Source: an uncultured Clostridia bacterium (GTDB lineage Bacteria; Bacillota; Clostridia; Christensenellales; Borkfalkiaceae). Taken from it: 64,000 nucleotides of DNA. Below the pieces are notes generated by a model. That model was not told the DNA's origin and searched no databases. It was given only the letters and a program-made list of their open reading frames with translations. The position numbers and the translations under genes were made by a program. The stretch spans positions 124,001 to 188,000 of the forward strand of contig CALVWW010000002.1 in the NCBI GenBank assembly GCA_944368155.1. The letters run 5' to 3'. Shown in pieces: positions 1-64,000 of this stretch (position 1 is its first letter; each line of letters opens with the position of its first letter).

Positions 1-55
1 TGAAAAAGAATACCGTCTCTATCGCTGAAATGGGCTTAATTCCCCTCTTATCCAT
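1..55 (-). CDS. 5' end of an unidentified minus-strand gene (partial)
   Basis: An ATG at 55-53 opens a frame that runs off the left edge of the window without a stop (first 18 residues MDKRGIKPISAIETVFFF). A good ribosome binding site (AAGGAG) lies six bases upstream, and a strong promoter precedes it at 114-142, so I take the start as real. Too little protein is present to assign a family. It is divergent from the rubrerythrin gene. The only competing reading is the last few codons of a plus-strand gene ending at 28, for which there is no support. Confidence 0.6.
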   Translation of the reverse strand, partial: MDKRGIKPISAIETVFFF

Positions 56-113
56 AAATTGCTCCTTGATTATCTTGATTGCAGCGCGCCGCTTTCGGCC
101 GCCTGCCTTTACC

Positions 114-142
114 ATTATAATATAAACAGGCGCATGTTTCAA
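114..142 (-). promoter_or_regulatory. sigma-A-type promoter for the gene starting at 55
   Basis: Read on the minus strand, -35 TTGAAA (142-137) and -10 TATAAT (119-114) are separated by 17 bases. This lies about 60 bases upstream of the ATG at 55. Inferred by match to the vegetative consensus only. Confidence 0.65.
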
Positions 143-221
143 GCATAATGCAAAAATTGGAATAAAAAAACTGAATATAGGCAAAAATACTGCCCACAAT
201 ACTTTTGACGGAGGCAGGTAT

Positions 222-818
222 ATGCAATTTGAAGACACCAAGACTTACGTAAACCTTGCGCGCAGTTTTGCAGGCGAGGCGCAGGCCGGCATGAGATATC
301 AGCTTGCGGCAAGGCTTGCAACCCAGCAGGGCTATGTAACGCTCGCGGATACCATTCGCACTCTCGCTAAAAATGAAACGGTGCACGCAAGAAGATTTTT
401 CGAGGAACTTTCCAAGCGTGGCAAAAAGCTCGATAATATCGACCTGAATGCCGGCTACCCCTTTCACGGCGGAGATATTGAGGAGTGCCTGCGCGTTGCG
501 GCAATGGACGAGCGCGCGGAACACAGCAGAATATACCCCGCATTTGCGGAGGACGCCGAAGACGAAGGCTTTAAAGAAGTTGCCGCTCTATTCAGGCTGG
601 TTGCAAACGTTGAAAAAAGACACGAAATGATTTTTAATTATCTGTACGAGGCGTTTAAATCGGGTACTTTATTTTCCAACGAGACGCCCATGGTGTACGT
701 ATGCAGCGAATGCGGATACATGCACACAGCCACTAAGGCATGGGACGTCTGTCCTTTGTGCAAGGCTTCGCAGGGGTATATTGAATTGCACCTTCCGTTT
801 AACAAGGAGAGAATATGA
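222..818 (+). CDS. rbr: Rubrerythrin (diiron peroxidase with rubredoxin-like tail)
   Basis: Cytoplasmic non-haem diiron protein that reduces hydrogen peroxide in anaerobes, taking electrons through its own rubredoxin-like iron site. The N-terminal ferritin-like bundle shows the family's Glu/His ligand motifs (FAGEAQAG near residue 17, NETVHARRFFEEL near 50, and EKRHEMIF near 130). The C-terminal 40 residues carry two CxxC pairs (CSECG and CPLC), the iron site. At 198 residues it has normal family length. The start is supported by GGAGG at 210-214. Its stop overlaps the start of a tiny reading frame at 815. The divergent neighbour could be a regulator but is cut off. Confidence 0.93.
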   Translation: MQFEDTKTYVNLARSFAGEAQAGMRYQLAARLATQQGYVTLADTIRTLAKNETVHARRFFEELSKRGKKLDNIDLNAGYPFHGGDIEECLRVAAMDERAEHSRIYPAFAEDAEDEGFKEVAALFRLVANVEKRHEMIFNYLYEAFKSGTLFSNETPMVYVCSECGYMHTATKAWDVCPLCKASQGYIELHLPFNKERI

Positions 819-895
819 AAAAGACCAATGAAACTCAGAACAACAAGACTAAAAACTGCGGTTCAAAGAGCTCAGGCACAAAAAACTGCAGGTAA
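815..895 (+). CDS. Candidate 26-residue small protein overlapping the rbr stop
   Basis: The rbr stop and this ATG overlap as ATGA, and the rbr end provides AAGGAGAG as a ribosome binding site, an arrangement typical of translational coupling. The product (M-K-K-T-N-E-T-Q-N-N...) is rich in Lys, Asn, Thr and Ser and ends in two NC-containing motifs (KNCGSK and KNCR). I recall short Lys/Asn/Cys-rich proteins of this style in Clostridia but cannot name a function. A second frame (828-989) overlaps it in another phase, so either only one is real or the two were once joined. Confidence 0.5.
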   Translation: MKKTNETQNNKTKNCGSKSSGTKNCR

Positions 896-989
896 AAACA
901 ATTTTTTCAGCCCCGACGACCCGAACGGGAGTTATACGGGGGTGCCGTCGGACGGCGGCAAACCCGTGCAGGATGCGGACGATTTATAA
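828..989 (+). CDS. Candidate 53-residue protein with PVQDADDL-type C terminus
   Basis: This frame opens at ATG 828, inside the 815-895 frame but in another phase, and ends at TAA 989. Its second half contains DPNGSYTGVPSDGGKPVQD followed by ADDL and the stop. From memory this resembles the acidic tail of short hypothetical proteins widespread in Clostridia, so the second half is probably genuinely coding. The first 22 residues are basic and look unlike it; they may be an out-of-frame artefact, with the true N terminus supplied by the 815 frame through a frameshift. No function is known to me. Confidence 0.5.
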   Translation: MKLRTTRLKTAVQRAQAQKTAGKNNFFSPDDPNGSYTGVPSDGGKPVQDADDL

Positions 990-1148
990 TAATTATTGAT
1001 TGATTTTTATTTAATCGGGCATTTATAATATCCTGTTTATTCTGTCGGAATTTGTTCTGAAGCCGCAAAAAATATTCAGGCAATAACAGTTTTATTTTTA
1101 ATTTAAATAAAAAAATTATTGCTGTTTAAAATATTTATTTGCTGCAAA

Positions 1149-1184
1149 AAATGCGGTCGGCGCATGTTGCGCCGACCGCATTTA
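1149..1184. terminator. Bidirectional rho-independent terminator
   Basis: The stem ATGCGGTCGGCGCA pairs with TGCGCCGACCGCAT around a short loop, with an A-run on the left and a T-rich stretch on the right. It can end both the rbr unit and the minus-strand acetyltransferase gene. Confidence 0.75.
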
Positions 1185-1295
1185 CATTTATAAGTAAAAC
1201 AGCTGTGCTATAGAGTCAAACAAAGAACCCCTCCTTTAATTCTTTCCTATAAGGGGAGTCTCTTCACCGCGACTTCCAGCCCGTAATGGCCTAAA

Positions 1296-1405
1296 AGATG
1301 CGAGCGAGACAAGGAAAACGCGGATTTGGCAGGGAGCTTACTTAAGCGTAAGTGGCCAAGGCAAACCGCAAGTTCGACAAAGTATCGCGACGCATATATG
1401 AGGCC
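1296..1405 (+). repeat. Dispersed repeat family 2, copy a
   Basis: It shares the sequence GGGAGCTTACTTaaGCGTAAG, the preceding GAGACAAGG and a following GGCCAAACGG-like end with the copy at 34500-34620. It directly abuts the 3' end of the acetyltransferase gene. Confidence 0.6.
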
Positions 1406-1416
1406 AAACGGGGCAA

Positions 1417-1965
1417 TTATAATTTTTTGATAACCCTTGCGGGGTTGCCGGCTATCACCACATTTGATGGAAAACTCTTGGTTACCACGGAGCCTGCACC
1501 CACGACCACGTTGTCGCCGAGGGTCACTCCGGGCAAAATGGAAGCATGGCCGCCTATCCAGCAGTCGTTGCCGATAGTTATCGGCTTGCCCATCTCCAGT
1601 CCGCTCACGCGCACGTCGCGCTCAAGCGGATGACAGGCGGTATATATTCCCGCCTGCGGAGCGATGAGGCAGTTATCGCCTATCTTCACCTTGCAGACGT
1701 CCAAAATTACCACGCCGTAATTGACATAAAAATTTTCGCCGACTTGGATATTTTCGCCGTAGTCGCACCAGAATCCGCGCCCGAGCACCACTTTCTTCCC
1801 GCACTTACCAAGGAGCTGTTTTGCAACCTCGCTCCTCTCCTCTTCGGAAAGGCCGCCGAAATTGAGTTTTTGGCACAAAGCGACAGCTCGCGCATGGGCG
1901 GCGGCAAGCTCCTTGTCATCGGCCCTGTATAGTTCACCCGCGAGCATCTTTTGCTTTTCAGTCAT
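1417..1965 (-). CDS. maa: Sugar O-acetyltransferase, maltose/galactoside type
   Basis: Acetyl-CoA-dependent acetyltransferase of the left-handed beta-helix (hexapeptide repeat) class, most like maltose O-acetyltransferase. The N-terminal part (MTEKQKMLAGELYRADD) is the family's helical Mac domain. Hexapeptide repeats follow to the C terminus, including ITIGNDCWIGGHASILPGV and the closing NPARVIKKL. The presumed catalytic His lies in YTACHPL. At 182 residues it has normal length. GAGGAAT lies upstream of the ATG. It appears monocistronic, with terminators on both sides. The physiological acceptor sugar is not predictable. Confidence 0.9.
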   Translation of the reverse strand: MTEKQKMLAGELYRADDKELAAAHARAVALCQKLNFGGLSEEERSEVAKQLLGKCGKKVVLGRGFWCDYGENIQVGENFYVNYGVVILDVCKVKIGDNCLIAPQAGIYTACHPLERDVRVSGLEMGKPITIGNDCWIGGHASILPGVTLGDNVVVGAGSVVTKSFPSNVVIAGNPARVIKKL

Positions 1966-1982
1966 AAAAATTATTCCTCATA

Positions 1983-2012
1983 AAAAATTCCGCTTTTTAT
2001 GCGGAATTTTAA
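1983..2012 (-). terminator. Terminator after ftsY
   Basis: AAAATTCCGC and GCGGAATTTT flank a T-rich loop between the ftsY stop and the start of the acetyltransferase gene. On the minus strand the stem is followed by a T run. Confidence 0.8.
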
Positions 2013-2026
2013 TTTTCAGTGAACGC

Positions 2027-2923
2027 TTATAAAATCGAGTCAATAAATTCTTCCGGGTCAAACAGTTCCAAATCGCCGATTTTTTCGCCCGTGCCCACAA
2101 AGATAACCGGTATCTCCAGCTCGCTGCAGAGCGATATCACGAAACCGCCCTTTGCCGTTGAATCGAGCTTTGTAAGAACGATTCCGTCAAGGTCGACTGC
2201 CTCGTTGAATATGCTCGCCTGACTTATTGCATTGTTGCCCGTTGTCGCGTCCAAAACTAACAGTTTATAGACGTTCGCCTGAGGATACTCGCGTGAAATC
2301 ACGCGCGAGATTTTTTTGAGCTCCTCCATGAGATTGGCCTTTACATGCAGCCTGCCCGCCGTATCCACGAGAAGCACATCCGTCTTCTTGGCCTTTGCCG
2401 AGGAGATAGCGTCGAAAACGACGGCCGAAGGGTCGCTCCCCTCCTCATGCTTTACTATCCGCACGCCTGCGCGTTCAGCCCACACTGTGAGCTGGTCGGC
2501 GGCGGCGGCGCGGAAGGTATCGGCGGCGGCGACGGTGACCGTCTTTTTCTGCCTCAGGAAATAGTCGGCAAGTTTGCCGACCGTCGTGGTTTTACCCACG
2601 CCGTTTACTCCGATGAGCATAATCACCGCGGGATATTCAATCTCGGGCACTTCGGCGCGCGTAAGTTTCTCCTCCAGAATATCCTTCAACAGGTTTACCA
2701 CATACTCTTCGTCTTTAAGCTTCTCTTTTTTGACCTCGGCACGGAGGTCGTCCACAGTCTCTTCCGCAGTGGTGACGGAGATATCGGCGGATATTAAAAT
2801 TTCTTCGAGTTCCTCATAGAACTCGTCGCCAATCTTTCCGCGGGCGAACAGCGACTTTATAGCCCCGCCCAGACTTGCCTTCGTCTTTTTTAAAGCGTCT
2901 TTTATTTTTGAAAAAATACCCAT
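2027..2923 (-). CDS. ftsY: Signal recognition particle receptor FtsY
   Basis: GTPase that docks the SRP-ribosome complex at the membrane for co-translational insertion. The G-domain motifs are intact: GVNGVGKTT (about 105-113), DTFRAAAADQL (about 136), DTAGRLH (about 187) and TKLDSTAKGG (about 252). The N domain occupies residues 1-90; there is no long acidic A domain, as is usual in Gram-positives (298 residues). It lies downstream of smc, the common smc-ftsY order, but about 475 bp of repeats separate them. Its Shine-Dalgarno (GTGAGGT) is formed partly by the end of the adjacent repeat element. Confidence 0.97.
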   Translation of the reverse strand: MGIFSKIKDALKKTKASLGGAIKSLFARGKIGDEFYEELEEILISADISVTTAEETVDDLRAEVKKEKLKDEEYVVNLLKDILEEKLTRAEVPEIEYPAVIMLIGVNGVGKTTTVGKLADYFLRQKKTVTVAAADTFRAAAADQLTVWAERAGVRIVKHEEGSDPSAVVFDAISSAKAKKTDVLLVDTAGRLHVKANLMEELKKISRVISREYPQANVYKLLVLDATTGNNAISQASIFNEAVDLDGIVLTKLDSTAKGGFVISLCSELEIPVIFVGTGEKIGDLELFDPEEFIDSIL

Positions 2924-2930
2924 TGTAATA

Positions 2931-3127
2931 CCTCACAGATTTTACGGTTGGTGACGCCGTAAAATCTTCGTGATTTAGGGGAACCAGCTCCCCCTTGCCC
3001 CGATTTTAGGGGCTCTCTTTTTATATAATCGGGGCAATTCCCCCTTTGGCGAGCCTGCTGACCGCAGCAAATTGTGTCGCGCTTATCGGCGAACTAAATT
3101 CGCCTTGCGCACATTATTGTTTTAAAA
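2931..3127 (+). repeat. Multi-hairpin mosaic element, copy A1
   Basis: Hairpin 1 starts with CTCACAG, eight bases from the ftsY ATG, and pairs GATTTTACGG with CCGTAAAATC. Hairpin 2 is AGGGGaaccagCTCCCC. Hairpin 3 pairs GCCCCGAT with ATCGGGGC. The distal hairpin pairs GGCGAA with TTCGCC and ends TTGCGCACATTATT. Copy A2 faces it in inverted orientation. Confidence 0.85.
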
Positions 3128-3185
3128 TCTACCCTTCCGGCACAGTCTCGCTACACTCGACTTTGCCACCTCCCCTATGCAAGCG
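3128..3185 (-). repeat. Family-3 repeat (GGGGAGGTGGC type)
   Basis: Read on the minus strand it begins GGGGAGGTGGCAAAG, continues with GTGTAGCGAGACTGTGCC and ends in GGAAGGG. I recall short elements of this style (GGGAGGTGnC...GTAGCGnGACGG) between genes in many gut Clostridia. It sits between copies A1 and A2. Confidence 0.45.
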
Positions 3186-3195
3186 GAGATTATAA

Positions 3196-3398
3196 TGCGG
3201 CAATTATTATTTTAAATAACTTATGTCGCAAGGCGGGTTTCCCGCCGCAGCAGGACTCAATTTGCGCATACCTGCGTCTCAGTAGGGTGAATGGCGGCAT
3301 TCCTATAATTGAGGGCAATAGCAATGCCGCCAGAGGGGCAACGCCCCTAAGATTCACAAAAATTTTGCGGCGCGCAAGCCGTAAAATTTTGTGAGCCC
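3196..3398 (-). repeat. Multi-hairpin mosaic element, copy A2
   Basis: Read on the minus strand it starts GGGCTCAC two bases after the smc stop. Hairpin 1 is formed by AAAATTTTACGG and CCGCAAAATTTT, hairpin 2 by AGGGGCGTTGCCCCT, hairpin 3 by GGCGGCATT with AATGCCGCC, and the distal hairpin by GGCGGGAAACCCGCC. It forms a tail-to-tail inverted pair with A1. Confidence 0.85.
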
Positions 3399-3399
3399 A

Positions 3400-6300
3400 T
3401 TACATCACCGTGTCTCCGCCGAGGCGCGATTCTACTTCAGACAGTTTTACCGAAACTATCTTGGAAACACCCTTCTCCTCCATTGTTACGCCGAAGAGTG
3501 TATCGGCATTCTCCATGGTGGGTTTGCGGTGGGTAATGACGATAAACTGCGTCTGCGTTGCGAATTTCTTTAAATACTTTGCATACCTGCCGACATTGGC
3601 ATCGTCGAGCGCGGCCTCTATCTCGTCGAGTACGCAGAAGGGCATGGGGCGCATGCCGATTATGGCAAACAGAATGGCTATAGCGGTCAGAGCGCGCTCG
3701 CCGCCTGACAGGAGCGAAATTTTTGTCAGCTTTTTGCCGGGAGGGCAGGCCTCTATCTCCACGCCCGCGTCGAGAGGGTCTTCGCAGTCGGTATAATCCA
3801 GCTGTAGTTCCGCCCTGCCGCCTCCGAATAATTCCTTAAATGTCTGTTTGAAGTTTTCGTTTATCTTGTTGAATCCCTCGTTGAAGATATTGAGCATCTC
3901 CGTCCTTATCTCGTCGAGAGCTTTTGTCAGGTCGTCAATCGCCTTCTCCATGTCAGCCTTGTCGGCAGACATCTTGTCGTAGCGCTCCTTTATCTCGCGG
4001 TATTCCGTTACTGCATTGGGATTTATTGCACCGAGCATGGTTATCTGACGTTTGAGCGAAGAGACTGCTGAAGGTGCGCCCTCGATGTCAAAATCCTCGG
4101 CCTTGTATTTTAAACACCCGTCGTAGTCCTCGCCATACTCGTCCATTATGCGCTGCTGCATATTCTCGAGGTCGGCGTCGAGCTTTGTGAGCGCTATCTG
4201 CTGGCTGTTTCGCCTGTCGGTATTTTCCTGAATGCTCTTGTGCAGTTCCAACCTCTCGATATCTATCTTCTTTATGCGCTCGTTTGTGGTGACTTTGCTC
4301 TCCGTTGTGGCGGCTATGCGCGCGCGGATATCGTCAACCACCTCCTGCTCCTCGGCTGTGAGCGCGGTGTGCTCTGCCTGACGGTTCAGCTCTTCAAGTT
4401 CGCGCTCGATATCGGGTATGGCGGCGCGTGTGCGCGCTATCTTGCTTATGAGCTCATCCTTTTCGGAAGTCAGCCTTCGGGTGTTTTCGCTTCCCGACTT
4501 TACAGCAGCCTCAAGCGAGGCCTTTTCCACCCTCGCAGAGTTGAGTTTGTCGAGCTTTTCATCACGCTGTTTTATGAGAGCGTCGTATTGCGTAGAGATA
4601 TTTTCAATGGCCGACGACGCCTCGGACGAACGCTCGTTCAAATCGCTCGCCCCGCGCGAAGTCTGGCTGTATTCGTCGTTGAGCGCCGCAAGCCTGCCGC
4701 CTATCATTTCGGCGGTCTGGGCAAACACGGCGTACCTGCTCTCTTCGGAGGCGAGCTGTTTTAAAAGGCTCTCGGAGAGCTGCTCGTTGGCCGCGAGTTC
4801 GGCACGGGAATTCTGGAACTTTGCGCGCAGCTCTTCCAAATTGGAAGAGGCCTCTTTAAGCTCGGTCTGCGCCCTGTCGCGCATGGTCTCCGCACGGGAA
4901 AGCGCCGCTTTCTTCTCGGCTATGCTCTCCTCAATTTCCTTGATTCTGCGCTCATTCGCAAGCAGATTGCCCGCATTGTCCTTTCGCGACCCGCCCGTCA
5001 TGGAACCCGAACTGTTTATAACGTCGCCGTCCAAAGTTACAATTTTGAATGCGCGCGGATATCTGCGCGCAATTATAGTTGCGCTCTCTATGTTGTCGCA
5101 CACGAGAGTATTGCCGAGAAGATACCTTATAACGTTTTCATACTTTTTGTCGTACCCGACAAGGTCCGCGGCAAAGCCGACGGCGCCCCTTTCTTTACGG
5201 GCGGAGCGGATGCTGTCGCCCTCCATTCTCGGACGGAGCGCCTCGACGGGAAGGAAAGTAACCTGACCGCCGCGAGTGCGCTTTAAATACTCTATAAGGA
5301 ATTTTGCGTCGTCACGCGTGCCCGTAACTACATTCTGCATGGCGCCGCCGAACGCAGTCTCTATGGCTACTTCGTATTCGCCTGAAGTAGTCACGATATC
5401 GGCGATAAGTCCCTGTATTTTTGAAGAGAGCTCTGCATTGTTCTTGGCCTCCGACATGAGGCGCTTTACCGAATATATGTAGCCGTCGAACCTGTCGCGC
5501 AGAGCCTTTACCGTGGCTAAACTGTCGCTTAAACCTGCTATCTGCGAGCGGGCGTCGTATGCTTTCTGCGTATAGGCGCGCACGCTCTCCTCGCTGTCGC
5601 GCACGGCTTTGGCTGCGCGCTCCATCGTCTCGTTTTCAGAGTCGATAAAGGCGATTATCTCGCCGTGGCGGGCGATGCTTGCGTCATACTCCGCCTTGTA
5701 GCCGTCGCGCAGCTTCACTATTTCGTCGAGCGTGGCGCGCACCTCGGAAAGGCGCTCGCTTAAAAGTTTGCGCTGGGCCTCTATCGAGCCCATGTTCTTG
5801 TTGAGGTCAGAAAGGTCGCGGAACGTATCCATGACTTTTTTTCTGTTTTCATCGGTCATGGCCTCGAACTTTCCTATCTCGTCGGAGAGAGAAGAAAGCT
5901 CCTCCTCGAGCGCTTTGCAGCTTGCTTCGAGTTTTTCCGCCCTCTCGGAATTTTTTCTGTTATACTCCTCTGCACGGCGTATTTCACGCTCTATCTCGTC
6001 AATGCGCTGCGTCGAGAAGGTGACGTCTTCCTGCGCGGAACGCAGTTTTTCCTTAACGGAATTGGCCTTTTCCTGCAACACCTTTCCCTCGCCGGTCTTG
6101 CGCTGGATGCCTACGGTGTAACGCAGAAGGCGCTCGTTCAGTTCCGCGAGCTCGTCATCGGCGCCGGAAACTATGTCGCGGCACTGTTCATATTCCTTCA
6201 AAACTTCCGAAGAACGCGCTGTGAGGCGCTCTATCTCCGAAGTATAGTGCGCAATTCTGTCGTTTATTTTCTGTTTCCTTCCGGCGCTCGTGTCATGGTG

Positions 6301-6999
6301 GTAGATATATGAATTTATTTCGAGCGAACGCAGGCGGGCATACAGTTCCTCATACTTTATGGCGCTTTCGGCCGCCTTCTCCGCGGGAGCGAGCTGGCGT
6401 TCGACCTCGTGCATGCGTTGCTGGAACACATAAAGATTGTCGCGCGCGGCCGAAAGCTTGCGCTCGGCGTCGGCCTTGCGGTCTTTGAACATGGAGATGC
6501 CCGTAGCTTCCTCGAATATCGAGCGTCTGTCCTCGGGCTTGGCGTTCATGATAGTTTCGATTCTGCCCTGTCCTATAATCGAATAACCCTCTTTTGCGGC
6601 GCCTGCGCCGTGCAGAAGGCCTGTTAAAACCTTCATGCGCGAGGGCTGGCGGTTTAAAAGATATTCGCTGTCGCCGTTGCGGTAAAGACGCCTCGTCATC
6701 TCGACTTCATCGCAGTCGATATTGAATATACGGGAGGTATTGTCGAAGGAGAGCGTCACTTCGCAAAAGGAAGTGGGGCGGCGCTTTTCTGTGCCGTTGA
6801 AAATTACGTCGAGCATCTGCGAGCCGCGCATCATCTTGGCCGACTGCTCGCCGAGAACCCAGCGTATAGCATCGGCGACATTCGACTTGCCGCATCCGTT
6901 GGGACCGACTATGCAGGTTACGCCGTCGGTGAACGGGATAACCGTTTTGTCGGCAAACGACTTGAAGCCGACGAGTTCAATCTGTTTAAAAGTAATCAT
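3400..6999 (-). CDS. smc: Chromosome segregation ATPase SMC
   Basis: Condensin core ATPase that organises and segregates the chromosome with ScpA/ScpB. It has full family length (1199 residues). An N-terminal head has Walker A GPNGCGKSN (about 33-41). Two long coiled coils flank a Gly-rich hinge (about 510-670, including GFAADLVGY). The C-terminal head has signature LLSGGERALTA (from about 1096) and Walker B VLDEIEAALDD (about 1123). The order rnc-smc-ftsY is conserved in Gram-positives. Both ends abut mosaic elements: the stop touches copy A2, and copy B lies eight bases upstream of the start. Confidence 0.98.
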   Translation of the reverse strand: MITFKQIELVGFKSFADKTVIPFTDGVTCIVGPNGCGKSNVADAIRWVLGEQSAKMMRGSQMLDVIFNGTEKRRPTSFCEVTLSFDNTSRIFNIDCDEVEMTRRLYRNGDSEYLLNRQPSRMKVLTGLLHGAGAAKEGYSIIGQGRIETIMNAKPEDRRSIFEEATGISMFKDRKADAERKLSAARDNLYVFQQRMHEVERQLAPAEKAAESAIKYEELYARLRSLEINSYIYHHDTSAGRKQKINDRIAHYTSEIERLTARSSEVLKEYEQCRDIVSGADDELAELNERLLRYTVGIQRKTGEGKVLQEKANSVKEKLRSAQEDVTFSTQRIDEIEREIRRAEEYNRKNSERAEKLEASCKALEEELSSLSDEIGKFEAMTDENRKKVMDTFRDLSDLNKNMGSIEAQRKLLSERLSEVRATLDEIVKLRDGYKAEYDASIARHGEIIAFIDSENETMERAAKAVRDSEESVRAYTQKAYDARSQIAGLSDSLATVKALRDRFDGYIYSVKRLMSEAKNNAELSSKIQGLIADIVTTSGEYEVAIETAFGGAMQNVVTGTRDDAKFLIEYLKRTRGGQVTFLPVEALRPRMEGDSIRSARKERGAVGFAADLVGYDKKYENVIRYLLGNTLVCDNIESATIIARRYPRAFKIVTLDGDVINSSGSMTGGSRKDNAGNLLANERRIKEIEESIAEKKAALSRAETMRDRAQTELKEASSNLEELRAKFQNSRAELAANEQLSESLLKQLASEESRYAVFAQTAEMIGGRLAALNDEYSQTSRGASDLNERSSEASSAIENISTQYDALIKQRDEKLDKLNSARVEKASLEAAVKSGSENTRRLTSEKDELISKIARTRAAIPDIERELEELNRQAEHTALTAEEQEVVDDIRARIAATTESKVTTNERIKKIDIERLELHKSIQENTDRRNSQQIALTKLDADLENMQQRIMDEYGEDYDGCLKYKAEDFDIEGAPSAVSSLKRQITMLGAINPNAVTEYREIKERYDKMSADKADMEKAIDDLTKALDEIRTEMLNIFNEGFNKINENFKQTFKELFGGGRAELQLDYTDCEDPLDAGVEIEACPPGKKLTKISLLSGGERALTAIAILFAIIGMRPMPFCVLDEIEAALDDANVGRYAKYLKKFATQTQFIVITHRKPTMENADTLFGVTMEEKGVSKIVSVKLSEVESRLGGDTVM

Positions 7000-7007
7000 A
7001 GAAGCCT

Positions 7008-7316
7008 CTCACAAAATTTTTCGGCTTGCGCGCCGCAAAATTTTCGTGATTTTTAGGGGCTCTGCCCCTCTGGCAACACTGATATTGCCCTCACACTTAG
7101 GTGCGTTGCCATTCACCCCGGTGAGCTCGCTTTCGCGACAAATTGAGACGAGCGGCACTATTCATAGAACAGCGGACACCCGCTGTTCGTGTGCCGCGGA
7201 GAGACCGCAACATGCCGAGCGTCAGCGTGAGGCGTTGCGGAGCCGACCAACGAGGCACGAGGCGACCGCGCGTAAGCGGCGAACTAAATTCGCCTTGCGC
7301 ACATTATTTATTTTTG
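7008..7316 (+). repeat. Multi-hairpin mosaic element, copy B, with internal insertion
   Basis: Hairpin 1 begins CTCACAAAATTTTTCGG next to the smc start. Hairpin 2 is AGGGGCTCTGCCCCT, and hairpin 3 pairs GGCAAC with GTTGCC. About 130 bp (7145-7275), containing ATTCATAGAACAGCGGACACC, separates it from the distal hairpin GGCGAActaaaTTCGCC. A related insertion occurs in copy H. Confidence 0.8.
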
Positions 7317-7475
7317 AAACCCTACTCGCTCAAATCGACTTGCTTCCCTTACCCAAAGGGAGGTGCCACGCGTAGCGTGACGGTGGGATTTGAAGCAAAA
7401 ATCTTTGATGCGAATTATATTTTGCCGTAAAAATGCTTAACGGCCGAACTAAATTCAGCCTTGCATTTTTTTCGG
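7317..7475. repeat. Family-3 repeat plus degenerate distal module
   Basis: Bases 7330-7395 form a hairpin (TCAAATC with GATTTGA, inner CCCTT/AAGGG) containing GGGAGGTGCCACGCGTAGCG, the family-3 core. Bases 7438-7470 (CGGCCGAACTAAATTCAGCC) look like a decayed copy of the distal hairpin of the mosaic element. No gene is seen here. Confidence 0.5.
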
Positions 7476-7514
7476 CGTATTTTATTTCAATATACATTTA
7501 CGTGCAGATAAAAA

Positions 7515-8159
7515 TCAATTCACCAGCGCTTTAACGGCGGCCTTGGCGGCGCGCTTTTCGGCCTCACCCTTACTCCTGCCGGCGCCCGAAAAACTCTGCC
7601 CGCAGACGAGTACATCGCATACAAATTCGGGACTGTTGGCAGACCCGCCGCGACGCGTTGTGCGGTATTCGGGGAGCGGCAGCCCTCTGCCCTGGACATA
7701 TTCCTGAAGTTCGCCCTTGAAATTTTCGGGCGCGTTAATGTGAGCGGATAGCAATGTTCTTTTAACGAAACTCTCTGCGGCGCGGTATCCGCCGTCGGCA
7801 AATATTGCGCCCGTCACAGCCTCATATACCGAGGATAGCGCCTTTTCGCCCACGTCGCGCACGCCTTTTATAATCAATCCGGTGAGCCCGAGCGCTTCCG
7901 AGGCGCATTTAAGCGGAGTGTGTGAGACGAGTTTCTGCCGCTCGGCAGTCATCTCGCCTTCGCTCCCGCCGCGCGCATACAGCCATTTTGTAACTACGAG
8001 CTGCACCACCGAATCGCCAAGAAATTCCAGCTGTTCATAATTTTCGCTGCGGGAGGCCGAAGAATGTGTAAGCGCCCTGACTAACAGTTTTTTATTTTTG
8101 AACGTATAGCCTGTCGCGCGTTCCGCCGTGCATACAAGGTCATCTGAAATCTTCTGCAC
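7515..8159 (-). CDS. rnc: Ribonuclease III
   Basis: Double-strand-specific endoribonuclease that processes rRNA precursors and structured RNAs. The catalytic signature is LEFLGDSVVQL (about 44-54), with the second acidic cluster at YEAVTGAIFADGG (about 108-120). A double-stranded RNA-binding domain fills residues 145-214. At 214 residues it is slightly short but complete. The start is GTG at 8159, one base after the plsX stop, with AGGAAG inside the plsX end, so translation is probably coupled. In many Bacillota acpP lies between plsX and rnc; here it does not. RNase III may process the local hairpin elements (inference). Confidence 0.96.
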   Translation of the reverse strand: MQKISDDLVCTAERATGYTFKNKKLLVRALTHSSASRSENYEQLEFLGDSVVQLVVTKWLYARGGSEGEMTAERQKLVSHTPLKCASEALGLTGLIIKGVRDVGEKALSSVYEAVTGAIFADGGYRAAESFVKRTLLSAHINAPENFKGELQEYVQGRGLPLPEYRTTRRGGSANSPEFVCDVLVCGQSFSGAGRSKGEAEKRAAKAAVKALVN

Positions 8160-8160
8160 G

Positions 8161-9192
8161 TTATTCTTCCTGAGGTATGAGATTAGCCCAGTCGACCTTT
8201 GCGAGCATCTCCTCCACGCGGCCGATGAGGTTGCCTTCGTATATGTTTGCGGCGTTTTCTATAGCGGCGGTTATCGTGCGCGCCTTTGAGGAGCCGTGGC
8301 TCTTTATTACCACCTTTTTGACGCCGAGGAGCAGGGCGCCGCCTACTGCCTCGAAGTCGAGCTTTGCACGCATGCGCTTGAAACCCTTCAACAGGAACAG
8401 ACTGCCTATCTTTGACGATAGCGAGCCCGTCGCCTCCTTCTTAAGCACGGAGAGTATGAGTTTGCCGCACCCTTCCATGGCCTTCAGGGCTACATTGCCG
8501 GAAAAGCCGTCGGCAACCGCGACGTCGCATTCGGAAAGCATAATGTCGCGCCCCTCTATATTGCCCATAAAGTCGATGACGTCCATCTTTTTCAGGAGCT
8601 GATAGGTCTGCTGATGGAGAGGGTCGCCCTTGTGCTCCTCAGTTCCGTTGTTCAAAAGCCCGACTTTGGGGTTTTTAATGCCGAAACCTGCCGTTGCGTA
8701 AGCCGAAGCGAGCACCGCGAACTGGCAGAGCATAGAAGGTTTACACTCGGCGTTTGCGCCGCAGTCGCAGAGTAGCGTGTAGCCGCCGCGGGCGTTGGGA
8801 ATGGCGGGGCAGAGCGCGGGGCGCTTTATGCCGCGTATTCTGCCTAAAATAAGCTGGCCCGCCGCAATAGTGGCTCCGGTGGAGCCTGCGGTGACGAGAC
8901 CTGCTATATCCCCGTCGTCCTTCAGCGCGCGGAAAGCCTTTACCAACGACGATTCCCTCTTTCTTACCGCCTCGGTGGGAATGTCGTTCATGTCTATCAC
9001 GTCGCGGCAATCCATTATCTCAAGGCGGGAGCTGTCGTATTTGTATTTTTTGAGCTCCGCCCCGATATCCTCCTGTCTGCCGGCAAGGATAAGATATATA
9101 TTTTTATTTTTGTTAAGTGCGTCAACCGCGCCCTGCACGGGAGCGGCGGGGGCGTTATCGCCGCCCATTGCGTCAACTAAAATTTTAATCAT
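8161..9192 (-). CDS. plsX: Phosphate acyltransferase PlsX
   Basis: Converts acyl-ACP to acyl-phosphate, the first step of phospholipid synthesis in Gram-positives, working with PlsY and PlsC at the membrane face. It shows the family start IKILVDAMGGDNAP, the central GAT-rich stretch (LVTAGSTGATIAAGQ, about 100-115), PALCPAIPN and DCGANAECKP, at normal length (343 residues). It heads an operon with rnc. Copy C of the mosaic element and a family-3 fragment separate it from asnS upstream. FapR control cannot be seen. Confidence 0.97.
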   Translation of the reverse strand: MIKILVDAMGGDNAPAAPVQGAVDALNKNKNIYLILAGRQEDIGAELKKYKYDSSRLEIMDCRDVIDMNDIPTEAVRKRESSLVKAFRALKDDGDIAGLVTAGSTGATIAAGQLILGRIRGIKRPALCPAIPNARGGYTLLCDCGANAECKPSMLCQFAVLASAYATAGFGIKNPKVGLLNNGTEEHKGDPLHQQTYQLLKKMDVIDFMGNIEGRDIMLSECDVAVADGFSGNVALKAMEGCGKLILSVLKKEATGSLSSKIGSLFLLKGFKRMRAKLDFEAVGGALLLGVKKVVIKSHGSSKARTITAAIENAANIYEGNLIGRVEEMLAKVDWANLIPQEE

Positions 9193-9203
9193 ATATACAT
9201 TCT

Positions 9204-9248
9204 CTAAGTCGCGTTCCGCGACAGCTCCCTTTACACAATGGAGCCTTT
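9204..9248. repeat. Fragment of family-3-like repeat
   Basis: TCGCGTTCCGCGACAGCTCC followed by CTTTACACAATGGAGCC resembles the end of a dispersed element of the style SCACGGCTTCGCCGTGACAGCTCCC that I recall from Clostridia. It is short and uncertain. Confidence 0.35.
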
Positions 9249-9249
9249 A

Positions 9250-9441
9250 AGTTTTAAATAAATATGTGCGCAAGCAGGGTTTCCCTGCGCCAGCGCGACC
9301 CAATTTGTCGCGAAAGCGAGCTCACCAAGGGTGAATTTGCGCGATTATATGCTTCGTGGGCACTTAAAATCGCGCAAAGAGGGGCTGGCCCCTCAAATCA
9401 CGGAAATTGTCGCGCACGGCCTGCGCGAGAATTTCGTGAGC
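9250..9441 (-). repeat. Multi-hairpin mosaic element, copy C
   Basis: Read on the minus strand it starts GCTCACGAAATTC right after the asnS stop. Hairpin 1 pairs GAAATTCTCGCGC with GCGCGACAATTTC, hairpin 2 is GAGGGGCCAGCCCCTC, hairpin 3 pairs GCGCGATT with AATCGCGC, and the distal hairpin is GCAGGGAAACCCTGC. It differs from copy D mainly at paired positions. Confidence 0.88.
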
Positions 9442-10821
9442 TCAGTATTCGAGGTTACCAACGGTGCGAGGGAAGGGTATAACATCCCGAATATTGGAAA
9501 CACCGGTTAAATACATTATAAGCCTTTCAAACCCGAGGCCGAAGCCCGAGTGAACGCAGCCGCCGTAGCGGCGAAGGTCGGTGTAGAACTCGTAGTCGGC
9601 GGCATTCAAACCGCACTCCTTCATGCGCGCTTCCAGAACTTCGAGCCTCTCCTCCCTCTGGCTGCCGCCTATCAGCTCGCCTATGCCGGGCACGAGAAGG
9701 TCGGCCGCGGCGACGGTCTTGTTGTCGTCGTTCAGGCGCATATAGAAAGCCTTGATACCTTTGGGGTAGTCGGTGAGGAACACGGGCTTTTTATACACGG
9801 TTTCTGTGAGATAACGCTCGTGCTCGCTCTGCAAATCGCATCCCCACTCTACGGGATATTCAAATTTTTTGCCGTCTGCAATCGCCTTTTTGAGAATATC
9901 TATCGCCTCGGTATAGGAAAGGCGAACAAATTCGCCGCCCTTGAGCGCCTCGAATCTGTCTTTAAGTTCGGGGCATACTCTCTCTGTGAGGAAGTCCACC
10001 TCGTATTCGCACGTTTCATGCACATACTCCGCCACGAACTTCACCATAGCCTCCGCCACGTCCATGTCGCCCGCAAGGTCGCAGAACGCCATTTCAGGCT
10101 CTATCATCCAGAACTCTGCGGCATGGCGCGCCGTATTGGAATTTTCCGCACGGAAAGTGGGACCGAAGGTATAAACATTGGAGAACGCCATAGCGTATGT
10201 CTCAACGTCAAGCTGACCCGACACGGTGAGCGCCGCACGCTTGCCGAAGAAATCTTTCGAAAGGTCGGTTTCGCCGGGAGCGAGAGTGGTGACCCTGAAC
10301 ATTGCGCCGGCGCCCTCGCAGTCGGAGCCGGTGATTATGGGCGTGTGGACATACACAAAGCCGCGGTCGTTGAAAAATTTATGAATGGCAAAAGCCGCCT
10401 GCGAGCGGATGCGGAACACCGCGCCGAACAGGTTTGTCCTGGGGCGCAGGTGCGCAATTTCGCGCAGGAATTCGGGTGAATGGCGCTTCTTCTGCAAAGG
10501 ATATGTGGGGAGAGAGGCACCCTCCACCTCCACCTCTTCGGCGCGCAGTTCAAAAGGCTGACGCATTTCGGGCGTGAGCACTATTCTGCCGCGCACGCGC
10601 AGGGCCGCGCCCACGCCGCAGTGCACGATATTTTCATAATCTGCAAGCGCCTCCCTGTCGAGCACAACCTGGCAATTCTTCTGGCAGGAACCGTCGTTCA
10701 GTTCAACAAAACCGAAGTTTTTGCTGTCGCGCACAGAGCGCGCCCAGCCGCGCAGTTCCACGAGCGCACCGCCGAAGCTTTCGGGGGCGGCGTACAATGA
10801 TTTAATATATGTTCTGTCCAT
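9442..10821 (-). CDS. asnS: Asparaginyl-tRNA synthetase
   Basis: Class IIb synthetase charging tRNA-Asn. It has an N-terminal OB-fold anticodon-binding domain (about 1-110), then the catalytic core with motif 2 ([21 protein letters not shown], split here as [11 protein letters not shown] and EFWMIEPEM) and motif 3 ([15 protein letters not shown]) near the C terminus, which ends in the expected [12 protein letters not shown] chose ATG 10821 because GAGAGGG precedes it and [10 protein letters not shown] fits the family; a TTG four codons upstream is possible. It has its own promoter upstream and no T-box leader was found. Confidence 0.96.
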
Positions 10822-10894
10822 ATGCCCTCTCAATGCAGACGCTTTCAGCTACCGCCTTCAGCGCCGCAATTTTTAAAAATTATATCCACGTTAA

Positions 10895-10923
10895 ATTATA
10901 ACATGTTTACGCCGAAAACACAA
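10895..10923 (-). promoter_or_regulatory. Probable asnS promoter
   Basis: On the minus strand TTGTGT (10923-10918) and TATAAT (10900-10895) are 17 bases apart, about 75 bases upstream of the asnS ATG. The -35 box is weak and the -10 box perfect. Confidence 0.5.
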
Positions 10924-10996
10924 TAAAATAATTCAGTTTTTTTATCTTCAAGCCTCAAAGCGATTAAAAACATAAATCTGCGCGCTTTTTTGCGCT

Positions 10997-11041
10997 AAAA
11001 AAAATGCGCGCCCCGCTGCATTTGCAAATGCAGCGGGGCGC
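10997..11041 (-). terminator. Terminator of the sigma/anti-sigma unit
   Basis: A perfect 34-base palindrome at 11008-11041 (GCGCCCCGCTGCATTTG and its complement) is followed on the minus strand by a run of eight T. It lies 23 bases after the anti-sigma gene. Confidence 0.88.
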
Positions 11042-11063
11042 GGAAAATATGCAACTATATTTA

Positions 11064-11801
11064 TCAACCGATATTTTTTGAAATATTTTTCAGCACGTTA
11101 AATACCTCAGCCTCGTTTACGCTGTTTATCTGAAGATTGAAACCGCAGCCGCCGTCCGTAAAATATATGAGAGAATGTCCGCTATTCTCCCCGACCATAA
11201 AAGTATCGCCGTCCACCTCACGCGATTGGGGCAAAGACTTGTAATGTTCAAGTTCGGCGCACTCTATGCCACCCGACTCCACATAGAGTACGGCGTTTAA
11301 GCCCGGAGGCACCGTGCATTCCAGGCGGCGAAGCACCATGTCGCCCCCGGAATAAGCTCCGACGCTCTCAGAGAGAGCATATTCGCTGTATTCTATGACG
11401 CTCCCGCCCCCTATAAGTTCAACAAGCTCTCCGCCGTGTTCGCCGCCGCTATTAATTTGCACGAGCTGACTGCAACTCACCGTGGAAGCATCGTCGCCGG
11501 CATTCATCAGATCCATACGCGCTTTGCCGCCGTTGAAAATCAACAACAACGTAACCGCAACAACGATGAGAAACGCCGCCGCACACAATACTGCGACGGA
11601 CACCCTTTTTACGCCGTGCGTGTGTGAAGCCCCTCCTGCCGATATTACGACAGGCTCCTCGGCGGGAACCCTTTGCTTCGACCTGCGGGCAAGCTCTTCC
11701 TTTGCCGCCGCGGTGACGTTTTCGGAAGGCATTCTCTCGCTCTCAACATATCCGCCGAACAGTTCATTCAGCTTTTCATCCTTTTTATCTTCGTGCTTCA
11801 T
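11064..11801 (-). CDS. Putative membrane anti-sigma factor
   Basis: The 245-residue protein has a charged N-terminal cytoplasmic part (1-65), one membrane segment (about 67-89, VSVAVLCAAAFLIVVAVTLL), and an extracytoplasmic domain of about 155 residues. It follows an ECF sigma gene by 47 bases in the same direction, the standard arrangement for a membrane anti-sigma factor holding its sigma partner. The N-terminal region does not show an obvious zinc-binding HxxxCxxC motif, so it may be a non-ZAS type. The outer domain, with several isolated Cys, is not one I recognise; it presumably senses the signal. Start: GAGGGG before ATG 11801. Confidence 0.72.
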   Translation of the reverse strand: MKHEDKKDEKLNELFGGYVESERMPSENVTAAAKEELARRSKQRVPAEEPVVISAGGASHTHGVKRVSVAVLCAAAFLIVVAVTLLLIFNGGKARMDLMNAGDDASTVSCSQLVQINSGGEHGGELVELIGGGSVIEYSEYALSESVGAYSGGDMVLRRLECTVPPGLNAVLYVESGGIECAELEHYKSLPQSREVDGDTFMVGENSGHSLIYFTDGGCGFNLQINSVNEAEVFNVLKNISKNIG

Positions 11802-11848
11802 TGCATACCCCTCTATCTATAAAACAGAATGAACGTCCTGTATGTCCA

Positions 11849-12388
11849 CTACTCGGAGAGCATTTCGCGCATATTTTTTTCGGCTTTTATTATCTCCTTT
11901 GACACGTACGATTTGGAAACTTTCAGCTCGGCGGCAATCTCCCTGACAGTCATGTCGTAAAAATATTTCATGCAGACCATTCTGCGCACTATCGGCGGAT
12001 ACAGGCTTTCGAGCAGTTTTTCGACAAGCAGCCTTGCGGCAGACCGCTCCTCGCCTCCCCCTCCGTCGGAAATTTCCGCAGCCGCCTCAAGGGAAGCCGC
12101 CGCGCGCCGCTTTTGTGCGTCGAGGGCGTTGAGGGCGGTATTGCGGACTATTCTGCACACCCATGCATAGCCGTTGGTGCCCTTTTTATATCCCGATATT
12201 CCCTTTACTATCTTTAAAAAACTATCTTGCACGACCTCTTCTGCGGTGAAATCGTCCTTAACGACAGACTTCGCCGCAAACATCATTGCCCTGCCTGCGC
12301 AGGCATAGAGCAGGTCCACGCCCGCTTCGTCGCCTGAGGCGATAAGGGAGAGAGCATATTCGGTTTTTCTGTACATTTCTTCCGTCAT
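11849..12388 (-). CDS. ECF-family RNA polymerase sigma factor
   Basis: At 179 residues it has typical length for sigma-70 group 4. Region 2 spans about 20-90 (DFTAEEVVQDSFLKIVKGI and YAWVCRIVRNTALNALDAQK). Region 4 is at the C terminus (CMKYFYDMTVREIAAELKVS then KSYVSKEIIKAEKNM), a helix-turn-helix for the -35 element. It is divergent from the glycosyltransferase gene at 12612 and co-directional with the anti-sigma gene. It may control that envelope glycosyltransferase, but I could not identify an ECF-type promoter with confidence. Confidence 0.92.
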   Translation of the reverse strand: MTEEMYRKTEYALSLIASGDEAGVDLLYACAGRAMMFAAKSVVKDDFTAEEVVQDSFLKIVKGISGYKKGTNGYAWVCRIVRNTALNALDAQKRRAAASLEAAAEISDGGGGEERSAARLLVEKLLESLYPPIVRRMVCMKYFYDMTVREIAAELKVSKSYVSKEIIKAEKNMREMLSE

Positions 12389-12611
12389 AAAAGTTTCCGC
12401 CTGCCCGCTTATAATACATCATTAGCCACGCAAAGTCAATTTTGCAACACTGTATTTGATTTTGTAATTTACTTTCAGACAATTTCTACCAAATTTACAC
12501 AAATTTTTTTTGTTTAAAACGGGCAATATGTGGACAAACGCATTAACGGTGCTGTTTTAATGAGTGTACAGCGTTAAAAAACAAAGACATCAGGAGAAAA
12601 AGGAGAAATAC

Positions 12612-14228
12612 ATGAAAAAAAAGCCTACCGTTTACGCGGTAATAATCGCAGTATGGCTGGGATGCGTCTCACTTCTGGGCTGGTCGCTCTATTCGCTGAT
12701 AACAGGTCTGGGTGACTTAAGCGCGGTGCGCAAGGCATTTATAATAGCGCTGCTGGCCGTAAACACCGCAATACTGGCCATGCTCTGGCTGGGCAGCATA
12801 AAGGACTTTATGTTTTCAGCCGCATACGCCGTGATGCACAGACGGCTTGAAAAGAGATACGCCGCGATAAGAGAGCTGCCGGAGGCCGAAGGGCCGGCGC
12901 CGAAATTTTTGCTGTTGTACTGCACGTGCAACGACTTCAATGAAAGGGCGCTTTCGGAATGCAGAAAACAGAATTACCGCAATTTTAAAACGATTATTCT
13001 TGACGACAGCTCCGACCCGGAATACAAAAAAAGAATTGACAGATATGCTTTGCGCCACAACAATGTGGAAGTTATAAGAAGGACGGAGCGCACGGGATAT
13101 AAAGCGGGCAATTTAAACAACTACCTTAAAGGCAGGCGCGACTACGATTACTTCGTGGTGCTCGACAGCGACGAAATAATTCCGCCCGATTATATCGAAG
13201 GCGTTATAAAATACTTCAACTATTCAGATAAATGCGGCGCCGTTCAAGCAAAACACATTGCAACCGAAGGCGAGAATGTGTTCCAGCGCCTTATGGGACT
13301 GAGCGTGGGCAGTAACGGCACCACGGTTCAGGTGATAAAAAACTTTTACGGCGCAAACGCGCTCATCGGCCACGGAATGACGATAAGCCGCGCCTGCTAT
13401 GAAAAGACGGGCGGTTTCCCCCTCGTCGTAGCCGAGGACATCTCCTTTGCCGTGGAAATAAAAAATGCCGGGTTCGACATAATATATGCACCCGACATTG
13501 TATGCAAAGAGGAATTCCCCGTATCTTATGTATCCCTCAAAAAGAGGCAGTGCAAGTGGACGCAGGGCAACCTCGAATACATGAAAAAATACGGCAAAGA
13601 CATAAACCGCTCAAAGATGAGCTGGTTCGAAAAGCTGGATATCAAGCTTTCGCACTACAGTCTCCCCATAGTGCCTATCCTCAGCTTTATGCTGGCTGTG
13701 TGCACCTGCGCGCTCGGATTTTTGCGATATCCCGTTATAGGTTACTCCCTCGCAGTGTATGCGATAATGATAGTGTTCCTCTGCTCGCCCATGATACCCG
13801 ACCTGTTCGTATATCACAGAGACAGAAAGATACTGCTCCTTATTCCGTACTTTTTTGTAAACGTGGCGACGTATGCCTCGCTTGCCCCGATGATGATACG
13901 CACTGTAATCGCAGGAATTTTCGGAAAGAAAGCTGTGTTTACGGTAACGCCCAAGACGAGCGAAAAATTTACTGTAAAAGAGATATTCAGGTATACATGG
14001 GATTCGCTGTTGTTTGCCGCAGTTTTGGGCACAGTGTCGTATTTCGCGTGCGGAAGCGTGCTCCCTGTAATATTTATACTGGCTGGCTGTTTCGCTTCGC
14101 CGTTTATAATCGCGCTGTCCAACATACGCCTTAACACAGGCACCGTGGAGAGCGAAGCCGTGCAGGAGAGAGCCTTGCTCTTAAGGCACAACGCCGCAAA
14201 ATTCAAGCCCGGCTGCAACTTTGTTTAA
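12612..14228 (+). CDS. Membrane family-2 glycosyltransferase (cellulose-synthase-like)
   Basis: Processive-type GT-A glycosyltransferase. It has two N-terminal membrane helices (about 7-32 and 42-62). The GT2 domain has the nucleotide-binding DDSSD (about 141), the DxD-like VLDSDE (about 193-198), an EDISF acceptor motif and QCKWTQG in the place of the QxxRW motif. Four or more C-terminal helices follow. It probably polymerises or transfers a sugar across the membrane; substrate unknown. ATG 12612 is chosen because AGGAGAAATAC precedes it; a frame extension to 12564 lacks a ribosome site. It sits opposite the ECF sigma gene, which suggests envelope-stress control (inference). Confidence 0.88.
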   Translation: MKKKPTVYAVIIAVWLGCVSLLGWSLYSLITGLGDLSAVRKAFIIALLAVNTAILAMLWLGSIKDFMFSAAYAVMHRRLEKRYAAIRELPEAEGPAPKFLLLYCTCNDFNERALSECRKQNYRNFKTIILDDSSDPEYKKRIDRYALRHNNVEVIRRTERTGYKAGNLNNYLKGRRDYDYFVVLDSDEIIPPDYIEGVIKYFNYSDKCGAVQAKHIATEGENVFQRLMGLSVGSNGTTVQVIKNFYGANALIGHGMTISRACYEKTGGFPLVVAEDISFAVEIKNAGFDIIYAPDIVCKEEFPVSYVSLKKRQCKWTQGNLEYMKKYGKDINRSKMSWFEKLDIKLSHYSLPIVPILSFMLAVCTCALGFLRYPVIGYSLAVYAIMIVFLCSPMIPDLFVYHRDRKILLLIPYFFVNVATYASLAPMMIRTVIAGIFGKKAVFTVTPKTSEKFTVKEIFRYTWDSLLFAAVLGTVSYFACGSVLPVIFILAGCFASPFIIALSNIRLNTGTVESEAVQERALLLRHNAAKFKPGCNFV

Positions 14229-14293
14229 TTGCGGCAAAATATATTTAATTTGAATTTTCAGCCCTCACATACGCTTTTTGCGTATAGCTCATA

Positions 14294-14335
14294 AGCGGCT
14301 GTGCACGCATGCAGATGCGCGCACAGCCGCTCCTC
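14294..14335 (+). terminator. Terminator after the glycosyltransferase
   Basis: AGCGGCTGTGC (14294-14304) pairs with GCACAGCCGCT (14321-14331), followed by CCTCCTTTT. The T-run is imperfect. Confidence 0.65.
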
Positions 14336-14430
14336 CTTTTATGCCCCTTCAGATATAAAAAATTAATTAAATTTATTTTAAATCAATTTAAAAATATTTC
14401 AATCTGAATTTTTAAATATTTTTTCCTGCT

Positions 14431-15645
14431 TCAGCCGCTTCTCTCCGCGGTGCTCTTTTCCTTGGGGGATAAATATTTATCTTTTCGCAACAGACGCCTC
14501 TCGCTCTCTCCGCCGCGCCTGCACACTAAATAGCATTCGCTCTCCAATGTGCCGTTTTCTTCTCCCGTTATAACCGACTCGAGAGAATATTCGGCGCCGT
14601 CGGAAAGGCCGTAAAGTTCGCAGCGCACATAGTACAGTCCCGCCAGAACGCGGATATACAGCGGCCTGCATGTAGTATTTACAAACTTCAAATCGCTGTA
14701 TGTTCCGCTCACCATCGCATCACGCGAAGGCGAAACATAATTTACCGACAAACTGTGCGGATGATATTCCGTAATTTTCAGCCCCGCGAGCAGCGCGGCG
14801 TTATACAGCGTTGTGCTCACCTGGCATACCCCGCCGCCGACGCCGTATACAAACCTGCCGTCTTCGATTATCTTTGCTTTTTTAAAACCGTTTTTTTCGG
14901 TGCGCACACCCACTCTGCCGTTAAACGAAAAGCTTTCGCCGGGTGCGAGTATGCTGCCGCTTATCTTTTTGCCGGCGAGCTTTATGTTGGATACCCTCGG
15001 CGTATTTTCACAGTCAAAATAGGTGGTGTATGCCGCAAGGCGGGCTGTTTCGCGCTTTATTTTATCCATGTCACCGCTCTGTTTTTTGCTTTCGACATTC
15101 AAAGCGACTTCCTCAAAATCGGCCCCGCGCTCCCTGCCTTCAAGCGCAGACATGATATCGCCGCGCAGTTTTACAGCGTCGGGAACGACGCCGCTCTGCC
15201 CCTCGTCATAACAGAACGCCTCTCCTTCGCCGGCGTTAAAGTAGGCGCAGGGCTCGCGTACCGGACGGTACTCGGCGGCGCATATGCCCGAAACGACATC
15301 ATCGAGTCCATTTAAATAATAACTTACGCCTACTTTATAGTCGCCTGGGCGCGAAATTGAATACACCACGGTTTTTGCGTCGTCTTTGAAAGAAATTTCG
15401 GGATATGAATAGCTGTATACATGTCCGCCCGACACAATATTGAGGCGCCTGCCCTTCAGGTCGGAGAGTATGCCCTCCCTGACGAGCCGGGCCGCCTGCG
15501 AACGCGGCAGTCCGCCCAGCTCCGCGCCGCTTATCCTCACCCCGCGCGGCAGTCTGTTCGAAGCCCCGCATGAGGCAAAGCAAATGCCCGCGGCGAGCGC
15601 GGGCATAGTAAAAAATAAAATAATTTTATTAAAAAATTTTTTCAA
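14431..15645 (-). CDS. VanW-family protein, probable secreted or lipid-anchored
   Basis: VanW-family protein; the biochemical role is not established, though members associate with the cell wall and spore cortex in Clostridia. An N-terminal hydrophobic segment (about 5-22) ends in CFASCGAS, a lipobox-like site. A putative peptidoglycan-binding (PG_binding_4-type) region precedes the VanW domain (about 215-345), which shows GESFSFNGRVG, GGGVCQVSTTLYNAAL and the HPHS stretch. Length is 404 residues. The start is TTG at 15645, overlapping the PHP gene's TGA as TTGA; there is no strong ribosome site, so it probably depends on coupling. It is the third gene of the recF-PHP-vanW chain. Confidence 0.85.
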   Translation of the reverse strand: MKKFFNKIILFFTMPALAAGICFASCGASNRLPRGVRISGAELGGLPRSQAARLVREGILSDLKGRRLNIVSGGHVYSYSYPEISFKDDAKTVVYSISRPGDYKVGVSYYLNGLDDVVSGICAAEYRPVREPCAYFNAGEGEAFCYDEGQSGVVPDAVKLRGDIMSALEGRERGADFEEVALNVESKKQSGDMDKIKRETARLAAYTTYFDCENTPRVSNIKLAGKKISGSILAPGESFSFNGRVGVRTEKNGFKKAKIIEDGRFVYGVGGGVCQVSTTLYNAALLAGLKITEYHPHSLSVNYVSPSRDAMVSGTYSDLKFVNTTCRPLYIRVLAGLYYVRCELYGLSDGAEYSLESVITGEENGTLESECYLVCRRGGESERRLLRKDKYLSPKEKSTAERSG

Positions 15646-16469
15646 TTTATTTTAAGCGCCGCAATCAGCTCTTCCGAAGGACAGAACGGAGGACTGCCTA
15701 TGCAGCGCGTGCCCTCGGCATAGTGTGTATCCGAACCGCCTGTAACCAACAGCGAAAATTTTGCGGCTATCTCCTTAAAGTATGCCGTCTCCTCATCAGT
15801 ATGCCCTGAATACACCACTTCTATGCCGTTCAGTCCGCAGGATACAAGCATCTCTATCAGGGCATATTTTTCCTTTTTTTCAAGCGTTATGCGCCCCGGG
15901 TGCGCAAGCGAAGAGAGCCCTCCGCAAGCCGATATCACTTCAAGCGAATACCCGGGCGACGGCCTGCCGAGCGCAGAATATGCGGGGCGTCCGGGAGCCA
16001 GCATGTCGGCATAGAAGGCCGAAGGAGACGCGGCGTAGCCCTTGCGTGCCGCGGCGCGCGCGATATACATTGTATGCACGGGGGAATTTTCGCACTTCCT
16101 CTCGCGGAGCACGTCGTTAAAACTTAAATTTATCCCGCGCTTTTTAAGTCTGGTAAGAATATCTGCCGTGCGCGCAAACGCGCCCTCGCGCACAAAATTT
16201 TCAAATTTTTTATATTCGGGGCGGGTGCGGTCGAGGTTGTAGCCCAGAATGTGCACCTTTACGTCGGTATAGGCCGAAATTTCTATGCCGCGCACGCATT
16301 TTACGTCCGCCTCCGCGCACGCCGCGGCAAATTCATCGGCTCCGTTCATGTTGTCGTGGTCGGTGAGAGCCGCAAGACGAACGCCGTTATTTTTGCACAT
16401 GGCGGCAATCTCTTCGGGCGAAATCAGCCCGTCGGAATAGTACGAATGAATATGAAGGTCCGCCCTCAT
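15642..16469 (-). CDS. PHP-domain phosphoesterase
   Basis: Metal-dependent phosphoesterase of the PHP superfamily (TrpH-like, candidate 3',5'-nucleoside bisphosphatase or 5'-3' exonuclease). Metal ligands are visible at LHIHSYYSDG (residues 5-14), LTDHDNMNG (about 41), and the later SLAHPGR and GGSDTHY motifs. It is 275 residues from ATG 16469, which overlaps the recF stop as ATGA; longer upstream frames would lie inside recF. The tie to recF hints at a role in nucleic-acid metabolism, but this is inference. Confidence 0.88.
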   Translation of the reverse strand: MRADLHIHSYYSDGLISPEEIAAMCKNNGVRLAALTDHDNMNGADEFAAACAEADVKCVRGIEISAYTDVKVHILGYNLDRTRPEYKKFENFVREGAFARTADILTRLKKRGINLSFNDVLRERKCENSPVHTMYIARAAARKGYAASPSAFYADMLAPGRPAYSALGRPSPGYSLEVISACGGLSSLAHPGRITLEKKEKYALIEMLVSCGLNGIEVVYSGHTDEETAYFKEIAAKFSLLVTGGSDTHYAEGTRCIGSPPFCPSEELIAALKIN

Positions 16470-17551
16470 CGCTTTATGGCACCTCCCTCTATCCTTATTT
16501 TGTTCGCCTCCCTGCCGTATAATACGCGCTCTGCGTGCGTGCATGTGAGTATTGTCTGCATGCCCTGCGCGCGCGCAACAAGTTTTTTGCGGCGGGGAAG
16601 GTCGAGTTCGCTCATCACATCGTCCAGGATGAGGACGGGATACTCGCCGGAAAGCTGCCTGAATATTTCCATTTCGGCAAGCTTCACAGAGAGCGCCGCC
16701 GTGCGCGTCTGCCCCTGAGAGGCAAAGTGTTTGGCGTCCTGCCCGTTGATTGTGAAATCAAGGTCGTCGCGGTGGGGGCCCGTCGTCGTATAGCCGAGGC
16801 GGATATCGCGCTCGTAATTTCTTTTAAGTTCGAAAAAAATCTGTTCTTTCAGTTCTTCATCGTCTCCTACATATACCCTTTCGGGCCGCACTTCCAATTT
16901 CTCGGCGCCGTCGGTCAGTTTTGCATGCTCATCTTCGGCAATCGGCGCAAGGCGGGATATAAATTCTGCACGGTGACGCACGACTATCGCGGCATATTTT
17001 GCAAGCTGCTCGTCCCACACGGGGAGAGTGTCGTACACCAGCCCTATATCCCTGTCTTTCAAAAGATTGTTCCGCTGTTCCAGAATTTTATTGTAGCGCA
17101 GAAGCGCGGTATAGTAGCTGCGCGAGAGCTGTGAGATGGAAATATTCAGAAAGCGCCTGCGCTCGTCTGGGCCGTCCTGAATGAGCCTCAGCTCCGACGG
17201 AGAAAAAAATACGCTGAAAATATTGCCCAAAAGTTCGGCATTTTTGGCGATTTTGTTGCCGTTCACCCTGACTTCCCGCCCGTTTTCGTATATGGTCGCG
17301 GCGATATTCACTTCCCCGTACCTGCCCGAAGCAAGAGCGGAAATCTCTGCCGAGCTTTCGCCGTGCATTATGAGCTGCTTGTCCCGCTTTGCGCGCGGCG
17401 ACACGCCCGTACAGAGGTAAAACACCGCCTCGGCACAGTTGGTTTTGCCCTGCGCATTCCTGCCGAAGAGCACATTCAGCCCGTCGAAAAAGACAAAATT
17501 TTCACAGGCGTAATTTCTGAAGTTTTTAAGCGACAAATTTTTTATATGCAT
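16466..17551 (-). CDS. recF: DNA replication and repair protein RecF
   Basis: SMC-like ATPase that loads RecA at gapped DNA with RecO and RecR. Walker A is GRNAQGKTN (about 30-38); the signature region is ASQGQTRTAALSVKLAE (about 290) and Walker B LILDDVMSELD (about 317). It is 361 residues from ATG 17551, whose MHIKNLSLKNFRNY matches family N termini; a longer upstream extension does not. It is divergent from dnaA, with no dnaN between them, which departs from the usual dnaA-dnaN-recF order. Its promoter lies at 17671-17698. Confidence 0.96.
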   Translation of the reverse strand: MHIKNLSLKNFRNYACENFVFFDGLNVLFGRNAQGKTNCAEAVFYLCTGVSPRAKRDKQLIMHGESSAEISALASGRYGEVNIAATIYENGREVRVNGNKIAKNAELLGNIFSVFFSPSELRLIQDGPDERRRFLNISISQLSRSYYTALLRYNKILEQRNNLLKDRDIGLVYDTLPVWDEQLAKYAAIVVRHRAEFISRLAPIAEDEHAKLTDGAEKLEVRPERVYVGDDEELKEQIFFELKRNYERDIRLGYTTTGPHRDDLDFTINGQDAKHFASQGQTRTAALSVKLAEMEIFRQLSGEYPVLILDDVMSELDLPRRKKLVARAQGMQTILTCTHAERVLYGREANKIRIEGGAIKR

Positions 17552-17670
17552 TTTTCCACGAAAACACTTTATTTTGGGCGCGCATTGTAGTATAATCGAA
17601 AAACAGAGTGGAGCGCACAGCATTTGCTCCGCACTGCGGCGTACAGCGCCGCCCATTGCTCTGCGGGAAA

Positions 17671-17698
17671 ATTATAGCACAAAATTTATAAAATTCAA
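17671..17698 (-). promoter_or_regulatory. Probable recF promoter
   Basis: On the minus strand TTGAAT (17698-17693) and TATAAT (17676-17671) are 16 bases apart. It sits inside the dnaA leader, so dnaA and recF expression may interfere. A plus-strand TATAAT at 17591-17596 could serve dnaA, with only a weak -35. Confidence 0.5.
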
Positions 17699-17719
17699 AG
17701 GAACTTACAGGCAAAACTT

Positions 17720-19075
17720 ATGACGGCAAAGGGAAACTTCGATTTTTTATACAATCCCATAAAGGAGAAGATGCGCGAGCTCGTTTCGCACATCAACTAC
17801 ACCACTTTCATTGAAAAGCTGGTGCCCGTTGACGTTGACGGGCGCTATATCGTATTGGAGGCGCCCACCGAAAGTTTTGCTAAATACATTACCACCACTC
17901 TTGCCGACAAAATGCGCGAAGCGATAGCCGAAGCGGGCGTGGGCATCGTCGATTTCCGCCTCAAAGTTGAGGGTGCGGACGGTTACGTTTACAACGGACC
18001 CGAGGAAGAGCCCAAAAATTTCAGCGCGCCTGCCAACCTCGACCCGAAGTTCACGTTCGAAAGTTTTGTCGTAGGTCCCAACAACGAATATGTATTTGCC
18101 GCCGCAAGGTCGGTTGCAGAAGACCCTGCGGGCACTTACAACCCGTTGTTCATTTACGGCGGAACCGGTCTGGGAAAAACTCACCTGATGCAGGCAATCG
18201 CAAATAAAATTGTGCGTGAAAAGCCCTTTTTAAAGGTAATATATATAACGTGCGAACAGTTCGTCAACGAGATTATCGACACAATGTTCACCAGCCGCGG
18301 AGCCGACACGCGCGACAAGAGCAGTAAGCTGAGGCAGCACTACCGCTCGGCCGACGTGCTCATCGTCGACGACATACAGTTTATCGAAAATAAGAAGGCC
18401 GTGCAGGAAGAATTTTTCCATACCTTCAACGAACTGGTGGCAAAGGGCAAGCAGATAGTCATCTCCTCCGACCATTCGCCCAAGGAGCTTGCCGCGCTGG
18501 AAGAAAGGCTCAGAACGCGCTTTTCCGGCGGACTGCTGTTCGACATACTCCCCCCCGACTACGAGACCAAAGTTGCAATTTTGAAGCGCAAAGCATTTGA
18601 AAAGAAATGCGTCGTGCCCGACGACGTTCTGAATTTCCTTGCAAAAGACAGCGGCGACGACGTGCGCACGCTCGAGGGCAGGCTTACAAAGGTGATTTTC
18701 GCCTCCCGTCTGCGGGAAGAGCCTATCACCGTGCAGCTTGCGCGCAACGCACTCAGCGAGGCCGTTTCCGAGGACGGGAACGAAGAGATTACGCCCGAAA
18801 CGGTGATAAACGCCGTAACAGGTTTCTACCACATTGAAAAATCGGATATAGTGGGCAAGAGCAAAAAGAAGGAAATTGTAATTCCCCGCCAGATTTGCTG
18901 CTACTTAATGTGCGAACTGCTCTCCCTCCCGCTTGTGTCCATCGGCAAGGAGCTTGGCGGCCGCGACCACACGACAATGCTGTACTCGCGCGACAAGGTA
19001 GAAGAGATGTGCCGCACGAACGACAGAATTGCCAAGGATGTGGATGATATCAAAAATATAATACTTAAAAAATAG
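17720..19075 (+). CDS. dnaA: Chromosomal replication initiator DnaA
   Basis: AAA+ initiator that binds oriC and melts it. Domain I covers about 1-90, followed by a very short linker. The AAA+ domain has Walker A GGTGLGKTHL (about 147-156) and Walker B LIVDDIQFI (about 212). Domain IV has the DnaA-box helix GGRDHTTMLYSRDKVEEM (about 413-430). Length is 451 residues, normal for the class. AAAGGAAC lies upstream of the ATG. The gene stands alone: dnaN is absent and mnmG follows after mosaic copy D. I find no cluster of DnaA boxes on either side. Confidence 0.98.
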   Translation: MTAKGNFDFLYNPIKEKMRELVSHINYTTFIEKLVPVDVDGRYIVLEAPTESFAKYITTTLADKMREAIAEAGVGIVDFRLKVEGADGYVYNGPEEEPKNFSAPANLDPKFTFESFVVGPNNEYVFAAARSVAEDPAGTYNPLFIYGGTGLGKTHLMQAIANKIVREKPFLKVIYITCEQFVNEIIDTMFTSRGADTRDKSSKLRQHYRSADVLIVDDIQFIENKKAVQEEFFHTFNELVAKGKQIVISSDHSPKELAALEERLRTRFSGGLLFDILPPDYETKVAILKRKAFEKKCVVPDDVLNFLAKDSGDDVRTLEGRLTKVIFASRLREEPITVQLARNALSEAVSEDGNEEITPETVINAVTGFYHIEKSDIVGKSKKKEIVIPRQICCYLMCELLSLPLVSIGKELGGRDHTTMLYSRDKVEEMCRTNDRIAKDVDDIKNIILKK

Positions 19076-19262
19076 TTCACGAATTTTTCACCTTGGCCGA
19101 ATGCTAAAAATTCCGTGATTTGAGGGGCCAGCCCCTCTTTGCGCAATTTTAAGGGCCCACGAAGCATATAATTGCGCAAATTCACCCTTGGTGAGCTCGC
19201 TCTCGCGACAAATTGAGTCGCGCTGGCGCAGGGAAACCCTGCTTGCGCACATTATTTATTTT
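19076..19262 (+). repeat. Multi-hairpin mosaic element, copy D (best-formed copy)
   Basis: It begins immediately after the dnaA stop. Hairpin 1 spans 19077-19118 (TCACGAATTTTT with AAAAATTCCGTGA). Hairpin 2 is 19122-19137 (GAGGGGCCAGCCCCTC). Hairpin 3 pairs 19138-19148 with 19170-19180 (TTTGCGCAATT). CACCCTTGGTG lies at 19183-19193. CGCGAC and GTCGCG flank AAATTGA at 19204-19222. The distal hairpin GCAGGGAAACCCTGC is 19228-19242, then TTGCGCACATTATTTATT. Confidence 0.9.
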
Positions 19263-19421
19263 TTTATTCACACCTTCCGCACGCTCCTTGTCTTACTTGC
19301 TTCTATGAAGTTACTACTTGCATTTTTGTTGCGGCAAAAAATAATTTAAATGAATATAAATCAAAATAAATTCACCTGAAATTCCCGTCGGAAAACGGCG
19401 GGAATTTTTGTGAGGCCAATT
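19263..19421. other. Region before mnmG: partial family-2 repeat and a hairpin
   Basis: Bases 19266-19310, read on the minus strand, match the start of repeat family 2 (GAAGCAAGTAAGACAAGG and GTGCGGAAGGT). The remainder is AT-rich up to the hairpin at 19380-19409. No gene or origin motif was found. Confidence 0.5.
19380..19409 (+). terminator. Terminator-like hairpin just upstream of mnmG
   Basis: AAATTCCCGTC pairs with GGCGGGAATTT and is followed by T residues, ending 12 bases before the mnmG ATG and immediately before its ribosome site. Nearly the same stem occurs after mnmG at 21301-21331. It could attenuate mnmG or end the transcript from dnaA. Confidence 0.6.
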
Positions 19422-21278
19422 ATGATACCTACATTTTCCGAAGGACAATTCGACGTCGTCGTCGTTGGTGCAGGTCACGCAGGGTGCGAGGCCGCTCTCG
19501 CCTGCGCGCGCACAGGGCTTAAAACTGCTATGCTTACGCTGAATTTAGACAGCATAGCTTTTATGGCGTGCAATCCCTCGGTAGGAGGCACGGCAAAAGG
19601 ACACCTTGTGCGCGAAATAGACGCTCTCGGCGGCGAAATGGGCATAAATGCCGACAAAACAGCATTGCAGATGCGCATGCTCAATGTGGGCAAGGGCGCG
19701 GCGGTGCAGTCGCTCAGGTGCCAGTCCGACAAAAACGCCTATCACACCGAGATGAAGAGAACGCTCGAGCATACCGAAAATCTGAGAATAGTTCAGGGCG
19801 AAGCGGCTGAAATTCTTACCGAAGAGGGAAAAGTGTGCGGCGTCAAGACGACTTACGGCGGAATATTTTACTGCAAAGCTGCAATACTCGCAACAGGGGT
19901 GTATCTCAATGCCGAAACCATTACGGGCGACGTCGTAAAAAAGAGCGGACCAAACGGCTTCGCTCCCGCTACAGAGCTTACAAAAAACTTAATCGACCTC
20001 GGATACAGCGTGCGCAGATTCAAGACGGGCACCCCCGCACGCCTCGACGGGCGGACGGTAGATTTCGGTAAGTGCGAGGTGCAGTACGGCGACGACGATA
20101 TAGCGCCCTTTTCATATATGACTGAAGTGAGCGTTAAAAACAGCTTACCCTGCTACCTTACCTACACGAATGAAGCCACACACAAAATTATCCTCGATAA
20201 TTTAGACCGCTCCCCCCTCTATAACGGCACAATACTCTCAACAGGGCCTAGATACTGCCCCTCGATAGAAACTAAGGTTGTGCGCTTTTCCGACAAGGAG
20301 CGCCACCAACTGTTTTTAGAACCCGAAGGAGCCGACACGCTGGAAATTTATGTGCAGGGCATGTCCTCATCTCTGCCGCACGACATTCAGATTGATATGT
20401 ACCGCACGGTTGCCGGACTTGAACACTGCGACATAATGCGCTATGCCTACGCCATAGAGTACGACTGCATAGATACGCTCGACGTATATCCCACTCTGGA
20501 ATTCAAAAAAATAGAAGGACTTTACACAGCGGGGCAGATAAACGGCACCTCGGGTTATGAAGAGGCGGCGGCACAGGGACTTATGGCCGGGCTGAATGCA
20601 AGCCTTAAGATACGCGGCAAAGAACCGCTCATTTTGGGTCGGGACGAGGCCTATATAGGCGTTTTAATCGACGATTTGGTAACAAAAGGTACCGATGAGC
20701 CTTACAGAATGATGACCTCCCGCGCCGAACACAGGCTGGAGATAAGGCAGGATAACGCCGACTTCCGCCTGACGCAAAAGGGATACGATTGCGGACTGGT
20801 GACAGAGGAAAGGTATAAAAAGTTTCTTGAACGCAGGGCCTGTTACGAGAGCGCGCTGAATGAGTTGAACGGGCGCGTGCCCGCAAAAGAGGCCGACAAA
20901 TTTCTGCGTTCGCTCGGGCTCGACGGCACCGAAAAGCCGCTTAAGTATGCCGACTTAATCCGCCGCGGCGCAACGCTGAAACAGGTTAAAAGCGCATTCC
21001 TCGTACTCGAAAATTGCGGAAAAAGCGCGGCGCAGTCGGCGGAAATCTATATTAAATATGAAGGATATTTAAAAAAAGGCCTTGAGCAGATTGCGCGCGC
21101 ACGTAAACTTGAAGAGAAGAAACTGCCGCCCGATTTGGACTACATGCAGATAGAAGGGCTGAGACTGGAGGCGCGCGAAAAGCTGAACAAGATAAGGCCG
21201 GCCTCTTTGGGACAGGCTTCGCGCATTTCGGGCGTAAACCCCGCGGATATTGCCGTTCTGATACTCTATATAAAATAG
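19422..21278 (+). CDS. mnmG: tRNA uridine-5-carboxymethylaminomethyl modification enzyme MnmG (GidA)
   Basis: FAD-dependent enzyme that with MnmE builds the cmnm5U34 wobble modification. The dinucleotide-binding motif VVVGAGHAGCEAALA is near residue 13. Also visible are CNPSVGGTAKGHLVREIDALGG (split as CNPSVGGTAKG and HLVREIDALGG) and GLYTAGQINGTSGYEEAAAQ (about 365). The C-terminal MnmE-interaction helices are present. Length is 618 residues. ATG 19422 is preferred to a GTG at 19410, because GTGAGG at 19410-19415 is its ribosome site. mnmG near dnaA is common, though usually with mnmE and rsmG, which are absent here. Confidence 0.96.
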   Translation: MIPTFSEGQFDVVVVGAGHAGCEAALACARTGLKTAMLTLNLDSIAFMACNPSVGGTAKGHLVREIDALGGEMGINADKTALQMRMLNVGKGAAVQSLRCQSDKNAYHTEMKRTLEHTENLRIVQGEAAEILTEEGKVCGVKTTYGGIFYCKAAILATGVYLNAETITGDVVKKSGPNGFAPATELTKNLIDLGYSVRRFKTGTPARLDGRTVDFGKCEVQYGDDDIAPFSYMTEVSVKNSLPCYLTYTNEATHKIILDNLDRSPLYNGTILSTGPRYCPSIETKVVRFSDKERHQLFLEPEGADTLEIYVQGMSSSLPHDIQIDMYRTVAGLEHCDIMRYAYAIEYDCIDTLDVYPTLEFKKIEGLYTAGQINGTSGYEEAAAQGLMAGLNASLKIRGKEPLILGRDEAYIGVLIDDLVTKGTDEPYRMMTSRAEHRLEIRQDNADFRLTQKGYDCGLVTEERYKKFLERRACYESALNELNGRVPAKEADKFLRSLGLDGTEKPLKYADLIRRGATLKQVKSAFLVLENCGKSAAQSAEIYIKYEGYLKKGLEQIARARKLEEKKLPPDLDYMQIEGLRLEAREKLNKIRPASLGQASRISGVNPADIAVLILYIK

Positions 21279-21300
21279 TTCACAATAAAACCAATCACAA

Positions 21301-21331
21301 AAATTCCCGTCTTGCACGACGGGAATTTTTT
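21301..21331 (+). terminator. Terminator after mnmG
   Basis: AAATTCCCGTC and GACGGGAATTT enclose a short loop and are followed by six T, 22 bases after the stop codon. Confidence 0.88.
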
Positions 21332-21449
21332 ATTTAAGCTATTATATTAAAAATTATTTAATTAATAAATAAATTAAATATTATTTATTTCGACATTATT
21401 TTTTATAACTGTATAAATTACGCACACATACCGGCGTTAAAATTTGGGT

Positions 21450-23753
21450 ATGCCATTTAAAATTAACGTTAAAAGCGCATTTGTATATCTGATATTTGCA
21501 GTCGCATGCCTGTTTTTAAACGGTGCCGCAAGCGGCGTGCCGCTCTCGCTGGGACTCTATTTTTCGCTGCTGATATGCGGCGGCAATATCATTGCCGCGC
21601 CTGTGGCGTACATAGCCTGTTCTGCGGTCCATCTGAGCCTCACCGCTTTTTTATGTGCGCTGGCCGAGGCGGCTTTTTTGCTGTTTATAACTCTCCTCTA
21701 CAGGCACACGGGACGAAAAATCAGATTTGAGGCGGCAATCTTTTTTATCATAGCGCTCGCACCGTTTATAGCGTTCTCAGATTGGGATTCACCGGTACTT
21801 GAACTGCTCGGAAATGCGTATCTGTCGCGAGCGGTTGCGGCCGCGGTTATAGCGCTTGCATTTTTATTTTCTTATAAAAGCGTATATGCCTGCATTTTCA
21901 GGCTAGGGCGGTGCAGGCTGAAAGAGGACGAACTTTTTTCCTTATCCGTGATATATGTGCTTGCGGGCACAGGCATTATCAACCTTGCCGGCGAACTTGC
22001 TTACTGCGCGCTGACCGCATTTATCATCTCGCTCTCGGTGCGCTTTTTTAAGGGTCCCGCCGCCCTGCTCCCCTCCCTTGCGGCGGGGCTGCCGCCAACA
22101 ATTTCTTCCCTTTCGCTCATACCCTTAACGGTGTGCCTGTGCGTGTGCGCCCTCTCCCTGCTGTTCGTGCGTGCGGGGAGGTGCGCACCGCCCGTTTGCG
22201 TATGCGCCCTTCTGTGCGGCCAAGGATATTTTGCGGGATGGTATGAACAGGGCACAACCCTTATAATTTTGCGCGTTGCGGCAATCGCCGTGGGCTGTGC
22301 GCTGGCCGCAATTCCTTCGGATATAAAACTTAAGGCGCTTTTCGACACGTTGACGGTAAAAAAAGAACTTTCCGACACAGCCATAAACCGCGAACGCGAG
22401 CGCACGGGCGAAAAGCTTTTCCGCATGAGCGAGGTGTTCCGCGAGGTGGAGTGCGCATTCAAAGACATGGATGAAGCTACAGACGAAGCGGGCGCAAAAA
22501 AACGCGTGGTATCCGAATTGAAGGAAAAGCTGTGCGCAAACTGCGAAAAACGCGCAAGATGCGAAAAGAGCGTAGTTTATAAAGGCTTTGCAAGCCTCGT
22601 GGAAGCGGGCACGCTGAAAGGTAAAGTAAACCTTATAGACCTTCCGCCCGCAATAACGCAGAACTGCATAGTTCCGACTGAAGTAATCTCGGCGCTGAAC
22701 AGTCTGCTTATAGAATACCGCAGATTTATGGCGGAAGCAGAGAATGCGCGCACGGGGCGCAAACTGCTCGCCGACCAGGCTAAGGGCATATCGGCAGTGC
22801 TCAAAAACAATGCGGTGGAACTGTGCCAAAAAAAGCGCTCGGAAGAGACCGGCCGCGGAGTTGTCCGCGCGCTTGCCGCGGCAGGAATAGCCTGCCCGGA
22901 GGCATACTTCAGCGCGGAGACAGAAGAAGTTTATGCCGTGCTTGTGGGCGAAGTCAACCTCTCCACGGTATGCGCGGCGCTTACGCGCGTCACTGGCAAA
23001 AAATACATGCTTAAAGATAAAACAGAGCTCGGCGGAGAAAAGCGGTGCTGCATATTCTGCCGCCCGCCGAAATTCGACGCGGTATTCGGAGTGGCAGGTG
23101 TAAAAAAACGCGGTGAAAATGCATCGGGCGATACGCACTCTGTCATTCGCATAAACGAACACAGATTTTTAATGGCGCTCTCCGACGGTATGGGCAGCGG
23201 CGAATATGCGCGCAAGGTTTCGCGCACGGCAATTTCGCTGATTGAAGCGTTTTACCGGGCTGAAATGCCCGAAGGCACAGTTTTGGACACAATAAACAAA
23301 CTGCTGGCCTTTTCACGCGAGGAGCGGTTTGCCTGCATAGACATATGTTCGGTAGATTTGAACAGCGGAGCGGCCGAATTTGTTAAGATAGGCTCTCCGG
23401 TCGCGCTCATTCTGCGCGAAGACGGCATAAAGGTGCTCGAGGGAGAAGGCCTGCCGCTCGGCATACTCGAAGTGCTGCGCCCCACTGTATCCACCGACAC
23501 TCTCGGCGACGGAGACATGCTGGTGTTCATGAGCGACGGCATAACCACAGCCTTCTCATCCACTCCCGAATTGCTCGAATTTTTACAGTCCGTAAGCCGC
23601 TTGAACCCGCAGAATGTTGCCGACAAATTGCTTGCGGGCGCGCTCGAACGCACAGGCGGCAGGGCCGAGGACGACATGACGGTTTTATGCACGCGGATAT
23701 TTGCCGCGCAGGATGCACGCGACAGCGAACAGGAACTTGCGGCAATGGCATAA
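21450..23753 (+). CDS. spoIIE: Stage II sporulation protein E (SpoIIE) serine phosphatase
   Basis: Membrane-bound PP2C-type phosphatase that dephosphorylates SpoIIAA to activate sigma-F in the forespore. About ten hydrophobic helices fill residues 1-290. A middle region of about 300-530 has a Cys-rich stretch (CANCEKRARCEKS). The C-terminal SpoIIE/PP2C domain shows RFLMALSDGMGSGEYA, ERFACIDICSVDL and MLVFMSDGIT. It is about 767 residues, a little shorter than the B. subtilis protein. The start is uncertain: ATG 21450 or TTG 21444, with no clear ribosome site. It stands as a single gene with a terminator on each side. Confidence 0.93.
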   Translation: MPFKINVKSAFVYLIFAVACLFLNGAASGVPLSLGLYFSLLICGGNIIAAPVAYIACSAVHLSLTAFLCALAEAAFLLFITLLYRHTGRKIRFEAAIFFIIALAPFIAFSDWDSPVLELLGNAYLSRAVAAAVIALAFLFSYKSVYACIFRLGRCRLKEDELFSLSVIYVLAGTGIINLAGELAYCALTAFIISLSVRFFKGPAALLPSLAAGLPPTISSLSLIPLTVCLCVCALSLLFVRAGRCAPPVCVCALLCGQGYFAGWYEQGTTLIILRVAAIAVGCALAAIPSDIKLKALFDTLTVKKELSDTAINRERERTGEKLFRMSEVFREVECAFKDMDEATDEAGAKKRVVSELKEKLCANCEKRARCEKSVVYKGFASLVEAGTLKGKVNLIDLPPAITQNCIVPTEVISALNSLLIEYRRFMAEAENARTGRKLLADQAKGISAVLKNNAVELCQKKRSEETGRGVVRALAAAGIACPEAYFSAETEEVYAVLVGEVNLSTVCAALTRVTGKKYMLKDKTELGGEKRCCIFCRPPKFDAVFGVAGVKKRGENASGDTHSVIRINEHRFLMALSDGMGSGEYARKVSRTAISLIEAFYRAEMPEGTVLDTINKLLAFSREERFACIDICSVDLNSGAAEFVKIGSPVALILREDGIKVLEGEGLPLGILEVLRPTVSTDTLGDGDMLVFMSDGITTAFSSTPELLEFLQSVSRLNPQNVADKLLAGALERTGGRAEDDMTVLCTRIFAAQDARDSEQELAAMA

Positions 23754-23792
23754 AAAGTTAACGACATTCAGAAAAGCTTTAAAAAAAATAGA

Positions 23793-23825
23793 AACCCGAG
23801 AGCCAACAGGCGCTCGGGTTCATTA
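23793..23825. terminator. Bidirectional terminator between spoIIE and malQ
   Basis: AACCCGAG (23793-23800) pairs with CTCGGGTT (23813-23820). An A-run on the left and a T-rich stretch on the right allow use by both convergent genes. Confidence 0.8.
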
Positions 23826-23865
23826 TATTTTATGTTCGGCAAATTTGTTAGATAATTGACCGCCT

Positions 23866-25389
23866 CTACTCCCTGCCGCTCGATTTTACCGCATAGCGCA
23901 GCCATGCGGCAATTCTGCGGTCGGGAATGTTTTCCAGCCTGAACTGCCAGTTGCCCGAAGAAGTAGAGGGTACGTTCATGCGGGCGGAATTATCCAGCCC
24001 GAGAATATCCTGGACGGGGATTATACACATATCCGACTTTGTGCCGAGCGCGCACTTTACCAAGGCGCGGGCGGCATCCTGACGCGATACTATCGGGTAG
24101 CTCACGCCCTCAGACTTGAGCGCGGCGCGCAGAGATTTACGGAATTTTATGAATTGCGCATCGTCCATGCCGAGAATAAAACCCAGCACGGTATCGTTAT
24201 CGTGCGTACCCGTATAAGTAACGGTATTTTCCGTTATAAACTTGGGCAGGTACTCGTTATTTTCGTTGCCGTCGAATGCAAAGAGCATAATCTTCATTCC
24301 GGGGAAGCCCGTCGCCTCCCTCAGCGCTATGACGCCGTCGTCTATCACGCCCAAATCTTCGGCAATTATCTTAACGGAGCCGAGCGCATTTGCCGCCGCT
24401 TCGAACAGCTTCATGCCAGGGCCCTTCCTCCACGAACCTATCTCGGCAGTCGTAGCCGAGGCGGGAATGGCATAATACCTGTCAAACCCGCGGAAATGGT
24501 CTATTCTGACTATGTCATATAGTTCGCAGGAGCGCTTTATGCGCTCTGTCCACCACCTGTAACCGTCCCTTTCGGCATAGTCCCAGTCGTAGAGCGGATT
24601 GCCCCACAGCTGACCCGTGACAGAAAAATAATCGGGGGGAACGCCCGCAACTTCCGTGGGATTCAGGTCCTCGTCAACCAGAAACATCTCCGGGTGCGCC
24701 CACACGTCGGAGGAGTCGTCGGCGACATACAGCGGAATATCGCCGATAATTTCAATCCCCTTATTGTTGGCATACGCTTTAAGCGCCTTCCACTGCTTTA
24801 AAAACTGGTACTGCAAAAACTGCCAGAAACAGTATTGTTTTTTATAAGCGTTTTCCTTGAACTCGGAAAGGGCAAGCTCTTCATGAAACTTATATGCACG
24901 CGGCCAATCGCGGTAGGTGCCGCCGTATACCGATTTGAGCGACATGAACAGCGCATAGTCGTCATAAAGGCCGCTATCAACAAATTTTTTGAACGAACGG
25001 TCGTTGATATTGAACCGCGCATATGCGAGGCGCAGAGTTGCATATCTGCGCTCATACAACCCGCCGTAATCTACCCGGCCCCCGCTCATTTCAGCCTCTT
25101 TAAGCTCATCACTATCGAGCAGCCCCTGTTTGCAGAGCTGTTCAAGGTCGATAAAATAGGGATTTACCGAATTGCAGCATACCGACTGATAGGGCGAATC
25201 TCCGTAACCCGTCTGCACGAGGGGGAGAATCTGCCAGTATTTTATTTTGCTTCGCTCGAGGAAGTCTACAAAATCATACGCCTCTTTTCCGAGCGAGCCT
25301 ATTCCGTATTTCCCGGGAAGGGAAGATATATGGCACAGTATGCCCGCGCCACGTTTAAAAGCTCTTTTCTTTCCGCCTGTCATGTTCAT
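23866..25389 (-). CDS. malQ: 4-alpha-glucanotransferase (amylomaltase)
   Basis: GH77 enzyme that transfers maltodextrin units between alpha-1,4-glucans, in glycogen or maltodextrin metabolism. Typical motifs are SSLPGKYGIGSLG (about 20), YWQILPLVQTGYGDSPYQ (about 53), the nucleophile region DIVRIDHFRGF (about 285), the acid/base IIAEDLGVI (about 335), and the TGTHDNDT stretch (about 390). It is 507 residues, full length. No other glycogen genes are near it. It lies 56 bases downstream of dapL in the same direction, but no functional tie is evident. Confidence 0.97.
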   Translation of the reverse strand: MNMTGGKKRAFKRGAGILCHISSLPGKYGIGSLGKEAYDFVDFLERSKIKYWQILPLVQTGYGDSPYQSVCCNSVNPYFIDLEQLCKQGLLDSDELKEAEMSGGRVDYGGLYERRYATLRLAYARFNINDRSFKKFVDSGLYDDYALFMSLKSVYGGTYRDWPRAYKFHEELALSEFKENAYKKQYCFWQFLQYQFLKQWKALKAYANNKGIEIIGDIPLYVADDSSDVWAHPEMFLVDEDLNPTEVAGVPPDYFSVTGQLWGNPLYDWDYAERDGYRWWTERIKRSCELYDIVRIDHFRGFDRYYAIPASATTAEIGSWRKGPGMKLFEAAANALGSVKIIAEDLGVIDDGVIALREATGFPGMKIMLFAFDGNENNEYLPKFITENTVTYTGTHDNDTVLGFILGMDDAQFIKFRKSLRAALKSEGVSYPIVSRQDAARALVKCALGTKSDMCIIPVQDILGLDNSARMNVPSTSSGNWQFRLENIPDRRIAAWLRYAVKSSGRE

Positions 25390-25445
25390 TAAACGCCTTA
25401 CTTAAAATTAAAAATCTGAATGATTCGGGGATATATCAGGGGCAA

Positions 25446-26630
25446 TTACTTGGAAAGCAGAGTTTTGATGCGCGCCATTGCCTCTTTTGTTACTTCCTTG
25501 CTGCCGAAGGCGGTGAGGCGGAAGAAGCCTTCTCCGTTTACGCCGAAACCTGCGCCGGGCGTGCCTACGACCTGTGCATTTTGTAAAAGATAGTCAAAAA
25601 ACTCCCAGCTGCTCATACCATTCGGGCACTTCAGCCAGATATAGGGCGAATGTTTGCCGCCCGTAAACCATACGCCCAGCTCTGTGAGAGTATCGGCAAT
25701 GAGTTTGGCGTTCTCTTCATAATATGCAAGGTTTTCGGCAATCTGTTTTCTTCCCTCGGGCGTGAATACCGCGGCGGCGGCGCGCTGAACTATATAGGGC
25801 ACGCCGTTGAACTTTGTAGTCTGGCGCCTGAGCCACATTTTATTTGCCGAAAGGCCGTCTTTTTTTATAACTTTGGGCACCACGGTAAATCCGCAGCGCG
25901 TGCCTGTGAAGCCCGCCATTTTGGAGAACGAGCAGAACTCGATTGCGCAAGTCTTTGCCCCCTCTATCTGATAAATAGATTTTGCAAGCCCGTCGTCCTT
26001 TACAAAGCACTCGTATGCGGCGTCGTATAAAATAACCGCATCCGTCTCGTTAGCATAGTCAACCCATTCCTTGAGCTGAGCCTTTGTATATGCCGCGCCC
26101 GTGGGATTATTGGGCGAGCAGATATATATGAGGTCGGCATGCACCGAATAGTCGGGCATGGGCAAAAAGCCGTTTTCAGCAGTAGCGTTCGCATAAATAA
26201 TTTTGCGCCCCGCCATTACGTTTGTATCCACATAAACGGGATATACGGGGTCGGGCACGAGCACGACATTATCTTCGGAGAAAATATCGAGAATGTTGCC
26301 GAGGTCAGATTTTGCCCCGTCGGAAACAAAAATCTCGTCGTCATCAAGCTCGACTCCGCGCTCTTTGTAGTAAGCCGAAATTGCCTCCCTCAGGAAGGCA
26401 TAGCCCTGTTCGGGGCCGTAGCCGCGGAACGTATCTTTATCCGCCATCTCGTCGACGGCCGAATGCAGCGCCGAAATCACGGCGGGAGCGAGGGGAAGCG
26501 TTACGTCGCCTATGCCCAAGCGGAGTACGCTCTTTTCAGGGTGAACTTTCTGGTACTCCGCCACTTTTTTTGCGACGGTTGAAAAGAGGTAACTGTCGTT
26601 AACATTGGAATAATTTGCATTTAATTTCAT
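25446..26630 (-). CDS. dapL: LL-diaminopimelate aminotransferase
   Basis: PLP enzyme converting tetrahydrodipicolinate directly to LL-diaminopimelate with glutamate as amino donor, bypassing DapC/D/E. Visible features are the N-terminal LGIGDVTLPL, SPNNPTGAAYTKAQL (about 190) and the PLP lysine in FCSFSKMAGFTGTRCGFTV (about 235). Length is 394 residues from ATG 26630, where MKLNANYSNVNDSYLF matches the family start. With dapF nearby it gives a complete end of the aminotransferase route to meso-DAP for peptidoglycan and lysine. Confidence 0.96.
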   Translation of the reverse strand: MKLNANYSNVNDSYLFSTVAKKVAEYQKVHPEKSVLRLGIGDVTLPLAPAVISALHSAVDEMADKDTFRGYGPEQGYAFLREAISAYYKERGVELDDDEIFVSDGAKSDLGNILDIFSEDNVVLVPDPVYPVYVDTNVMAGRKIIYANATAENGFLPMPDYSVHADLIYICSPNNPTGAAYTKAQLKEWVDYANETDAVILYDAAYECFVKDDGLAKSIYQIEGAKTCAIEFCSFSKMAGFTGTRCGFTVVPKVIKKDGLSANKMWLRRQTTKFNGVPYIVQRAAAAVFTPEGRKQIAENLAYYEENAKLIADTLTELGVWFTGGKHSPYIWLKCPNGMSSWEFFDYLLQNAQVVGTPGAGFGVNGEGFFRLTAFGSKEVTKEAMARIKTLLSK

Positions 26631-26764
26631 ATCGCACCATTGCATGCGCACATGCGCATATTAAAATTTTTTATCAATCTGAATTGGCAGGCAAAACAGT
26701 TGCAACTCTGCCGCAAACACACGCTATTTGCCGCATATATGCGTTCCATTTTACTTAATATATA

Positions 26765-26797
26765 AAAAATGCGCCGCACCGTGGCACGGTGCGGCGC
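26765..26797 (-). terminator. Terminator after pyrG
   Basis: GCGCCGCACCG (26771-26781) pairs with CGGTGCGGCGC (26787-26797) and is followed on the minus strand by ATTTTTTATA. It separates pyrG from dapL, so dapL probably has its own promoter. Confidence 0.88.
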
Positions 26798-26819
26798 TCA
26801 ATTTACACCGTTTTAAAAA

Positions 26820-28427
26820 TTAATGCTGTGCATTTCTGTGATATTTTACCGCCGCGGCGATAAAATCACGGAACAGCGGGTGCGCCGACTGGGGGCGCGA
26901 CTTGAACTCAGGGTGGAATTGAACGCCCACATAGAAGTCATTTGCAGGAATTTCTACCGCCTCTACCAAAAGGCCGTTCGGGGAAGTACCCGCAATCTTC
27001 ATGCCGTGCGCCTCTACTTCTTCGCGGAAATCATTGTTGAACTCGTATCTGTGGCGGTGACGCTCTGAAATTTCCTCTTTGCCGTAGGCCTTTTTCATCT
27101 TTTCGCCCAGCACCTTGCACGGATATGCGCCGAGACGCATAGTTCCGCCCATCTTTACGCCGTGCTGGTCGGGCATGAGGTCGATTACGCAATGAGCCGA
27201 GTCGGGGTCAAACTCAGAAGAATTGGCGTCTTTGTAGCCAAGAACGTTGCGGGCGAACTCAACAACCGCCGTCTGCATGCCGAGACAGATGCCGAGGTAG
27301 GGCACATTGTTTTCACGGGCATATTTGGCGCAGAGTATTTTACCCTCTATGCCGCGGTTGCCGAAGCCGCCGGGAACCAGAATTCCGTCTGCTTCGCCCA
27401 GAACTTCCTGAATGTTGCTTTCGTTAAGCGCTTCGCTGTCTACCCACTTGATGTCTACCTTGGCCGCGTTTTCGTAACCGGCGTGCGCGAGCGCTTCGGC
27501 AACGGATAGATAGGCGTCGTGCAGCTGCACATACTTTCCGCAAAGCGCAATTTTAACCGTTTTGTCGCGCGCGGCAATGCGTTCGAGCATCTTGTTCCAC
27601 TCGGTCAGGTCTATCACGCGCGGGTCGAGCTTGAGCCTTTCGCAAACTATCTGCGAAAAGTTGCTCTCCTCGAGCATTATGGGCGCCTGATATAAAACGG
27701 GGAGCGTCAAATTTTCTATGCAGCACTCGGGAGCGACGTTGCAGAACATCGATATCTTCGTGCGGACGTCCTTGGGCATGTGCGCGTCGACGCGCGCGAT
27801 TATTATATCGGGATTTATGCCCATGCCCTGAAGCTCCTTTACGGAATGCTGGGTGGGCTTTGACTTGAACTCCTCCGAACCTGAAATGTAGGGAACGAGG
27901 GTGACGTGGATGAAACAGCAGTTATCGCGCCCCACTTCCCGCGCGACCTGCCTTATAGCCTCGATGAAGGGCTGGCTCTCTATGTCGCCTATGGTGCCGC
28001 CGATTTCGGTGATAACGACGTCGGCGCCGGTAGTTTTGCCCACGTTATATATAAATGTTTTTATTTCGTCGGTTATGTGCGGTATTACCTGCACGGTCTG
28101 GCCGAGGTATTCGCCGTTGCGTTCCTTATTTAAAACGTTCCAGTATACCTTGCCCGTGGTGAGATTGGAGTACTTGTTCAGATTTTCGTCTATGAACCTT
28201 TCGTAATGTCCTAAATCGAGGTCGGTTTCGGCGCCGTCGTCGGTGACGAACACCTCGCCGTGCTGATAGGGGCTCATGGTGCCGGGGTCGATATTGATAT
28301 AGGGGTCAAGCTTTTGCGAAGCCACCTTATATCCCCTGCATTTTAAGAGCCTGCCGAGCGACGCGGCCGTTATGCCCTTGCCGAGACCTGAAACAACGCC
28401 GCCCGTTACGAAAATGTACTTCGTCAT
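26820..28427 (-). CDS. pyrG: CTP synthase
   Basis: Makes CTP from UTP, ATP and glutamine. The N-terminal synthase domain starts [20 protein letters not shown] (P-loop). The C-terminal class I glutamine amidotransferase has the nucleophile Cys in YLGICLGMQ and the His-Glu pair in FHPEFKSRP. It is 535 residues from ATG 28427, with GGGAGAAATTTTT before it; an upstream extension has no ribosome site. A strong promoter lies at 28492-28520. The leader hairpin at 28442-28459 near the ribosome site might regulate it, but the pyrG-type G-run start seen in B. subtilis is not obvious. Confidence 0.98.
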
Positions 28428-28491
28428 AAAAATTTCTCCCCGCCCGCCGAAGGCGGGCTTGCTTGCCGCAATGTAATTTAAATTCGTGTTT

Positions 28492-28520
28492 ATTATAGCA
28501 CACAAAGCGCATTATGGCAA
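28492..28520 (-). promoter_or_regulatory. pyrG promoter
   Basis: On the minus strand TTGCCA (28520-28515) and TATAAT (28497-28492) are 17 bases apart, giving a leader of about 60 bases before the pyrG ATG. Confidence 0.7.
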
Positions 28521-28673
28521 ACTCCTGCACCACTTAAAAAATTTAATTTTTGGCAAAGCCTGCGGCCACTTTTACAGCGGGCGGTGCCCCTTGCCGCTTG
28601 CGCGCGGCAGCAAAGAGCTCCGCCCGCCCGCCACTCTTTTGCAAAGGCCCTCGCAATGCGGCGATGAAGTAAA

Positions 28674-28704
28674 GCCGGCCGCGGACGGAATGTCCGCGGC
28701 CGGC
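28674..28704 (-). terminator. Strong hairpin after dapF
   Basis: GCCGGCCGCGGAC pairs with GTCCGCGGCCGGC. The minus-strand follow-on (TTTACTT) is only moderately T-rich. Bases 28530-28670, beyond it, hold no gene I can support. Confidence 0.6.
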
Positions 28705-28727
28705 AGCCTTGCCCATTGTCTTTAAAA

Positions 28728-29567
28728 TCAAATTTTAATTTCGCCGGTGAACACCAGCTGGGCAGCGCCTTCCATAAACACCGTTTGGTCGGTGTATGTT
28801 ATCCTCAGTTCGCCGCCCAGAAGGAATACCGAAATTTCGCTGTCTTTATCACAGTAACCGTTCAATACGGCGGCCACTGCCGAGGCACAGGCGCCGGTGC
28901 CGCACGCAAGCGTTTCGCCGCTGCCGCGCTCCCAAACGCGCATCTTCAATCTGTTGCGGTCGATAACGCGCACAAATTCGGTATTTATCCTCTCGGGGAA
29001 GGCAGGGTGCCGCTCAAAGAGCGGACCGTAGTGCTCCAGCCCGACCCTGTCGGGGTCCTCGAAAACCACGCAGTGAGGGTTGCCCATAGACACAAGCGTT
29101 GCCCCGAAAGTTTTTCCGTCGACCTCGATGGGCACGTTGACCACGCTTTCACCTGTGTATGTGCTTGGAATATCCGCACCGCTGAGCACGGGTGCGCCCA
29201 TATCTACGCGCGCCGAGCACACTTTGCCGTCGGCGCCTTTATTTAAAAAGAGCGTTTTTACGCCTGAAAGCGTTTCTATCTTCACGCTGTCGCCATTTAC
29301 ATAACCCAGGTCATGCGCGAGCTTACCCACGCAACGTATGCCGTTGCCGCACATCTTTCCCTCTGAACCGTCGAGATTGAACATGCGCATGCGGCAGTCG
29401 GCAATATCCGAAGGGCAGAGCAGAATCACTCCGTCGCCACCTATGCCGAAGTGCCTGTCAGAAAGCCTGACCGCCAGCTCTTCGGGATTGTCTATCGGCT
29501 CTTTCATGCAGTCAAAATAGATGTAGTCGTTGCCTATTCCCTGCATTTTATAAAATTTTCTCATCAT
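28728..29567 (-). CDS. dapF: Diaminopimelate epimerase
   Basis: PLP-independent racemase turning LL- into meso-diaminopimelate. The two catalytic cysteines sit in CGNGIRCVGK (about 75) and ACGTGACASAVAA (about 220). The N terminus FYKMQGIGNDYIYFD is typical. It is about 280 residues from ATG 29567, which has GAGAGA eight bases upstream. That ribosome site is part of the end of a mosaic-element hairpin at 29573-29612. Its functional partner is dapL two genes downstream. Confidence 0.97.
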   Translation of the reverse strand: MMRKFYKMQGIGNDYIYFDCMKEPIDNPEELAVRLSDRHFGIGGDGVILLCPSDIADCRMRMFNLDGSEGKMCGNGIRCVGKLAHDLGYVNGDSVKIETLSGVKTLFLNKGADGKVCSARVDMGAPVLSGADIPSTYTGESVVNVPIEVDGKTFGATLVSMGNPHCVVFEDPDRVGLEHYGPLFERHPAFPERINTEFVRVIDRNRLKMRVWERGSGETLACGTGACASAVAAVLNGYCDKDSEISVFLLGGELRITYTDQTVFMEGAAQLVFTGEIKI

Positions 29568-29572
29568 AAATA

Positions 29573-29933
29573 ATCTCTCACAGAACGGCCGGATAAAGGC
29601 CGGAATTTTTATTCGCACGGCACTATGCCGCAATTAACGGGGCAATTTAATCAACACAATCCCTCCCTCGCTTTACGCAAAGAAGGCTCAATTGCGAAAT
29701 AAAGTCTATAAATATTATGTCGCAAGGCGGGTTTCCCGCCGTAAAGCACAGCGAGCCGGCGCGAGCATTAAGAACTTTACAAGGAGTAACTTTTCGCCAC
29801 AGCAAATTTCTGAAATGATAATGCCGAAAAAACACAAGCCCGAATTCAGTTCGGGCGTTAAGTGTTTTTACGACTTACCGTAAAATCACGGAAAAAGATT
29901 TTGCCAAGGGCAAAAGATTTTTCGTGAGCCGCT
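29573..29933. repeat. Degenerate mosaic elements (copies F1 and F2) between dapF and gltB3
   Basis: F1 (29573-29612) keeps the CTCACAG start and a hairpin GGCCGgataaaggCCGG only. F2 (29700-29926, minus orientation) keeps hairpin 1 (GGCTCACGAAAAATC with a complementary arm) and the distal GGCGGGTTTCCCGCC in reverse, but its middle is unrelated and includes a hairpin GCCCGAAttcagTTCGGGC at 29839-29857 followed by T residues. No gene is supported in this interval. Confidence 0.6.
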
Positions 29934-30662
29934 TTAGTTATTCGTATACATCTGCTTATAAGGATTATCGGAATTGGGCGTGAGTCTGAAGAAATTATGA
30001 CCGAGCAATGTTTCGGCATTATATTCGGGGAAGAAATTGCACCAATCGCGCACAAGCTCGGAAAGTTCTTCGATATCGGCGCCCCATACTCTCTCAGCAG
30101 ATACCTGGGAAGGGAGCGACTTGGGAAGCTCGTCACAGCGGAGATACATAACGCCGCCGTGCATTCCCGTACCGCAGAAGTTATTTATTATAGGCAGACC
30201 GTCCTTGTTCTGGCCGAGCACGACTATAACTCCGCCCGCCTGATATTCGCCGAGGAAGGAGCCCGCTCTGCCGCCTATTACAATCGCCGGCTTGAAGTCC
30301 ATGTAAGCCTTCATGTGAATACCCGCACGGTAACCGGTGTTGTCGCGGATATAAATTCTGCCTCCGCGCATTGCGTAGCCCGTGGCATCGCCCGCATTGC
30401 CGTACACAACGATTTTGCCGCTGTTCATAGTGTCGCCTGTGGCTTCCTGAACGTTGCCGTGAACGATGACTTCGCAACCGTTCATATAAGCTCCGAGCGC
30501 ATTGCCGGGCACGCCGTTGATAACTATGCGCTTGCCTGAGAGGCCGTCGGCGACATAGCGCTGGCCTACTATTCCGTTTATAGTTATATCGGTATCCTTG
30601 CTTTCGCGCACTATCCTGTTGAGCGCCTGAAAGTGGACGTTTTCGTCTACATTGATTTCCAT
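29934..30662 (-). CDS. gltB3: Glutamate synthase GXGXG-domain subunit (archaeal-type, domain 3)
   Basis: Stand-alone version of the C-terminal beta-helix domain of the glutamate synthase large subunit, a structural domain linking the amidotransferase and synthase halves. Repeating G-x-x-x-G-x-x-x-G turns are visible (GNVQEATGDTMNSGKIVVYG and GDATGYAMRGGRIYIR). It is 242 residues, normal for the split form. GTGAGGAGG precedes the ATG; the GTGAG half belongs to mosaic copy G1. Partners encoded nearby are the FMN subunit (34642-36147), amidotransferase (36144-37265), ferredoxin and flavin oxidoreductase. Confidence 0.92.
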   Translation of the reverse strand: MEINVDENVHFQALNRIVRESKDTDITINGIVGQRYVADGLSGKRIVINGVPGNALGAYMNGCEVIVHGNVQEATGDTMNSGKIVVYGNAGDATGYAMRGGRIYIRDNTGYRAGIHMKAYMDFKPAIVIGGRAGSFLGEYQAGGVIVVLGQNKDGLPIINNFCGTGMHGGVMYLRCDELPKSLPSQVSAERVWGADIEELSELVRDWCNFFPEYNAETLLGHNFFRLTPNSDNPYKQMYTNN

Positions 30663-30676
30663 AATAAAAAAACCTC

Positions 30677-30872
30677 CTCACAATTTTTTTCGCGCTGGCC
30701 GAGCACGAAAAAATTCGTGATTTTGAGGAACTAAGTTCCTCTGGCGGCATGAGTAAGGGCCCACATATTATAGAAATGCCGCCATTCACCTTAAGTATAG
30801 CCAGCTCTCGCTGCAAATTGCGTCGCGCTTATCGGCGAACTAAATTCGCCTTGCGCAGAATTATTATTTTAT
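30677..30872 (+). repeat. Multi-hairpin mosaic element, copy G1
   Basis: Begins CTCACAA beside the gltB3 ribosome site. Hairpin 2 is GAGGAACTAAGTTCCTC, a sequence different from other copies yet still fully paired. Hairpin 3 pairs GGCGGCAT with ATGCCGCC, and the distal hairpin is GGCGAActaaaTTCGCC. Confidence 0.87.
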
Positions 30873-30886
30873 AAATTATATTAACG

Positions 30887-31060
30887 TTTCAAGCAGGGTT
30901 TCCCTGCGCAGAAAGACCCTTGCTGCGGTCAGCAGGCTCGCCAAAGGGGGAATTACCCCGATTATATGATATGTGAGCCTCTAAAATCGGGGTAAGGGGG
31001 AGCTGGCTCCCCAGAACTCACGGAAATTGTCGCGCACGGCCTGCGCGAGAATTTCGTGAG
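30887..31060 (-). repeat. Multi-hairpin mosaic element, copy G2
   Basis: Read on the minus strand it starts CTCACGAAATTC six bases after the oxidoreductase stop region. Hairpin 1 is as in copy C, hairpin 2 is GGGGAGCCAGCTCCCC, hairpin 3 pairs ACCCCGAT with ATCGGGGT, and the distal hairpin is GCAGGGAAACCCTGC. It is tail-to-tail with G1. Confidence 0.87.
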
Positions 31061-31064
31061 TATT

Positions 31065-32297
31065 TCACACTCTCTGCGCGAGTTTTTCCTTGCGCGCCTG
31101 CTTTGAGAAAGCCAGAAGCCGGGGTTCCCTTTCGAGCAAGGCAAAATCGACCTCGTCGAGGGGAGTCTTGCCGCGGATAAGCGAGGTGTATATCCCCGCT
31201 CTTAAAAAATCATTAATGAGTATGAAGCCAACGAGGCACCCGTCCTTTATAAAGAGCTTTTTATATACGTTATCGTGCACGTCGGCAATAACTTCGCCCT
31301 CATATACTCCCGCAGTAAGAACATGGGTATCGAAAAAACCTATGGCATTCATGGGAATGGCGTCTGTATGTAAAGCTATGCCGCCCGCCATGTTTACCCC
31401 GGCGATATTGCCCTGAAAATATGCATTGGGCAGAAGGGCGAGAATTCTGTTGGAACCTGTAGAACTGTCAAATCCCTCGGCGCAGTCGCCTGCGGCATAC
31501 ACGTCCTTCAAGCTGGTGTGCATTCCTTTGTCCACGACTATGCCGCGGTTAACCTCGCCGCCGGCTTCGGATACAAGCGCGGTATTGGGGCGCACGCCCA
31601 CGGCAACGACAAGAATATCAAACTCTATCTTTTTTCCGCCGTTCTTTAAATATGCAACGTTGCCTTCAAACTTTTCGGCGCTGTTTGAGAGAAAAAATTC
31701 AACTCCGCGCTCTTCCAGTCCGCGCTGCACGACTGCGGCGCCATCGTTATCCAATATGGAGGGAAGAATTCTGTCTGCCATGTCCACCACGGAAACCGAC
31801 TTTACCCTTGCGAGTATTCCCTCCACGCACTTGAGGCCGATGAGTCCCGCGCCGATTACCAGAACGCGTTTATCCGCAGAAAGTTCGCCCTCTAAGGCGA
31901 GCATGTCGTCCATGGTCATAAACGAAAACTTTTTGCTCACTCCGTCCAGCCCCTGCATGGGAGGGACAAAGGGACGGGAGCCCGTGGAGACAAGCAATTT
32001 ATCGTAGGCAATCTCCGCGCCGTCGTCAAGAATTACAACCTTTTTCTCCGGGTCGATTTTTTCGGCCGTGCGTCCGTACAGCACCTCCGCACCGTTCTTC
32101 TGATAAAAATCGGAGGGGCGGTATCCCATATTTTCGCGCTTCACCCTGCCGAGCAGACAATAGGAAATGAGAGGCCTGCCGTAGACGGGGTATTTTTCCG
32201 CCGAAACGACGGTTATTCCGCCCTTGCCGTTCACAGAGCGAATGCCCTCTATGCATGCCGTCGCGGCTATTGAATTGCCGATTATTACATACTTCAT
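31065..32297 (-). CDS. FAD/NAD(P)-dependent oxidoreductase, probable glutamate synthase electron-input subunit
   Basis: Two-dinucleotide-binding-domain flavoprotein of the NADH oxidase / nitrite reductase family. An N-terminal FAD motif (YVIIGNSIAATACIEG, Gly pattern relaxed) and a central NAD(P) motif VLVIGAGLIGLKCVEG (about 145) are present, with the second FAD contact at VYAAGDCAEG (about 270). It is 410 residues. It lies between gltB3 and the ferredoxin in the split glutamate synthase cluster, so it probably passes NAD(P)H electrons through the ferredoxin to the FMN subunit (inference from context). The redox-active Cys of the NADH peroxidase branch is not evident. Confidence 0.85.
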   Translation of the reverse strand: MKYVIIGNSIAATACIEGIRSVNGKGGITVVSAEKYPVYGRPLISYCLLGRVKRENMGYRPSDFYQKNGAEVLYGRTAEKIDPEKKVVILDDGAEIAYDKLLVSTGSRPFVPPMQGLDGVSKKFSFMTMDDMLALEGELSADKRVLVIGAGLIGLKCVEGILARVKSVSVVDMADRILPSILDNDGAAVVQRGLEERGVEFFLSNSAEKFEGNVAYLKNGGKKIEFDILVVAVGVRPNTALVSEAGGEVNRGIVVDKGMHTSLKDVYAAGDCAEGFDSSTGSNRILALLPNAYFQGNIAGVNMAGGIALHTDAIPMNAIGFFDTHVLTAGVYEGEVIADVHDNVYKKLFIKDGCLVGFILINDFLRAGIYTSLIRGKTPLDEVDFALLEREPRLLAFSKQARKEKLAQRV

Positions 32298-32339
32298 ACT
32301 ATTACCTGATTTGTTATCTTACGCTGCACGAACCCGTTC

Positions 32340-32560
32340 GTTAAATGATTGCAAGCAAAACAAGGCGCGTGCGGAAAGTTTGAGCGGCCTGACAATGTTT
32401 GCCGCAGCGACTCACAAAAAAGTTTTTTGTGATGAGGAGACGCAGGCACTGAAGGCAACAAAACAAATTTATTTTATTTGTTGCAAACCATGCCTTGCGC
32501 CGACGGGTAAGCGAACGTAAACAACCGTAAGCGCTGCGCCGTATTGCGCCGCAATTATTT
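32340..32560. repeat. Dispersed repeat family 2, copy b (interrupted)
   Basis: The left part (GCAAGCAAAACAAGG, GTGCGGAAAGTTTGAG) and the right part (CGTAAACAACCGTAAGCG, GTATTGCGCCGC) match the copy at 34500-34620. About 100 bases between them are unrelated. It fills the gap between the ferredoxin and oxidoreductase genes. Confidence 0.6.
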
Positions 32561-32569
32561 GGCAAACTT

Positions 32570-33013
32570 TTATCGCTCTTCAAAGACGATAGCATTATTC
32601 GGACAATGCTTTACGCAGTTGGGCTCGCCCATGATATTGTCGGTGCAGAGCGCGCATTTCTGCGCCGCTTTGCCGTCGGGGGCGGGCATGATTGCGCCGA
32701 AGGGGCACACAAGCACACAGGTAAAGCACCCCACGCATTTATCTCTGTCTATGCGCACAACGCCCTCTCCGTCCTTTGAAAGGGCGCCCGCTATGCAACT
32801 CTTTACACATATGGCGTTTGTGCAGTGACGGCAGTTTACGGCAAAATGAATGTCGTTGCCGTCCTCACCCTCCACTTTAATGCGCGGAATAAATTCATTG
32901 GTGCGGCCCTTGAGCTTGAACATCTCATCCAATCCCGAGTTTGCGAACATGCATTCATATTCGCAGAGATGGCAACCGAGGCACCATTCCTCGTTTACAT
33001 AAATTCTCTTCAT
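32570..33013 (-). CDS. Polyferredoxin with four [4Fe-4S] motifs
   Basis: The 147-residue iron-sulfur protein of the DMSO-reductase-subunit-B type has four Cys clusters in order: CLGCHLCEYEC (13-23), CRHCTNAICVKSC (about 61-73), CVGCFTCVLVCP (about 92-103) and CALCTDNIMGEPNCVKHCP (about 120). It is cytoplasmic, with no signal peptide. In the split glutamate synthase cluster it is the likely electron carrier between the flavin oxidoreductase and the FMN subunit; the cofactor specificity is not readable from sequence. Confidence 0.9.
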   Translation of the reverse strand: MKRIYVNEEWCLGCHLCEYECMFANSGLDEMFKLKGRTNEFIPRIKVEGEDGNDIHFAVNCRHCTNAICVKSCIAGALSKDGEGVVRIDRDKCVGCFTCVLVCPFGAIMPAPDGKAAQKCALCTDNIMGEPNCVKHCPNNAIVFEER

Positions 33014-33107
33014 TATAAAACCTTATTTTCGGCAAATTTTTTTGCGGAGCAAAATATTTTGCAAAAAATTATTTTTAGTTCTGAACCGACGGCAATTTGA
33101 AAAAAAA

Positions 33108-34388
33108 TCAGTACATCTTTATGCATGCGTCGCGCTCTGCGCCGACAGAAACGTAGCGTATGCGGCAGCCGCACAGTTTTTCAAGCAGCTGTATATATGC
33201 AAGCGCCTCTTCGGGCAAATCCTCGGGCTTTTTGCAATGAGATATATCGCAATTCCAGCCCTTGACCTTTTCGAATACGGGCTTGCAGTAATCAAGAACG
33301 TCGGTGAAAGGGAACTCGTCGATTATTTTTCCGTCGAGTTCGTAGTGAGTGCAAATCTCTATTTCTTCATAGTCGTCTAAAACGTCGAGTTTGGTGAGCG
33401 CAATTTCGTCCGCGCCCTGGCAACGTATGCCGTAGCGCGAAGCCACTACGTCGAAGGGGCCAACCCTTCTCGGCCTGCCTGTAGCGGCGCCGTATTCGCC
33501 TCCGAGCTCGCGGAGCCGCTCGGCCTGTTCTCCGAAATATTCGCAGGTGAAAGGACCTGCGCCGACGCAGCTTGAATATGCCTTCATTATGCCGATAGAT
33601 TTATCTATTTTAAGATTGGGCACGCCTGCGCCGATAGGAGCATACGCCGCTATCGTAGAGGAGCTTGAGGTATAGGGCACGATGCCGTAGTCGATATCGC
33701 GGAGCGCGCCCAGCTGAGCCTCGAACATGATATTCTTGCCGGCTTTATCGGCCTCGTTGAGGTACAGGCCCGTATCGGTGATAAATTCTTTGAGCGGTTC
33801 GCCGTATGTGGTGAAATAATCTACCATATCCTCCACCTTAACCGGGTCATATCCGTAGGCGGTGACGGTGAGATTTTTCCATGCGACGATATCGGGCAGA
33901 CGCTTGAACATCAGCTTTGTATTGAGAAGCTCGCCCATGCGGAAGGTCTTTTTCATGTATTTGTCCGCATATACGGGCGCTATGCCGCGGCGCGTGGAGC
34001 CATAGGGCTTGCCCGTCGCCTTGGAAAGCCTGTCCTCTTCCATAACATCCTGCAAAACGTTGTAGGGCATGGTAATTACCGCTTTGTCGCTTATCTTCAG
34101 ATTTTCGGGGGTAATTTTAATTCCCGCGTTCTGAAGGCGCTCTATTTCGCCGCAGAGGTGCTTCAAATCAATGACCATGCCGCAGCCGAGCACATTGACC
34201 ACATCCTCCCTTAAAATGCCCGAAGGGAGCAGGTTTAAAATGAACTTGCCCTTTTCGTTTATAACGGTGTGCCCGGCGTTGTTTCCGCCCTGATAACGGC
34301 ACACTATGTCGAAGTCGCGCGACAGGAGGTCGACCATCCTGCCCTTACCTTCGTCGCCCCAGTTGATTCCACAGATACTTGTCAACAT
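33108..34388 (-). CDS. purA: Adenylosuccinate synthase
   Basis: Joins IMP and aspartate with GTP in the first step from IMP to AMP. The N terminus shows NWGDEGKGRMVDLLS (phosphate-binding loop, catalytic Asp) and NNAGHTV (catalytic His). Further family motifs are GSTRRGIAPVYADK (about 132) and the C-terminal KGWNCDIS. It is 426 residues, full length. It interrupts the split glutamate synthase cluster, between the FMN subunit and the ferredoxin, with a family-2 repeat upstream. AAGGATTT precedes the ATG. Confidence 0.97.
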   Translation of the reverse strand: MLTSICGINWGDEGKGRMVDLLSRDFDIVCRYQGGNNAGHTVINEKGKFILNLLPSGILREDVVNVLGCGMVIDLKHLCGEIERLQNAGIKITPENLKISDKAVITMPYNVLQDVMEEDRLSKATGKPYGSTRRGIAPVYADKYMKKTFRMGELLNTKLMFKRLPDIVAWKNLTVTAYGYDPVKVEDMVDYFTTYGEPLKEFITDTGLYLNEADKAGKNIMFEAQLGALRDIDYGIVPYTSSSSTIAAYAPIGAGVPNLKIDKSIGIMKAYSSCVGAGPFTCEYFGEQAERLRELGGEYGAATGRPRRVGPFDVVASRYGIRCQGADEIALTKLDVLDDYEEIEICTHYELDGKIIDEFPFTDVLDYCKPVFEKVKGWNCDISHCKKPEDLPEEALAYIQLLEKLCGCRIRYVSVGAERDACIKMY

Positions 34389-34499
34389 AATTTAAAAATC
34401 CTTGAATTATATTCTTCCCTTTGGCTCTCTAACAAAGGGTTTATTCCAATCGCTATATTTAAATTCAGACCGCAGCATACTCTCATAATTACCTCACAG

Positions 34500-34620
34500 A
34501 AGCAAGTAAGACAAGGCGTGCGCGGAAGGTTTGAGGGAGCTTACTTAGACGTAAGTGACCGAAAACACCCGTAAGCACAACACAGTATTACGCCGCTTAT
34601 GCGAGGGCAAACGGAGTGTG
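34500..34620 (+). repeat. Dispersed repeat family 2, copy c (most complete)
   Basis: Reads GAAGCAAGTAAGACAAGG, GTGCGCGGAAGGTTTGAGG, GAGCTTACTTAGACGTAAGT, GACCGAAAACACCCG and ends near GAGGGCAAACGG. Copies or fragments occur at 1296-1405, 19266-19310 and 32340-32560. It abuts a hairpin (AGTGATTTTTGCaggCAAAAATCACT, given as two arms) that overlaps the gltB2 stop. Confidence 0.65.
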
Positions 34621-34641
34621 AGTGATTTTTGCAGGCAAAAA

Positions 34642-36147
34642 TCACTCGCCTGCATGTTTGATTCCGAGTATCCTCAGCTCCGTCTCGTTGAGTCCGACGC
34701 CGCGGAGCATGAGCCTGTTGCCGCGGAGTGCCTCTATCGAGTTTATGCCCATGCCGCCCATCATCTCCTGGATTTCATGCGTCCATGCATGCACCAGATT
34801 CACCAGTCTCTCCTTGCCCATATCGGGATTGAGACGTTTTACAAGGTCGGGACGCTGCGTGGCTATGCCCCAGTTGCACTTGCCGGCATGGCAGCTGCGG
34901 CAGAGGTGACAACCGAGCGCCATTACCGCGGCGGTGGCTATATAGCACGCGTCCGCACCGAGCGCAATTGCCTTTACCACATCCGAACTGGAGTGGATTG
35001 AGCCGCCGACAACTATCGAAACGCTGTCGCGTATGCCCTCCTGGCGGAGACGCTCGTCGACCTGCGCGAGCGCAAGCTCCACGGGAATGCCGACATTGTC
35101 GCGTATGCGGGTAGGAGCGGCCCCCGTGCCGCCGCGGAAGCCGTCTATCGCTATGATATCGGCGCCGCTTCTGGCAATGCCCGAGGCAATCGCCGCTACG
35201 TTGTGCACGGCGGCAACCTTGACTATTACGGGCTTCGTGTATGCAGTAGCCTCTTTGAGGCTGTAAATAAGCTGCCTTAAATCTTCTATCGAATAGATAT
35301 CATGGTGAGGGGCGGGCGAAATGGCGTCTACGCCCTTTGGAATCATGCGCGTTTTTGAAACATCGTCGGATATCTTCATCCCGGGGAGGTGCCCGCCTAT
35401 GCCGGGCTTTGCTCCCTGACCCATTTTTATCTCTATCGCGGCGGCAGTCTTAAGGTACTGTTCATGCACGCCGAACCTGCCCGAGGCAACCTGAACTATG
35501 GTGTTCTTGCCGTACTTATAAAAATCGGTGTGCAGTCCGCCCTCGCCGGTGTTGTAAAAGATGCCAAGCTCCTCGGCGGCGCGGGCGAGCGACTCGTGCG
35601 CGTTGTAGGATATCGAGCCGTAGCTCATAGCCGAAAACATTATCGGCGTTGTGAGCCTGAGCTGAGGGGGGAGCGTATCTTTTAGCCTGCCCTGCGCATC
35701 CCTCTTTATCTCAACGTCCTTTTTGCCGAGATAAACGGTCGTTTCCATAGGCTCGCGCAGCGGGTCGATGGGAGGGTTTGTGACCTGCGAGGCATTCACA
35801 AGAATTTTATTGAAATATATGGGATTCTCTGTGGGGTTGCCCATGGAGGAGAGAAGAACGCCGCCCGTTGCGGCCTGCCTGTACACCTCGTTCATGGCTC
35901 TCACCGGCCAGTTATAATTGAGCTTGTATGTATCGTCGCTCTTAACAATTTTCAAAGCGTGCGTGGGGCACATGCACACGCAGCGGTGGCAGTTTACGCA
36001 CTTTGTGCTGTCGGCAATCATCTTGCCGAGGTCTTTATCATATTTGTGCACCTCGTTGGCGCACTGCCTCTCACATACCCTGCATCCGATGCAAAGGTCT
36101 GCATTTCGCACGACCTCGTATTCGGGGGGAATAAACATGTTCATCAT
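34642..36147 (-). CDS. gltB2: Glutamate synthase FMN-binding subunit with N-terminal ferredoxin domain (domain 2)
   Basis: Synthase subunit that condenses ammonia with 2-oxoglutarate and reduces the imine to glutamate on FMN. Residues 19-29 and 50-60 carry two [4Fe-4S] motifs (CIGCRVCERQC, CVNCHRCVCMC). The TIM barrel covers about 90-470, with GMKISDDVSKTRMIPKG, the IAIDGFRGGTGAAPTR loop, and the Cys set for a [3Fe-4S] cluster at GCHLCRSCHAGKC (about 423). Its start ATG 36147 overlaps the amidotransferase stop as ATGA. Length is 501 residues, the archaeal/clostridial split form. Confidence 0.95.
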   Translation of the reverse strand: MMNMFIPPEYEVVRNADLCIGCRVCERQCANEVHKYDKDLGKMIADSTKCVNCHRCVCMCPTHALKIVKSDDTYKLNYNWPVRAMNEVYRQAATGGVLLSSMGNPTENPIYFNKILVNASQVTNPPIDPLREPMETTVYLGKKDVEIKRDAQGRLKDTLPPQLRLTTPIMFSAMSYGSISYNAHESLARAAEELGIFYNTGEGGLHTDFYKYGKNTIVQVASGRFGVHEQYLKTAAAIEIKMGQGAKPGIGGHLPGMKISDDVSKTRMIPKGVDAISPAPHHDIYSIEDLRQLIYSLKEATAYTKPVIVKVAAVHNVAAIASGIARSGADIIAIDGFRGGTGAAPTRIRDNVGIPVELALAQVDERLRQEGIRDSVSIVVGGSIHSSSDVVKAIALGADACYIATAAVMALGCHLCRSCHAGKCNWGIATQRPDLVKRLNPDMGKERLVNLVHAWTHEIQEMMGGMGINSIEALRGNRLMLRGVGLNETELRILGIKHAGE

Positions 36148-37265
36148 CTCGTGGCTCCTTCGCGCAGGGTATATATGACGGGCTGGCCGCCCGCGGGCGC
36201 GAAAATACTGTCGAGCTCGGGCTCGATTACCCTTATGCCGCACTCTTCTGAAGATACAAATGCCAAATCGCCCTTTTCGGCGCACACCATGGAGCGCAGC
36301 TTCAACCTGTCGTTGAGCGCCATCATGCCGCCTTCGAACCCGAAAATAATGGAGAACGGGCCGTTTATAAGCAGCGAGGGGAACGCCTTTCTCAGGAAAA
36401 CTTCCTGGCGGCGCTCTTCTTCGCTCTTATCGTCTATGGTTGCCCAGAACGACGCGGAGATGACCTTTGCCACCTCCTCCAGCGTGAGCCCCTTTATGCG
36501 CAGAAGATAATCTATTACGTAAGTTATTACTTCGGTATCGGTCTGCAGATTGCACTTGTAACCGAACATCTCTATGTAGCGGCGGTTGGCGTCGTATGAA
36601 GAAATTTCGCCGTTGTGCACGACCGAATAGGATAAAAGCCCGAAGGGATGCGCGCCGCCCCACCAGCCTGGAGTGTTTGTGGGATAACGGCCGTGGCTCG
36701 TCCACATATAGCCCTCATACTCCTCGTCCAAAAGGTAGAAACGGCCTATGTCTTCAGGGAAACCCACGCCCTTGAAAATCCCCATGTTTTTGCCGCTGGA
36801 GAAAACAAAAGCGCCCTTTATGTCGGTATTTATTCTGTTTACGCACTTAACGACATACTGCTCCTCATCCAGAAGGGAGTTGGCAAGGCGCTTGGAGAGA
36901 GGATATAAAAAGTAGCGGAATATGAGCGGCTCGCCCACGATACCCTTTACTTTCCTCGTCTTCATCTCAGAGGAATACACCACCTCGAAATGGGCGGCAA
37001 GATAGTCCTCAGTCTCCTTTCTCGCAGTTCTGCTGTCGAAAAAGAGGTGAAAGGCATAATAATCTTTGTAATCAGGATATATGCCGTAGCCGGCAAAACC
37101 GCCGCCGAGGCCGTTGGAACGGTCGTGCATGGTGGCGATAGAGCGGATTATCTTCTCTCCCGTCATGGGCCTGCCGCTCCTGTCGATTATGGCGCTTACG
37201 GCACAGCCCGAAGGTATTCTTACTTCGCCCTCTATAGGTCTTAACTCATTGTCCGACGTAAACAT
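36144..37265 (-). CDS. gltB1: Glutamate synthase class II glutamine amidotransferase subunit (domain 1)
   Basis: N-terminal nucleophile glutaminase that supplies ammonia to the FMN subunit. The family needs an N-terminal Cys; here CAVSAIIDRSG begins at residue 21 after IPSG, so a 20-residue propeptide must be removed. Also visible are SHGRYPTNT (about 215), VHNGEISSYDANRRY (about 240), and the DTEVITYVIDYLL stretch (about 270), all typical of Ntn glutaminases. It is 373 residues. The ATGA overlap with gltB2 shows translational coupling. It is the first gene of the cluster. Confidence 0.93.
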   Translation of the reverse strand: MFTSDNELRPIEGEVRIPSGCAVSAIIDRSGRPMTGEKIIRSIATMHDRSNGLGGGFAGYGIYPDYKDYYAFHLFFDSRTARKETEDYLAAHFEVVYSSEMKTRKVKGIVGEPLIFRYFLYPLSKRLANSLLDEEQYVVKCVNRINTDIKGAFVFSSGKNMGIFKGVGFPEDIGRFYLLDEEYEGYMWTSHGRYPTNTPGWWGGAHPFGLLSYSVVHNGEISSYDANRRYIEMFGYKCNLQTDTEVITYVIDYLLRIKGLTLEEVAKVISASFWATIDDKSEEERRQEVFLRKAFPSLLINGPFSIIFGFEGGMMALNDRLKLRSMVCAEKGDLAFVSSEECGIRVIEPELDSIFAPAGGQPVIYTLREGATR

Positions 37266-37503
37266 ATGTGCTCCGACGCGGGCAATGCCCGCAAAAAAAT
37301 ATAGCGCGCCGCCGCGCGCTCAATGAAATAATTTCAAATTAACCTTACGCAGCGCGGCGCATAAAAATACGGGACATTCCCGCCTTTAAAATGCATATAT
37401 ACAATCCTTTGTTATTATATAAAAAACGGCACTTCAAGTCAAGCGTAAATGTTTGGCAAAAGGCAATTTACCACGCTAAAGGACAATTGTTTATATTAAT
37501 ATA

Positions 37504-37526
37504 GAATATAAGTTCAGCTTATATTC
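37504..37526. promoter_or_regulatory. Inverted repeat, candidate operator
   Basis: GAATATAAG (37504-37512) and CTTATATTC (37518-37526) are perfectly complementary around five bases. It lies about 30 bases before a plus-strand ribosome-site-like sequence. Confidence 0.45.
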
Positions 37527-37632
37527 AGCCTCTTGCATACATAAACGGGAGGTAATGCATGCAAGCGGCGGCGCGCGGCGCCCATAAAATAATAAAAAAT
37601 CAAATAATTAATATTTATACACGCAATATGCC

Positions 37633-37677
37633 GTGCGCCGCCTGCCTCGTGAGATTTTCCCGCGGCAGGCGGCGCAC
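37633..37677. terminator. Strong hairpin downstream of clc
   Basis: GTGCGCCGCCTGCC pairs with GGCAGGCGGCGCAC around 17 bases. There is no T-run on either side, so intrinsic termination is uncertain. Confidence 0.5.
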
Positions 37678-37715
37678 AAAATATACGAAAATTTAAAATT
37701 AATTTTAATTATTTT

Positions 37716-39326
37716 TTATTTACCGTCCGGTCCGCCCACTATGTCGCCGAGATAGTTTTTTACGTCCTCTTCAGAGGCGGCCACGCAGGCAAAAGTTATT
37801 TTATCGCCGGCATGAAGCACGGTTTTACCGTCGGGCACAAAGCGCCCGCCGGAAGACGTGTGCACCTCTTCCACCACGCCGCCTGCCGGCCAGAGCACAG
37901 AGCGGATGGCGCGGCCGTCGGCATAGGAGCCCTCCTCCACCTCCATGCTGACCTTGCGGCGCTCGGCACCCAGCCTTACGTTTTCATCCTTAACGATGAG
38001 CTCGAGGCACTTCTCGAACACAGAGCGCGTACGGAAGAGTTCGCCGATTATAAATCCTATCCCGACGCCGAGCAACGCGGGCAGAAGATTTTCGAACTGA
38101 CCGGTAAATTCGAATATCATTACAAGCCCCGTTATCGGCGCGCGCACCACTGTAGTGAAATAGGCGGCCATGGTTATTATTATGATATAGTCGCACATAT
38201 CGGCATTCATTCCCGCACTTTCAAAGCCGACGCACAGAAGCGCGCCCAGCCCCGCCCCCGTAGCCAGCACGGGCACGAATATGCCGTACGGCATGCCGCA
38301 GCCCACTGCGAGAATGGTGGATATAAAGCGGAACAGCACGACTACCGCAAGCGTAGCGGCGACGCTTATTCCGAAAATGGTTTTGAATTCGCCGCTGTAG
38401 CCGGAACCGAGCGACTGAATAAATTCGTGTCCGCCGCCCATGGCATAAACAGATATAAGCCCGAAGGCGCCCGCAACGAAAAACGGGATTATATACTTGC
38501 CGGCGCCTTTAAAGAAAGTTATCTTTTTAAAGCCGCTGCGGCAGAGCAGCATGAGGTGGTAAAAAGCCACGCCGAGAAGTGCGGCGCACAGAGCGGCTAT
38601 CGCCGTGTAAAGATAGCCCATAGGCTCCATAGGAGCAAACTCAAAAGTTGTGAATGTGAAAGACACCGTAAATCCCATGGCGGAGCGCATTAAATTGCGC
38701 ACTGTGAGTGAAACAAGGACGCTGACCGCCGAACAGGTGAACACCTGCGCCGAAAACGAGCGGAAGGCCTCCTCCATGGCGAACACAAGACCGGTAACCG
38801 GTGCGTTGAACGCGGCCGCGAGACCCGCCGAAGAACCTGCGGCTATCTGAAGCCTGCGCACCATGAGCGAACGTTTCAAAGTCGAGCCGACGGCGTCGCC
38901 GGCGCAACCGCCTATCTCAAGCGAGGGGCCCTCGCTGCCGGCGGGCAGCCCCATGAACACGCACGCCACCGAGGCGGCGAACATCGAGCACATTACGACG
39001 TACCATTTGAAGTGCAGCACACCGCGCGCGGCACCCTCCACCTGCGGCACTCCGCTGCCGCGTATCATGGGAATCAGGCGGGTTGCGGTGCCGATTACAA
39101 AGGCACCCGCCGCAAGGCCGAGAAAGAGCAGCGGTATGAACGCAGGATTGCCCGCTATGAGCGTATACAGCTCGACCGACAATTCCTCGCCTATGCCCGT
39201 CACAATATTGTACAGCGTTACGACCGCACCCGAAAAGAGCCCGGTCAATATGCTGAGCAGAACAAGGTTAACGCCGTATTCCCTTACCGCCATAAGGCGC
39301 TTTTTTATATTGCTTTTTTTTCGCAT
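37716..39326 (-). CDS. clcA: ClC-family chloride/proton antiporter with C-terminal TrkA-C-like domain
   Basis: Integral membrane anion transporter. Selectivity motifs are present: GSGVPQVEG (GSGIP region, about 90), GSEGPSLEIGG (gating Glu, about 130) and a MEEAF stretch whose second Glu fits the proton glutamate (about 185), which argues for antiport rather than a channel. About ten helices lie between 15 and 440. The final 80 residues (YADGRAIRSVLWPAGG to FACVAASEEDVKNYL) look like a RCK/TrkA-C ligand-binding domain. It is 536 residues. GGGAGAG precedes the ATG. Its place among nitrogen genes is unexplained. Confidence 0.93.
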   Translation of the reverse strand: MRKKSNIKKRLMAVREYGVNLVLLSILTGLFSGAVVTLYNIVTGIGEELSVELYTLIAGNPAFIPLLFLGLAAGAFVIGTATRLIPMIRGSGVPQVEGAARGVLHFKWYVVMCSMFAASVACVFMGLPAGSEGPSLEIGGCAGDAVGSTLKRSLMVRRLQIAAGSSAGLAAAFNAPVTGLVFAMEEAFRSFSAQVFTCSAVSVLVSLTVRNLMRSAMGFTVSFTFTTFEFAPMEPMGYLYTAIAALCAALLGVAFYHLMLLCRSGFKKITFFKGAGKYIIPFFVAGAFGLISVYAMGGGHEFIQSLGSGYSGEFKTIFGISVAATLAVVVLFRFISTILAVGCGMPYGIFVPVLATGAGLGALLCVGFESAGMNADMCDYIIIITMAAYFTTVVRAPITGLVMIFEFTGQFENLLPALLGVGIGFIIGELFRTRSVFEKCLELIVKDENVRLGAERRKVSMEVEEGSYADGRAIRSVLWPAGGVVEEVHTSSGGRFVPDGKTVLHAGDKITFACVAASEEDVKNYLGDIVGGPDGK

Positions 39327-39474
39327 ATCTCTCTCCCCTGATTTTTACGCGCACATTATAACACGCCGCGCGCGCATTGTCAAAATTTTCCTCATGGCGA
39401 AAGAAAAGCCCGCAGGCCTTGCGGTCTGCGGACTCTTCTTTGTATCTATGAGAGAGCGGGGTGAGCAAATTTGT

Positions 39475-41265
39475 TTATTTCGCAGGCACGGGTTCGGGTT
39501 CGTTGGTAAGAGCTTCCACTCCCGTTTCGCCGGTGCGCACGCGCATTACGTTCTCTATGCCGGAGACGAATATCTTGCCTGCGCCGTACTTGCCGTCGTC
39601 GAGCACGTGCTGTGCAACCGATACGACGAGCTTGGGGTCTACCGTGCTTACCACGATTTCAACCTGTACCTTGGGGATAAGGCGCATAGTCGTCTTTACG
39701 CCCCTGTACTGTCCCGTCTTGCCTGCCTGCGTGCCGCAGCCCATGACGTTTGTCACGGTCATGCCGGTTACGCCTATCTTAGCCATGGCGTCCTTTAATG
39801 TGAGGAACTTATCCTGGCCTGTAACTATGGTTATCTTTGTATACTTGCTCTCGTTGGCGGGAGCGAGGTCAATAACAGCGGGTTTGATTCCGGAGATATC
39901 CACGTTTTCGCCCTCGCCGTCGTAAGAGGGTATGGAGGGAACGAAGTCGGGATAGGAAGAGGTGAGGCCGTGTTCGCTGATGTCGAGGCCGATGATTTCC
40001 TCTTCGGGATTGCAGCGGAGACCGTTCCATGTCTTGCCGTAGGCAATTATTTCGGAAGGCTTAACCGTCTTGTACTTTATCATTACCGGAACATACTTGA
40101 TTGCGGCGAAGAATATTGTCATCCAAACGGCCGTCCATGCAAGAATTGTGACGATACCGAGGCATTGAATGCCGAGAAGCTCGGCGTTGCCTGAATAGAA
40201 GAGGCCGTTTTCCACATCGAACAGGCCGACTGCAATTATGCCCCAGATACCGTTGGCAAAGTGAACGGGCACCGCACCTACGCAGTCGTCGAGGTGGAGC
40301 ACATGTTCAAGCAACCACGTTACGCCCATCACAAGGAAACCGGAAACCACGCCTATTACAAGCGCGCCGATTATGTCGACGTTGGAGCAACCCGCGGTTA
40401 CGCCTACGAGACCTGCAAGCGATGCGTTCATGCTCATAACGAGGTCGGGCTTTTTGTTGCGTATCCATGTATATATCATGGCGACGAGAAGAGCTACAGA
40501 GGGGGCGATTGTCGTTGTCACGAATATCCTTGCAAGCTGACCGGTTTCGGTAGCGGCTGCGCCGTTGAAGCCGTACCAGCCGAACCAGAGGAGAAGCACG
40601 CCGAGCGCGCCTATCGTCATATTGTGGCCCTGAATGGCGTTTACTTTGATTACTTTTCCGTTTTCGTCGCGCTCGAACTTGCCTATACGCGCACCGAGGA
40701 AGATTATACCTATGAGTGAGGCGGTGCCGCCGACCATATGTATCGCGCCCGAACCGGCAAAATCGACGAATCCGACGCCGAGGTTTACAAGCCAGCCCTG
40801 CGAGTTCCATACCCAGCCTGCCTCAACGGGATATACCACAAGGGATATCATAGCCGAGTAGATGCAGTAAGCGAGGAAGCGGGTTCTCTCTGCCATGGCG
40901 CCCGAAACAATGGTTGCCGCCGTTGCGCAGAACACCAGGTTGAATGTAAAGCTCGCCGCTGTCGTAACCGCCGCTTCATAAGCTTCGGCGCCTACGGCCG
41001 CCTCGCCGGCAAACAAGGTATCGAAACAGCTGAATATGTCGAGGTTAGGCACACCGATGAAGCCTGCCACATAGTCTACGCCCATCATCAGTCCGAAGCC
41101 GAGGAAGAGGAAGCAGACGCATCCGATACAGAAGTCGACAAAATTCTTGAAAAGAATATTGCCGGTGTTTTTGGCCCTGGTGAAGCCCGTTTCCACCATT
41201 GCAAAACCGCACTGCATCAGAAAGACGAGAGCCGCACCTATGAGGAGCCATGTTGTCCAAGTCAT
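39475..41265 (-). CDS. amt: Ammonium transporter with fused C-terminal PII signalling domain
   Basis: Residues 1-405 are an Amt/Rh channel with eleven helices and both pore histidines (GSGAIHMVGG about 170, VPVHFANGIWG about 325). After a linker of about 70 residues, 475-585 form a complete PII (GlnB/GlnK) domain that aligns without gaps to E. coli GlnB through the T-loop. Gln39, Lys58, Lys90, Arg101 and Arg103 equivalents (ATP and 2-oxoglutarate ligands) are kept. Tyr51, the uridylylation site, is Thr, so control by GlnD is unlikely. The channel probably carries its own energy and carbon sensor. It lies downstream of glnN; GGAGG precedes the ATG. Confidence 0.95.
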   Translation of the reverse strand: MTWTTWLLIGAALVFLMQCGFAMVETGFTRAKNTGNILFKNFVDFCIGCVCFLFLGFGLMMGVDYVAGFIGVPNLDIFSCFDTLFAGEAAVGAEAYEAAVTTAASFTFNLVFCATAATIVSGAMAERTRFLAYCIYSAMISLVVYPVEAGWVWNSQGWLVNLGVGFVDFAGSGAIHMVGGTASLIGIIFLGARIGKFERDENGKVIKVNAIQGHNMTIGALGVLLLWFGWYGFNGAAATETGQLARIFVTTTIAPSVALLVAMIYTWIRNKKPDLVMSMNASLAGLVGVTAGCSNVDIIGALVIGVVSGFLVMGVTWLLEHVLHLDDCVGAVPVHFANGIWGIIAVGLFDVENGLFYSGNAELLGIQCLGIVTILAWTAVWMTIFFAAIKYVPVMIKYKTVKPSEIIAYGKTWNGLRCNPEEEIIGLDISEHGLTSSYPDFVPSIPSYDGEGENVDISGIKPAVIDLAPANESKYTKITIVTGQDKFLTLKDAMAKIGVTGMTVTNVMGCGTQAGKTGQYRGVKTTMRLIPKVQVEIVVSTVDPKLVVSVAQHVLDDGKYGAGKIFVSGIENVMRVRTGETGVEALTNEPEPVPAK

Positions 41266-41269
41266 ATTA

Positions 41270-41345
41270 AATTATCCTCCAAAAAAAGATTGTTCTTTGG
41301 CCGGTCGGAACGCGGAGCAAAATATTTGCTTGCCGCGTTCTTCAT
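41270..41345 (-). promoter_or_regulatory. Structured leader of amt
   Basis: On the minus strand GAACGCGG pairs with CCGCGTTC, with an inner AGCAAA/TTTGCT stem, followed by AAAGAACAATCTTT just before GGAGG. Two TATAAT boxes lie further upstream (about 41390-41415). It may be a regulatory leader or only a stable hairpin. Confidence 0.4.
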
Positions 41346-41435
41346 CCCTTTTTACGCTGCAACACATAATCTAAATATTACTTTTTATTATATTTAATAT
41401 AAAAATTTATTATATTGTTGCCTTAAAAAGGTAAA

Positions 41436-41479
41436 GAATAAGGCGCGCGGGTTTTGCCAGCGGCAAATGCCGCGCGCCT
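41436..41479 (-). terminator. Terminator after glnN
   Basis: AGGCGCGCGG (41441-41450) pairs with CCGCGCGCCT (41470-41479), with an inner TTTGCC/GGCAAA stem. On the minus strand it is followed by TTATTCTTT. Confidence 0.75.
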
Positions 41480-41540
41480 GCACAAAATTTATATTAAATT
41501 AACGCAATCTGCTTTGCCTTATCCTGTAGCTGCGCTGCAA

Positions 41541-43622
41541 TCACTTAACGCTGTATAAAATTTCAGTATATGAGGGATAGGGCCAGTAATCCTCCGACGT
41601 AAGCGTCTCCATTTCGTCTGCAATTTTGCGCACGGCGTCCATCTGGGGAAGCACTTCGTGAGCCATAGCCTTAGACGCGGGGCGGACGTCCTCTTTGTCT
41701 ATGCCCGAGAGAATAGACTCGAGCTTTCTGACTTCGGCAGAGAATTTATCGTTGAGGTCGGAGAGCTTTATTATGAGGTTTTTCTCCGTCTCGCAGGGGA
41801 TATTGTCGGAGATAGCTTTCTTTGCCGCTACATTCGAGCACAGCTCGGCAATGTAGTCCGACACGGCGGGAATTATATCCTGCTTAGCCATTTTGAGCAT
41901 GGTTACCGCTTCGATATTGATTATCTTCACGTAATTTTCCAGCCTCACCATGGCGCGGGCTACAGCCTCCGCCTCGGTATAAACGCCCTGATTGACAAAT
42001 ACGTCGATATTCTTTCTTTCAAAGAACACGTCGGTGGCGTCGGCCGTATTTTTGTTGTTCAACAGCCCTCTCTTCTCGGCCTCGGGCTCCCATGCGGGGC
42101 CGTAGCCGTCGAGATTGAAGATTATGCGCTTGTGCGCCTTTATTGTCTCGGTTATAAGCTTGCGTGCGGCGCCTTCAACGTCCTCTTCGCCTTCAAGTTT
42201 ATCGGCAAACTCCGAAAAAACCTGTGAGACGATAGTATTTAACACTATGTTTGCATCGGCCACGTTGAACTGCGAACCGAGCATTCTGAATTCAAATTTA
42301 TTGCCCGTGAAAGCGAAAGGCGAAGTTCTGTTCCTGTCGGAAGCGTCCTTGGGGAAGATGGGCGATTCGGGAACGCCTATAGAGCCTTCCTGTGCCCGGA
42401 AGGGGATATACTGCCTGCCGAGCGCAATGCTCTCCACAAGTTCTCCGAGCTGGTCGCCGAGATATACGGATATTATTGCGGGGGGAGCTTCGTTCGCACC
42501 AAGGCGGTGGTCGTTGCCTGCCGAGGCAACGGCACCCCTTAAGATGCCCTGATAGTCGTCCACAGCCTTAATCACAGCGGCGAGCACAAGCATGAAGAGA
42601 GTATTCTTTTCGGGATTAGGGCCGGGGTCGAGAAGGTTGAGCCCGGTATCGGTGGACATCGACCAGTTGTTGTGCTTGCCTGAGCCGTTGATTCCCTCGA
42701 AGGGCTTCTCGTGCAGCAGGCATACGAGCCCGTGCCTCTGAGCAACCTTCTTCATCAGCTCCATTGTGAGCATATTGGAATCGATAGCGACGTTAGTCGT
42801 CTGGTAAACGGGCGCCATCTCATGCTGTGCGGGCGCAACTTCGTTGTGCCTCGTCTTGGAAGGTATGCCGTAAGACCAAAGCGTTTCGTCGAGGTCTGCC
42901 ATATATTCTGCTATTGTCGGCTTTATGGTGCCGAAGTAATGGTCCTCAAGTTCCTGACCGCGGAGCACGGGCGCGCCGAAAAGCGTTCTGCCTGTCATGC
43001 GGAGGTCTATCCTCTTGAAGTATTCCTCCTCGGAGATAAGGAAATATTCCTGTTCGGGGCCGACGGTCGTCGTCACCTTTTTGCATTCTATGCCGAAGAG
43101 CTTTAAAATCCTCTTTGCCTGCTTGTCGAGCGCCTTCATCGACTTTAACACCGGCGACTTCTTATCGAGCGTTTCACCCGTATAGGAGACGAAGATAGAG
43201 GGTATGTACAGGGTAGTGCCCTTTACAAACGCGGGGGACGTGGGGTCCCATGCAGTGTAGCCGCGCGCCATATATGTCGCCCTCGAACCGCCCGAAGGAA
43301 AGCTGGACGCGTCGGGTTCGCCGACGATGAGGCTCTTGCCCGTGAGGCGCATGATGACCTTGTCGCCTTCAGGCTCGATAAAGCTGTCGTGCTTTTCAGC
43401 GGTGAGACCCGTGAGCGGCTGGAACCAATGCGTATAGTGCGTGGCGCCCTTTGATACCGCCCAGTCCTTCATAGCGGCGGCAACCGCGCCGGCTATGGAC
43501 ACGTCGAGCTGCGAGCCCGACTCAATTGTGGCGCGCAGCGATTTGTAAACTTCTTTGGGGAGTCTCTCCTTCTGCACGGCGTCGTTGAAAACATTTTCGC
43601 CGAACTTCTCGGGAAGATTCAT
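41541..43622 (-). CDS. glnN: Glutamine synthetase type III
   Basis: ATP-dependent condensation of glutamate and ammonia. Length (693 residues) and motifs fit GSIII rather than GlnA: the N-terminal [15 protein letters not shown] (about 58), [27 protein letters not shown] (metal Glu residues, about 190), [18 protein letters not shown] (about 255), [18 protein letters not shown] (about 310) and [19 protein letters not shown] (about 430). AAGGAGAT precedes the ATG. A near-perfect promoter and a GC-rich leader are upstream. It heads the nitrogen block together with amt. Confidence 0.97.
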
Positions 43623-43735
43623 ATATCTTATCTCCTTTAAAAAATTTTTATCTTAATTATTCCGGGGCTCTCTCATCTTCTCCCCTGAATGTTGGGGGCG
43701 CCTCCGTAAGCAGTCCCCCTTGCGATTACACTCAA
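43623..43735 (-). promoter_or_regulatory. GC-rich leader of glnN
   Basis: The leader of about 107 bases can fold GGGGG with CCCCC (enclosing a GCTT/AGGC stem) and then GGGG with CCCC around AGAAGATGAGAGAG. Neither loop is the hexaloop expected of ANTAR antiterminator targets, and no T-run follows. The role, if any, is unknown. Confidence 0.4.
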
Positions 43736-43764
43736 ATTATAAAATAAATAAATTAGGCTGTCAA
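43736..43764 (-). promoter_or_regulatory. glnN promoter (perfect consensus)
   Basis: On the minus strand TTGACA (43764-43759) and TATAAT (43741-43736) are exactly 17 bases apart. This is the strongest promoter in the window and suggests high expression of glnN unless repressed. Confidence 0.85.
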
Positions 43765-43909
43765 ACGATATGAACGTGGTTGTTTTTCGCAAGTTTTTAT
43801 AAATGATATAAGTCAAACTTATAGAATTTAAGCAATCTGTTTGTACCGCGCGCGACATATTTTATATACCGGCCGAAGGCTCTCAGACCGGCGCCGCGAA
43901 GACGCGCAT

Positions 43910-45214
43910 TCACTCCTCCCCGTCGTCAAAACGGGCGGGCTTTATAAGATGCGTTCCCTTCACATCATTGTGCGCCGCCTCTATATCGTCAGCCATTATC
44001 CCGCGCTGAAGTTTTGAATAGCCGTATTTATTACGTATCGCATCGACGGCGCGTTCGGCACGTTCGTGCTTTTCGTAGCTGCCGTCGACCTCATCCATGG
44101 AAATCTGCGTAAGATTTTTATCGAATCCCGACACCGTTACCCCGAGTGCGCGCACTTTGAAGGGCGCGGGAATCCTGCCGCAGAACAGGGAAAAAGCGTG
44201 GCCGGCAATTTCGCCGCAGAGCACGGTGGGCCGCACCTTTTTTTGCATGCTCACAGACGACAAATCGCTGTAGCGCACCCATAGGTGCACTGTATCCGCC
44301 CTGCCTAAATCAGCTTCCCTCAGCCGGGAGGCCACACTCTCCGCAAGCACAAAGAGTTGTTTTTTTACCTCCGCATGAGTTGTCAAATCGTGCGGATAGG
44401 TGAGCGAGTTGCCGATAGACTTGAGTTCGCCGCTATCGTTCATGTGACTTACGGGTTCGTCGTCCAGCCCGCGGGCATACTTTAAAAGAGTTTCGCCCGT
44501 CTTGCCCAAAAGGTTTTTAATGAGGTCGTCGGGAGCATTCGCAAGGGCGCCTATGGTAGTAATGCCCCTCTTCTTCAATTTTTCGCATGTGGCCCTGCCT
44601 ACAAAGAGCAAATCGTTCACAGGCAGAGGATAGAGCTTGGTTTTGTAGTCTATGACGGGTATCACGGTAGTGCCGTCGGGCTTTTTCAAATCTGAGCCGA
44701 GCTTGGCAAACACCTTGTTGAACGATACTCCGACCGATACCGTTATGCCCAGCTCGGCCTTTATGCGTTCGCGCAGGGTGTCGCCGATAAATTTCAGATA
44801 GTCTTCGGCAAAGTGCCTGCCCTCCCCTTCGCCGACATACATATCGCCGCCGAACTTCGGAAATATCTTTGTGCTGTGAGTGACGTCGAGCCAGCATTCA
44901 TCTATGCCGTACGGCTCTATAAGGTCGGTATATTCTGCATATATGCCGCGGGCGAGGCGGGAATACTTCATATATTCCGGAAAATTCGGCGGCACAACCA
45001 CGAGGCCGGGACACTTGCGCTTTGCCTGCCAGAGCGCCTCGCCCGTCTTTACGCCGAAACGTTTGGCCTCTTCGCTCTTGGCGAGCACTATTCCCTTGCG
45101 CTCCTCCTTGTTGCCGCCTACCGCTATGGGCAGGCCGGCAAGCTCGGGACGCAGTTTGCGCTCGACGGAGGCATAAAAATTATTCAGGTCGGAATGAATT
45201 ACTATGCGTTCCAT
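43910..45214 (-). CDS. dinB: DNA polymerase IV (Y-family)
   Basis: Error-prone translesion polymerase. The palm motif is DLNNFYASVERKL (about 5-17), and the second catalytic motif YGIDECWLDVT (about 100; Asp-Glu pair present). Also visible are the thumb HhH region ITTIGALANAPDDLIKNLLG (about 220) and the little-finger domain to about 390. It is 434 residues, somewhat longer than E. coli DinB, with a short charged tail. The ribosome site is weak (GGTGA). No SOS box could be assigned. Confidence 0.95.
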   Translation of the reverse strand: MERIVIHSDLNNFYASVERKLRPELAGLPIAVGGNKEERKGIVLAKSEEAKRFGVKTGEALWQAKRKCPGLVVVPPNFPEYMKYSRLARGIYAEYTDLIEPYGIDECWLDVTHSTKIFPKFGGDMYVGEGEGRHFAEDYLKFIGDTLRERIKAELGITVSVGVSFNKVFAKLGSDLKKPDGTTVIPVIDYKTKLYPLPVNDLLFVGRATCEKLKKRGITTIGALANAPDDLIKNLLGKTGETLLKYARGLDDEPVSHMNDSGELKSIGNSLTYPHDLTTHAEVKKQLFVLAESVASRLREADLGRADTVHLWVRYSDLSSVSMQKKVRPTVLCGEIAGHAFSLFCGRIPAPFKVRALGVTVSGFDKNLTQISMDEVDGSYEKHERAERAVDAIRNKYGYSKLQRGIMADDIEAAHNDVKGTHLIKPARFDDGEE

Positions 45215-45350
45215 ATTTCACCGTGAACAAAAAACGCCGCAAAAATTATTTCATTTTGATTATATCACCTTAAGCGGCGGCGCGCAAGATTAATTTGCGC
45301 ATACGTCGGCATTAAAATTCGGCATATGCACATATATATCCGGGCATGAA

Positions 45351-45384
45351 GCGCCGCCGCGCGGAAAACTCCGCGCGGCGGCGC
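45351..45384. terminator. Very stable hairpin after ywaF
   Basis: GCGCCGCCGCGCGG pairs with CCGCGCGGCGGCGC around AAAACT. It lacks a T-run, so termination is not certain. Confidence 0.5.
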
Positions 45385-45412
45385 AATCGGTCAAAATTTA
45401 TTCTGATACATT

Positions 45413-46360
45413 TCAATTATACGCGCGGCGGCGGGCGCAGCGCCTTTTCCGTAAAAATACCGGCTTTGCAAATTTGCTCTTCCTGCGCGAGATACGCACA
45501 CGCTTAATCTTTGCCGAAGCGGCCGCCCTGCATCTGGCAAAGTCGTCCGCCATACGTCTGTGGTCCCATATGGCGCACATCGCCGTGCCGCCTATGGTGC
45601 CGTATATGAGCACGGGCACGACCTCCCACAGCACCGGCATGTAGCAATCGATATACTCTCCCGGCTTGAAGAAGGGCGGCGTGAGCACAAGCAAAAACTG
45701 CGCTATCTTTTCGAACTCGGGCGGGGGACCGAATATAAAGCCGCTGTTGCGTTCGACATTGCTCAAAAAATAGTCCCAAAGAGTTCCGTCGAAGTCAGCA
45801 GGCGGTGCAACCCAGCCTATCACCATGAGTATAACTTCGTTTATCAGGATGAGGAAAAGGCAACAGAAATAGAGCAGAACGACCTTGATTACTCTGCGGT
45901 AATTGAGGGTATGAACCTTTAAAATCACCATGAGAAGCGGACAAATCCAAAGCGAACCATGGCAGATATAGAAGCGGATGGTCTCGAACTCAAACACCCC
46001 GAGACCAATTATATTCATTGGCGCAAACATGGACGCAATTCCGCTGATTACGCCGAGATAGAACATGTAGTCGAGAAGGACGGGCTTTTTCGAGAGCATA
46101 AAAAACGGAAATACGAGCGTGCTCACGGCGCATATGTTCTCGAATGTGACTTTACGTATAGTCCCCGGCAGTCCTCCGACATAGGGCGGAAAGGCAAGCT
46201 TTACAAAATGGAGCACAAAATTTAATGCAAGAAGGGAAAACAGCACCCAATACACGATATGCCTGTCCTTTTTGCGCAATATAAAGTACAGCGCAACAAA
46301 CACCGCCACACATATTGCGGGATAAACAAAATAGAAAGTGCTGAAATATTCCATCGTCAT
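45413..46360 (-). CDS. YwaF-like membrane protein
   Basis: The protein has 315 residues with about seven membrane helices and the pattern of the YwaF/TMEM164-like family, whose bacterial function is unknown to me. Visible elements are YVGGLPGTIRKVTFENICAV (about 58-77), the RFYICHGSLW stretch (about 128-137) and EKIAQFLLVL. The last 45 residues are strongly basic (RRKSKFAKPVFLRKRRCARR), forming a cytoplasmic tail. It stands alone, between dinB and aroA. Its 5' leader has a GCCCCG/CGGGGC hairpin at 46413-46430. Confidence 0.72.
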   Translation of the reverse strand: MTMEYFSTFYFVYPAICVAVFVALYFILRKKDRHIVYWVLFSLLALNFVLHFVKLAFPPYVGGLPGTIRKVTFENICAVSTLVFPFFMLSKKPVLLDYMFYLGVISGIASMFAPMNIIGLGVFEFETIRFYICHGSLWICPLLMVILKVHTLNYRRVIKVVLLYFCCLFLILINEVILMVIGWVAPPADFDGTLWDYFLSNVERNSGFIFGPPPEFEKIAQFLLVLTPPFFKPGEYIDCYMPVLWEVVPVLIYGTIGGTAMCAIWDHRRMADDFARCRAAASAKIKRVRISRRKSKFAKPVFLRKRRCARRRAYN

Positions 46361-46512
46361 AAACTCACCGCCTGCCGCTCTCTCATGCGGAACAACACAA
46401 GTTTAGCCCCGCTATATAAACGGGGCATAAAGTAAACGGCTCAAATTCAACCTATTTATAATATTTTACCTGTTTTTTGCTCCATATACTGAATTACAGA
46501 AGATATCACAGC

Positions 46513-46547
46513 GTGCAGGCGGGCAGCTTTCGGCTGCCCGCCTGCAC
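46513..46547. terminator. Hairpin after aroA
   Basis: GTGCAGGCGGGCAGC pairs with GCTGCCCGCCTGCAC around TTTCG, 25 bases from the aroA stop. No T-run follows on the minus strand. Confidence 0.5.
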
Positions 46548-46572
46548 AGAACTTGGCAATTGAAACATTCAG

Positions 46573-47817
46573 TCAGTCTGATTCACCGGTAAGCACTCCG
46601 CAAAGCTTTTCAAGCTCGTCGAAAAATTCCCTGAAAGTCTTTGAGCAGACTTCGGCATTTTCAATGACTATTCCGTCGGCGCGCAGGCCGGTTACGGCAA
46701 AGCTCATGGCAACTCTGTGGTCGCCGAAGGTGTTTACGCGTGCGGGCTGCGGCTGAGAAGGATATATGATAACTCCGTCCTCAAGCTCTTCGCACTTCAC
46801 GCCCATGGCCGAGAGATTGGAAACTATGGCATTTATCCTGTCGCACTCCTGTCCGCGGATATGTTCAACGCCGCATATGTGCGTGGGTTTTGAAAAATAG
46901 GGCGCGATTGCGGCCATTGTGAGCGCCTGGTCGGAGAATGAGGCCATGTCGATTTTGCCGCCGTCGAAACCGCTTTGCATGAGTTTTATAAATTCTATAT
47001 CTCCCTGACAGCTGTGCGGCATTACACCCTTGACCTTGATATCGGTGCCGAGTATTCTGTTCATCGCATAGAAGTAGCACGCCGCGGAGATATCGGGCTC
47101 GATATCGTATTTGCGTGCGGAGTATGTGCCGTCTGCTATGTACACGCAGCCGCCTTCCGTCTGCTCACTCTCCACATTCGCGCCGAACGACCACATAATA
47201 TCGGCCGTCATATCGATGTATTCCATGCCGTGGTTGCCCGAAGCATGCACGCGCACGCCGCCGTCGGCACACACGCCCGCCATCATTATGGCCGACATGA
47301 ACTGGCTGCTTTTGGTGATATCCACGGTGATTTCCTTTGCAGGGGCAGACGTGCCGTAAATTTTAAAGGGGAAGCAGTTTTCCCTCTCAAAAAACTCAAA
47401 GCATGCTCCCGCTTTTTCAAGCGCCGAAATTAAATCGACCATGGGGCGTCTTTTCATCTGCTCAGACGATTTTACTGTAAATTCACCGTCCGAAAAAGCT
47501 AAAAGTGCGGTAATAAAGCGCGCGGCAGTGCCGGCGCTGCCCACATACACCTCGCCGCTCTTTACGGGGAGTTTCCCGCCGCACCCCTCAACCGTGACGG
47601 TAGTTCCGTTCAAAAAAACATTTATGCCAAGACTCTTTAAACAGCCGACAAAGGTGAGGCAGTCGTCGGAAAGGCCTGCCCCGTACAGCGTGGAAGTGCC
47701 GCTTGCCAGCGCCGAAATAAAGAGCGCGCGGGCCGTTATGCTCTTGGAGCCGGGGACCGGCAAAACCGCGCTTTTATTTTTTATTTTTCCGTAAATGTTT
47801 TTTACTTGATAATCCAT
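46573..47817 (-). CDS. aroA: 3-phosphoshikimate 1-carboxyvinyltransferase (EPSP synthase)
   Basis: Transfers enolpyruvate from PEP to shikimate-3-phosphate in the aromatic amino acid pathway. The substrate motif LPVPGSKSITARALFISALA (about 20) and VGSAGTAARFITALLA (about 92) are clear, as are SSQFMSAIMMAG (about 170) and the C-terminal TFGDHRVAMSFAVTG (about 378). It is 414 residues. It is not MurA: the KSI and DHRMAM-type motifs are those of AroA. No other aromatic pathway genes are in the window. Confidence 0.94.
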   Translation of the reverse strand: MDYQVKNIYGKIKNKSAVLPVPGSKSITARALFISALASGTSTLYGAGLSDDCLTFVGCLKSLGINVFLNGTTVTVEGCGGKLPVKSGEVYVGSAGTAARFITALLAFSDGEFTVKSSEQMKRRPMVDLISALEKAGACFEFFERENCFPFKIYGTSAPAKEITVDITKSSQFMSAIMMAGVCADGGVRVHASGNHGMEYIDMTADIMWSFGANVESEQTEGGCVYIADGTYSARKYDIEPDISAACYFYAMNRILGTDIKVKGVMPHSCQGDIEFIKLMQSGFDGGKIDMASFSDQALTMAAIAPYFSKPTHICGVEHIRGQECDRINAIVSNLSAMGVKCEELEDGVIIYPSQPQPARVNTFGDHRVAMSFAVTGLRADGIVIENAEVCSKTFREFFDELEKLCGVLTGESD

Positions 47818-47939
47818 GATTTTACCCGTTAATTAGGCCATATATACGCGTCAATTTAATATTGAAACACATATGCATATGGCGGTGCGAGCATATTTTA
47901 AATTTCAAAAATAATTTTTAAAAGTCGGATTTTGGCGAT

Positions 47940-49154
47940 TTAACACTGTTCCACGTGATACTTTCTGCGACGGACTATATCGCCCGCAGAGAGAGCAAGG
48001 GGACATTTAACGCTGTAAATTTCCTGCACCCTCTTGCAATCGGAGACAGGCTCTCCCTTGGAGTCGCAGACTTCTTCAACAGTAAAGCTTTTGCCGAAAT
48101 TCCCGTCCGGAGAGAGAACTTCAAGCACATCGCCCGAAAAAAATCTGCCGCGCATTTCAATTTTGGCAAAACCACCCTCATATCCCAGAACATTGCCTAT
48201 ATAGTCGCAGTCGCCCTTCGTCTGGCTGTCGGAATAGTTCACTGTCTGATGATTTTCCCCTAAGGCATATGCCGTGGTATAGTCGCGGTGAGCGGCCGTC
48301 AGAAGTTCGCGCTCGACGACGGGCGAAAAGCCGCCGTCGATGCACCTGCGATAGGCATTTATTACCGTGGCAAGGTAATATTCGCTCTTCATGCGCCCCT
48401 CTATTTTGAAGGAATAGACGCCCGCCCGCCTCATCTCTTCAAGGTGTGCCGACATGTTAAGGTCCTTTGAATTGAGGATATATGCGCCCCTTTCGTCCTC
48501 CTCCATATCCAGCCAGCCGCTGTCGCTCTTATCGTCGCGTTTGCGGATTGAGTAGTTCCACCGGCAGGCCTGCGCACACTCGCCGCGGTTTGAGGGGCGA
48601 CCCGTGAGGTAGTCCGATAAAAGACACCTGCCCGAATAGGAGATGCACATTGCACCGTGCACAAATGCCTCCAGCTCTATTTCGGGGACATATGCGTGAA
48701 TTTCGGCAATTTCTGCAAGCGAAAGTTCGCGCGCGAGCACGGCGCGGCTTGCACCCATTTCATGCCAGAATTTTACAGCGTATTTATTTGTGATATTGGC
48801 CTGGGTGGAAATGTGCACGGGAAGGCGGGGCGCCGATTTTTTTGCGGCGCTCAACACCCCCGGGTCGGATATTAAAGCCGCGTCGGCGCCGGCCTCCTGA
48901 AGGAAGGCGAAGTAATCTTCCATACCTGCAAGGTCGGCATTTTTTGCATATATATTTACTGTAACATATATCTTTTTGCCGCGTTCATGCGCATATTTTA
49001 CGGCCTGAACGAGTTCCCCGCGCGAAAAATTATCGGCAAAGGAACGTAGCGAAAACTCCTTCCCGCCGAGATAGGCGGCGTCGGCGCCGAAATAGAGCGC
49101 CGTTTTTAATTTTGAAAAATTGCCCGCGGGGGCGAGAAGTTCAACATTTTTCAT
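47940..49154 (-). CDS. trhP: U32-family tRNA hydroxylation protein TrhP
   Basis: Peptidase-U32-family protein; characterised members make 5-hydroxyuridine at tRNA wobble position 34 using prephenate. It begins VELLAPAGNFSKLKTALYFG and carries the U32 signature EAFVHGAMCISYSGRCLLSD followed by the conserved Cys set in RGECAQACRWNY. It is 404 residues. It starts three bases after trmR, the methyltransferase that acts next (5-methoxyuridine), an arrangement matching the yrrM-yrrN/O operon of B. subtilis. That pairing is why I prefer TrhP over a protease. Confidence 0.9.
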   Translation of the reverse strand: MKNVELLAPAGNFSKLKTALYFGADAAYLGGKEFSLRSFADNFSRGELVQAVKYAHERGKKIYVTVNIYAKNADLAGMEDYFAFLQEAGADAALISDPGVLSAAKKSAPRLPVHISTQANITNKYAVKFWHEMGASRAVLARELSLAEIAEIHAYVPEIELEAFVHGAMCISYSGRCLLSDYLTGRPSNRGECAQACRWNYSIRKRDDKSDSGWLDMEEDERGAYILNSKDLNMSAHLEEMRRAGVYSFKIEGRMKSEYYLATVINAYRRCIDGGFSPVVERELLTAAHRDYTTAYALGENHQTVNYSDSQTKGDCDYIGNVLGYEGGFAKIEMRGRFFSGDVLEVLSPDGNFGKSFTVEEVCDSKGEPVSDCKRVQEIYSVKCPLALSAGDIVRRRKYHVEQC

Positions 49155-49157
49155 AGA

Positions 49158-49805
49158 TTATCTCTTAACGGAAACGGCCATGCCGTCGCCGATTTTAACA
49201 ACCGAAGTTATAAGTTCGCCGTCGTCAGTTACCGCAGCCAGATATTCCTCTATATGCTGTGCAAGCATTTTGCGTTTTTTTGGCACTTCGGCCTCGCCGC
49301 TCGCCCAACCGTAGATGAGCACATCGTCAGCGAGCAGTATTCCGCCGCAGCTTAAAAGCGCCTTCAGGCGGGGCAGATATTTTACATACTGCACCTTGGC
49401 GCAGTCCAGAAATATGAAGTCAAAAGGGCCTTCAAGCCGTCCGATTACTTCGCCGGCGTCGCCGCAAATTGCAGAAACACGCGGAGAAATACCGAGGTTT
49501 TTAAAATTTTGCACCGCCTCGGCATAAAAATTTTCGTCGCGCTCCACAGTCGTTATGTTGGCATACGGACATGTGAGAGCGAGCGCCGCGGCCGTTATGC
49601 CGACAGCCGTGCCCAGCTCCAGAATATTTTTAGGCCTGACGGCCGCCGCCTGAGCCATTAAAAAGCAGAGGGTACCGTCGCCGGCCACGGGAATTTCGCG
49701 CGCAAACGCGCTCTCCCTTACCGCCTGGAGAGCGGGAGGGATATTAGGTTTGTTCCACCTGTCCGCGCCCGAAGTGTTGCGGTGCGCATATGAAAATTCG
49801 TCCAT
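49158..49805 (-). CDS. trmR: tRNA 5-hydroxyuridine methyltransferase TrmR (YrrM-like)
   Basis: SAM-dependent class I O-methyltransferase, 215 residues, of the caffeoyl-CoA O-methyltransferase-like family. SAM motif ILELGTAVGITAAALAL lies at about 59-75, with acidic TVERDENF after it and FDFIFLDCAKVQYVKYL (about 120) as the metal/catalytic region. Upstream of trhP in one operon, it is best assigned as the enzyme converting ho5U34 to mo5U34 in tRNA. By sequence alone it could be another O-methyltransferase; the neighbour decides it. Confidence 0.87.
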   Translation of the reverse strand: MDEFSYAHRNTSGADRWNKPNIPPALQAVRESAFAREIPVAGDGTLCFLMAQAAAVRPKNILELGTAVGITAAALALTCPYANITTVERDENFYAEAVQNFKNLGISPRVSAICGDAGEVIGRLEGPFDFIFLDCAKVQYVKYLPRLKALLSCGGILLADDVLIYGWASGEAEVPKKRKMLAQHIEEYLAAVTDDGELITSVVKIGDGMAVSVKR

Positions 49806-49875
49806 ATATTTAAACCTTGCGGCAACCCGCCCGCTTAGATAACCCTTGGAGAAGGCAAACGCCTTTTAAAAATAT

Positions 49876-50175
49876 TGATGTTTCAAGCAAGGTTTCCTTA
49901 CGCCGCCCACTCGCTCTGCGTATGGTAAAACCGCACAGCTCGGTCACCGTTCGCGCACTTACATAGGCGCCCACTCATCTCGCTACGGCACTCAAGGTGG
50001 GTGTCCACCTTGCTATGAATTGCCTTGCTCGACCCAATTTGTCGCGAAAGCGAGCTCGCCGAGGGTGAATTGCCCCGATTATTATCGTGGGCCCGCGTAA
50101 ATCGGGGCAAGAGGGGCCGGCCCCTCAAGTCACGGGAATTTTAGCTCTCGGCCAGAGCTAAAATTCCGTGAGCCC
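49876..50175 (-). repeat. Multi-hairpin mosaic element, copy H, with internal insertion
   Basis: On the minus strand it starts GGGCTCACGGAATTTTAGC directly after the RNase J stop. Hairpin 1 has 13-base arms with loop CTGGCCGAG, hairpin 2 is GAGGGGCCGGCCCCTC, and hairpin 3 pairs GCCCCGAT with ATCGGGGC. A 100-base insertion containing ATTCATAGCAAGGTGGACAC precedes a decayed distal hairpin (AAGG/CCTT). Confidence 0.82.
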
Positions 50176-52206
50176 TTACAATTCTACGACGACGGGCACT
50201 ATCATCGGCGACTGTTTGGTCTTTTTTAAAAGATAATTTTTAAGCGTCTTTTTTATGGCGCGCTTGAGTTCGTCGACGGAGCCTATTGTGAGGTCGTAGC
50301 CCTCTATTGCATTCTTTATCACCCCGCGCACCTCGGTTATATAATCTTTGTGGAAACCGAAAATGAAGCCGCGGCTGTTGACTGCGGGTTCGCCTATTAC
50401 CTCGCCGCCGGAGACCACTACCGAAACTATGAAGAGCCCGTCGGAGGCAAGCTGGCGCCTGTCCTGCATTACGGTGGAGGTCTTTTCATCCTCTATGCCG
50501 TCGCCGTCGATGAGGCGCGAGCCTGCGGGCACATTGTCGCCGCGGCGGAGCGAGTTTGACGAGAGCATAACGCAGTTGCCTATATCGGGCAGGAATATGT
50601 TGCTCTCCTTCATCCCCAGCTCGGCGGCAAGCTGTGCGTGCTTCTTCAGATGTCTGTATTCGCCGTGCACGGGAATAAAGAATTTCGGCTTTAACAGCCT
50701 GTGCATTATTTTGTGCTCCTCGCGGCAGGCATGGCCCGAGACGTGTATATTTTCAAGGCTCTCATACACGACGTTGGCGCCTTTGCGGTAGAGGTTGTTT
50801 ATTACGTTATATATGCCCTTTTCGTTGCCGGGAATGGGAGAAGCGGAGATTATTATCGTATCGTTGTCGCCCACGGTGACGGAGGGGTTTTCGCCGTTGG
50901 CCATGCGCGTTAAGGCGCTCATCGGCTCGCCCTGGCTGCCCGTGGATACTATTACGAGCTCGCTGTCGGGTATCTTCTTTGTGCGCGAAACGTCAACCAG
51001 CACACCCTCGGGAATAGTGAGGTCGCCGATATTTTCGGCAGCGTCGACAACGTTGAGCATGCTCCTGCCGGAGAGCGCGACTTTGCGCTTATATTTTACC
51101 GCAAGGTCGATTATCTGCTGAAGCCTGTGCACGTTGGAGGCAAAGGTTGCTATTATCAGCCTTCTCGTCGGGTTTTCGTTGAACAGCCTGTCTAACGTGC
51201 TGCCAACCGTCTTTTCGCTCATGGTGTAGCCGGGGCGCTCTATGTTCGTGCTCTCGCCGAGGTAACACAGCACTCCCTTCTCACCGATTTCGGCTATCGT
51301 CTTTAAATCTATGGGCTCTCCCGCGACGGGCGTCAAATCTATCTTGAAGTCGCCGCTGTGGAATATCAGGCCCTGAGGCGTGTTGATTGCGAGGGCTACG
51401 GCGCCCGCAATGGAGTGGTTGACGTTTACGAACAACACCTCGAATGCGCCGAGTTTTATCCGGTCGCCGGGGGAAACTATTATCTCTTCGGCATCGTTTA
51501 TCCTGTGTTCGCGGAGTTTGTTATCGACGAGCGCGAGCGTGAGACGAGTGCCGTATACGGGCGCCTTTATTTCACGCAGCAGATAGGGCACGCCGCCTAT
51601 GTGGTCCTCATGCCCGTGCGTTAAAAGCAGACCCTTAATCTTATGCCTGTTTGCAACGAGATAGGAAATATCGGGGGCGACAAGGTCGATTCCGGGCAAT
51701 TCTTCCGTGGGGAAGATAATGCCTGCGTCTATTATGATTATGTCCTCGCCGTACTCTATGGCGGTCATATTTTTGCCTATCTCGCCCACGCCGCCGAGGA
51801 ATATTATTTTTACAAATTTTTCCCGCTTAGCCCTCGCCTTTTTTGCAGGTTTCTCCTCCGCAGCTTCGGCCGTAAGTTCAAGTATGTTATCTTCTTCAGC
51901 CTTTACGCGGCGCTGTTTTTTCGCCGGCTGTTTATCTCCGCGCGTTTTTTGGGAAGAAGCCTTCTTTACAGGCTCCTTCTGTTCATCCTTCTTTTTGCGC
52001 GGAGCGGCGTCCTCTGATTTTTTTGCGCGCATCTTTACCTCCCCCGCCGCAGGCTCAACCGGGGAGGAGGAAACTCCGCCGCCCGAATTGCCGAGATATA
52101 AAAATTGCGAGAGCGAGCCGCCGCCCGACATGGGCGTGCCCTCGGAAGGTTTGCCTATGCGCCCCGTGCGCAGTTTTTTTGTCGTCTTCTTTTTATCGTT
52201 TTCCAA
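50176..52206 (-). CDS. rnj: Ribonuclease J
   Basis: Metallo-beta-lactamase/beta-CASP 5' exonuclease and endonuclease for mRNA decay and rRNA maturation. The metal site is LLLTHGHEDHIGG (about 193-205). The beta-CASP region includes IATFASNVHRLQQI (about 355) and VSGHACREEHKIM with FIPVHGEYRHL (about 490-520). Total length is 676 residues because about 130 residues of low-complexity, Lys/Glu/Ala-rich sequence precede the core at FVKIIFLGGVGEIG. The start is TTG 52206 with GGGAGAG before it. A single RNase J gene is seen in the window. Confidence 0.95.
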   Translation of the reverse strand: MENDKKKTTKKLRTGRIGKPSEGTPMSGGGSLSQFLYLGNSGGGVSSSPVEPAAGEVKMRAKKSEDAAPRKKKDEQKEPVKKASSQKTRGDKQPAKKQRRVKAEEDNILELTAEAAEEKPAKKARAKREKFVKIIFLGGVGEIGKNMTAIEYGEDIIIIDAGIIFPTEELPGIDLVAPDISYLVANRHKIKGLLLTHGHEDHIGGVPYLLREIKAPVYGTRLTLALVDNKLREHRINDAEEIIVSPGDRIKLGAFEVLFVNVNHSIAGAVALAINTPQGLIFHSGDFKIDLTPVAGEPIDLKTIAEIGEKGVLCYLGESTNIERPGYTMSEKTVGSTLDRLFNENPTRRLIIATFASNVHRLQQIIDLAVKYKRKVALSGRSMLNVVDAAENIGDLTIPEGVLVDVSRTKKIPDSELVIVSTGSQGEPMSALTRMANGENPSVTVGDNDTIIISASPIPGNEKGIYNVINNLYRKGANVVYESLENIHVSGHACREEHKIMHRLLKPKFFIPVHGEYRHLKKHAQLAAELGMKESNIFLPDIGNCVMLSSNSLRRGDNVPAGSRLIDGDGIEDEKTSTVMQDRRQLASDGLFIVSVVVSGGEVIGEPAVNSRGFIFGFHKDYITEVRGVIKNAIEGYDLTIGSVDELKRAIKKTLKNYLLKKTKQSPMIVPVVVEL

Positions 52207-52498
52207 TATGACTCTCCCATGGCGCCCTTTTCAGACGCCGCAACAAAACACACCCGCGGCACAGCAAAATTTTTCCCCGGGTTGCGCTGCCGGAGAAGGG
52301 GCAAAACGCCAACCTGCACCGGCAAAAATTAAGATATATATGTACGGCCTTTTGCGCGCGGGCGCCGTCGCGCGGCGCCCGCGCGCAATTTCTGCCGAAA
52401 AATTCAAAGTAAAAATCTGCGGTTAAATCTGCGCTTAAATTTATTTAAAGGGGTTGATAAAAAAAACTATCAACCCCCCTTAGTAAAATTGTTCTTTT
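52207..52498. other. Gap between RNase J and the repeat protein
   Basis: It holds a hairpin at 52450-52477 and otherwise GC-rich then AT-rich sequence with no supported gene. Confidence 0.5.
52450..52477 (-). terminator. Terminator after the repeat protein gene
   Basis: GGGGTTGATA pairs with TATCAACCCC around an A-run and lies 22 bases after the stop codon. The following minus-strand sequence is moderately T-rich. Confidence 0.65.
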
Positions 52499-54475
52499 TT
52501 ACTTGTTCTTGCTTACGTCCTTCACGAGGCCGTCCTCGATGAGCTCCTCGATAGTTTCGTAGGGATACATGGCCGCGTAATCTCTCTCCTGAACGGGCCT
52601 TCTCTCTCCGTTCCGCTTTGCAAGCATATCATCTATAAGACGTATTGCCTTCCTCACGCCGAGAGGGCTCTTAATCTTAACCATCATCGGCGTGCCGTGC
52701 ATCGACTTGTTGTCAGACACGTCGACGTGATGATAAACGGAAGTTTTATATTCGTTCGGGTCGAGATTGAGATACAGGCAGAGCGTCTTGCCCCTGATTT
52801 TGAGCTTTGCAATAGTTTCCCTGCCCTTGTTGAAGCGCTCGGCGCCCCAGGCTACCGACGAATTTACCTTTCTGTACGCCAGCATTGCGTTCTTTATTTC
52901 GCCGTAATAGCGCTTGACGTCGTCGGAGCTTTGAATGATTCTCGCTATAAAGCTGCGGTTGTACTTCATCATGTTTGCGAAGTCTACGCCGCTGCCCATC
53001 TCGTCCATGCCGTCGGGCTCGGCCTCGCCGTCGGCCATCTTTTCGTCTACGTCGTCGAAGATATTCTCCATTACCTCGTCTTCAGGCTCCGAAGAAACTT
53101 CCTCCTCGTCGACTATGTCGCTCACGGTGACAAGAGGTTCGTCAGCGGGCTGTTCCTCAGCCTTCTGCTCACCGTCTGCCGAAGCCGCCGCGGCAACTAT
53201 CGCGCCGCCCGCAAGCATGGCCTTGATTTCGTCAAGCCGCCTGCCTATATCGGCGTCCATCTCCTCGATGGCCGCATAGGAGCCGGCAATTTTTTCAGAG
53301 ATGCTGTCAGTTATTCTGCCGAGTCCGTCGTCGTCTATAACAATGTCGAAGTCCTCGCTTTCCTCCGTGCTCTCTTCCTCTGCCGCAAGCTTTTCGGCAA
53401 CACCGCTCGCTATGGCGTCGTAATCGATTTCGGTTGAGGGTATTGACGCGAGAACCGCCGCCGCAACTTTATCGGCAATCTCGTCGCCGTCGACTTCGGG
53501 CATATAATTGGAGAGCGCCGCGGCAGTTTTGTCGGCTATCGCGTCTTCGTTCACGCCGCTTGCGGCAAGCTTTTCGGATACGAGCTGTGCAAGCTCTTCG
53601 GTGTTGACATACTCTTCGTCCGCGTCGGCAGCGGCCACCTCTGCGGCGGCGCTGTGCTCGGCGAGCTTTTTGACAATTCCGTCGTAATCGAGGCTCTCTG
53701 CAACGGCCTCGGCAAGCGAACGGCAGCCTTCGTCGTCGACTATAATGTCGAAATCGTTGGGCGAAAGCGCGCTCACCTTACGCGCAATCTCGTCGGAGAG
53801 CGCGTCGGCGTCTATGTTGGCGGAAGTTACCTCCAAAGGGGTATCGCCGCCGCTTATGACCGCGGGGGGGATTATAATCTGCTCGGCAACTTTCGACGCT
53901 ATGTAATCGGGAGAGATAACCTCCTGAGGTATATACTCGGCAACGCGCTTTGCAATATCCTCGTAGTCGAGCGCGGATATGAGTTCCTTTTCGGCAAATT
54001 TTTCCGCAAGGCGTTCGGCGAGCTTGTCGTAGTCGATATATTTTCCGTCGACGGCGGGCTGCTCGTCCTCGACGGCGGGAGCCACCTCGTCATAGAGCTC
54101 AGGCTGGGGCTCGGCCGCAGCGGCTTCGGCAGGCTTGCCGATGACGGCATATTTCATAATCTTTTCTTCGAGAGAGGTCATCATGCCTGAAAGTTTGATA
54201 AACACATTTTCGCACTGCGCGGCAACATAGTTTATCTCCTTCTTTATCTGGGCGTTTTCCTCGAGCAGTTTCTCTAAAATAGAGCTGTTCTGCTTGCTGA
54301 TATATGCCGTTTCCCTGGCGACTTTTTCGCCCACGGAGCCGTCGGCACCGCCCGTCGCAAGCAGTTTATCGATTTTTTCGGCAAGTTCGGCCTGGCGCTG
54401 CAAAATAACGTCGGCCTTGGTGGCGTAGTTGGCATTCTGGCGCTCACTATCGCTCTTCTTGTTGAAAATTGCCAT
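52499..54475 (-). CDS. Acidic repeat protein of unknown function
   Basis: I cannot assign a function. The 658-residue protein has a coiled-coil-prone N terminus (about 20-115), then about nine imperfect repeats of 20-30 residues (145-405). Their core is D-Y-D-x-I-A-x-x-V-A-E-x-L (DYDAIASGVAEKLAAEE, DGDEIADKVAAAVL, DYDGIVKKLAEHS). Two repeats are preceded by near-identical DFDIIVDDEG and DFDIVIDDDG. An acidic stretch (about 435-500) leads to a C-terminal domain (505-658) with KLKIRGKTLCLYLNLDP, a pattern I recall from several clostridial proteins of unknown role. There is no signal peptide or membrane segment. ATG 54475 has AGAGAGG upstream. Confidence 0.75.
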   Translation of the reverse strand: MAIFNKKSDSERQNANYATKADVILQRQAELAEKIDKLLATGGADGSVGEKVARETAYISKQNSSILEKLLEENAQIKKEINYVAAQCENVFIKLSGMMTSLEEKIMKYAVIGKPAEAAAAEPQPELYDEVAPAVEDEQPAVDGKYIDYDKLAERLAEKFAEKELISALDYEDIAKRVAEYIPQEVISPDYIASKVAEQIIIPPAVISGGDTPLEVTSANIDADALSDEIARKVSALSPNDFDIIVDDEGCRSLAEAVAESLDYDGIVKKLAEHSAAAEVAAADADEEYVNTEELAQLVSEKLAASGVNEDAIADKTAAALSNYMPEVDGDEIADKVAAAVLASIPSTEIDYDAIASGVAEKLAAEEESTEESEDFDIVIDDDGLGRITDSISEKIAGSYAAIEEMDADIGRRLDEIKAMLAGGAIVAAAASADGEQKAEEQPADEPLVTVSDIVDEEEVSSEPEDEVMENIFDDVDEKMADGEAEPDGMDEMGSGVDFANMMKYNRSFIARIIQSSDDVKRYYGEIKNAMLAYRKVNSSVAWGAERFNKGRETIAKLKIRGKTLCLYLNLDPNEYKTSVYHHVDVSDNKSMHGTPMMVKIKSPLGVRKAIRLIDDMLAKRNGERRPVQERDYAAMYPYETIEELIEDGLVKDVSKNK

Positions 54476-54864
54476 AAAAGTACCTCTCTTTAAGCGGCGG
54501 TAAAATGTGTTTGGTGAAGCATGCAGCAAAAAGCGAAGCCGCCGCGCGTATTTGCTTACAGAATAATTTTACAACAAAAAAAGAAAATTGTAAATATAAT
54601 TGCCCAAACTTTTTGCCGCAACGCACAAATTTTTTTGCATTGGCTGGCAGATATGCCCAATTTAACGGCGGCGAACGCCCGCACGCATTAAGCTGCCGGC
54701 CGCCGACGGGCAAAAAAATAACAAATTTTGCTTTAGGAGGTTGAATTTTTTGTAAGGGTGTAGTATAATGGCTGTATTATACGAATAATTATACGCGCAG
54801 AGCGCCGGCATTGACGCTTTACGCCTCAACCTTTCGTAAATTTATTAAAGGGAGAAATGCAACC
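54476..54864. other. Divergent region between the repeat protein gene and serC
   Basis: It contains the serC promoter (54741-54769) and a leader of about 90 bases with no T-box or riboswitch fold that I can recognise. The rest is AT-rich without a supported gene. Confidence 0.55.
54741..54769 (+). promoter_or_regulatory. serC-serA promoter
   Basis: TTGAAT (54741-54746) and TATAAT (54764-54769) are 17 bases apart, with transcription expected to start near 54776. Confidence 0.75.
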
Positions 54865-55938
54865 ATGAGAGTGTATAACTTTTCAGCAGGCCCCTCGACC
54901 CTGCCCTTAAATGTTTTGGAGCAGGCACAGAAGGAATTTTTGGACTTTGCCGGAACGGGAATGTCCGTCACAGAGATATCCCACCGCGACAAAGCGTTCG
55001 ACGCAGTGGTAAAAGAGGCGGAATCGCTCGTGCGCGAGCTTTTGAACGTGCCCGACGACTACGCCGTGATTTTTGTTCAGGGCGGCGCGTCGACGCAGTT
55101 CGCCGCCATTCCGCTCAACATGATGCACAACGGCAAGGCCGACTACATAGTTACGGGCAACTTTGCAAAGAAGGCATGGCAGGAGGGCCAGATTTACGGC
55201 GAGGCCGTAAAGATTGGCGACAGCTCCGACAAAACCTATACCTATATTCCCGACGTCGATAAGCTCAGCTATTCCGAAGGCGCCGACTATGTTCACATCA
55301 CCTCGAACAACACCATATTCGGCACAAGGTATGTAAAGTTCCCCGAGTGCAAAGCTCCGCTCGTTGCGGATATGTCCTCGGAGATTTTCTCGCGCGAGGT
55401 AGACGTCAAAAAGTTCGGCGTAATATACGCGGGCGCGCAGAAAAACCTTGCCCCCGCGGGCGTAACGATAGTAATAGCAAGGCGCGACCTCATTCAGGAC
55501 CCCCTGAAGATTTGCCCCACCATGCTCAAATGGAAGGTGCAGGATGAGAACGGCTCGCTCTACAACACTCCCCCCTGCTTCTCCATATATATGGCAAACC
55601 TTGTGCTGCGCGACCTGAAGGCAAAGGGCGGCGTGAAGGCCATGAACGAGGCGGACGAATACAAAGCGGGACTGTTGTATGACTTTATCGACAACTCCTC
55701 CCTCTTTAAAAACAATGTCGTAAAACAGTTCCGCTCGATAATGAACGTGCCCTTCGTAACCCCTTCCGCCGAGCTCGACGCAAAATTTATTTCAGAAGCC
55801 AAGAGCGCAGGCCTTGTTTCCCTCAAAGGGCACAGGCTTGTGGGCGGCATGAGAGCTTCGATATACAACGCTATGCCCGTCGAGGGCGTAAAGACGCTCA
55901 TAGAATTCATGAAGAAATTCGAACTGGAAAACAAATAA
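54865..55938 (+). CDS. serC: Phosphoserine aminotransferase
   Basis: PLP enzyme of serine synthesis (3-phosphohydroxypyruvate plus glutamate to phosphoserine). The N terminus MRVYNFSAGPSTLPLNVLEQ is diagnostic; GGASTQFAAIPLNM lies near 76 and the PLP lysine in YAGAQKNLAPAGVTIV near 195. It is 357 residues from ATG 54865, which has GGGAGAAATG upstream; a longer frame has no ribosome site. It is followed 19 bases later by serA. No serB was seen. Confidence 0.97.
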   Translation: MRVYNFSAGPSTLPLNVLEQAQKEFLDFAGTGMSVTEISHRDKAFDAVVKEAESLVRELLNVPDDYAVIFVQGGASTQFAAIPLNMMHNGKADYIVTGNFAKKAWQEGQIYGEAVKIGDSSDKTYTYIPDVDKLSYSEGADYVHITSNNTIFGTRYVKFPECKAPLVADMSSEIFSREVDVKKFGVIYAGAQKNLAPAGVTIVIARRDLIQDPLKICPTMLKWKVQDENGSLYNTPPCFSIYMANLVLRDLKAKGGVKAMNEADEYKAGLLYDFIDNSSLFKNNVVKQFRSIMNVPFVTPSAELDAKFISEAKSAGLVSLKGHRLVGGMRASIYNAMPVEGVKTLIEFMKKFELENK

Positions 55939-55957
55939 ATTAAAGGGGGCAAATGAT

Positions 55958-57121
55958 ATGTCTAAACAGATTCTTAAATTAAACGCAATAAGCCCGCTTG
56001 CAGACGCAATTTTTGCAGGTTACGGCTATGGCGACAGCTGCGACAATCCCGACGGCATAATGGTGCGTTCGGCACAGATGGCGGACTATAAACCGGGCGA
56101 CAAACTCGTCGCCGTTGCGCGCGCAGGCGCGGGCACCAACAATATTCCCGTAGCCGACTACGCCGAAAAGGGCATCGTGGTTTTCAACACCCCCGGTGCA
56201 AACGCAAACGCCGTGAAGGAACTCGTCATCTGCGAACTGTTCCTCGGCGGCAGAAAAATTACCGAGGCAATCGACTGGGTAAAGACGCTCAAGGACGAGG
56301 GAGAAAACGTCGGCAAGCTCGTTGAAAAAGGCAAGAGCAAGTTTGTAGGCAGCGAAATAAAGGGCAAGATGCTCGGCGTCATAGGCCTCGGCGCAATAGG
56401 CGTGGCAGTGGCAAACGCCGCATACGGGCTCAATATGGAGGTGACAGGCACCGACCCCTATCTTTCCACCATGAATGCGCTCGCGCTTTCGCCGCACATC
56501 AAGGTAGTGCCCGAGCGCGAAGACATATACAAGAACGCAGATTTCATCACAATGCACGTACCCCTCACCCCCGACACAAAGGGCATGATAAACAGGGACA
56601 CAATCGCACAGATGAAGGACGGCGTGGTAATAATCAACAACAGCCGCGGCGAACTTGTGAACACTGCGGATATGATAGAGGCGCTTGAGAGCGGCAAGGT
56701 CGGCAGATATATAACCGACTTCCCCAACGCACAGCTCATAGGAGTGAAGAACTGCATTTGCGTTCCCCACCTCGGCGCAAGCACGCCCGAGGCCGAGGAC
56801 AACTGCGCCGTTATGGCCGCGCACCAGCTTGTGGACTACATAGAGAACGGAAACATAACCAACAGCGTGAACTACCCCTCCGTTTCGCTCGCGCGCGACG
56901 AGGGCAAGGGCAGGGTGTGCATACTGCACCGCAACGTTAAAAACATTATTACCAAATTCACCTCGGCAATATCCGAGCAGGGACTGAATATCGCGCACAT
57001 GGCAAGTTCAAGCCGCGGCGACTATGCCTGCTCGATACTTGAAATCGACGGTGCAATTCCCGCAAAGACCGTTGAATCGATAACAAAAGTAGAGGGCGTG
57101 CTGCGCGTGCGCTCGCTTTAA
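55958..57121 (+). CDS. serA: D-3-phosphoglycerate dehydrogenase (short type with ACT domain)
   Basis: First enzyme of serine synthesis. The NAD-binding fold has GVIGLGAIGVAVANAAYGL (about 146-164), the catalytic Arg region NNSRGELVNTADM (about 228), and the His in CVPHLGASTPEAEDN (about 268). The last 70 residues are an ACT domain (ISEQGLNIAHMASSSRGDYA), probably for serine feedback. Length is 387 residues, without the intervening domain of long SerA forms. AAAGGGGGC precedes the ATG. It is in an operon with serC. Confidence 0.96.
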   Translation: MSKQILKLNAISPLADAIFAGYGYGDSCDNPDGIMVRSAQMADYKPGDKLVAVARAGAGTNNIPVADYAEKGIVVFNTPGANANAVKELVICELFLGGRKITEAIDWVKTLKDEGENVGKLVEKGKSKFVGSEIKGKMLGVIGLGAIGVAVANAAYGLNMEVTGTDPYLSTMNALALSPHIKVVPEREDIYKNADFITMHVPLTPDTKGMINRDTIAQMKDGVVIINNSRGELVNTADMIEALESGKVGRYITDFPNAQLIGVKNCICVPHLGASTPEAEDNCAVMAAHQLVDYIENGNITNSVNYPSVSLARDEGKGRVCILHRNVKNIITKFTSAISEQGLNIAHMASSSRGDYACSILEIDGAIPAKTVESITKVEGVLRVRSL

Positions 57122-57126
57122 AAAAG

Positions 57127-57375
57127 GAGCTCACAGATTTCCGCGCAGGTGATACGCGGAAATCTTCGTGATTCAGGGGAGCCAGCTCCCCCTTACCCCG
57201 ATTTCAGGGGCTCTCTTAATTTATAATCGGGGTAATTCCCCCTTTGGTGCGCGAGCGAAGCGCTGCTTTGCCGAAGGACTCCCGCGTGCGGGAAACGGCA
57301 AAACCCGCTGACGCGGCAAATGTGGTCGCGCGTAAGCGGCGAACTAAATTCGCCTTGTGCACGTAATTTTGTTTT
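57127..57375 (+). repeat. Multi-hairpin mosaic element, copy I, with insertion
   Basis: Starts GAGCTCACAGATTTCC six bases after the serA stop. Hairpin 1 pairs GATTTCCGCG with CGCGGAAATC, hairpin 2 is GGGGAGCCAGCTCCCC, and hairpin 3 pairs ACCCCGAT with ATCGGGGT. An inserted nested hairpin (TTTGCCG/CGGCAAA with inner TCCCGCG/CGCGGGA-like arms) lies at 57268-57305. The distal hairpin is GGCGAActaaaTTCGCC. Confidence 0.85.
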
Positions 57376-57398
57376 AGAACATATTTCAATTAGCACAA

Positions 57399-57430
57399 GC
57401 CGCCGCGCAAAGTTTTGCGCGGCGGCGTTT
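57399..57430 (+). terminator. Terminator after serCA
   Basis: GCCGCCGCGCAAA (57399-57411) pairs with TTTGCGCGGCGGC (57414-57426), followed by GTTTATTTTAC. Confidence 0.75.
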
Positions 57431-57507
57431 ATTTTACACAAAATTTTTTCCGAATAAAACTGCCTTTCCGTGCCCATAATTAATTAAAAAATTGCGGAGG
57501 TAATATT

Positions 57508-57627
57508 ATGTCCGGAAAAAAGAAAAAGGTAATAAAAATTAACGACAGGCAGTACAGCGAATATATCGCCGCACTGCGCGCACAGGACGAGGAGAACGAA
57601 GAGAGTTTGCCGGATGACGGCGAATGA
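57508..57627 (+). CDS. 39-residue small protein of unknown function
   Basis: ATG 57508 is preceded by TGCGGAGG at ideal distance, and the frame ends 70 bases before a strong terminator, so the unit is well framed. The product is basic at the start (MSGKKKKVIKINDRQYSEYI) and acidic at the end (ARAQDEENEE-type, closing PDDGE). I do not recognise the family. A short basic-then-acidic layout fits a small regulatory or nucleic-acid-associated protein, but that is speculation. Confidence 0.65.
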   Translation: MSGKKKKVIKINDRQYSEYIAALRAQDEENEESLPDDGE

Positions 57628-57696
57628 CAGGCAAAAACAAATCTTGACGCCTGAAAATTTTGCCCCTTGCCGTGCTCCCGTACAGGCTGCAATAGC

Positions 57697-57725
57697 AAAC
57701 GCCCCGCTCGGCGGGGCGTTTTTTT
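57697..57725 (+). terminator. Terminator after the 39-residue gene
   Basis: CGCCCCGC pairs with GCGGGGCG around a three-base loop, flanked by AAA and a run of seven T. Confidence 0.9.
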
Positions 57726-57815
57726 GCGCCCGCAGCGCATATTTTTACCGAACGCAACGGTTTTGTGAACTTTATGAAAAGTTAATGAATATAGATTTTA
57801 AGTGCGGCAAATTTA

Positions 57816-57844
57816 TTGACTTGCGTTTGAAGCGCGCATATACT
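57816..57844 (+). promoter_or_regulatory. Promoter of the marR-ABC operon
   Basis: TTGACT (57816-57821) and TATACT (57839-57844) are 17 bases apart. The expected start site, about 57851, falls at the edge of the palindromic operator. Confidence 0.8.
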
Positions 57845-57852
57845 GTTTAAAA

Positions 57853-57870
57853 AGTTATCAATTGATAACT
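57853..57870. promoter_or_regulatory. Palindromic operator for the MarR-type regulator
   Basis: AGTTATCAATTGATAACT is a perfect 18-base palindrome over the expected transcription start, just upstream of the marR gene. Size, symmetry and position fit a MarR-family binding site and autoregulation (inference). Confidence 0.8.
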
Positions 57871-57906
57871 GTTTTAATGCATGTAAACGGGAGAAAGACG
57901 GCAATT

Positions 57907-58371
57907 ATGAGCGGAACTGAGAGTGCAGAGCGGGCGGTTTCGCTGTTTTTCAGGCTGAAAGACAGCATGCACCGATTCAAATCGCTTGACGCAGACAAAA
58001 CGTTCGCCGTGCTCGGGGGGCTGCGCGAACTTGAAAGCCGGCTGCAAAGGCCGCTGACGATATCTGAAATCGCGCGGTTTTCCGGGCTGGCGGTACCCAA
58101 TGTAAGCCGCGTGTTGAGGCCGCTGGAACAGAGAGGGCTGACGGCGCGTGTAAAGCGCGGCAGGACGGTCAACGTTGTTATAACGGCCGCAGGATATGAG
58201 ACGCTTGAAGAACACAGACAGAATTTTATCAAAAAAATTGCGGCGGCGCTGAATGCGCTTGACGAAAACGAACGCGAACTCTTCCTTTCCTGCGCGGAAA
58301 AGGTGCTCGACGTTCTCGAAAAATCTGATAATAATTTTTTGCGGGAGAAAACCGATGTTCAAACTGTATAA
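57907..58371 (+). CDS. MarR-family transcriptional regulator
   Basis: Winged-helix repressor, 154 residues from ATG 57907 (GGGAGAAAG upstream; an upstream ATG at 57862 would start inside the operator). The DNA-binding region is LTISEIARFSGLAVPNVSR (about 49-67), followed by the wing LTARVKRGRTVNVVITAAG (about 77-95). Dimerisation helices lie at both ends. It probably represses its own operon, which encodes an ABC exporter, and releases it when a toxic ligand binds. The gene overlaps the exporter by 17 bases. Confidence 0.9.
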   Translation: MSGTESAERAVSLFFRLKDSMHRFKSLDADKTFAVLGGLRELESRLQRPLTISEIARFSGLAVPNVSRVLRPLEQRGLTARVKRGRTVNVVITAAGYETLEEHRQNFIKKIAAALNALDENERELFLSCAEKVLDVLEKSDNNFLREKTDVQTV

Positions 58372-60094
58372 AAATTTAAAGGCGTTAGACTGGCTGCTCG
58401 TCGCGCTCATCGTCGGAATAACGGTTGCCCAGGTATACTTTACCATGGAACTGACCGACCAGATTTCGGCGATAGTGGGCGCTATTCAGTCTGTAAGCCT
58501 GGGTCTGGGCTCCACCTCCGACATCTGGCGCGAGGGCGGCATAATGCTCGCCTTTGCCGCGTGCAGCGCGCTCTGCCAGGTTGCTTCGGGCATAGCCGCG
58601 TCATTTGTGGCCAGCCGTCTTTCGGCAACGCTGAGGAGCAAGGTATATGCTAAAGTCGAAAGCTTTTCGATGGCGGAGATAAACAAGTTCTCCACCGCGA
58701 CCCTCATAACGAGGACGACAAACGACATTCAGCAGGTGCATATGGCCAATATTCTCATTCTCAGAATGCTGATATATGCTCCCATTATGGCCATATGGGC
58801 GATTTGCAAGATAAACGCCTCGAGCGGGGAACTCACTCTCGCCACCGCCGTTGCCGTCGTCATACTGATAATATGCATTGCGGCAATAATGCTGGCAGTA
58901 ATGCCCAAGTTCAAGCTCATGCAAAAGCTCACCGACAGACTGAACGGAGTCACGCGCGAAAACCTTACCGGTCTTAGAGTGGTGCGCGCCTACAACGCGG
59001 AGCGTTATCAGGAGAAAAAATTCAGCAAGGCCAACGACGCATTCACCAACACGCAACTGTTCACAGGCAGGGTGATGGCGCTCATGAGCCCTATAATGAT
59101 GCTGGTTATGAACGGCCTGCCCCTTGCGATATATTGGATAGGCGCCTCGCTTATGAATGCCAACCAGATAGAGTATCAGACCATAGTGTCGTTCATGACG
59201 CTTGCGTCACAGGTTATAATGGCATTTTTAATGCTTTTGATGATGTTCATACTCATCCCGCGCGCGCAGGTTGCGGCAAAGAGGATAAACGAAGTGCTTG
59301 AAACCCCTCTTTCAATATCCGACCCCGAGACGGAGGAACAGCCGAGCGAAGTTGGCACGGTAGAGTTCAGAGACGTGAGCTTCCGTTACCCCGACGCCGA
59401 CGCAGACGTATTCGAGCACATTTCTTTCCGCGCAGAAAAGGGACAGACGATTGCCTTTATAGGCAGCACGGGCAGCGGCAAATCTACCCTTATCAACCTT
59501 GTGCCCCGCTTTTATGACGCGACCGAGGGCGAAGTGCTCGTCGACGGCGTCAACGTCAAAAACTTAAAGCAGAGCACGCTGCGCAGTAAAATCGGCTATG
59601 TTCCGCAGAAGGGCGTGCTGTTTTCGGGCACCGTTGCCGAGAACATAGGGTTCGGCGGCGTGAGCGACATGGGCGCCATAGAGGAGGCGGCCAGGATTGC
59701 CGAGGCCGACGGATTTATAAGCGAGATGTCCGACGGCTACGCAAGCATGATATCGCAGGGCGGTAAAAACGTATCGGGCGGACAGAAACAGAGGCTTTCC
59801 ATTGCCCGCGCCGTCGCGCTGAGGCCGGAAATAATGATTTTTGACGACAGTTTTTCGGCACTTGACTATAAGACCGACAAAAAGGTGCGCGAAAACCTTA
59901 AAGAGCATCTTACGGGCGCCACCAATCTCATAGTAGCCCAGAGGATAGGCACCATTATGGACGCCGACAAGATAATAGTGCTCGACCAGGGTAAAGCCGT
60001 GGGCGAAGGCACGCACAAAGAATTGCTTGAAAACTGCCCCGTTTACCGCGAGATAGCGCTGTCGCAGCTTTCGAAGGAGGAACTTGGCTTATGA
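58355..60094 (+). CDS. ABC exporter half-transporter with degenerate ATPase site
   Basis: Type IV exporter subunit: six membrane helices (about 10-310), then an ATPase domain with Walker A IGSTGSGKSTLINLV, signature NVSGGQKQRLSIARA, and Walker B IMIFDDSFSALD. The residue after Walker B is Asp rather than the catalytic Glu, the mark of the degenerate-site half of heterodimers like TM287/288 and BmrC/D. It is 579 residues from ATG 58355 (GGGAGAA upstream). Its stop overlaps the next subunit as ATGA. It probably exports drugs or another hydrophobic compound; the substrate is unknown. Confidence 0.93.
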   Translation: MFKLYKNLKALDWLLVALIVGITVAQVYFTMELTDQISAIVGAIQSVSLGLGSTSDIWREGGIMLAFAACSALCQVASGIAASFVASRLSATLRSKVYAKVESFSMAEINKFSTATLITRTTNDIQQVHMANILILRMLIYAPIMAIWAICKINASSGELTLATAVAVVILIICIAAIMLAVMPKFKLMQKLTDRLNGVTRENLTGLRVVRAYNAERYQEKKFSKANDAFTNTQLFTGRVMALMSPIMMLVMNGLPLAIYWIGASLMNANQIEYQTIVSFMTLASQVIMAFLMLLMMFILIPRAQVAAKRINEVLETPLSISDPETEEQPSEVGTVEFRDVSFRYPDADADVFEHISFRAEKGQTIAFIGSTGSGKSTLINLVPRFYDATEGEVLVDGVNVKNLKQSTLRSKIGYVPQKGVLFSGTVAENIGFGGVSDMGAIEEAARIAEADGFISEMSDGYASMISQGGKNVSGGQKQRLSIARAVALRPEIMIFDDSFSALDYKTDKKVRENLKEHLTGATNLIVAQRIGTIMDADKIIVLDQGKAVGEGTHKELLENCPVYREIALSQLSKEELGL

Positions 60095-61881
60095 GACCTG
60101 CACGATACAGCGGCGCAAAGCTGAAAAAGGGTGAATTTACAAAGAATATCGCTAAGCTTGCCCTATTCATGAAGCGCTATATATGGCCGATACTCATCTC
60201 CCTTATATTTACAATAGGAGCCACTGTGCTCTCGATATTCGCGCCGCAGATACTCTCCGACCTCGTAGACGTAATCGCAGTGGGCATAGGCGGTTCGCTG
60301 ATTGATATGACAGAACTTGCGCGCTTTGCGGTTATTCTTATAATTTTTTACGTATGCAACGCGCTTTGCACCTATGTTTCAAGCTATATAATGACGACAG
60401 TGTCGCAGAGAATGTGCCGCGCGCTCCGCTCGGATATTTCTCAGAAGATAAACAGAGTTCCCTTAAAATACTTCGATTCACACGCCTACGGCGACACGCT
60501 TTCGCGCGTTACCAACGACGTCGATACCATAGGCAACTCCATGCAGCAGGCAGTTTCCATGGTTGTGCAGTCTGTGTGCATGCTCGTCGGAGTGCTGATT
60601 GCTATGTTCGTGACCTGCTGGCAGCTGGCGCTCTCCGTGCTCATAATTGTGCCCCTCATGGCGATATTGCTGATGGTGATAATGAAATTCTCTCAGCCGC
60701 AGTTCAGAAAACAGCAGGATGAGCTCGCCGTTTTAAACGGAAAAGTCGAAGAGAACTATTCCGGCCAGCTCGTCATAAAGGCGTTCAACGCCGAAGGGCG
60801 CACGGGTGAGGACTTCGGGAAAACCAATAAACGCTTAAAGAAAAGCACCTTCCTTTCGCAGGCGCTCTCCGGCATAATGCAGCCGGCAATGAGCTTTATT
60901 TCATACTTTGCCTACGCCGCAGTGTGCGTAGTTGCAGGCATACTCATAAGCCGCGGCTCACAGGGTGTGACGTTCGGTACGCTCTCTGCGTTCCTCGTAT
61001 ACGTGAACCTCTTCCAGAGCCCCCTCTCGCAGATAGCCCAGGCGGCCAACGTGTTGCAGAGCGCCGCGGCGGCAAGCGGCAGAGTTTTCGCCTTCCTCGG
61101 CGAAGAAGAGCTTGAGGACGAGAGCGGCAAGGAGCGCAAGCTCACCGAAGGCGTGCGCGGCGAAGTGGAGTTCAGGCATGTAAAATTCGGATACAACGAC
61201 GACAGGGTGATAATACCCGACTTCTCCGCAAAGGTACAGCCGGGCTGGAAGGTTGCGATTGTCGGCCCGACGGGCGCGGGCAAAACCACAATGGTAAACC
61301 TCCTGATGCGGTTCTACGAAGTAAACAGCGGCGATATATTGATAGACGGCGTTTCGATAAAAGATATACCGCGCGGGGAAGTGCACGACCTGTTCGGCAT
61401 GGTTTTGCAGGATACGTGGATGTTCGAGGGCACCCTGCGCGAGAACATAGTATATTCCAAGCAGGCGACAGACGAGCAGGTGCGCGCCGCATGCGACGCA
61501 GCCGGAATCACGCACTATATTTCCACACAGCCGGGCGGGCTTGACCACTATGTGGAGAGCGGCGACGAGATTTCAGGCGGACAGAAACAGCTTATAACCA
61601 TCGCAAGAGCCATGATTGAAAACGCGCCCATGCTCATACTGGACGAAGCCACCTCAAATGTAGATACCCGCACGGAGGAGATAATTCAGACGGCCATGGA
61701 TAACCTGACGCGCGGCAGAACGAGCTTTGTAATAGCGCACAGGTTGTCCACAATCAAAAACGCCGACCTGATACTTGTTATGCGCGACGGCAATATCGTA
61801 GAACAGGGAAGGCACGAAGAGCTGCTTGAAAGGGACGGCTTCTATGCAAGCCTGTACAACTCGCAGTTTGCGGGCGAATAA
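60091..61881 (+). CDS. ABC exporter half-transporter, catalytically competent partner
   Basis: The second half of the heterodimer, 596 residues. It has six membrane helices (about 30-320) and an ATPase domain with Walker A IVGPTGAGKTTMVNLL, signature EISGGQKQLITIARA, Walker B LILDEATSNVD with the catalytic Glu, and switch His in IAHRLSTI. The 35-residue N-terminal extension before the first helix is usual for the TM288/BmrD side. AAGGAGGAAC lies upstream within the first subunit. Strict coupling suggests 1:1 expression. Confidence 0.94.
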   Translation: MRPARYSGAKLKKGEFTKNIAKLALFMKRYIWPILISLIFTIGATVLSIFAPQILSDLVDVIAVGIGGSLIDMTELARFAVILIIFYVCNALCTYVSSYIMTTVSQRMCRALRSDISQKINRVPLKYFDSHAYGDTLSRVTNDVDTIGNSMQQAVSMVVQSVCMLVGVLIAMFVTCWQLALSVLIIVPLMAILLMVIMKFSQPQFRKQQDELAVLNGKVEENYSGQLVIKAFNAEGRTGEDFGKTNKRLKKSTFLSQALSGIMQPAMSFISYFAYAAVCVVAGILISRGSQGVTFGTLSAFLVYVNLFQSPLSQIAQAANVLQSAAAASGRVFAFLGEEELEDESGKERKLTEGVRGEVEFRHVKFGYNDDRVIIPDFSAKVQPGWKVAIVGPTGAGKTTMVNLLMRFYEVNSGDILIDGVSIKDIPRGEVHDLFGMVLQDTWMFEGTLRENIVYSKQATDEQVRAACDAAGITHYISTQPGGLDHYVESGDEISGGQKQLITIARAMIENAPMLILDEATSNVDTRTEEIIQTAMDNLTRGRTSFVIAHRLSTIKNADLILVMRDGNIVEQGRHEELLERDGFYASLYNSQFAGE

Positions 61882-61961
61882 ATTGCTTTGGACTGCACTG
61901 TGAGAAGGCGGATTGCATGCGGTAATTAAATTTCCGCCGGAATTTTTCGTGCAGTTTGAAA

Positions 61962-61998
61962 GCCGCCGCGGGGCTATCGCCCGCGGCGGCATTTTTTT
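61962..61998 (+). terminator. Terminator of the marR-ABC operon
   Basis: GCCGCCGCGGG (61962-61972) pairs with CCCGCGGCGGC (61980-61990), followed by seven T. Confidence 0.9.
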
Positions 61999-62270
61999 AA
62001 GAGGCCTGTATATGCATATTTACTTCAAAACATGTTTATTAAATTTCAATTTAATTTCGGCGCATTTAAATTCAGTTAATTATTTTTAAATATGTTTTCT
62101 TTTGCAACTTTATCAGCGGCATGAAGCGGGAGCCCGGCCGCATATGGGTTGCGGCGCATATGCACGGCGCATGTTTCCGGGCGGAATCTGCCGCAAAAAC
62201 ACACATGTCGCGGCTTGCACGCGGCAGCAAACGACGGCATAAATTAAAATCTGCCAAAAATTCAAAGCAT

Positions 62271-62306
62271 AAAAAAATGCGGGAAAAATATATTCCCCGC
62301 ATTTTA
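62271..62306. terminator. Terminator after spoIVA
   Basis: AAAATGCGGG pairs with CCCGCATTTT; on the minus strand the stem runs into TTTTTTATGC. Confidence 0.82.
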
Positions 62307-62333
62307 ATTAGTGCGGCATTTTTTATTGACCTT

Positions 62334-63425
62334 TTATAATATTATACAAATAACTCCGCCCTTGCCCTCGTTGGCCATGCGCGTTATCGCCTTTCTGAGT
62401 TTGGTGCGCGTCTCTTCGCCAATGCAGTTGACTTTTGAATTGAGCCCTTCGCTCACCATTGATTTTAATGACCTGCCGAACACATCGGTATTCCACGTCG
62501 CCTCGGGGTCGCTTTCAAAACCCTTCATCATGCTTGCGACAAGGCTCTCGCTCTGCGTTCTGTCACCCATAATGGGGCTGACTTCGCCTGCCACATCCAC
62601 CCTTATTATGTGATAGGCCGGCGCCGACGCGCGGAGCGTTATTCCCACGGCATTTCCCTGTTTTACAACATTGGGCTGTTCATATGTGAGGTCCTCCTCC
62701 GACGGAGTTACTATGCCGTACCCGTTGACGCGTGCACAGTCGAGCGCGTCGCGCACTTTCTCGTAGCCGCGCTTTGCCTCTGCGGCAGAACGCACGTAGC
62801 GCATGAGAGAATACTCCCCGTCTATCTCGGCTCCCGCAATCTCCGAGAGCATTGCAAAATAGATGCCGTCCTGCGCTCTGCAGGTAATTTTTGCATTTCC
62901 CGTGGCAAAATCGTACGTCACCTCTATTGCAGGAGACCAGAATTCAGCGCCGGTGCACAGCCCGTCTAAAGCGGAAATGTCTTTGAATTTACTTATTTTT
63001 CCGCACCTGTCTTTAACTCTATCCAAAAGTTCCGCGATAGCCGAATTGTCGGCAGGCAGAAAACGCATCCAATCGGGAATGTTTATTCCGACCGAACGCA
63101 CGCAGAATTCGCCCGAAAGCAACCTTAAAAGTGCGTTGAGGGCGCCCTCGTCCCATATCTGGGGGCGTGCGCACGCGCAGCCGTATTGCTTCTCGAGCTC
63201 GGCGCCGTTGTCGCTGATTATAATAAACGGCCTGCCCGCGGCGACCGTGGCATAGTCCGTATCCCCTTCGTTGAATATCAGGGCGCCGGCGTTTTCCCCT
63301 TGACTGAATTTCAGTTCGCTGCCCTCGGCGTTGAACGCCGAAAACAGCCCGTCGTCGCCGCATACGGCAATTGCGCAGCCGCCAAGGCGCGCATTCAGGT
63401 CCCTGCAAATATCGCTATCGAGCAT
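62334..63425 (-). CDS. spoIVA: SpoIVA-like spore coat morphogenetic protein lacking the P-loop
   Basis: SpoIVA polymerises on the forespore surface using ATP and anchors the coat. The middle and C-terminal domains are clearly SpoIVA: EFCVRSVGINIPDWMRFLP (about 106), GYGIVTPSEEDLTYEQPNVV (about 246), LRASAPAYHIIRVDV (about 276), EVSPIMGDRTQSESLV, TDVFGRSLKSMVSEGLNSK and the terminal NEGKGGVICIIL. The N-terminal ATPase domain is cut to about 105 residues: DICRDLNARLGGCAIAVCGD aligns with the start, but the GxxxxGKS/T loop is missing. At 363 residues it is about 130 shorter than the B. subtilis protein. The start is firm (GGAGG, ATG 63425). Confidence 0.88.
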   Translation of the reverse strand: MLDSDICRDLNARLGGCAIAVCGDDGLFSAFNAEGSELKFSQGENAGALIFNEGDTDYATVAAGRPFIIISDNGAELEKQYGCACARPQIWDEGALNALLRLLSGEFCVRSVGINIPDWMRFLPADNSAIAELLDRVKDRCGKISKFKDISALDGLCTGAEFWSPAIEVTYDFATGNAKITCRAQDGIYFAMLSEIAGAEIDGEYSLMRYVRSAAEAKRGYEKVRDALDCARVNGYGIVTPSEEDLTYEQPNVVKQGNAVGITLRASAPAYHIIRVDVAGEVSPIMGDRTQSESLVASMMKGFESDPEATWNTDVFGRSLKSMVSEGLNSKVNCIGEETRTKLRKAITRMANEGKGGVICIIL

Positions 63426-63513
63426 ACCATCCTCCGCAAACTGTTTTGTATACGCTATTTTATTTGCCGCATGCGGAATTTAGAACTTTTGAAGTCTGAA
63501 AAATACGCTGAAC

Positions 63514-63543
63514 TTGACAGCGATACATTCTGCGTGTTAATAT
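63514..63543 (+). promoter_or_regulatory. Probable promoter of the methyltransferase gene
   Basis: TTGACA (63514-63519) is followed 18 bases later by TAATAT (63538-63543), about 32 bases before the TTG start. Confidence 0.5.
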
Positions 63544-63574
63544 ATCCGCATCACCTGCTGAGGAGGAAAATTCT

Positions 63575-64000
63575 TTGAATACGATATGGTCTGAATGCGT
63601 ACAGGGCGCAAAAACGCTGTATTACAGCAGAAAACTGCGTTTCGGCGATTTGTTTGCCGAACAGTTTAAAAAGCTGTTAAAGCTCGACGGCAGAAGAAAG
63701 CTGAAAATTCTTGAAATAGGCTGCGGCCCCGGCGCGCTCGCTGGAGAGCTCCGCCGCTGGTATCCCAAAGCGGATATCTGCGGGCTTGACCGCGACAGCA
63801 ATTTCATAAACTTTGCGCGCGCGCATGAAGAGGGCATAAATTTTATAGAGGGAGACGCCACCGCTCTGCCGTTCAACGACGATACTTTCGACGTAACCAT
63901 ATCATACACAGTGAGCGAACATATCGAGCCCGATAAATTTTACGGCGAGCAATTGCGCGTTCTGAAACAGGGCGGCACATGCATTGTACTCTCTACGCGA
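63575..64000 (+). CDS. Class I SAM-dependent methyltransferase (partial, cut by window end)
   Basis: TTG 63575 is preceded by AGGAGGAAAA, a near-perfect ribosome site. The frame stays open to the window edge (142 codons). SAM motif I is KILEIGCGPGALAGELRRW (about 47), motif II ends at ICGLDRDSNF, motif III is INFIEGDATALPFNDDTFDV, and motif post-I to IV continues as LRVLKQGGTCIVLSTR. This is a small-molecule or UbiE-type methyltransferase; the substrate cannot be told from this part. TTG initiation may keep expression low. Confidence 0.88.
   Translation, partial: MNTIWSECVQGAKTLYYSRKLRFGDLFAEQFKKLLKLDGRRKLKILEIGCGPGALAGELRRWYPKADICGLDRDSNFINFARAHEEGINFIEGDATALPFNDDTFDVTISYTVSEHIEPDKFYGEQLRVLKQGGTCIVLSTR

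Follow-up and report, generated by a model that had tools for sequence, protein, structure and literature searches.

Here, we describe a dispersed repeat of about 190 bp that sits beside genes in an uncultured bacterium, whose helices covary and which is restricted to one bacterial family among those sampled. The explanation we prefer, to which we give a probability of roughly 45%, is that of a non-autonomous mobile repeat recognised as one folded strand, perhaps of single-stranded DNA (ssDNA), with five hairpins (H1 to H5) and a joint that would lie as a third strand beside H2. The window, meaning the whole stretch of DNA analysed, comprises 64,000 nt from an uncultured Clostridia bacterium (Borkfalkiaceae; assembly GCA_944368155.1, contig CALVWW010000002.1, positions 124,001-188,000 of the forward strand). 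An earlier note had reported from it a multi-hairpin repeat in about ten copies, an observation that is confirmed as real: the ten copies are all present and the hairpin arms it quoted are in the sequence as stated. The copies, with the parts of the cleanest one, are as follows.

19076..19256, + strand: copy D, the cleanest of the full elements, immediately following the stop codon of dnaA (R1 188.3 bits over model positions 1-181)
19077..19118, +: D hairpin 1 (TCAC...CGTGA), with an unpaired C before GTGA
19122..19137, +: D hairpin 2 (GAGGGG CCAG CCCCTC), with a purine-rich 5' arm
19138..19180, +: D hairpin 3, whose internal loop reads AAGGGCCCAC...TATAAT
19181..19195, +: D joint; CACCC at 19183-19187 tracks the H2 stem in parallel and is the proposed third strand
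19196..19215, +: D hairpin 4 and the conserved CAAATTG
19220..19248, +: D hairpin 5, with outer arms GCGC/GCGC and inner arms GCAGGG/CCCTGC
2932..3118, +: copy A1, with 8 nt between its H1 and the start of a gene for an ftsY-like SRP GTPase (R1 141.7 bits)
3218..3395, - strand: copy A2, its H1 lying 4 nt beyond the stop codon of smc (R1 141.0 bits)
7008..7306, +: copy B, carrying an insert; R1 matches 7008-7166 (99.3 bits), and the distal part extends to about 7306
9260..9440, -: copy C, lying 1 nt beyond the stop codon of a gene for a class II tRNA synthetase (R1 195.2 bits)
29712..29928, -: copy F2, in which a second subtype is joined to a fragment of the main type (R1 46.1 bits)
30677..30864, +: copy G1 (R1 147.8 bits)
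30879..31060, -: copy G2, whose tail faces that of G1 (R1 141.4 bits)
49876..50172, -: copy H with distal insert, after an RNase J gene; model match 50014-50172 (R1 121.4 bits)
57130..57368, +: copy I with insert (R1 101 bits)

The bit scores are those of a covariance model, R1, whose source alignment takes in several of the ten window copies and which recovers 10 of the 10, with scores running from 195 down to 46 bits and E-values from 8e-55 to 8e-12. With E<=0.01 as the limit, R1 finds 75 matches across the 1.73 Mb genome, and 57 of these score above 45 bits, so that the ten copies are members of a genome-wide family; some of the weak matches are partial, and some lie on the opposite strand of H1. 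Related genomes are matched as well: 54 of the 61 sampled within the genus and, among 297 sampled across the order, 17, each of them a member of the host family. The earlier note gave one order of parts for every copy; copies B, H and I carry additional sequence between the joint and H5, and F2, the weakest copy in the window, is a fusion involving a second subtype that by eye consists of H1 and one distal hairpin. No Rfam family reached its gathering threshold in the window, in keeping with the earlier note, whose author knew of no named family built in this way, and at relaxed E-values all matches to window positions 2900-3420 and five loci fell below threshold; a known RNA family was rejected on the threshold result. 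Carriage by phages or plasmids is likewise unsupported, there being no match to two exact patterns in viral contigs (patterns that would miss diverged copies) and none to copy D in phage and plasmid records at E<=1e-5.

In an alignment of 43 copies (alignment A2, distinct from copy A2, with 6 of the 49 regular-expression finds left out), the element consists of the five hairpins in fixed order plus the joint. A structure-free covariation scan, run by a purpose-written script in place of R-scape and judged against a null model simulated along the inferred tree, supports covariation in each of H1 to H5. From the 43 sequences it yielded 12 significant pairs, 10 of them inside predicted helices, and from a larger set of 149 it yielded 18, of which 16 are standard pairs in more than 80% of sequences and the other two involve the joint. 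The larger set was drawn from 193 distinct sequences, weak model matches included, by length (172-196) and by not being contained in another. Shuffle and slide controls agree (covariation score 0.551 against 0.186 when shuffled, 0/500), whereas one of the five measures, the number of further pair types, did not rise above shuffles (139/500). Selection on paired structure, in RNA or in extruded DNA, as the earlier note proposed, is thus supported. Within the helices, H1 keeps one or two unpaired nucleotides before GTGA in 147 of 154 copies, H3 contains the internal loop AAGGGCnCAC...TATAAT, and loop polarity is mostly conserved, with few inversions (91:1, 62:3 and 36:0) and no H1, H2 or H5 class inverted in more than three copies, the H3 motif being inverted in 15 copies against 102; loops were counted in 177 of the 193 sequences and the bulge in 154 of those 177. 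The internal loop, the bulge and H4 had no place in the earlier description.

That description had also treated the joint as being of a fixed type, which it is not, since its letters change with hairpin 2. The correspondence was unexpected: the joint matches H2 base for base in parallel register, as G-C.C, A-T.T and C-G.A, and the code is obeyed at three positions in 0.870 of 146, 0.912 of 147 and 0.850 of 133 copies. Shuffles stratified by genome (five genomes each on their own, 52 copies from other genomes pooled) reproduced it in 0 of 2000 trials at each position. On fixed windows the parallel register gives z 12.8 and the antiparallel z 0.7, and column scores place the signal on the parallel diagonal only; antiparallel pairing was rejected on these grounds, despite z 7.9 in a looser longest-run test. 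This pattern is what the third strand of base triples would leave. The pyrimidine motif, with a third strand parallel to the purine strand and C.G-C and T.A-T triples, is found at columns 51-60.111 and 52-59.112, except that column 111 has A at C-G and column 109 has A at A-T. The code includes two non-canonical triple types, the 3' arm of H2 gives the joint a higher score than the 5' arm does, and a one-base shift is needed before A1, G2 and I, among the window copies, obey the code. At neutral pH, successive C+.G-C triples carry a cost. Three strands changing together hint at a three-stranded helix, with the joint as its putative third strand.

The copies also bear marks of movement. Eighty-four places were chosen among the loci collected, of which 79 have a predicted gene on the H1 side and 80 on the tail side, and a gene lies within 20 nt of H1 at 52/79 but of the tail at 7/80; H1 is thus oriented to gene edges, facing the 3' end of a gene at 53 of the 79 and the 5' end, i.e. 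antisense, at 26. Presence differs at orthologous sites. Among seven genomes of the genus read at the dnaA-mnmG junction, two (G000 and G068) hold the element; G002 has an R1 match at 2/8 element-bearing window junctions (B and G), and G016 at 6/7 junctions compared (A, B, C, D, F and H, though not G), with I left out. Because sites differ between species, copies have come or gone. The hairpin downstream of copy I is also present at the empty G002 site. Base frequencies at the ends of 126 copies give GTTCACRAAA on the left and GCGCnnGTTAATTATTTT on the right, without terminal inverted repeats among these copies, their ends being judged by inspection; filled and empty orthologous sites are too diverged to place the ends or any target-site duplication. 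A right-end model, R2, meant for longer elements, matched in at least three genomes, and no autonomous element with common ends was recognised at the level of the listed R2 matches. GC skew is too weak to fix the direction of replication. Neither this placement nor the joint-H2 code nor any evidence of mobility figured in the earlier note.

A serious rival, possible though doubtful in our estimation, is that of a structured RNA element, active once transcribed, i.e. a terminator, mRNA stabiliser or regulator at gene edges whose joint takes part in a major-groove triplex of RNA, as in an H-type pseudoknot. The strand-specific loops and bulge would suit it, as would the majority of H1 ends facing gene 3' ends, the A-tract, GC stem and T-tract that many H1 copies show (by eye, not counted), and the major-groove triplex known in the SAM-V riboswitch (PMC6061858); the antisense H1 ends would not. 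Copy D folds better than its shuffles as RNA (z -3.45) and as DNA (z -4.13), yet attains the consensus fold under DNA and not RNA parameters, and over the consensus pairs DNA parameters recover 0.804 and RNA parameters 0.751, fractions that include H4 in the wrong register (10% paired). Alignment counts lean to G.T over A.C (66/41 and 94/71). Counted by helix, G.T exceeds A.C in H1 (58/32) and H2 (37/22), as RNA would have it, and not in H3 (7/11), inner H5 (7/11) or outer H5 (32/43); inside strict helices G.T is not preferred at all (43 against 66 A.C, binomial p 0.035). A tRNA control gave 18 G.T and no A.C, its pairs being ARAGORN's own brackets, which may omit A.C, and a like-for-like E. 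coli rRNA control gave 6 v 3, from too few strict helices. Together, strict-helix mismatches and fold recovery weakly favour DNA over RNA, and the limits of the two controls weigh slightly against the mobile-repeat explanation and for the RNA one.

Compensated stems can also arise without selection on shape, when template switching during replication copies one arm of a palindrome onto the other, a mechanism that is documented (PMC8794818) and would account for stems in which almost every pair is Watson-Crick and GC is exchanged for CG (at H3 pair 67-102, GC 71 and CG 68). Such repair should, however, erase bulges and invert loops, of which the first are kept and the second inverted in at most three copies per H1, H2 or H5 class, and it does not predict a parallel code between joint and H2 across H3; we consider it very unlikely as the source of the pattern.

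Searches revealed no mobilising enzyme among the Y1, reverse transcriptase, IS110 and integron integrase profiles, each of which is unsupported as a mobiliser in element-rich genomes. Y1 transposase (PF01797) occurs in 4/22 genomes but in only 1/10 element-rich ones, with 5/14 controls positive; reverse transcriptase (PF00078) is present in three of the ten (G014, G053 and G074) and missing from seven, including G000, G002 and G016. IS110 DEDD transposase (PF01548) was over cut-off in 0/22, as was integron integrase (TIGR02249), which also exceeded it in none of the 14 control genomes and matched more weakly in 21/22 and in all 14 controls; IS91/ISCR Y2 transposase (PF04986) was found in 0/22, with the control genomes equally silent. 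That the copies are what is left of an IS200/IS605- or REPIN-like system after the loss of its Y1 transposase would fit a bulged hairpin at one end, the lack of terminal inverted repeats, intergenic sites and tandem copies, but is very unlikely given the rarity of Y1 and the helices, bulge and code still intact in most copies examined.

On the mobile-repeat explanation, one specific strand would fold into H1 to H5 with the joint alongside H2, and the element would spread as that folded strand, more probably DNA than RNA. A trans-acting enzyme would read its shape and not its stem sequence, much as integron integrase reads attC; new copies would settle with H1 adjoining coding sequence. Some H1 copies may in addition be candidate transcription terminators after stop codons. 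The fuller claim, that the transposition substrate is a folded single strand with a co-varying triple helix, so that copies could diversify in three strands at once and still be accepted by a structure-reading enzyme, we regard as rather unlikely. If true, it would define a new class of mobile elements, recognised by their shape and analogous, though unrelated, to attC and IS200/IS605. Interspersed repeats of small size tend to be taken for decaying relics, whereas many copies of this one, in several genomes, preserve a fold of several parts and a three-strand code legible from sequence, and so offer natural material for the study of base triples. They also open to direct test the question of how a repeat lacking terminal inverted repeats can spread, and they suggest that a mobilising enzyme awaits discovery.

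Among known systems, the BOX elements of Streptococcus pneumoniae, as reported in PMC3049150, are likewise small, modular and interspersed, with strong predicted folding, clustering and nesting; they differ in having terminal inverted repeats and target duplications, other modules and another host, and the joint-stem triple code has no counterpart among the BOX features compared. REPINs (PMC3116915) are similarly miniature, extragenic and non-autonomous, with hairpins predicted in ssDNA or mRNA, but are described there as inverted doublets of REP sequences tied to the Y1 transposase RAYT; the present repeat has several different hairpins in fixed order, is not an inverted doublet of one short palindrome in the alignment of 43 copies, and occurs where PF01797 is unmatched in 9/10 rich genomes. 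Integron attC sites, on the account in PMC2727003, share poorly conserved sequence, recombination as a folded single strand and an extrahelical base that directs strand choice, yet are 57-142 nt long with R and L boxes and act with IntI, whereas the present repeat is about 190 bp with several hairpins and no IntI over cut-off. Finally, SAM-V is a riboswitch, whereas any ligand or regulatory role of the present repeat would be conjectural; the triplex nucleotides of SAM-V are reported to be mostly more than 97% conserved (PMC6061858), in contrast to the three strands that co-vary here.

Read in its own orientation, the repeat runs through five hairpins. H1 opens with TCAC and closes with CGTGA; H2 comes next, and H3, which encloses an internal loop, leads into a joint. 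CAAATTG stands between H4 and H5, and an AT-rich tail closes the element. The ten window copies described in the earlier note are all present as reported, in both orientations, and all ten are recovered by the covariance model R1. This model was derived from 43 full copies of the window's own genome (G000) and its relatives, aligned with MAFFT; the fold of the alignment has 46 pairs, and in 37 of these both sides have changed together at least once. An Rfam search of the window returned nothing at threshold. At E ≤ 0.01, R1 has 75 matches in G000, 57 of them above 45 bits, and it finds matches in 54 of 61 sampled genomes of the genus and in 17 of 297 sampled across the order (nine of the window's genus, G000 included, and eight from two further genera within its family). 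The dnaA-bearing contig of G000, C2, holds 17 of the 57 strong matches, while C1, the longest contig seen (393 of 1733 kb), holds only three, all beyond 353 kb, with none in C1:1-353000. By DnaA, the closest named relative is Candidatus Coproplasma avicola (77% identity), which has no element within the 3.1 kb examined.

One or two unpaired bases stand directly before the GTGA of H1 in 147 of 154 classifiable copies, being a single C in 134; the exceptions comprise five copies without an unpaired base and two with one on the opposite side. Most loops, scored on 177 sequences, hold one polarity (GGGAAACCC types, 91 vs 1 inverted; GGCCG types, 62 vs 3; GGCTCTGCC types, 36 vs 0), with the H3 AAGNGC motif an exception (102 vs 15) and one small H2 loop class at 4 vs 1. 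A second subtype was seen by eye, in which H1 is followed directly by a hairpin GTCGTAAAAACGCTTAACGGC..GCCTTGCGTTTTT-CGGCATTATTATTT, whose TTAAC/TT internal loop resembles that of some main-type H5:

Window 29712-29928: second subtype, by eye
Loci L004, L006, L008, L019, L023 and L025, flanks: second subtype, by eye

Shorter relatives in another genus of the family (L126, L128, L132, L141), also recognized by eye, have H1 and CAAATTG-H5 but apparently no H2 or H3, which suggests that the ends form the core of the element.

The compensated stem changes first noticed in the window exceed shuffle, slide and tree-based nulls. On the sequence-only alignment the covariation score is 0.551 against 0.186 with shuffled 3' partners, a value reached in none of 500 shuffles, and sliding the 3' partners abolishes it. 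The number of additional pair types does not rise above shuffles there (139 of 500). A structure-free scan (a purpose-written script rather than R-scape, applying an APC-corrected G-test with a null simulated on the inferred tree) gave 12 pairs at E ≤ 0.05, ten of them inside predicted helices, with at least one significant pair in each of H1 to H5. On 149 copies it gave 18 pairs, 16 with more than 80% standard pairs.

The remaining two of these 18 connect each base of H2 pair 51-60 with column 111 of the joint; the triples there are G-C.C 91, A-T.T 23 and C-G.A 19 (n = 149). The same register holds at 52-59.112 (G-C.C 78, A-T.T 35; n = 148) and at 49-62.109 (A-T.A 96, G-C.C 25, with G-T.A 13 as a departure; n = 149). 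A parallel rule scores z 12.8 against 0.7 for antiparallel pairing, and the column scores concentrate on the parallel diagonal. The rule is obeyed at the three variable positions in 0.870 of 146, 0.912 of 147 and 0.850 of 133, and stratified shuffles of the joint (five genomes each on their own, the 52 copies of other genomes pooled) reproduced the code in 0 of 2000 trials at each. The three positions change independently (H2/joint AGG/ACC, AGA/ACT, AAA/ATT, ACG/AAC, GCG/CAC, AAG/ATC, GAG/CTC), and four loci outside the alignment, belonging to two genomes, obey the code (GGGAGA/CCCTCT; (G)AGGGGA/CACCCCT). An additional copy in locus L124 breaks it at one position, and window copies A1, G2 and I satisfy it only after a one-base shift, looking like the rule-breaking group of six (GGA/CCC) in the shuffle test.

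In the canonical pyrimidine-motif triples, C.G-C and T.A-T, the third strand and the purine strand run parallel; A readings of the third strand fall outside this set. As judged from strand order, the joint exits H3 at the H2/H3 boundary and could run along H2. The joint scores higher with the 3' arm (60-111 ranks fifth, 51-111 seventeenth), and in copies with a mispaired H2 it tends to match that arm; neither is expected if it simply makes Hoogsteen contact with the 5' arm. This three-strand code is unusual and needs biochemical proof.

Whether the paired structure, attributed in the earlier note to RNA or extruded DNA, forms in one or the other was approached through mismatches and folding. 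Single internal mismatches in otherwise strictly Watson-Crick helices number 43 G.T, 66 A.C and 98 other (p 0.035; 193 distinct sequences), whereas model-fitted alignments lean the opposite way (G.T/A.C 66/41 and 94/71). Broken down by helix, the sequence-only alignment points in no single direction (H1 58/32, H2 37/22, H3 7/11, H5 inner 7/11, H5 outer 32/43). A tRNA control (n = 20) has 18 G.T and no A.C, in ARAGORN's brackets, which may omit A.C, and a like-for-like rRNA control gives 6 v 3 at six pairs, too small a sample. Consensus recovery is slightly higher with DNA than with RNA parameters (0.804 v 0.751), and copy D attains the consensus fold only under the former. These mismatch counts and modelled folds weakly favour single-stranded DNA.

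Seven genus genomes were read across the dnaA-mnmG junction: G000 and G068 carry the element, and the other five lack it. When window junctions were compared with matching stretches of two relatives, R1 matched at two of eight element-bearing junctions in G002 and six of seven compared in G016. Nine junctions have a match in two or all three of the genomes. Eight of these hold one or more copies of agreeing orientation, A2 and G2 being extra, oppositely oriented copies at two of them; at the tRNA synthetase/plsX junction the copies are opposite between genomes. At the shared B site the hairpin sequences all differ. Tandem head-to-tail arrays occur. Across 84 places, a predicted gene lies no more than 20 nt from H1 in 52 of 79 cases (median 8) and from the tail in seven of 80 (median 202.5); H1 faces a gene 3' end at 53 of its 79 sides and a 5' end at 26. 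Further hairpin repeats (GGACACCCGCTGTTC-like units) are nested inside elements, as if these were landing sites for other repeats, and G000 carries a separate dispersed repeat, GGGAGCTTACTTA..GTAAGTGACCGAA, preceded by CATAGAAGCAAG..AAGACAAGGAGCG:

Window about 7150-7270 and 49890-50010: nested GGACACCCGCTGTTC-like hairpin repeats, by eye
G016 stretches L248-L250: nested GGACACCCGCTGTTC-like hairpin repeats, by eye
Window 1331-1411 and 34534-34614: separate dispersed repeat
Loci L020 and L024: separate dispersed repeat

Searches with Y1, reverse transcriptase, IS110, integron integrase and Y2 profiles found no mobilizing enzyme for the element. Y1 transposase occurs in one of ten element-rich genomes and reverse transcriptase in three (none in G000, G002 or G016); neither IS110 transposase nor integron integrase passed its cut-off in any of 22 genomes, the weaker integrase-model matches in 21 of them probably being other tyrosine recombinases. 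The Y2 profile matched none of the 22, with control genomes equally silent. With the queries used, viral contigs and phage or plasmid records gave no match to the element.

No description of the repeat turned up in the open-access literature searched, and the defining enzymes and end structures looked for did not place it in any of the candidate families. BOX elements (PMC3049150) are nearest to it by habit, and REPINs (PMC3116915) and attC sites (PMC2727003) are nearest in involving a strand that folds. We call the element a small interspersed repeat with an unusual three-strand code.
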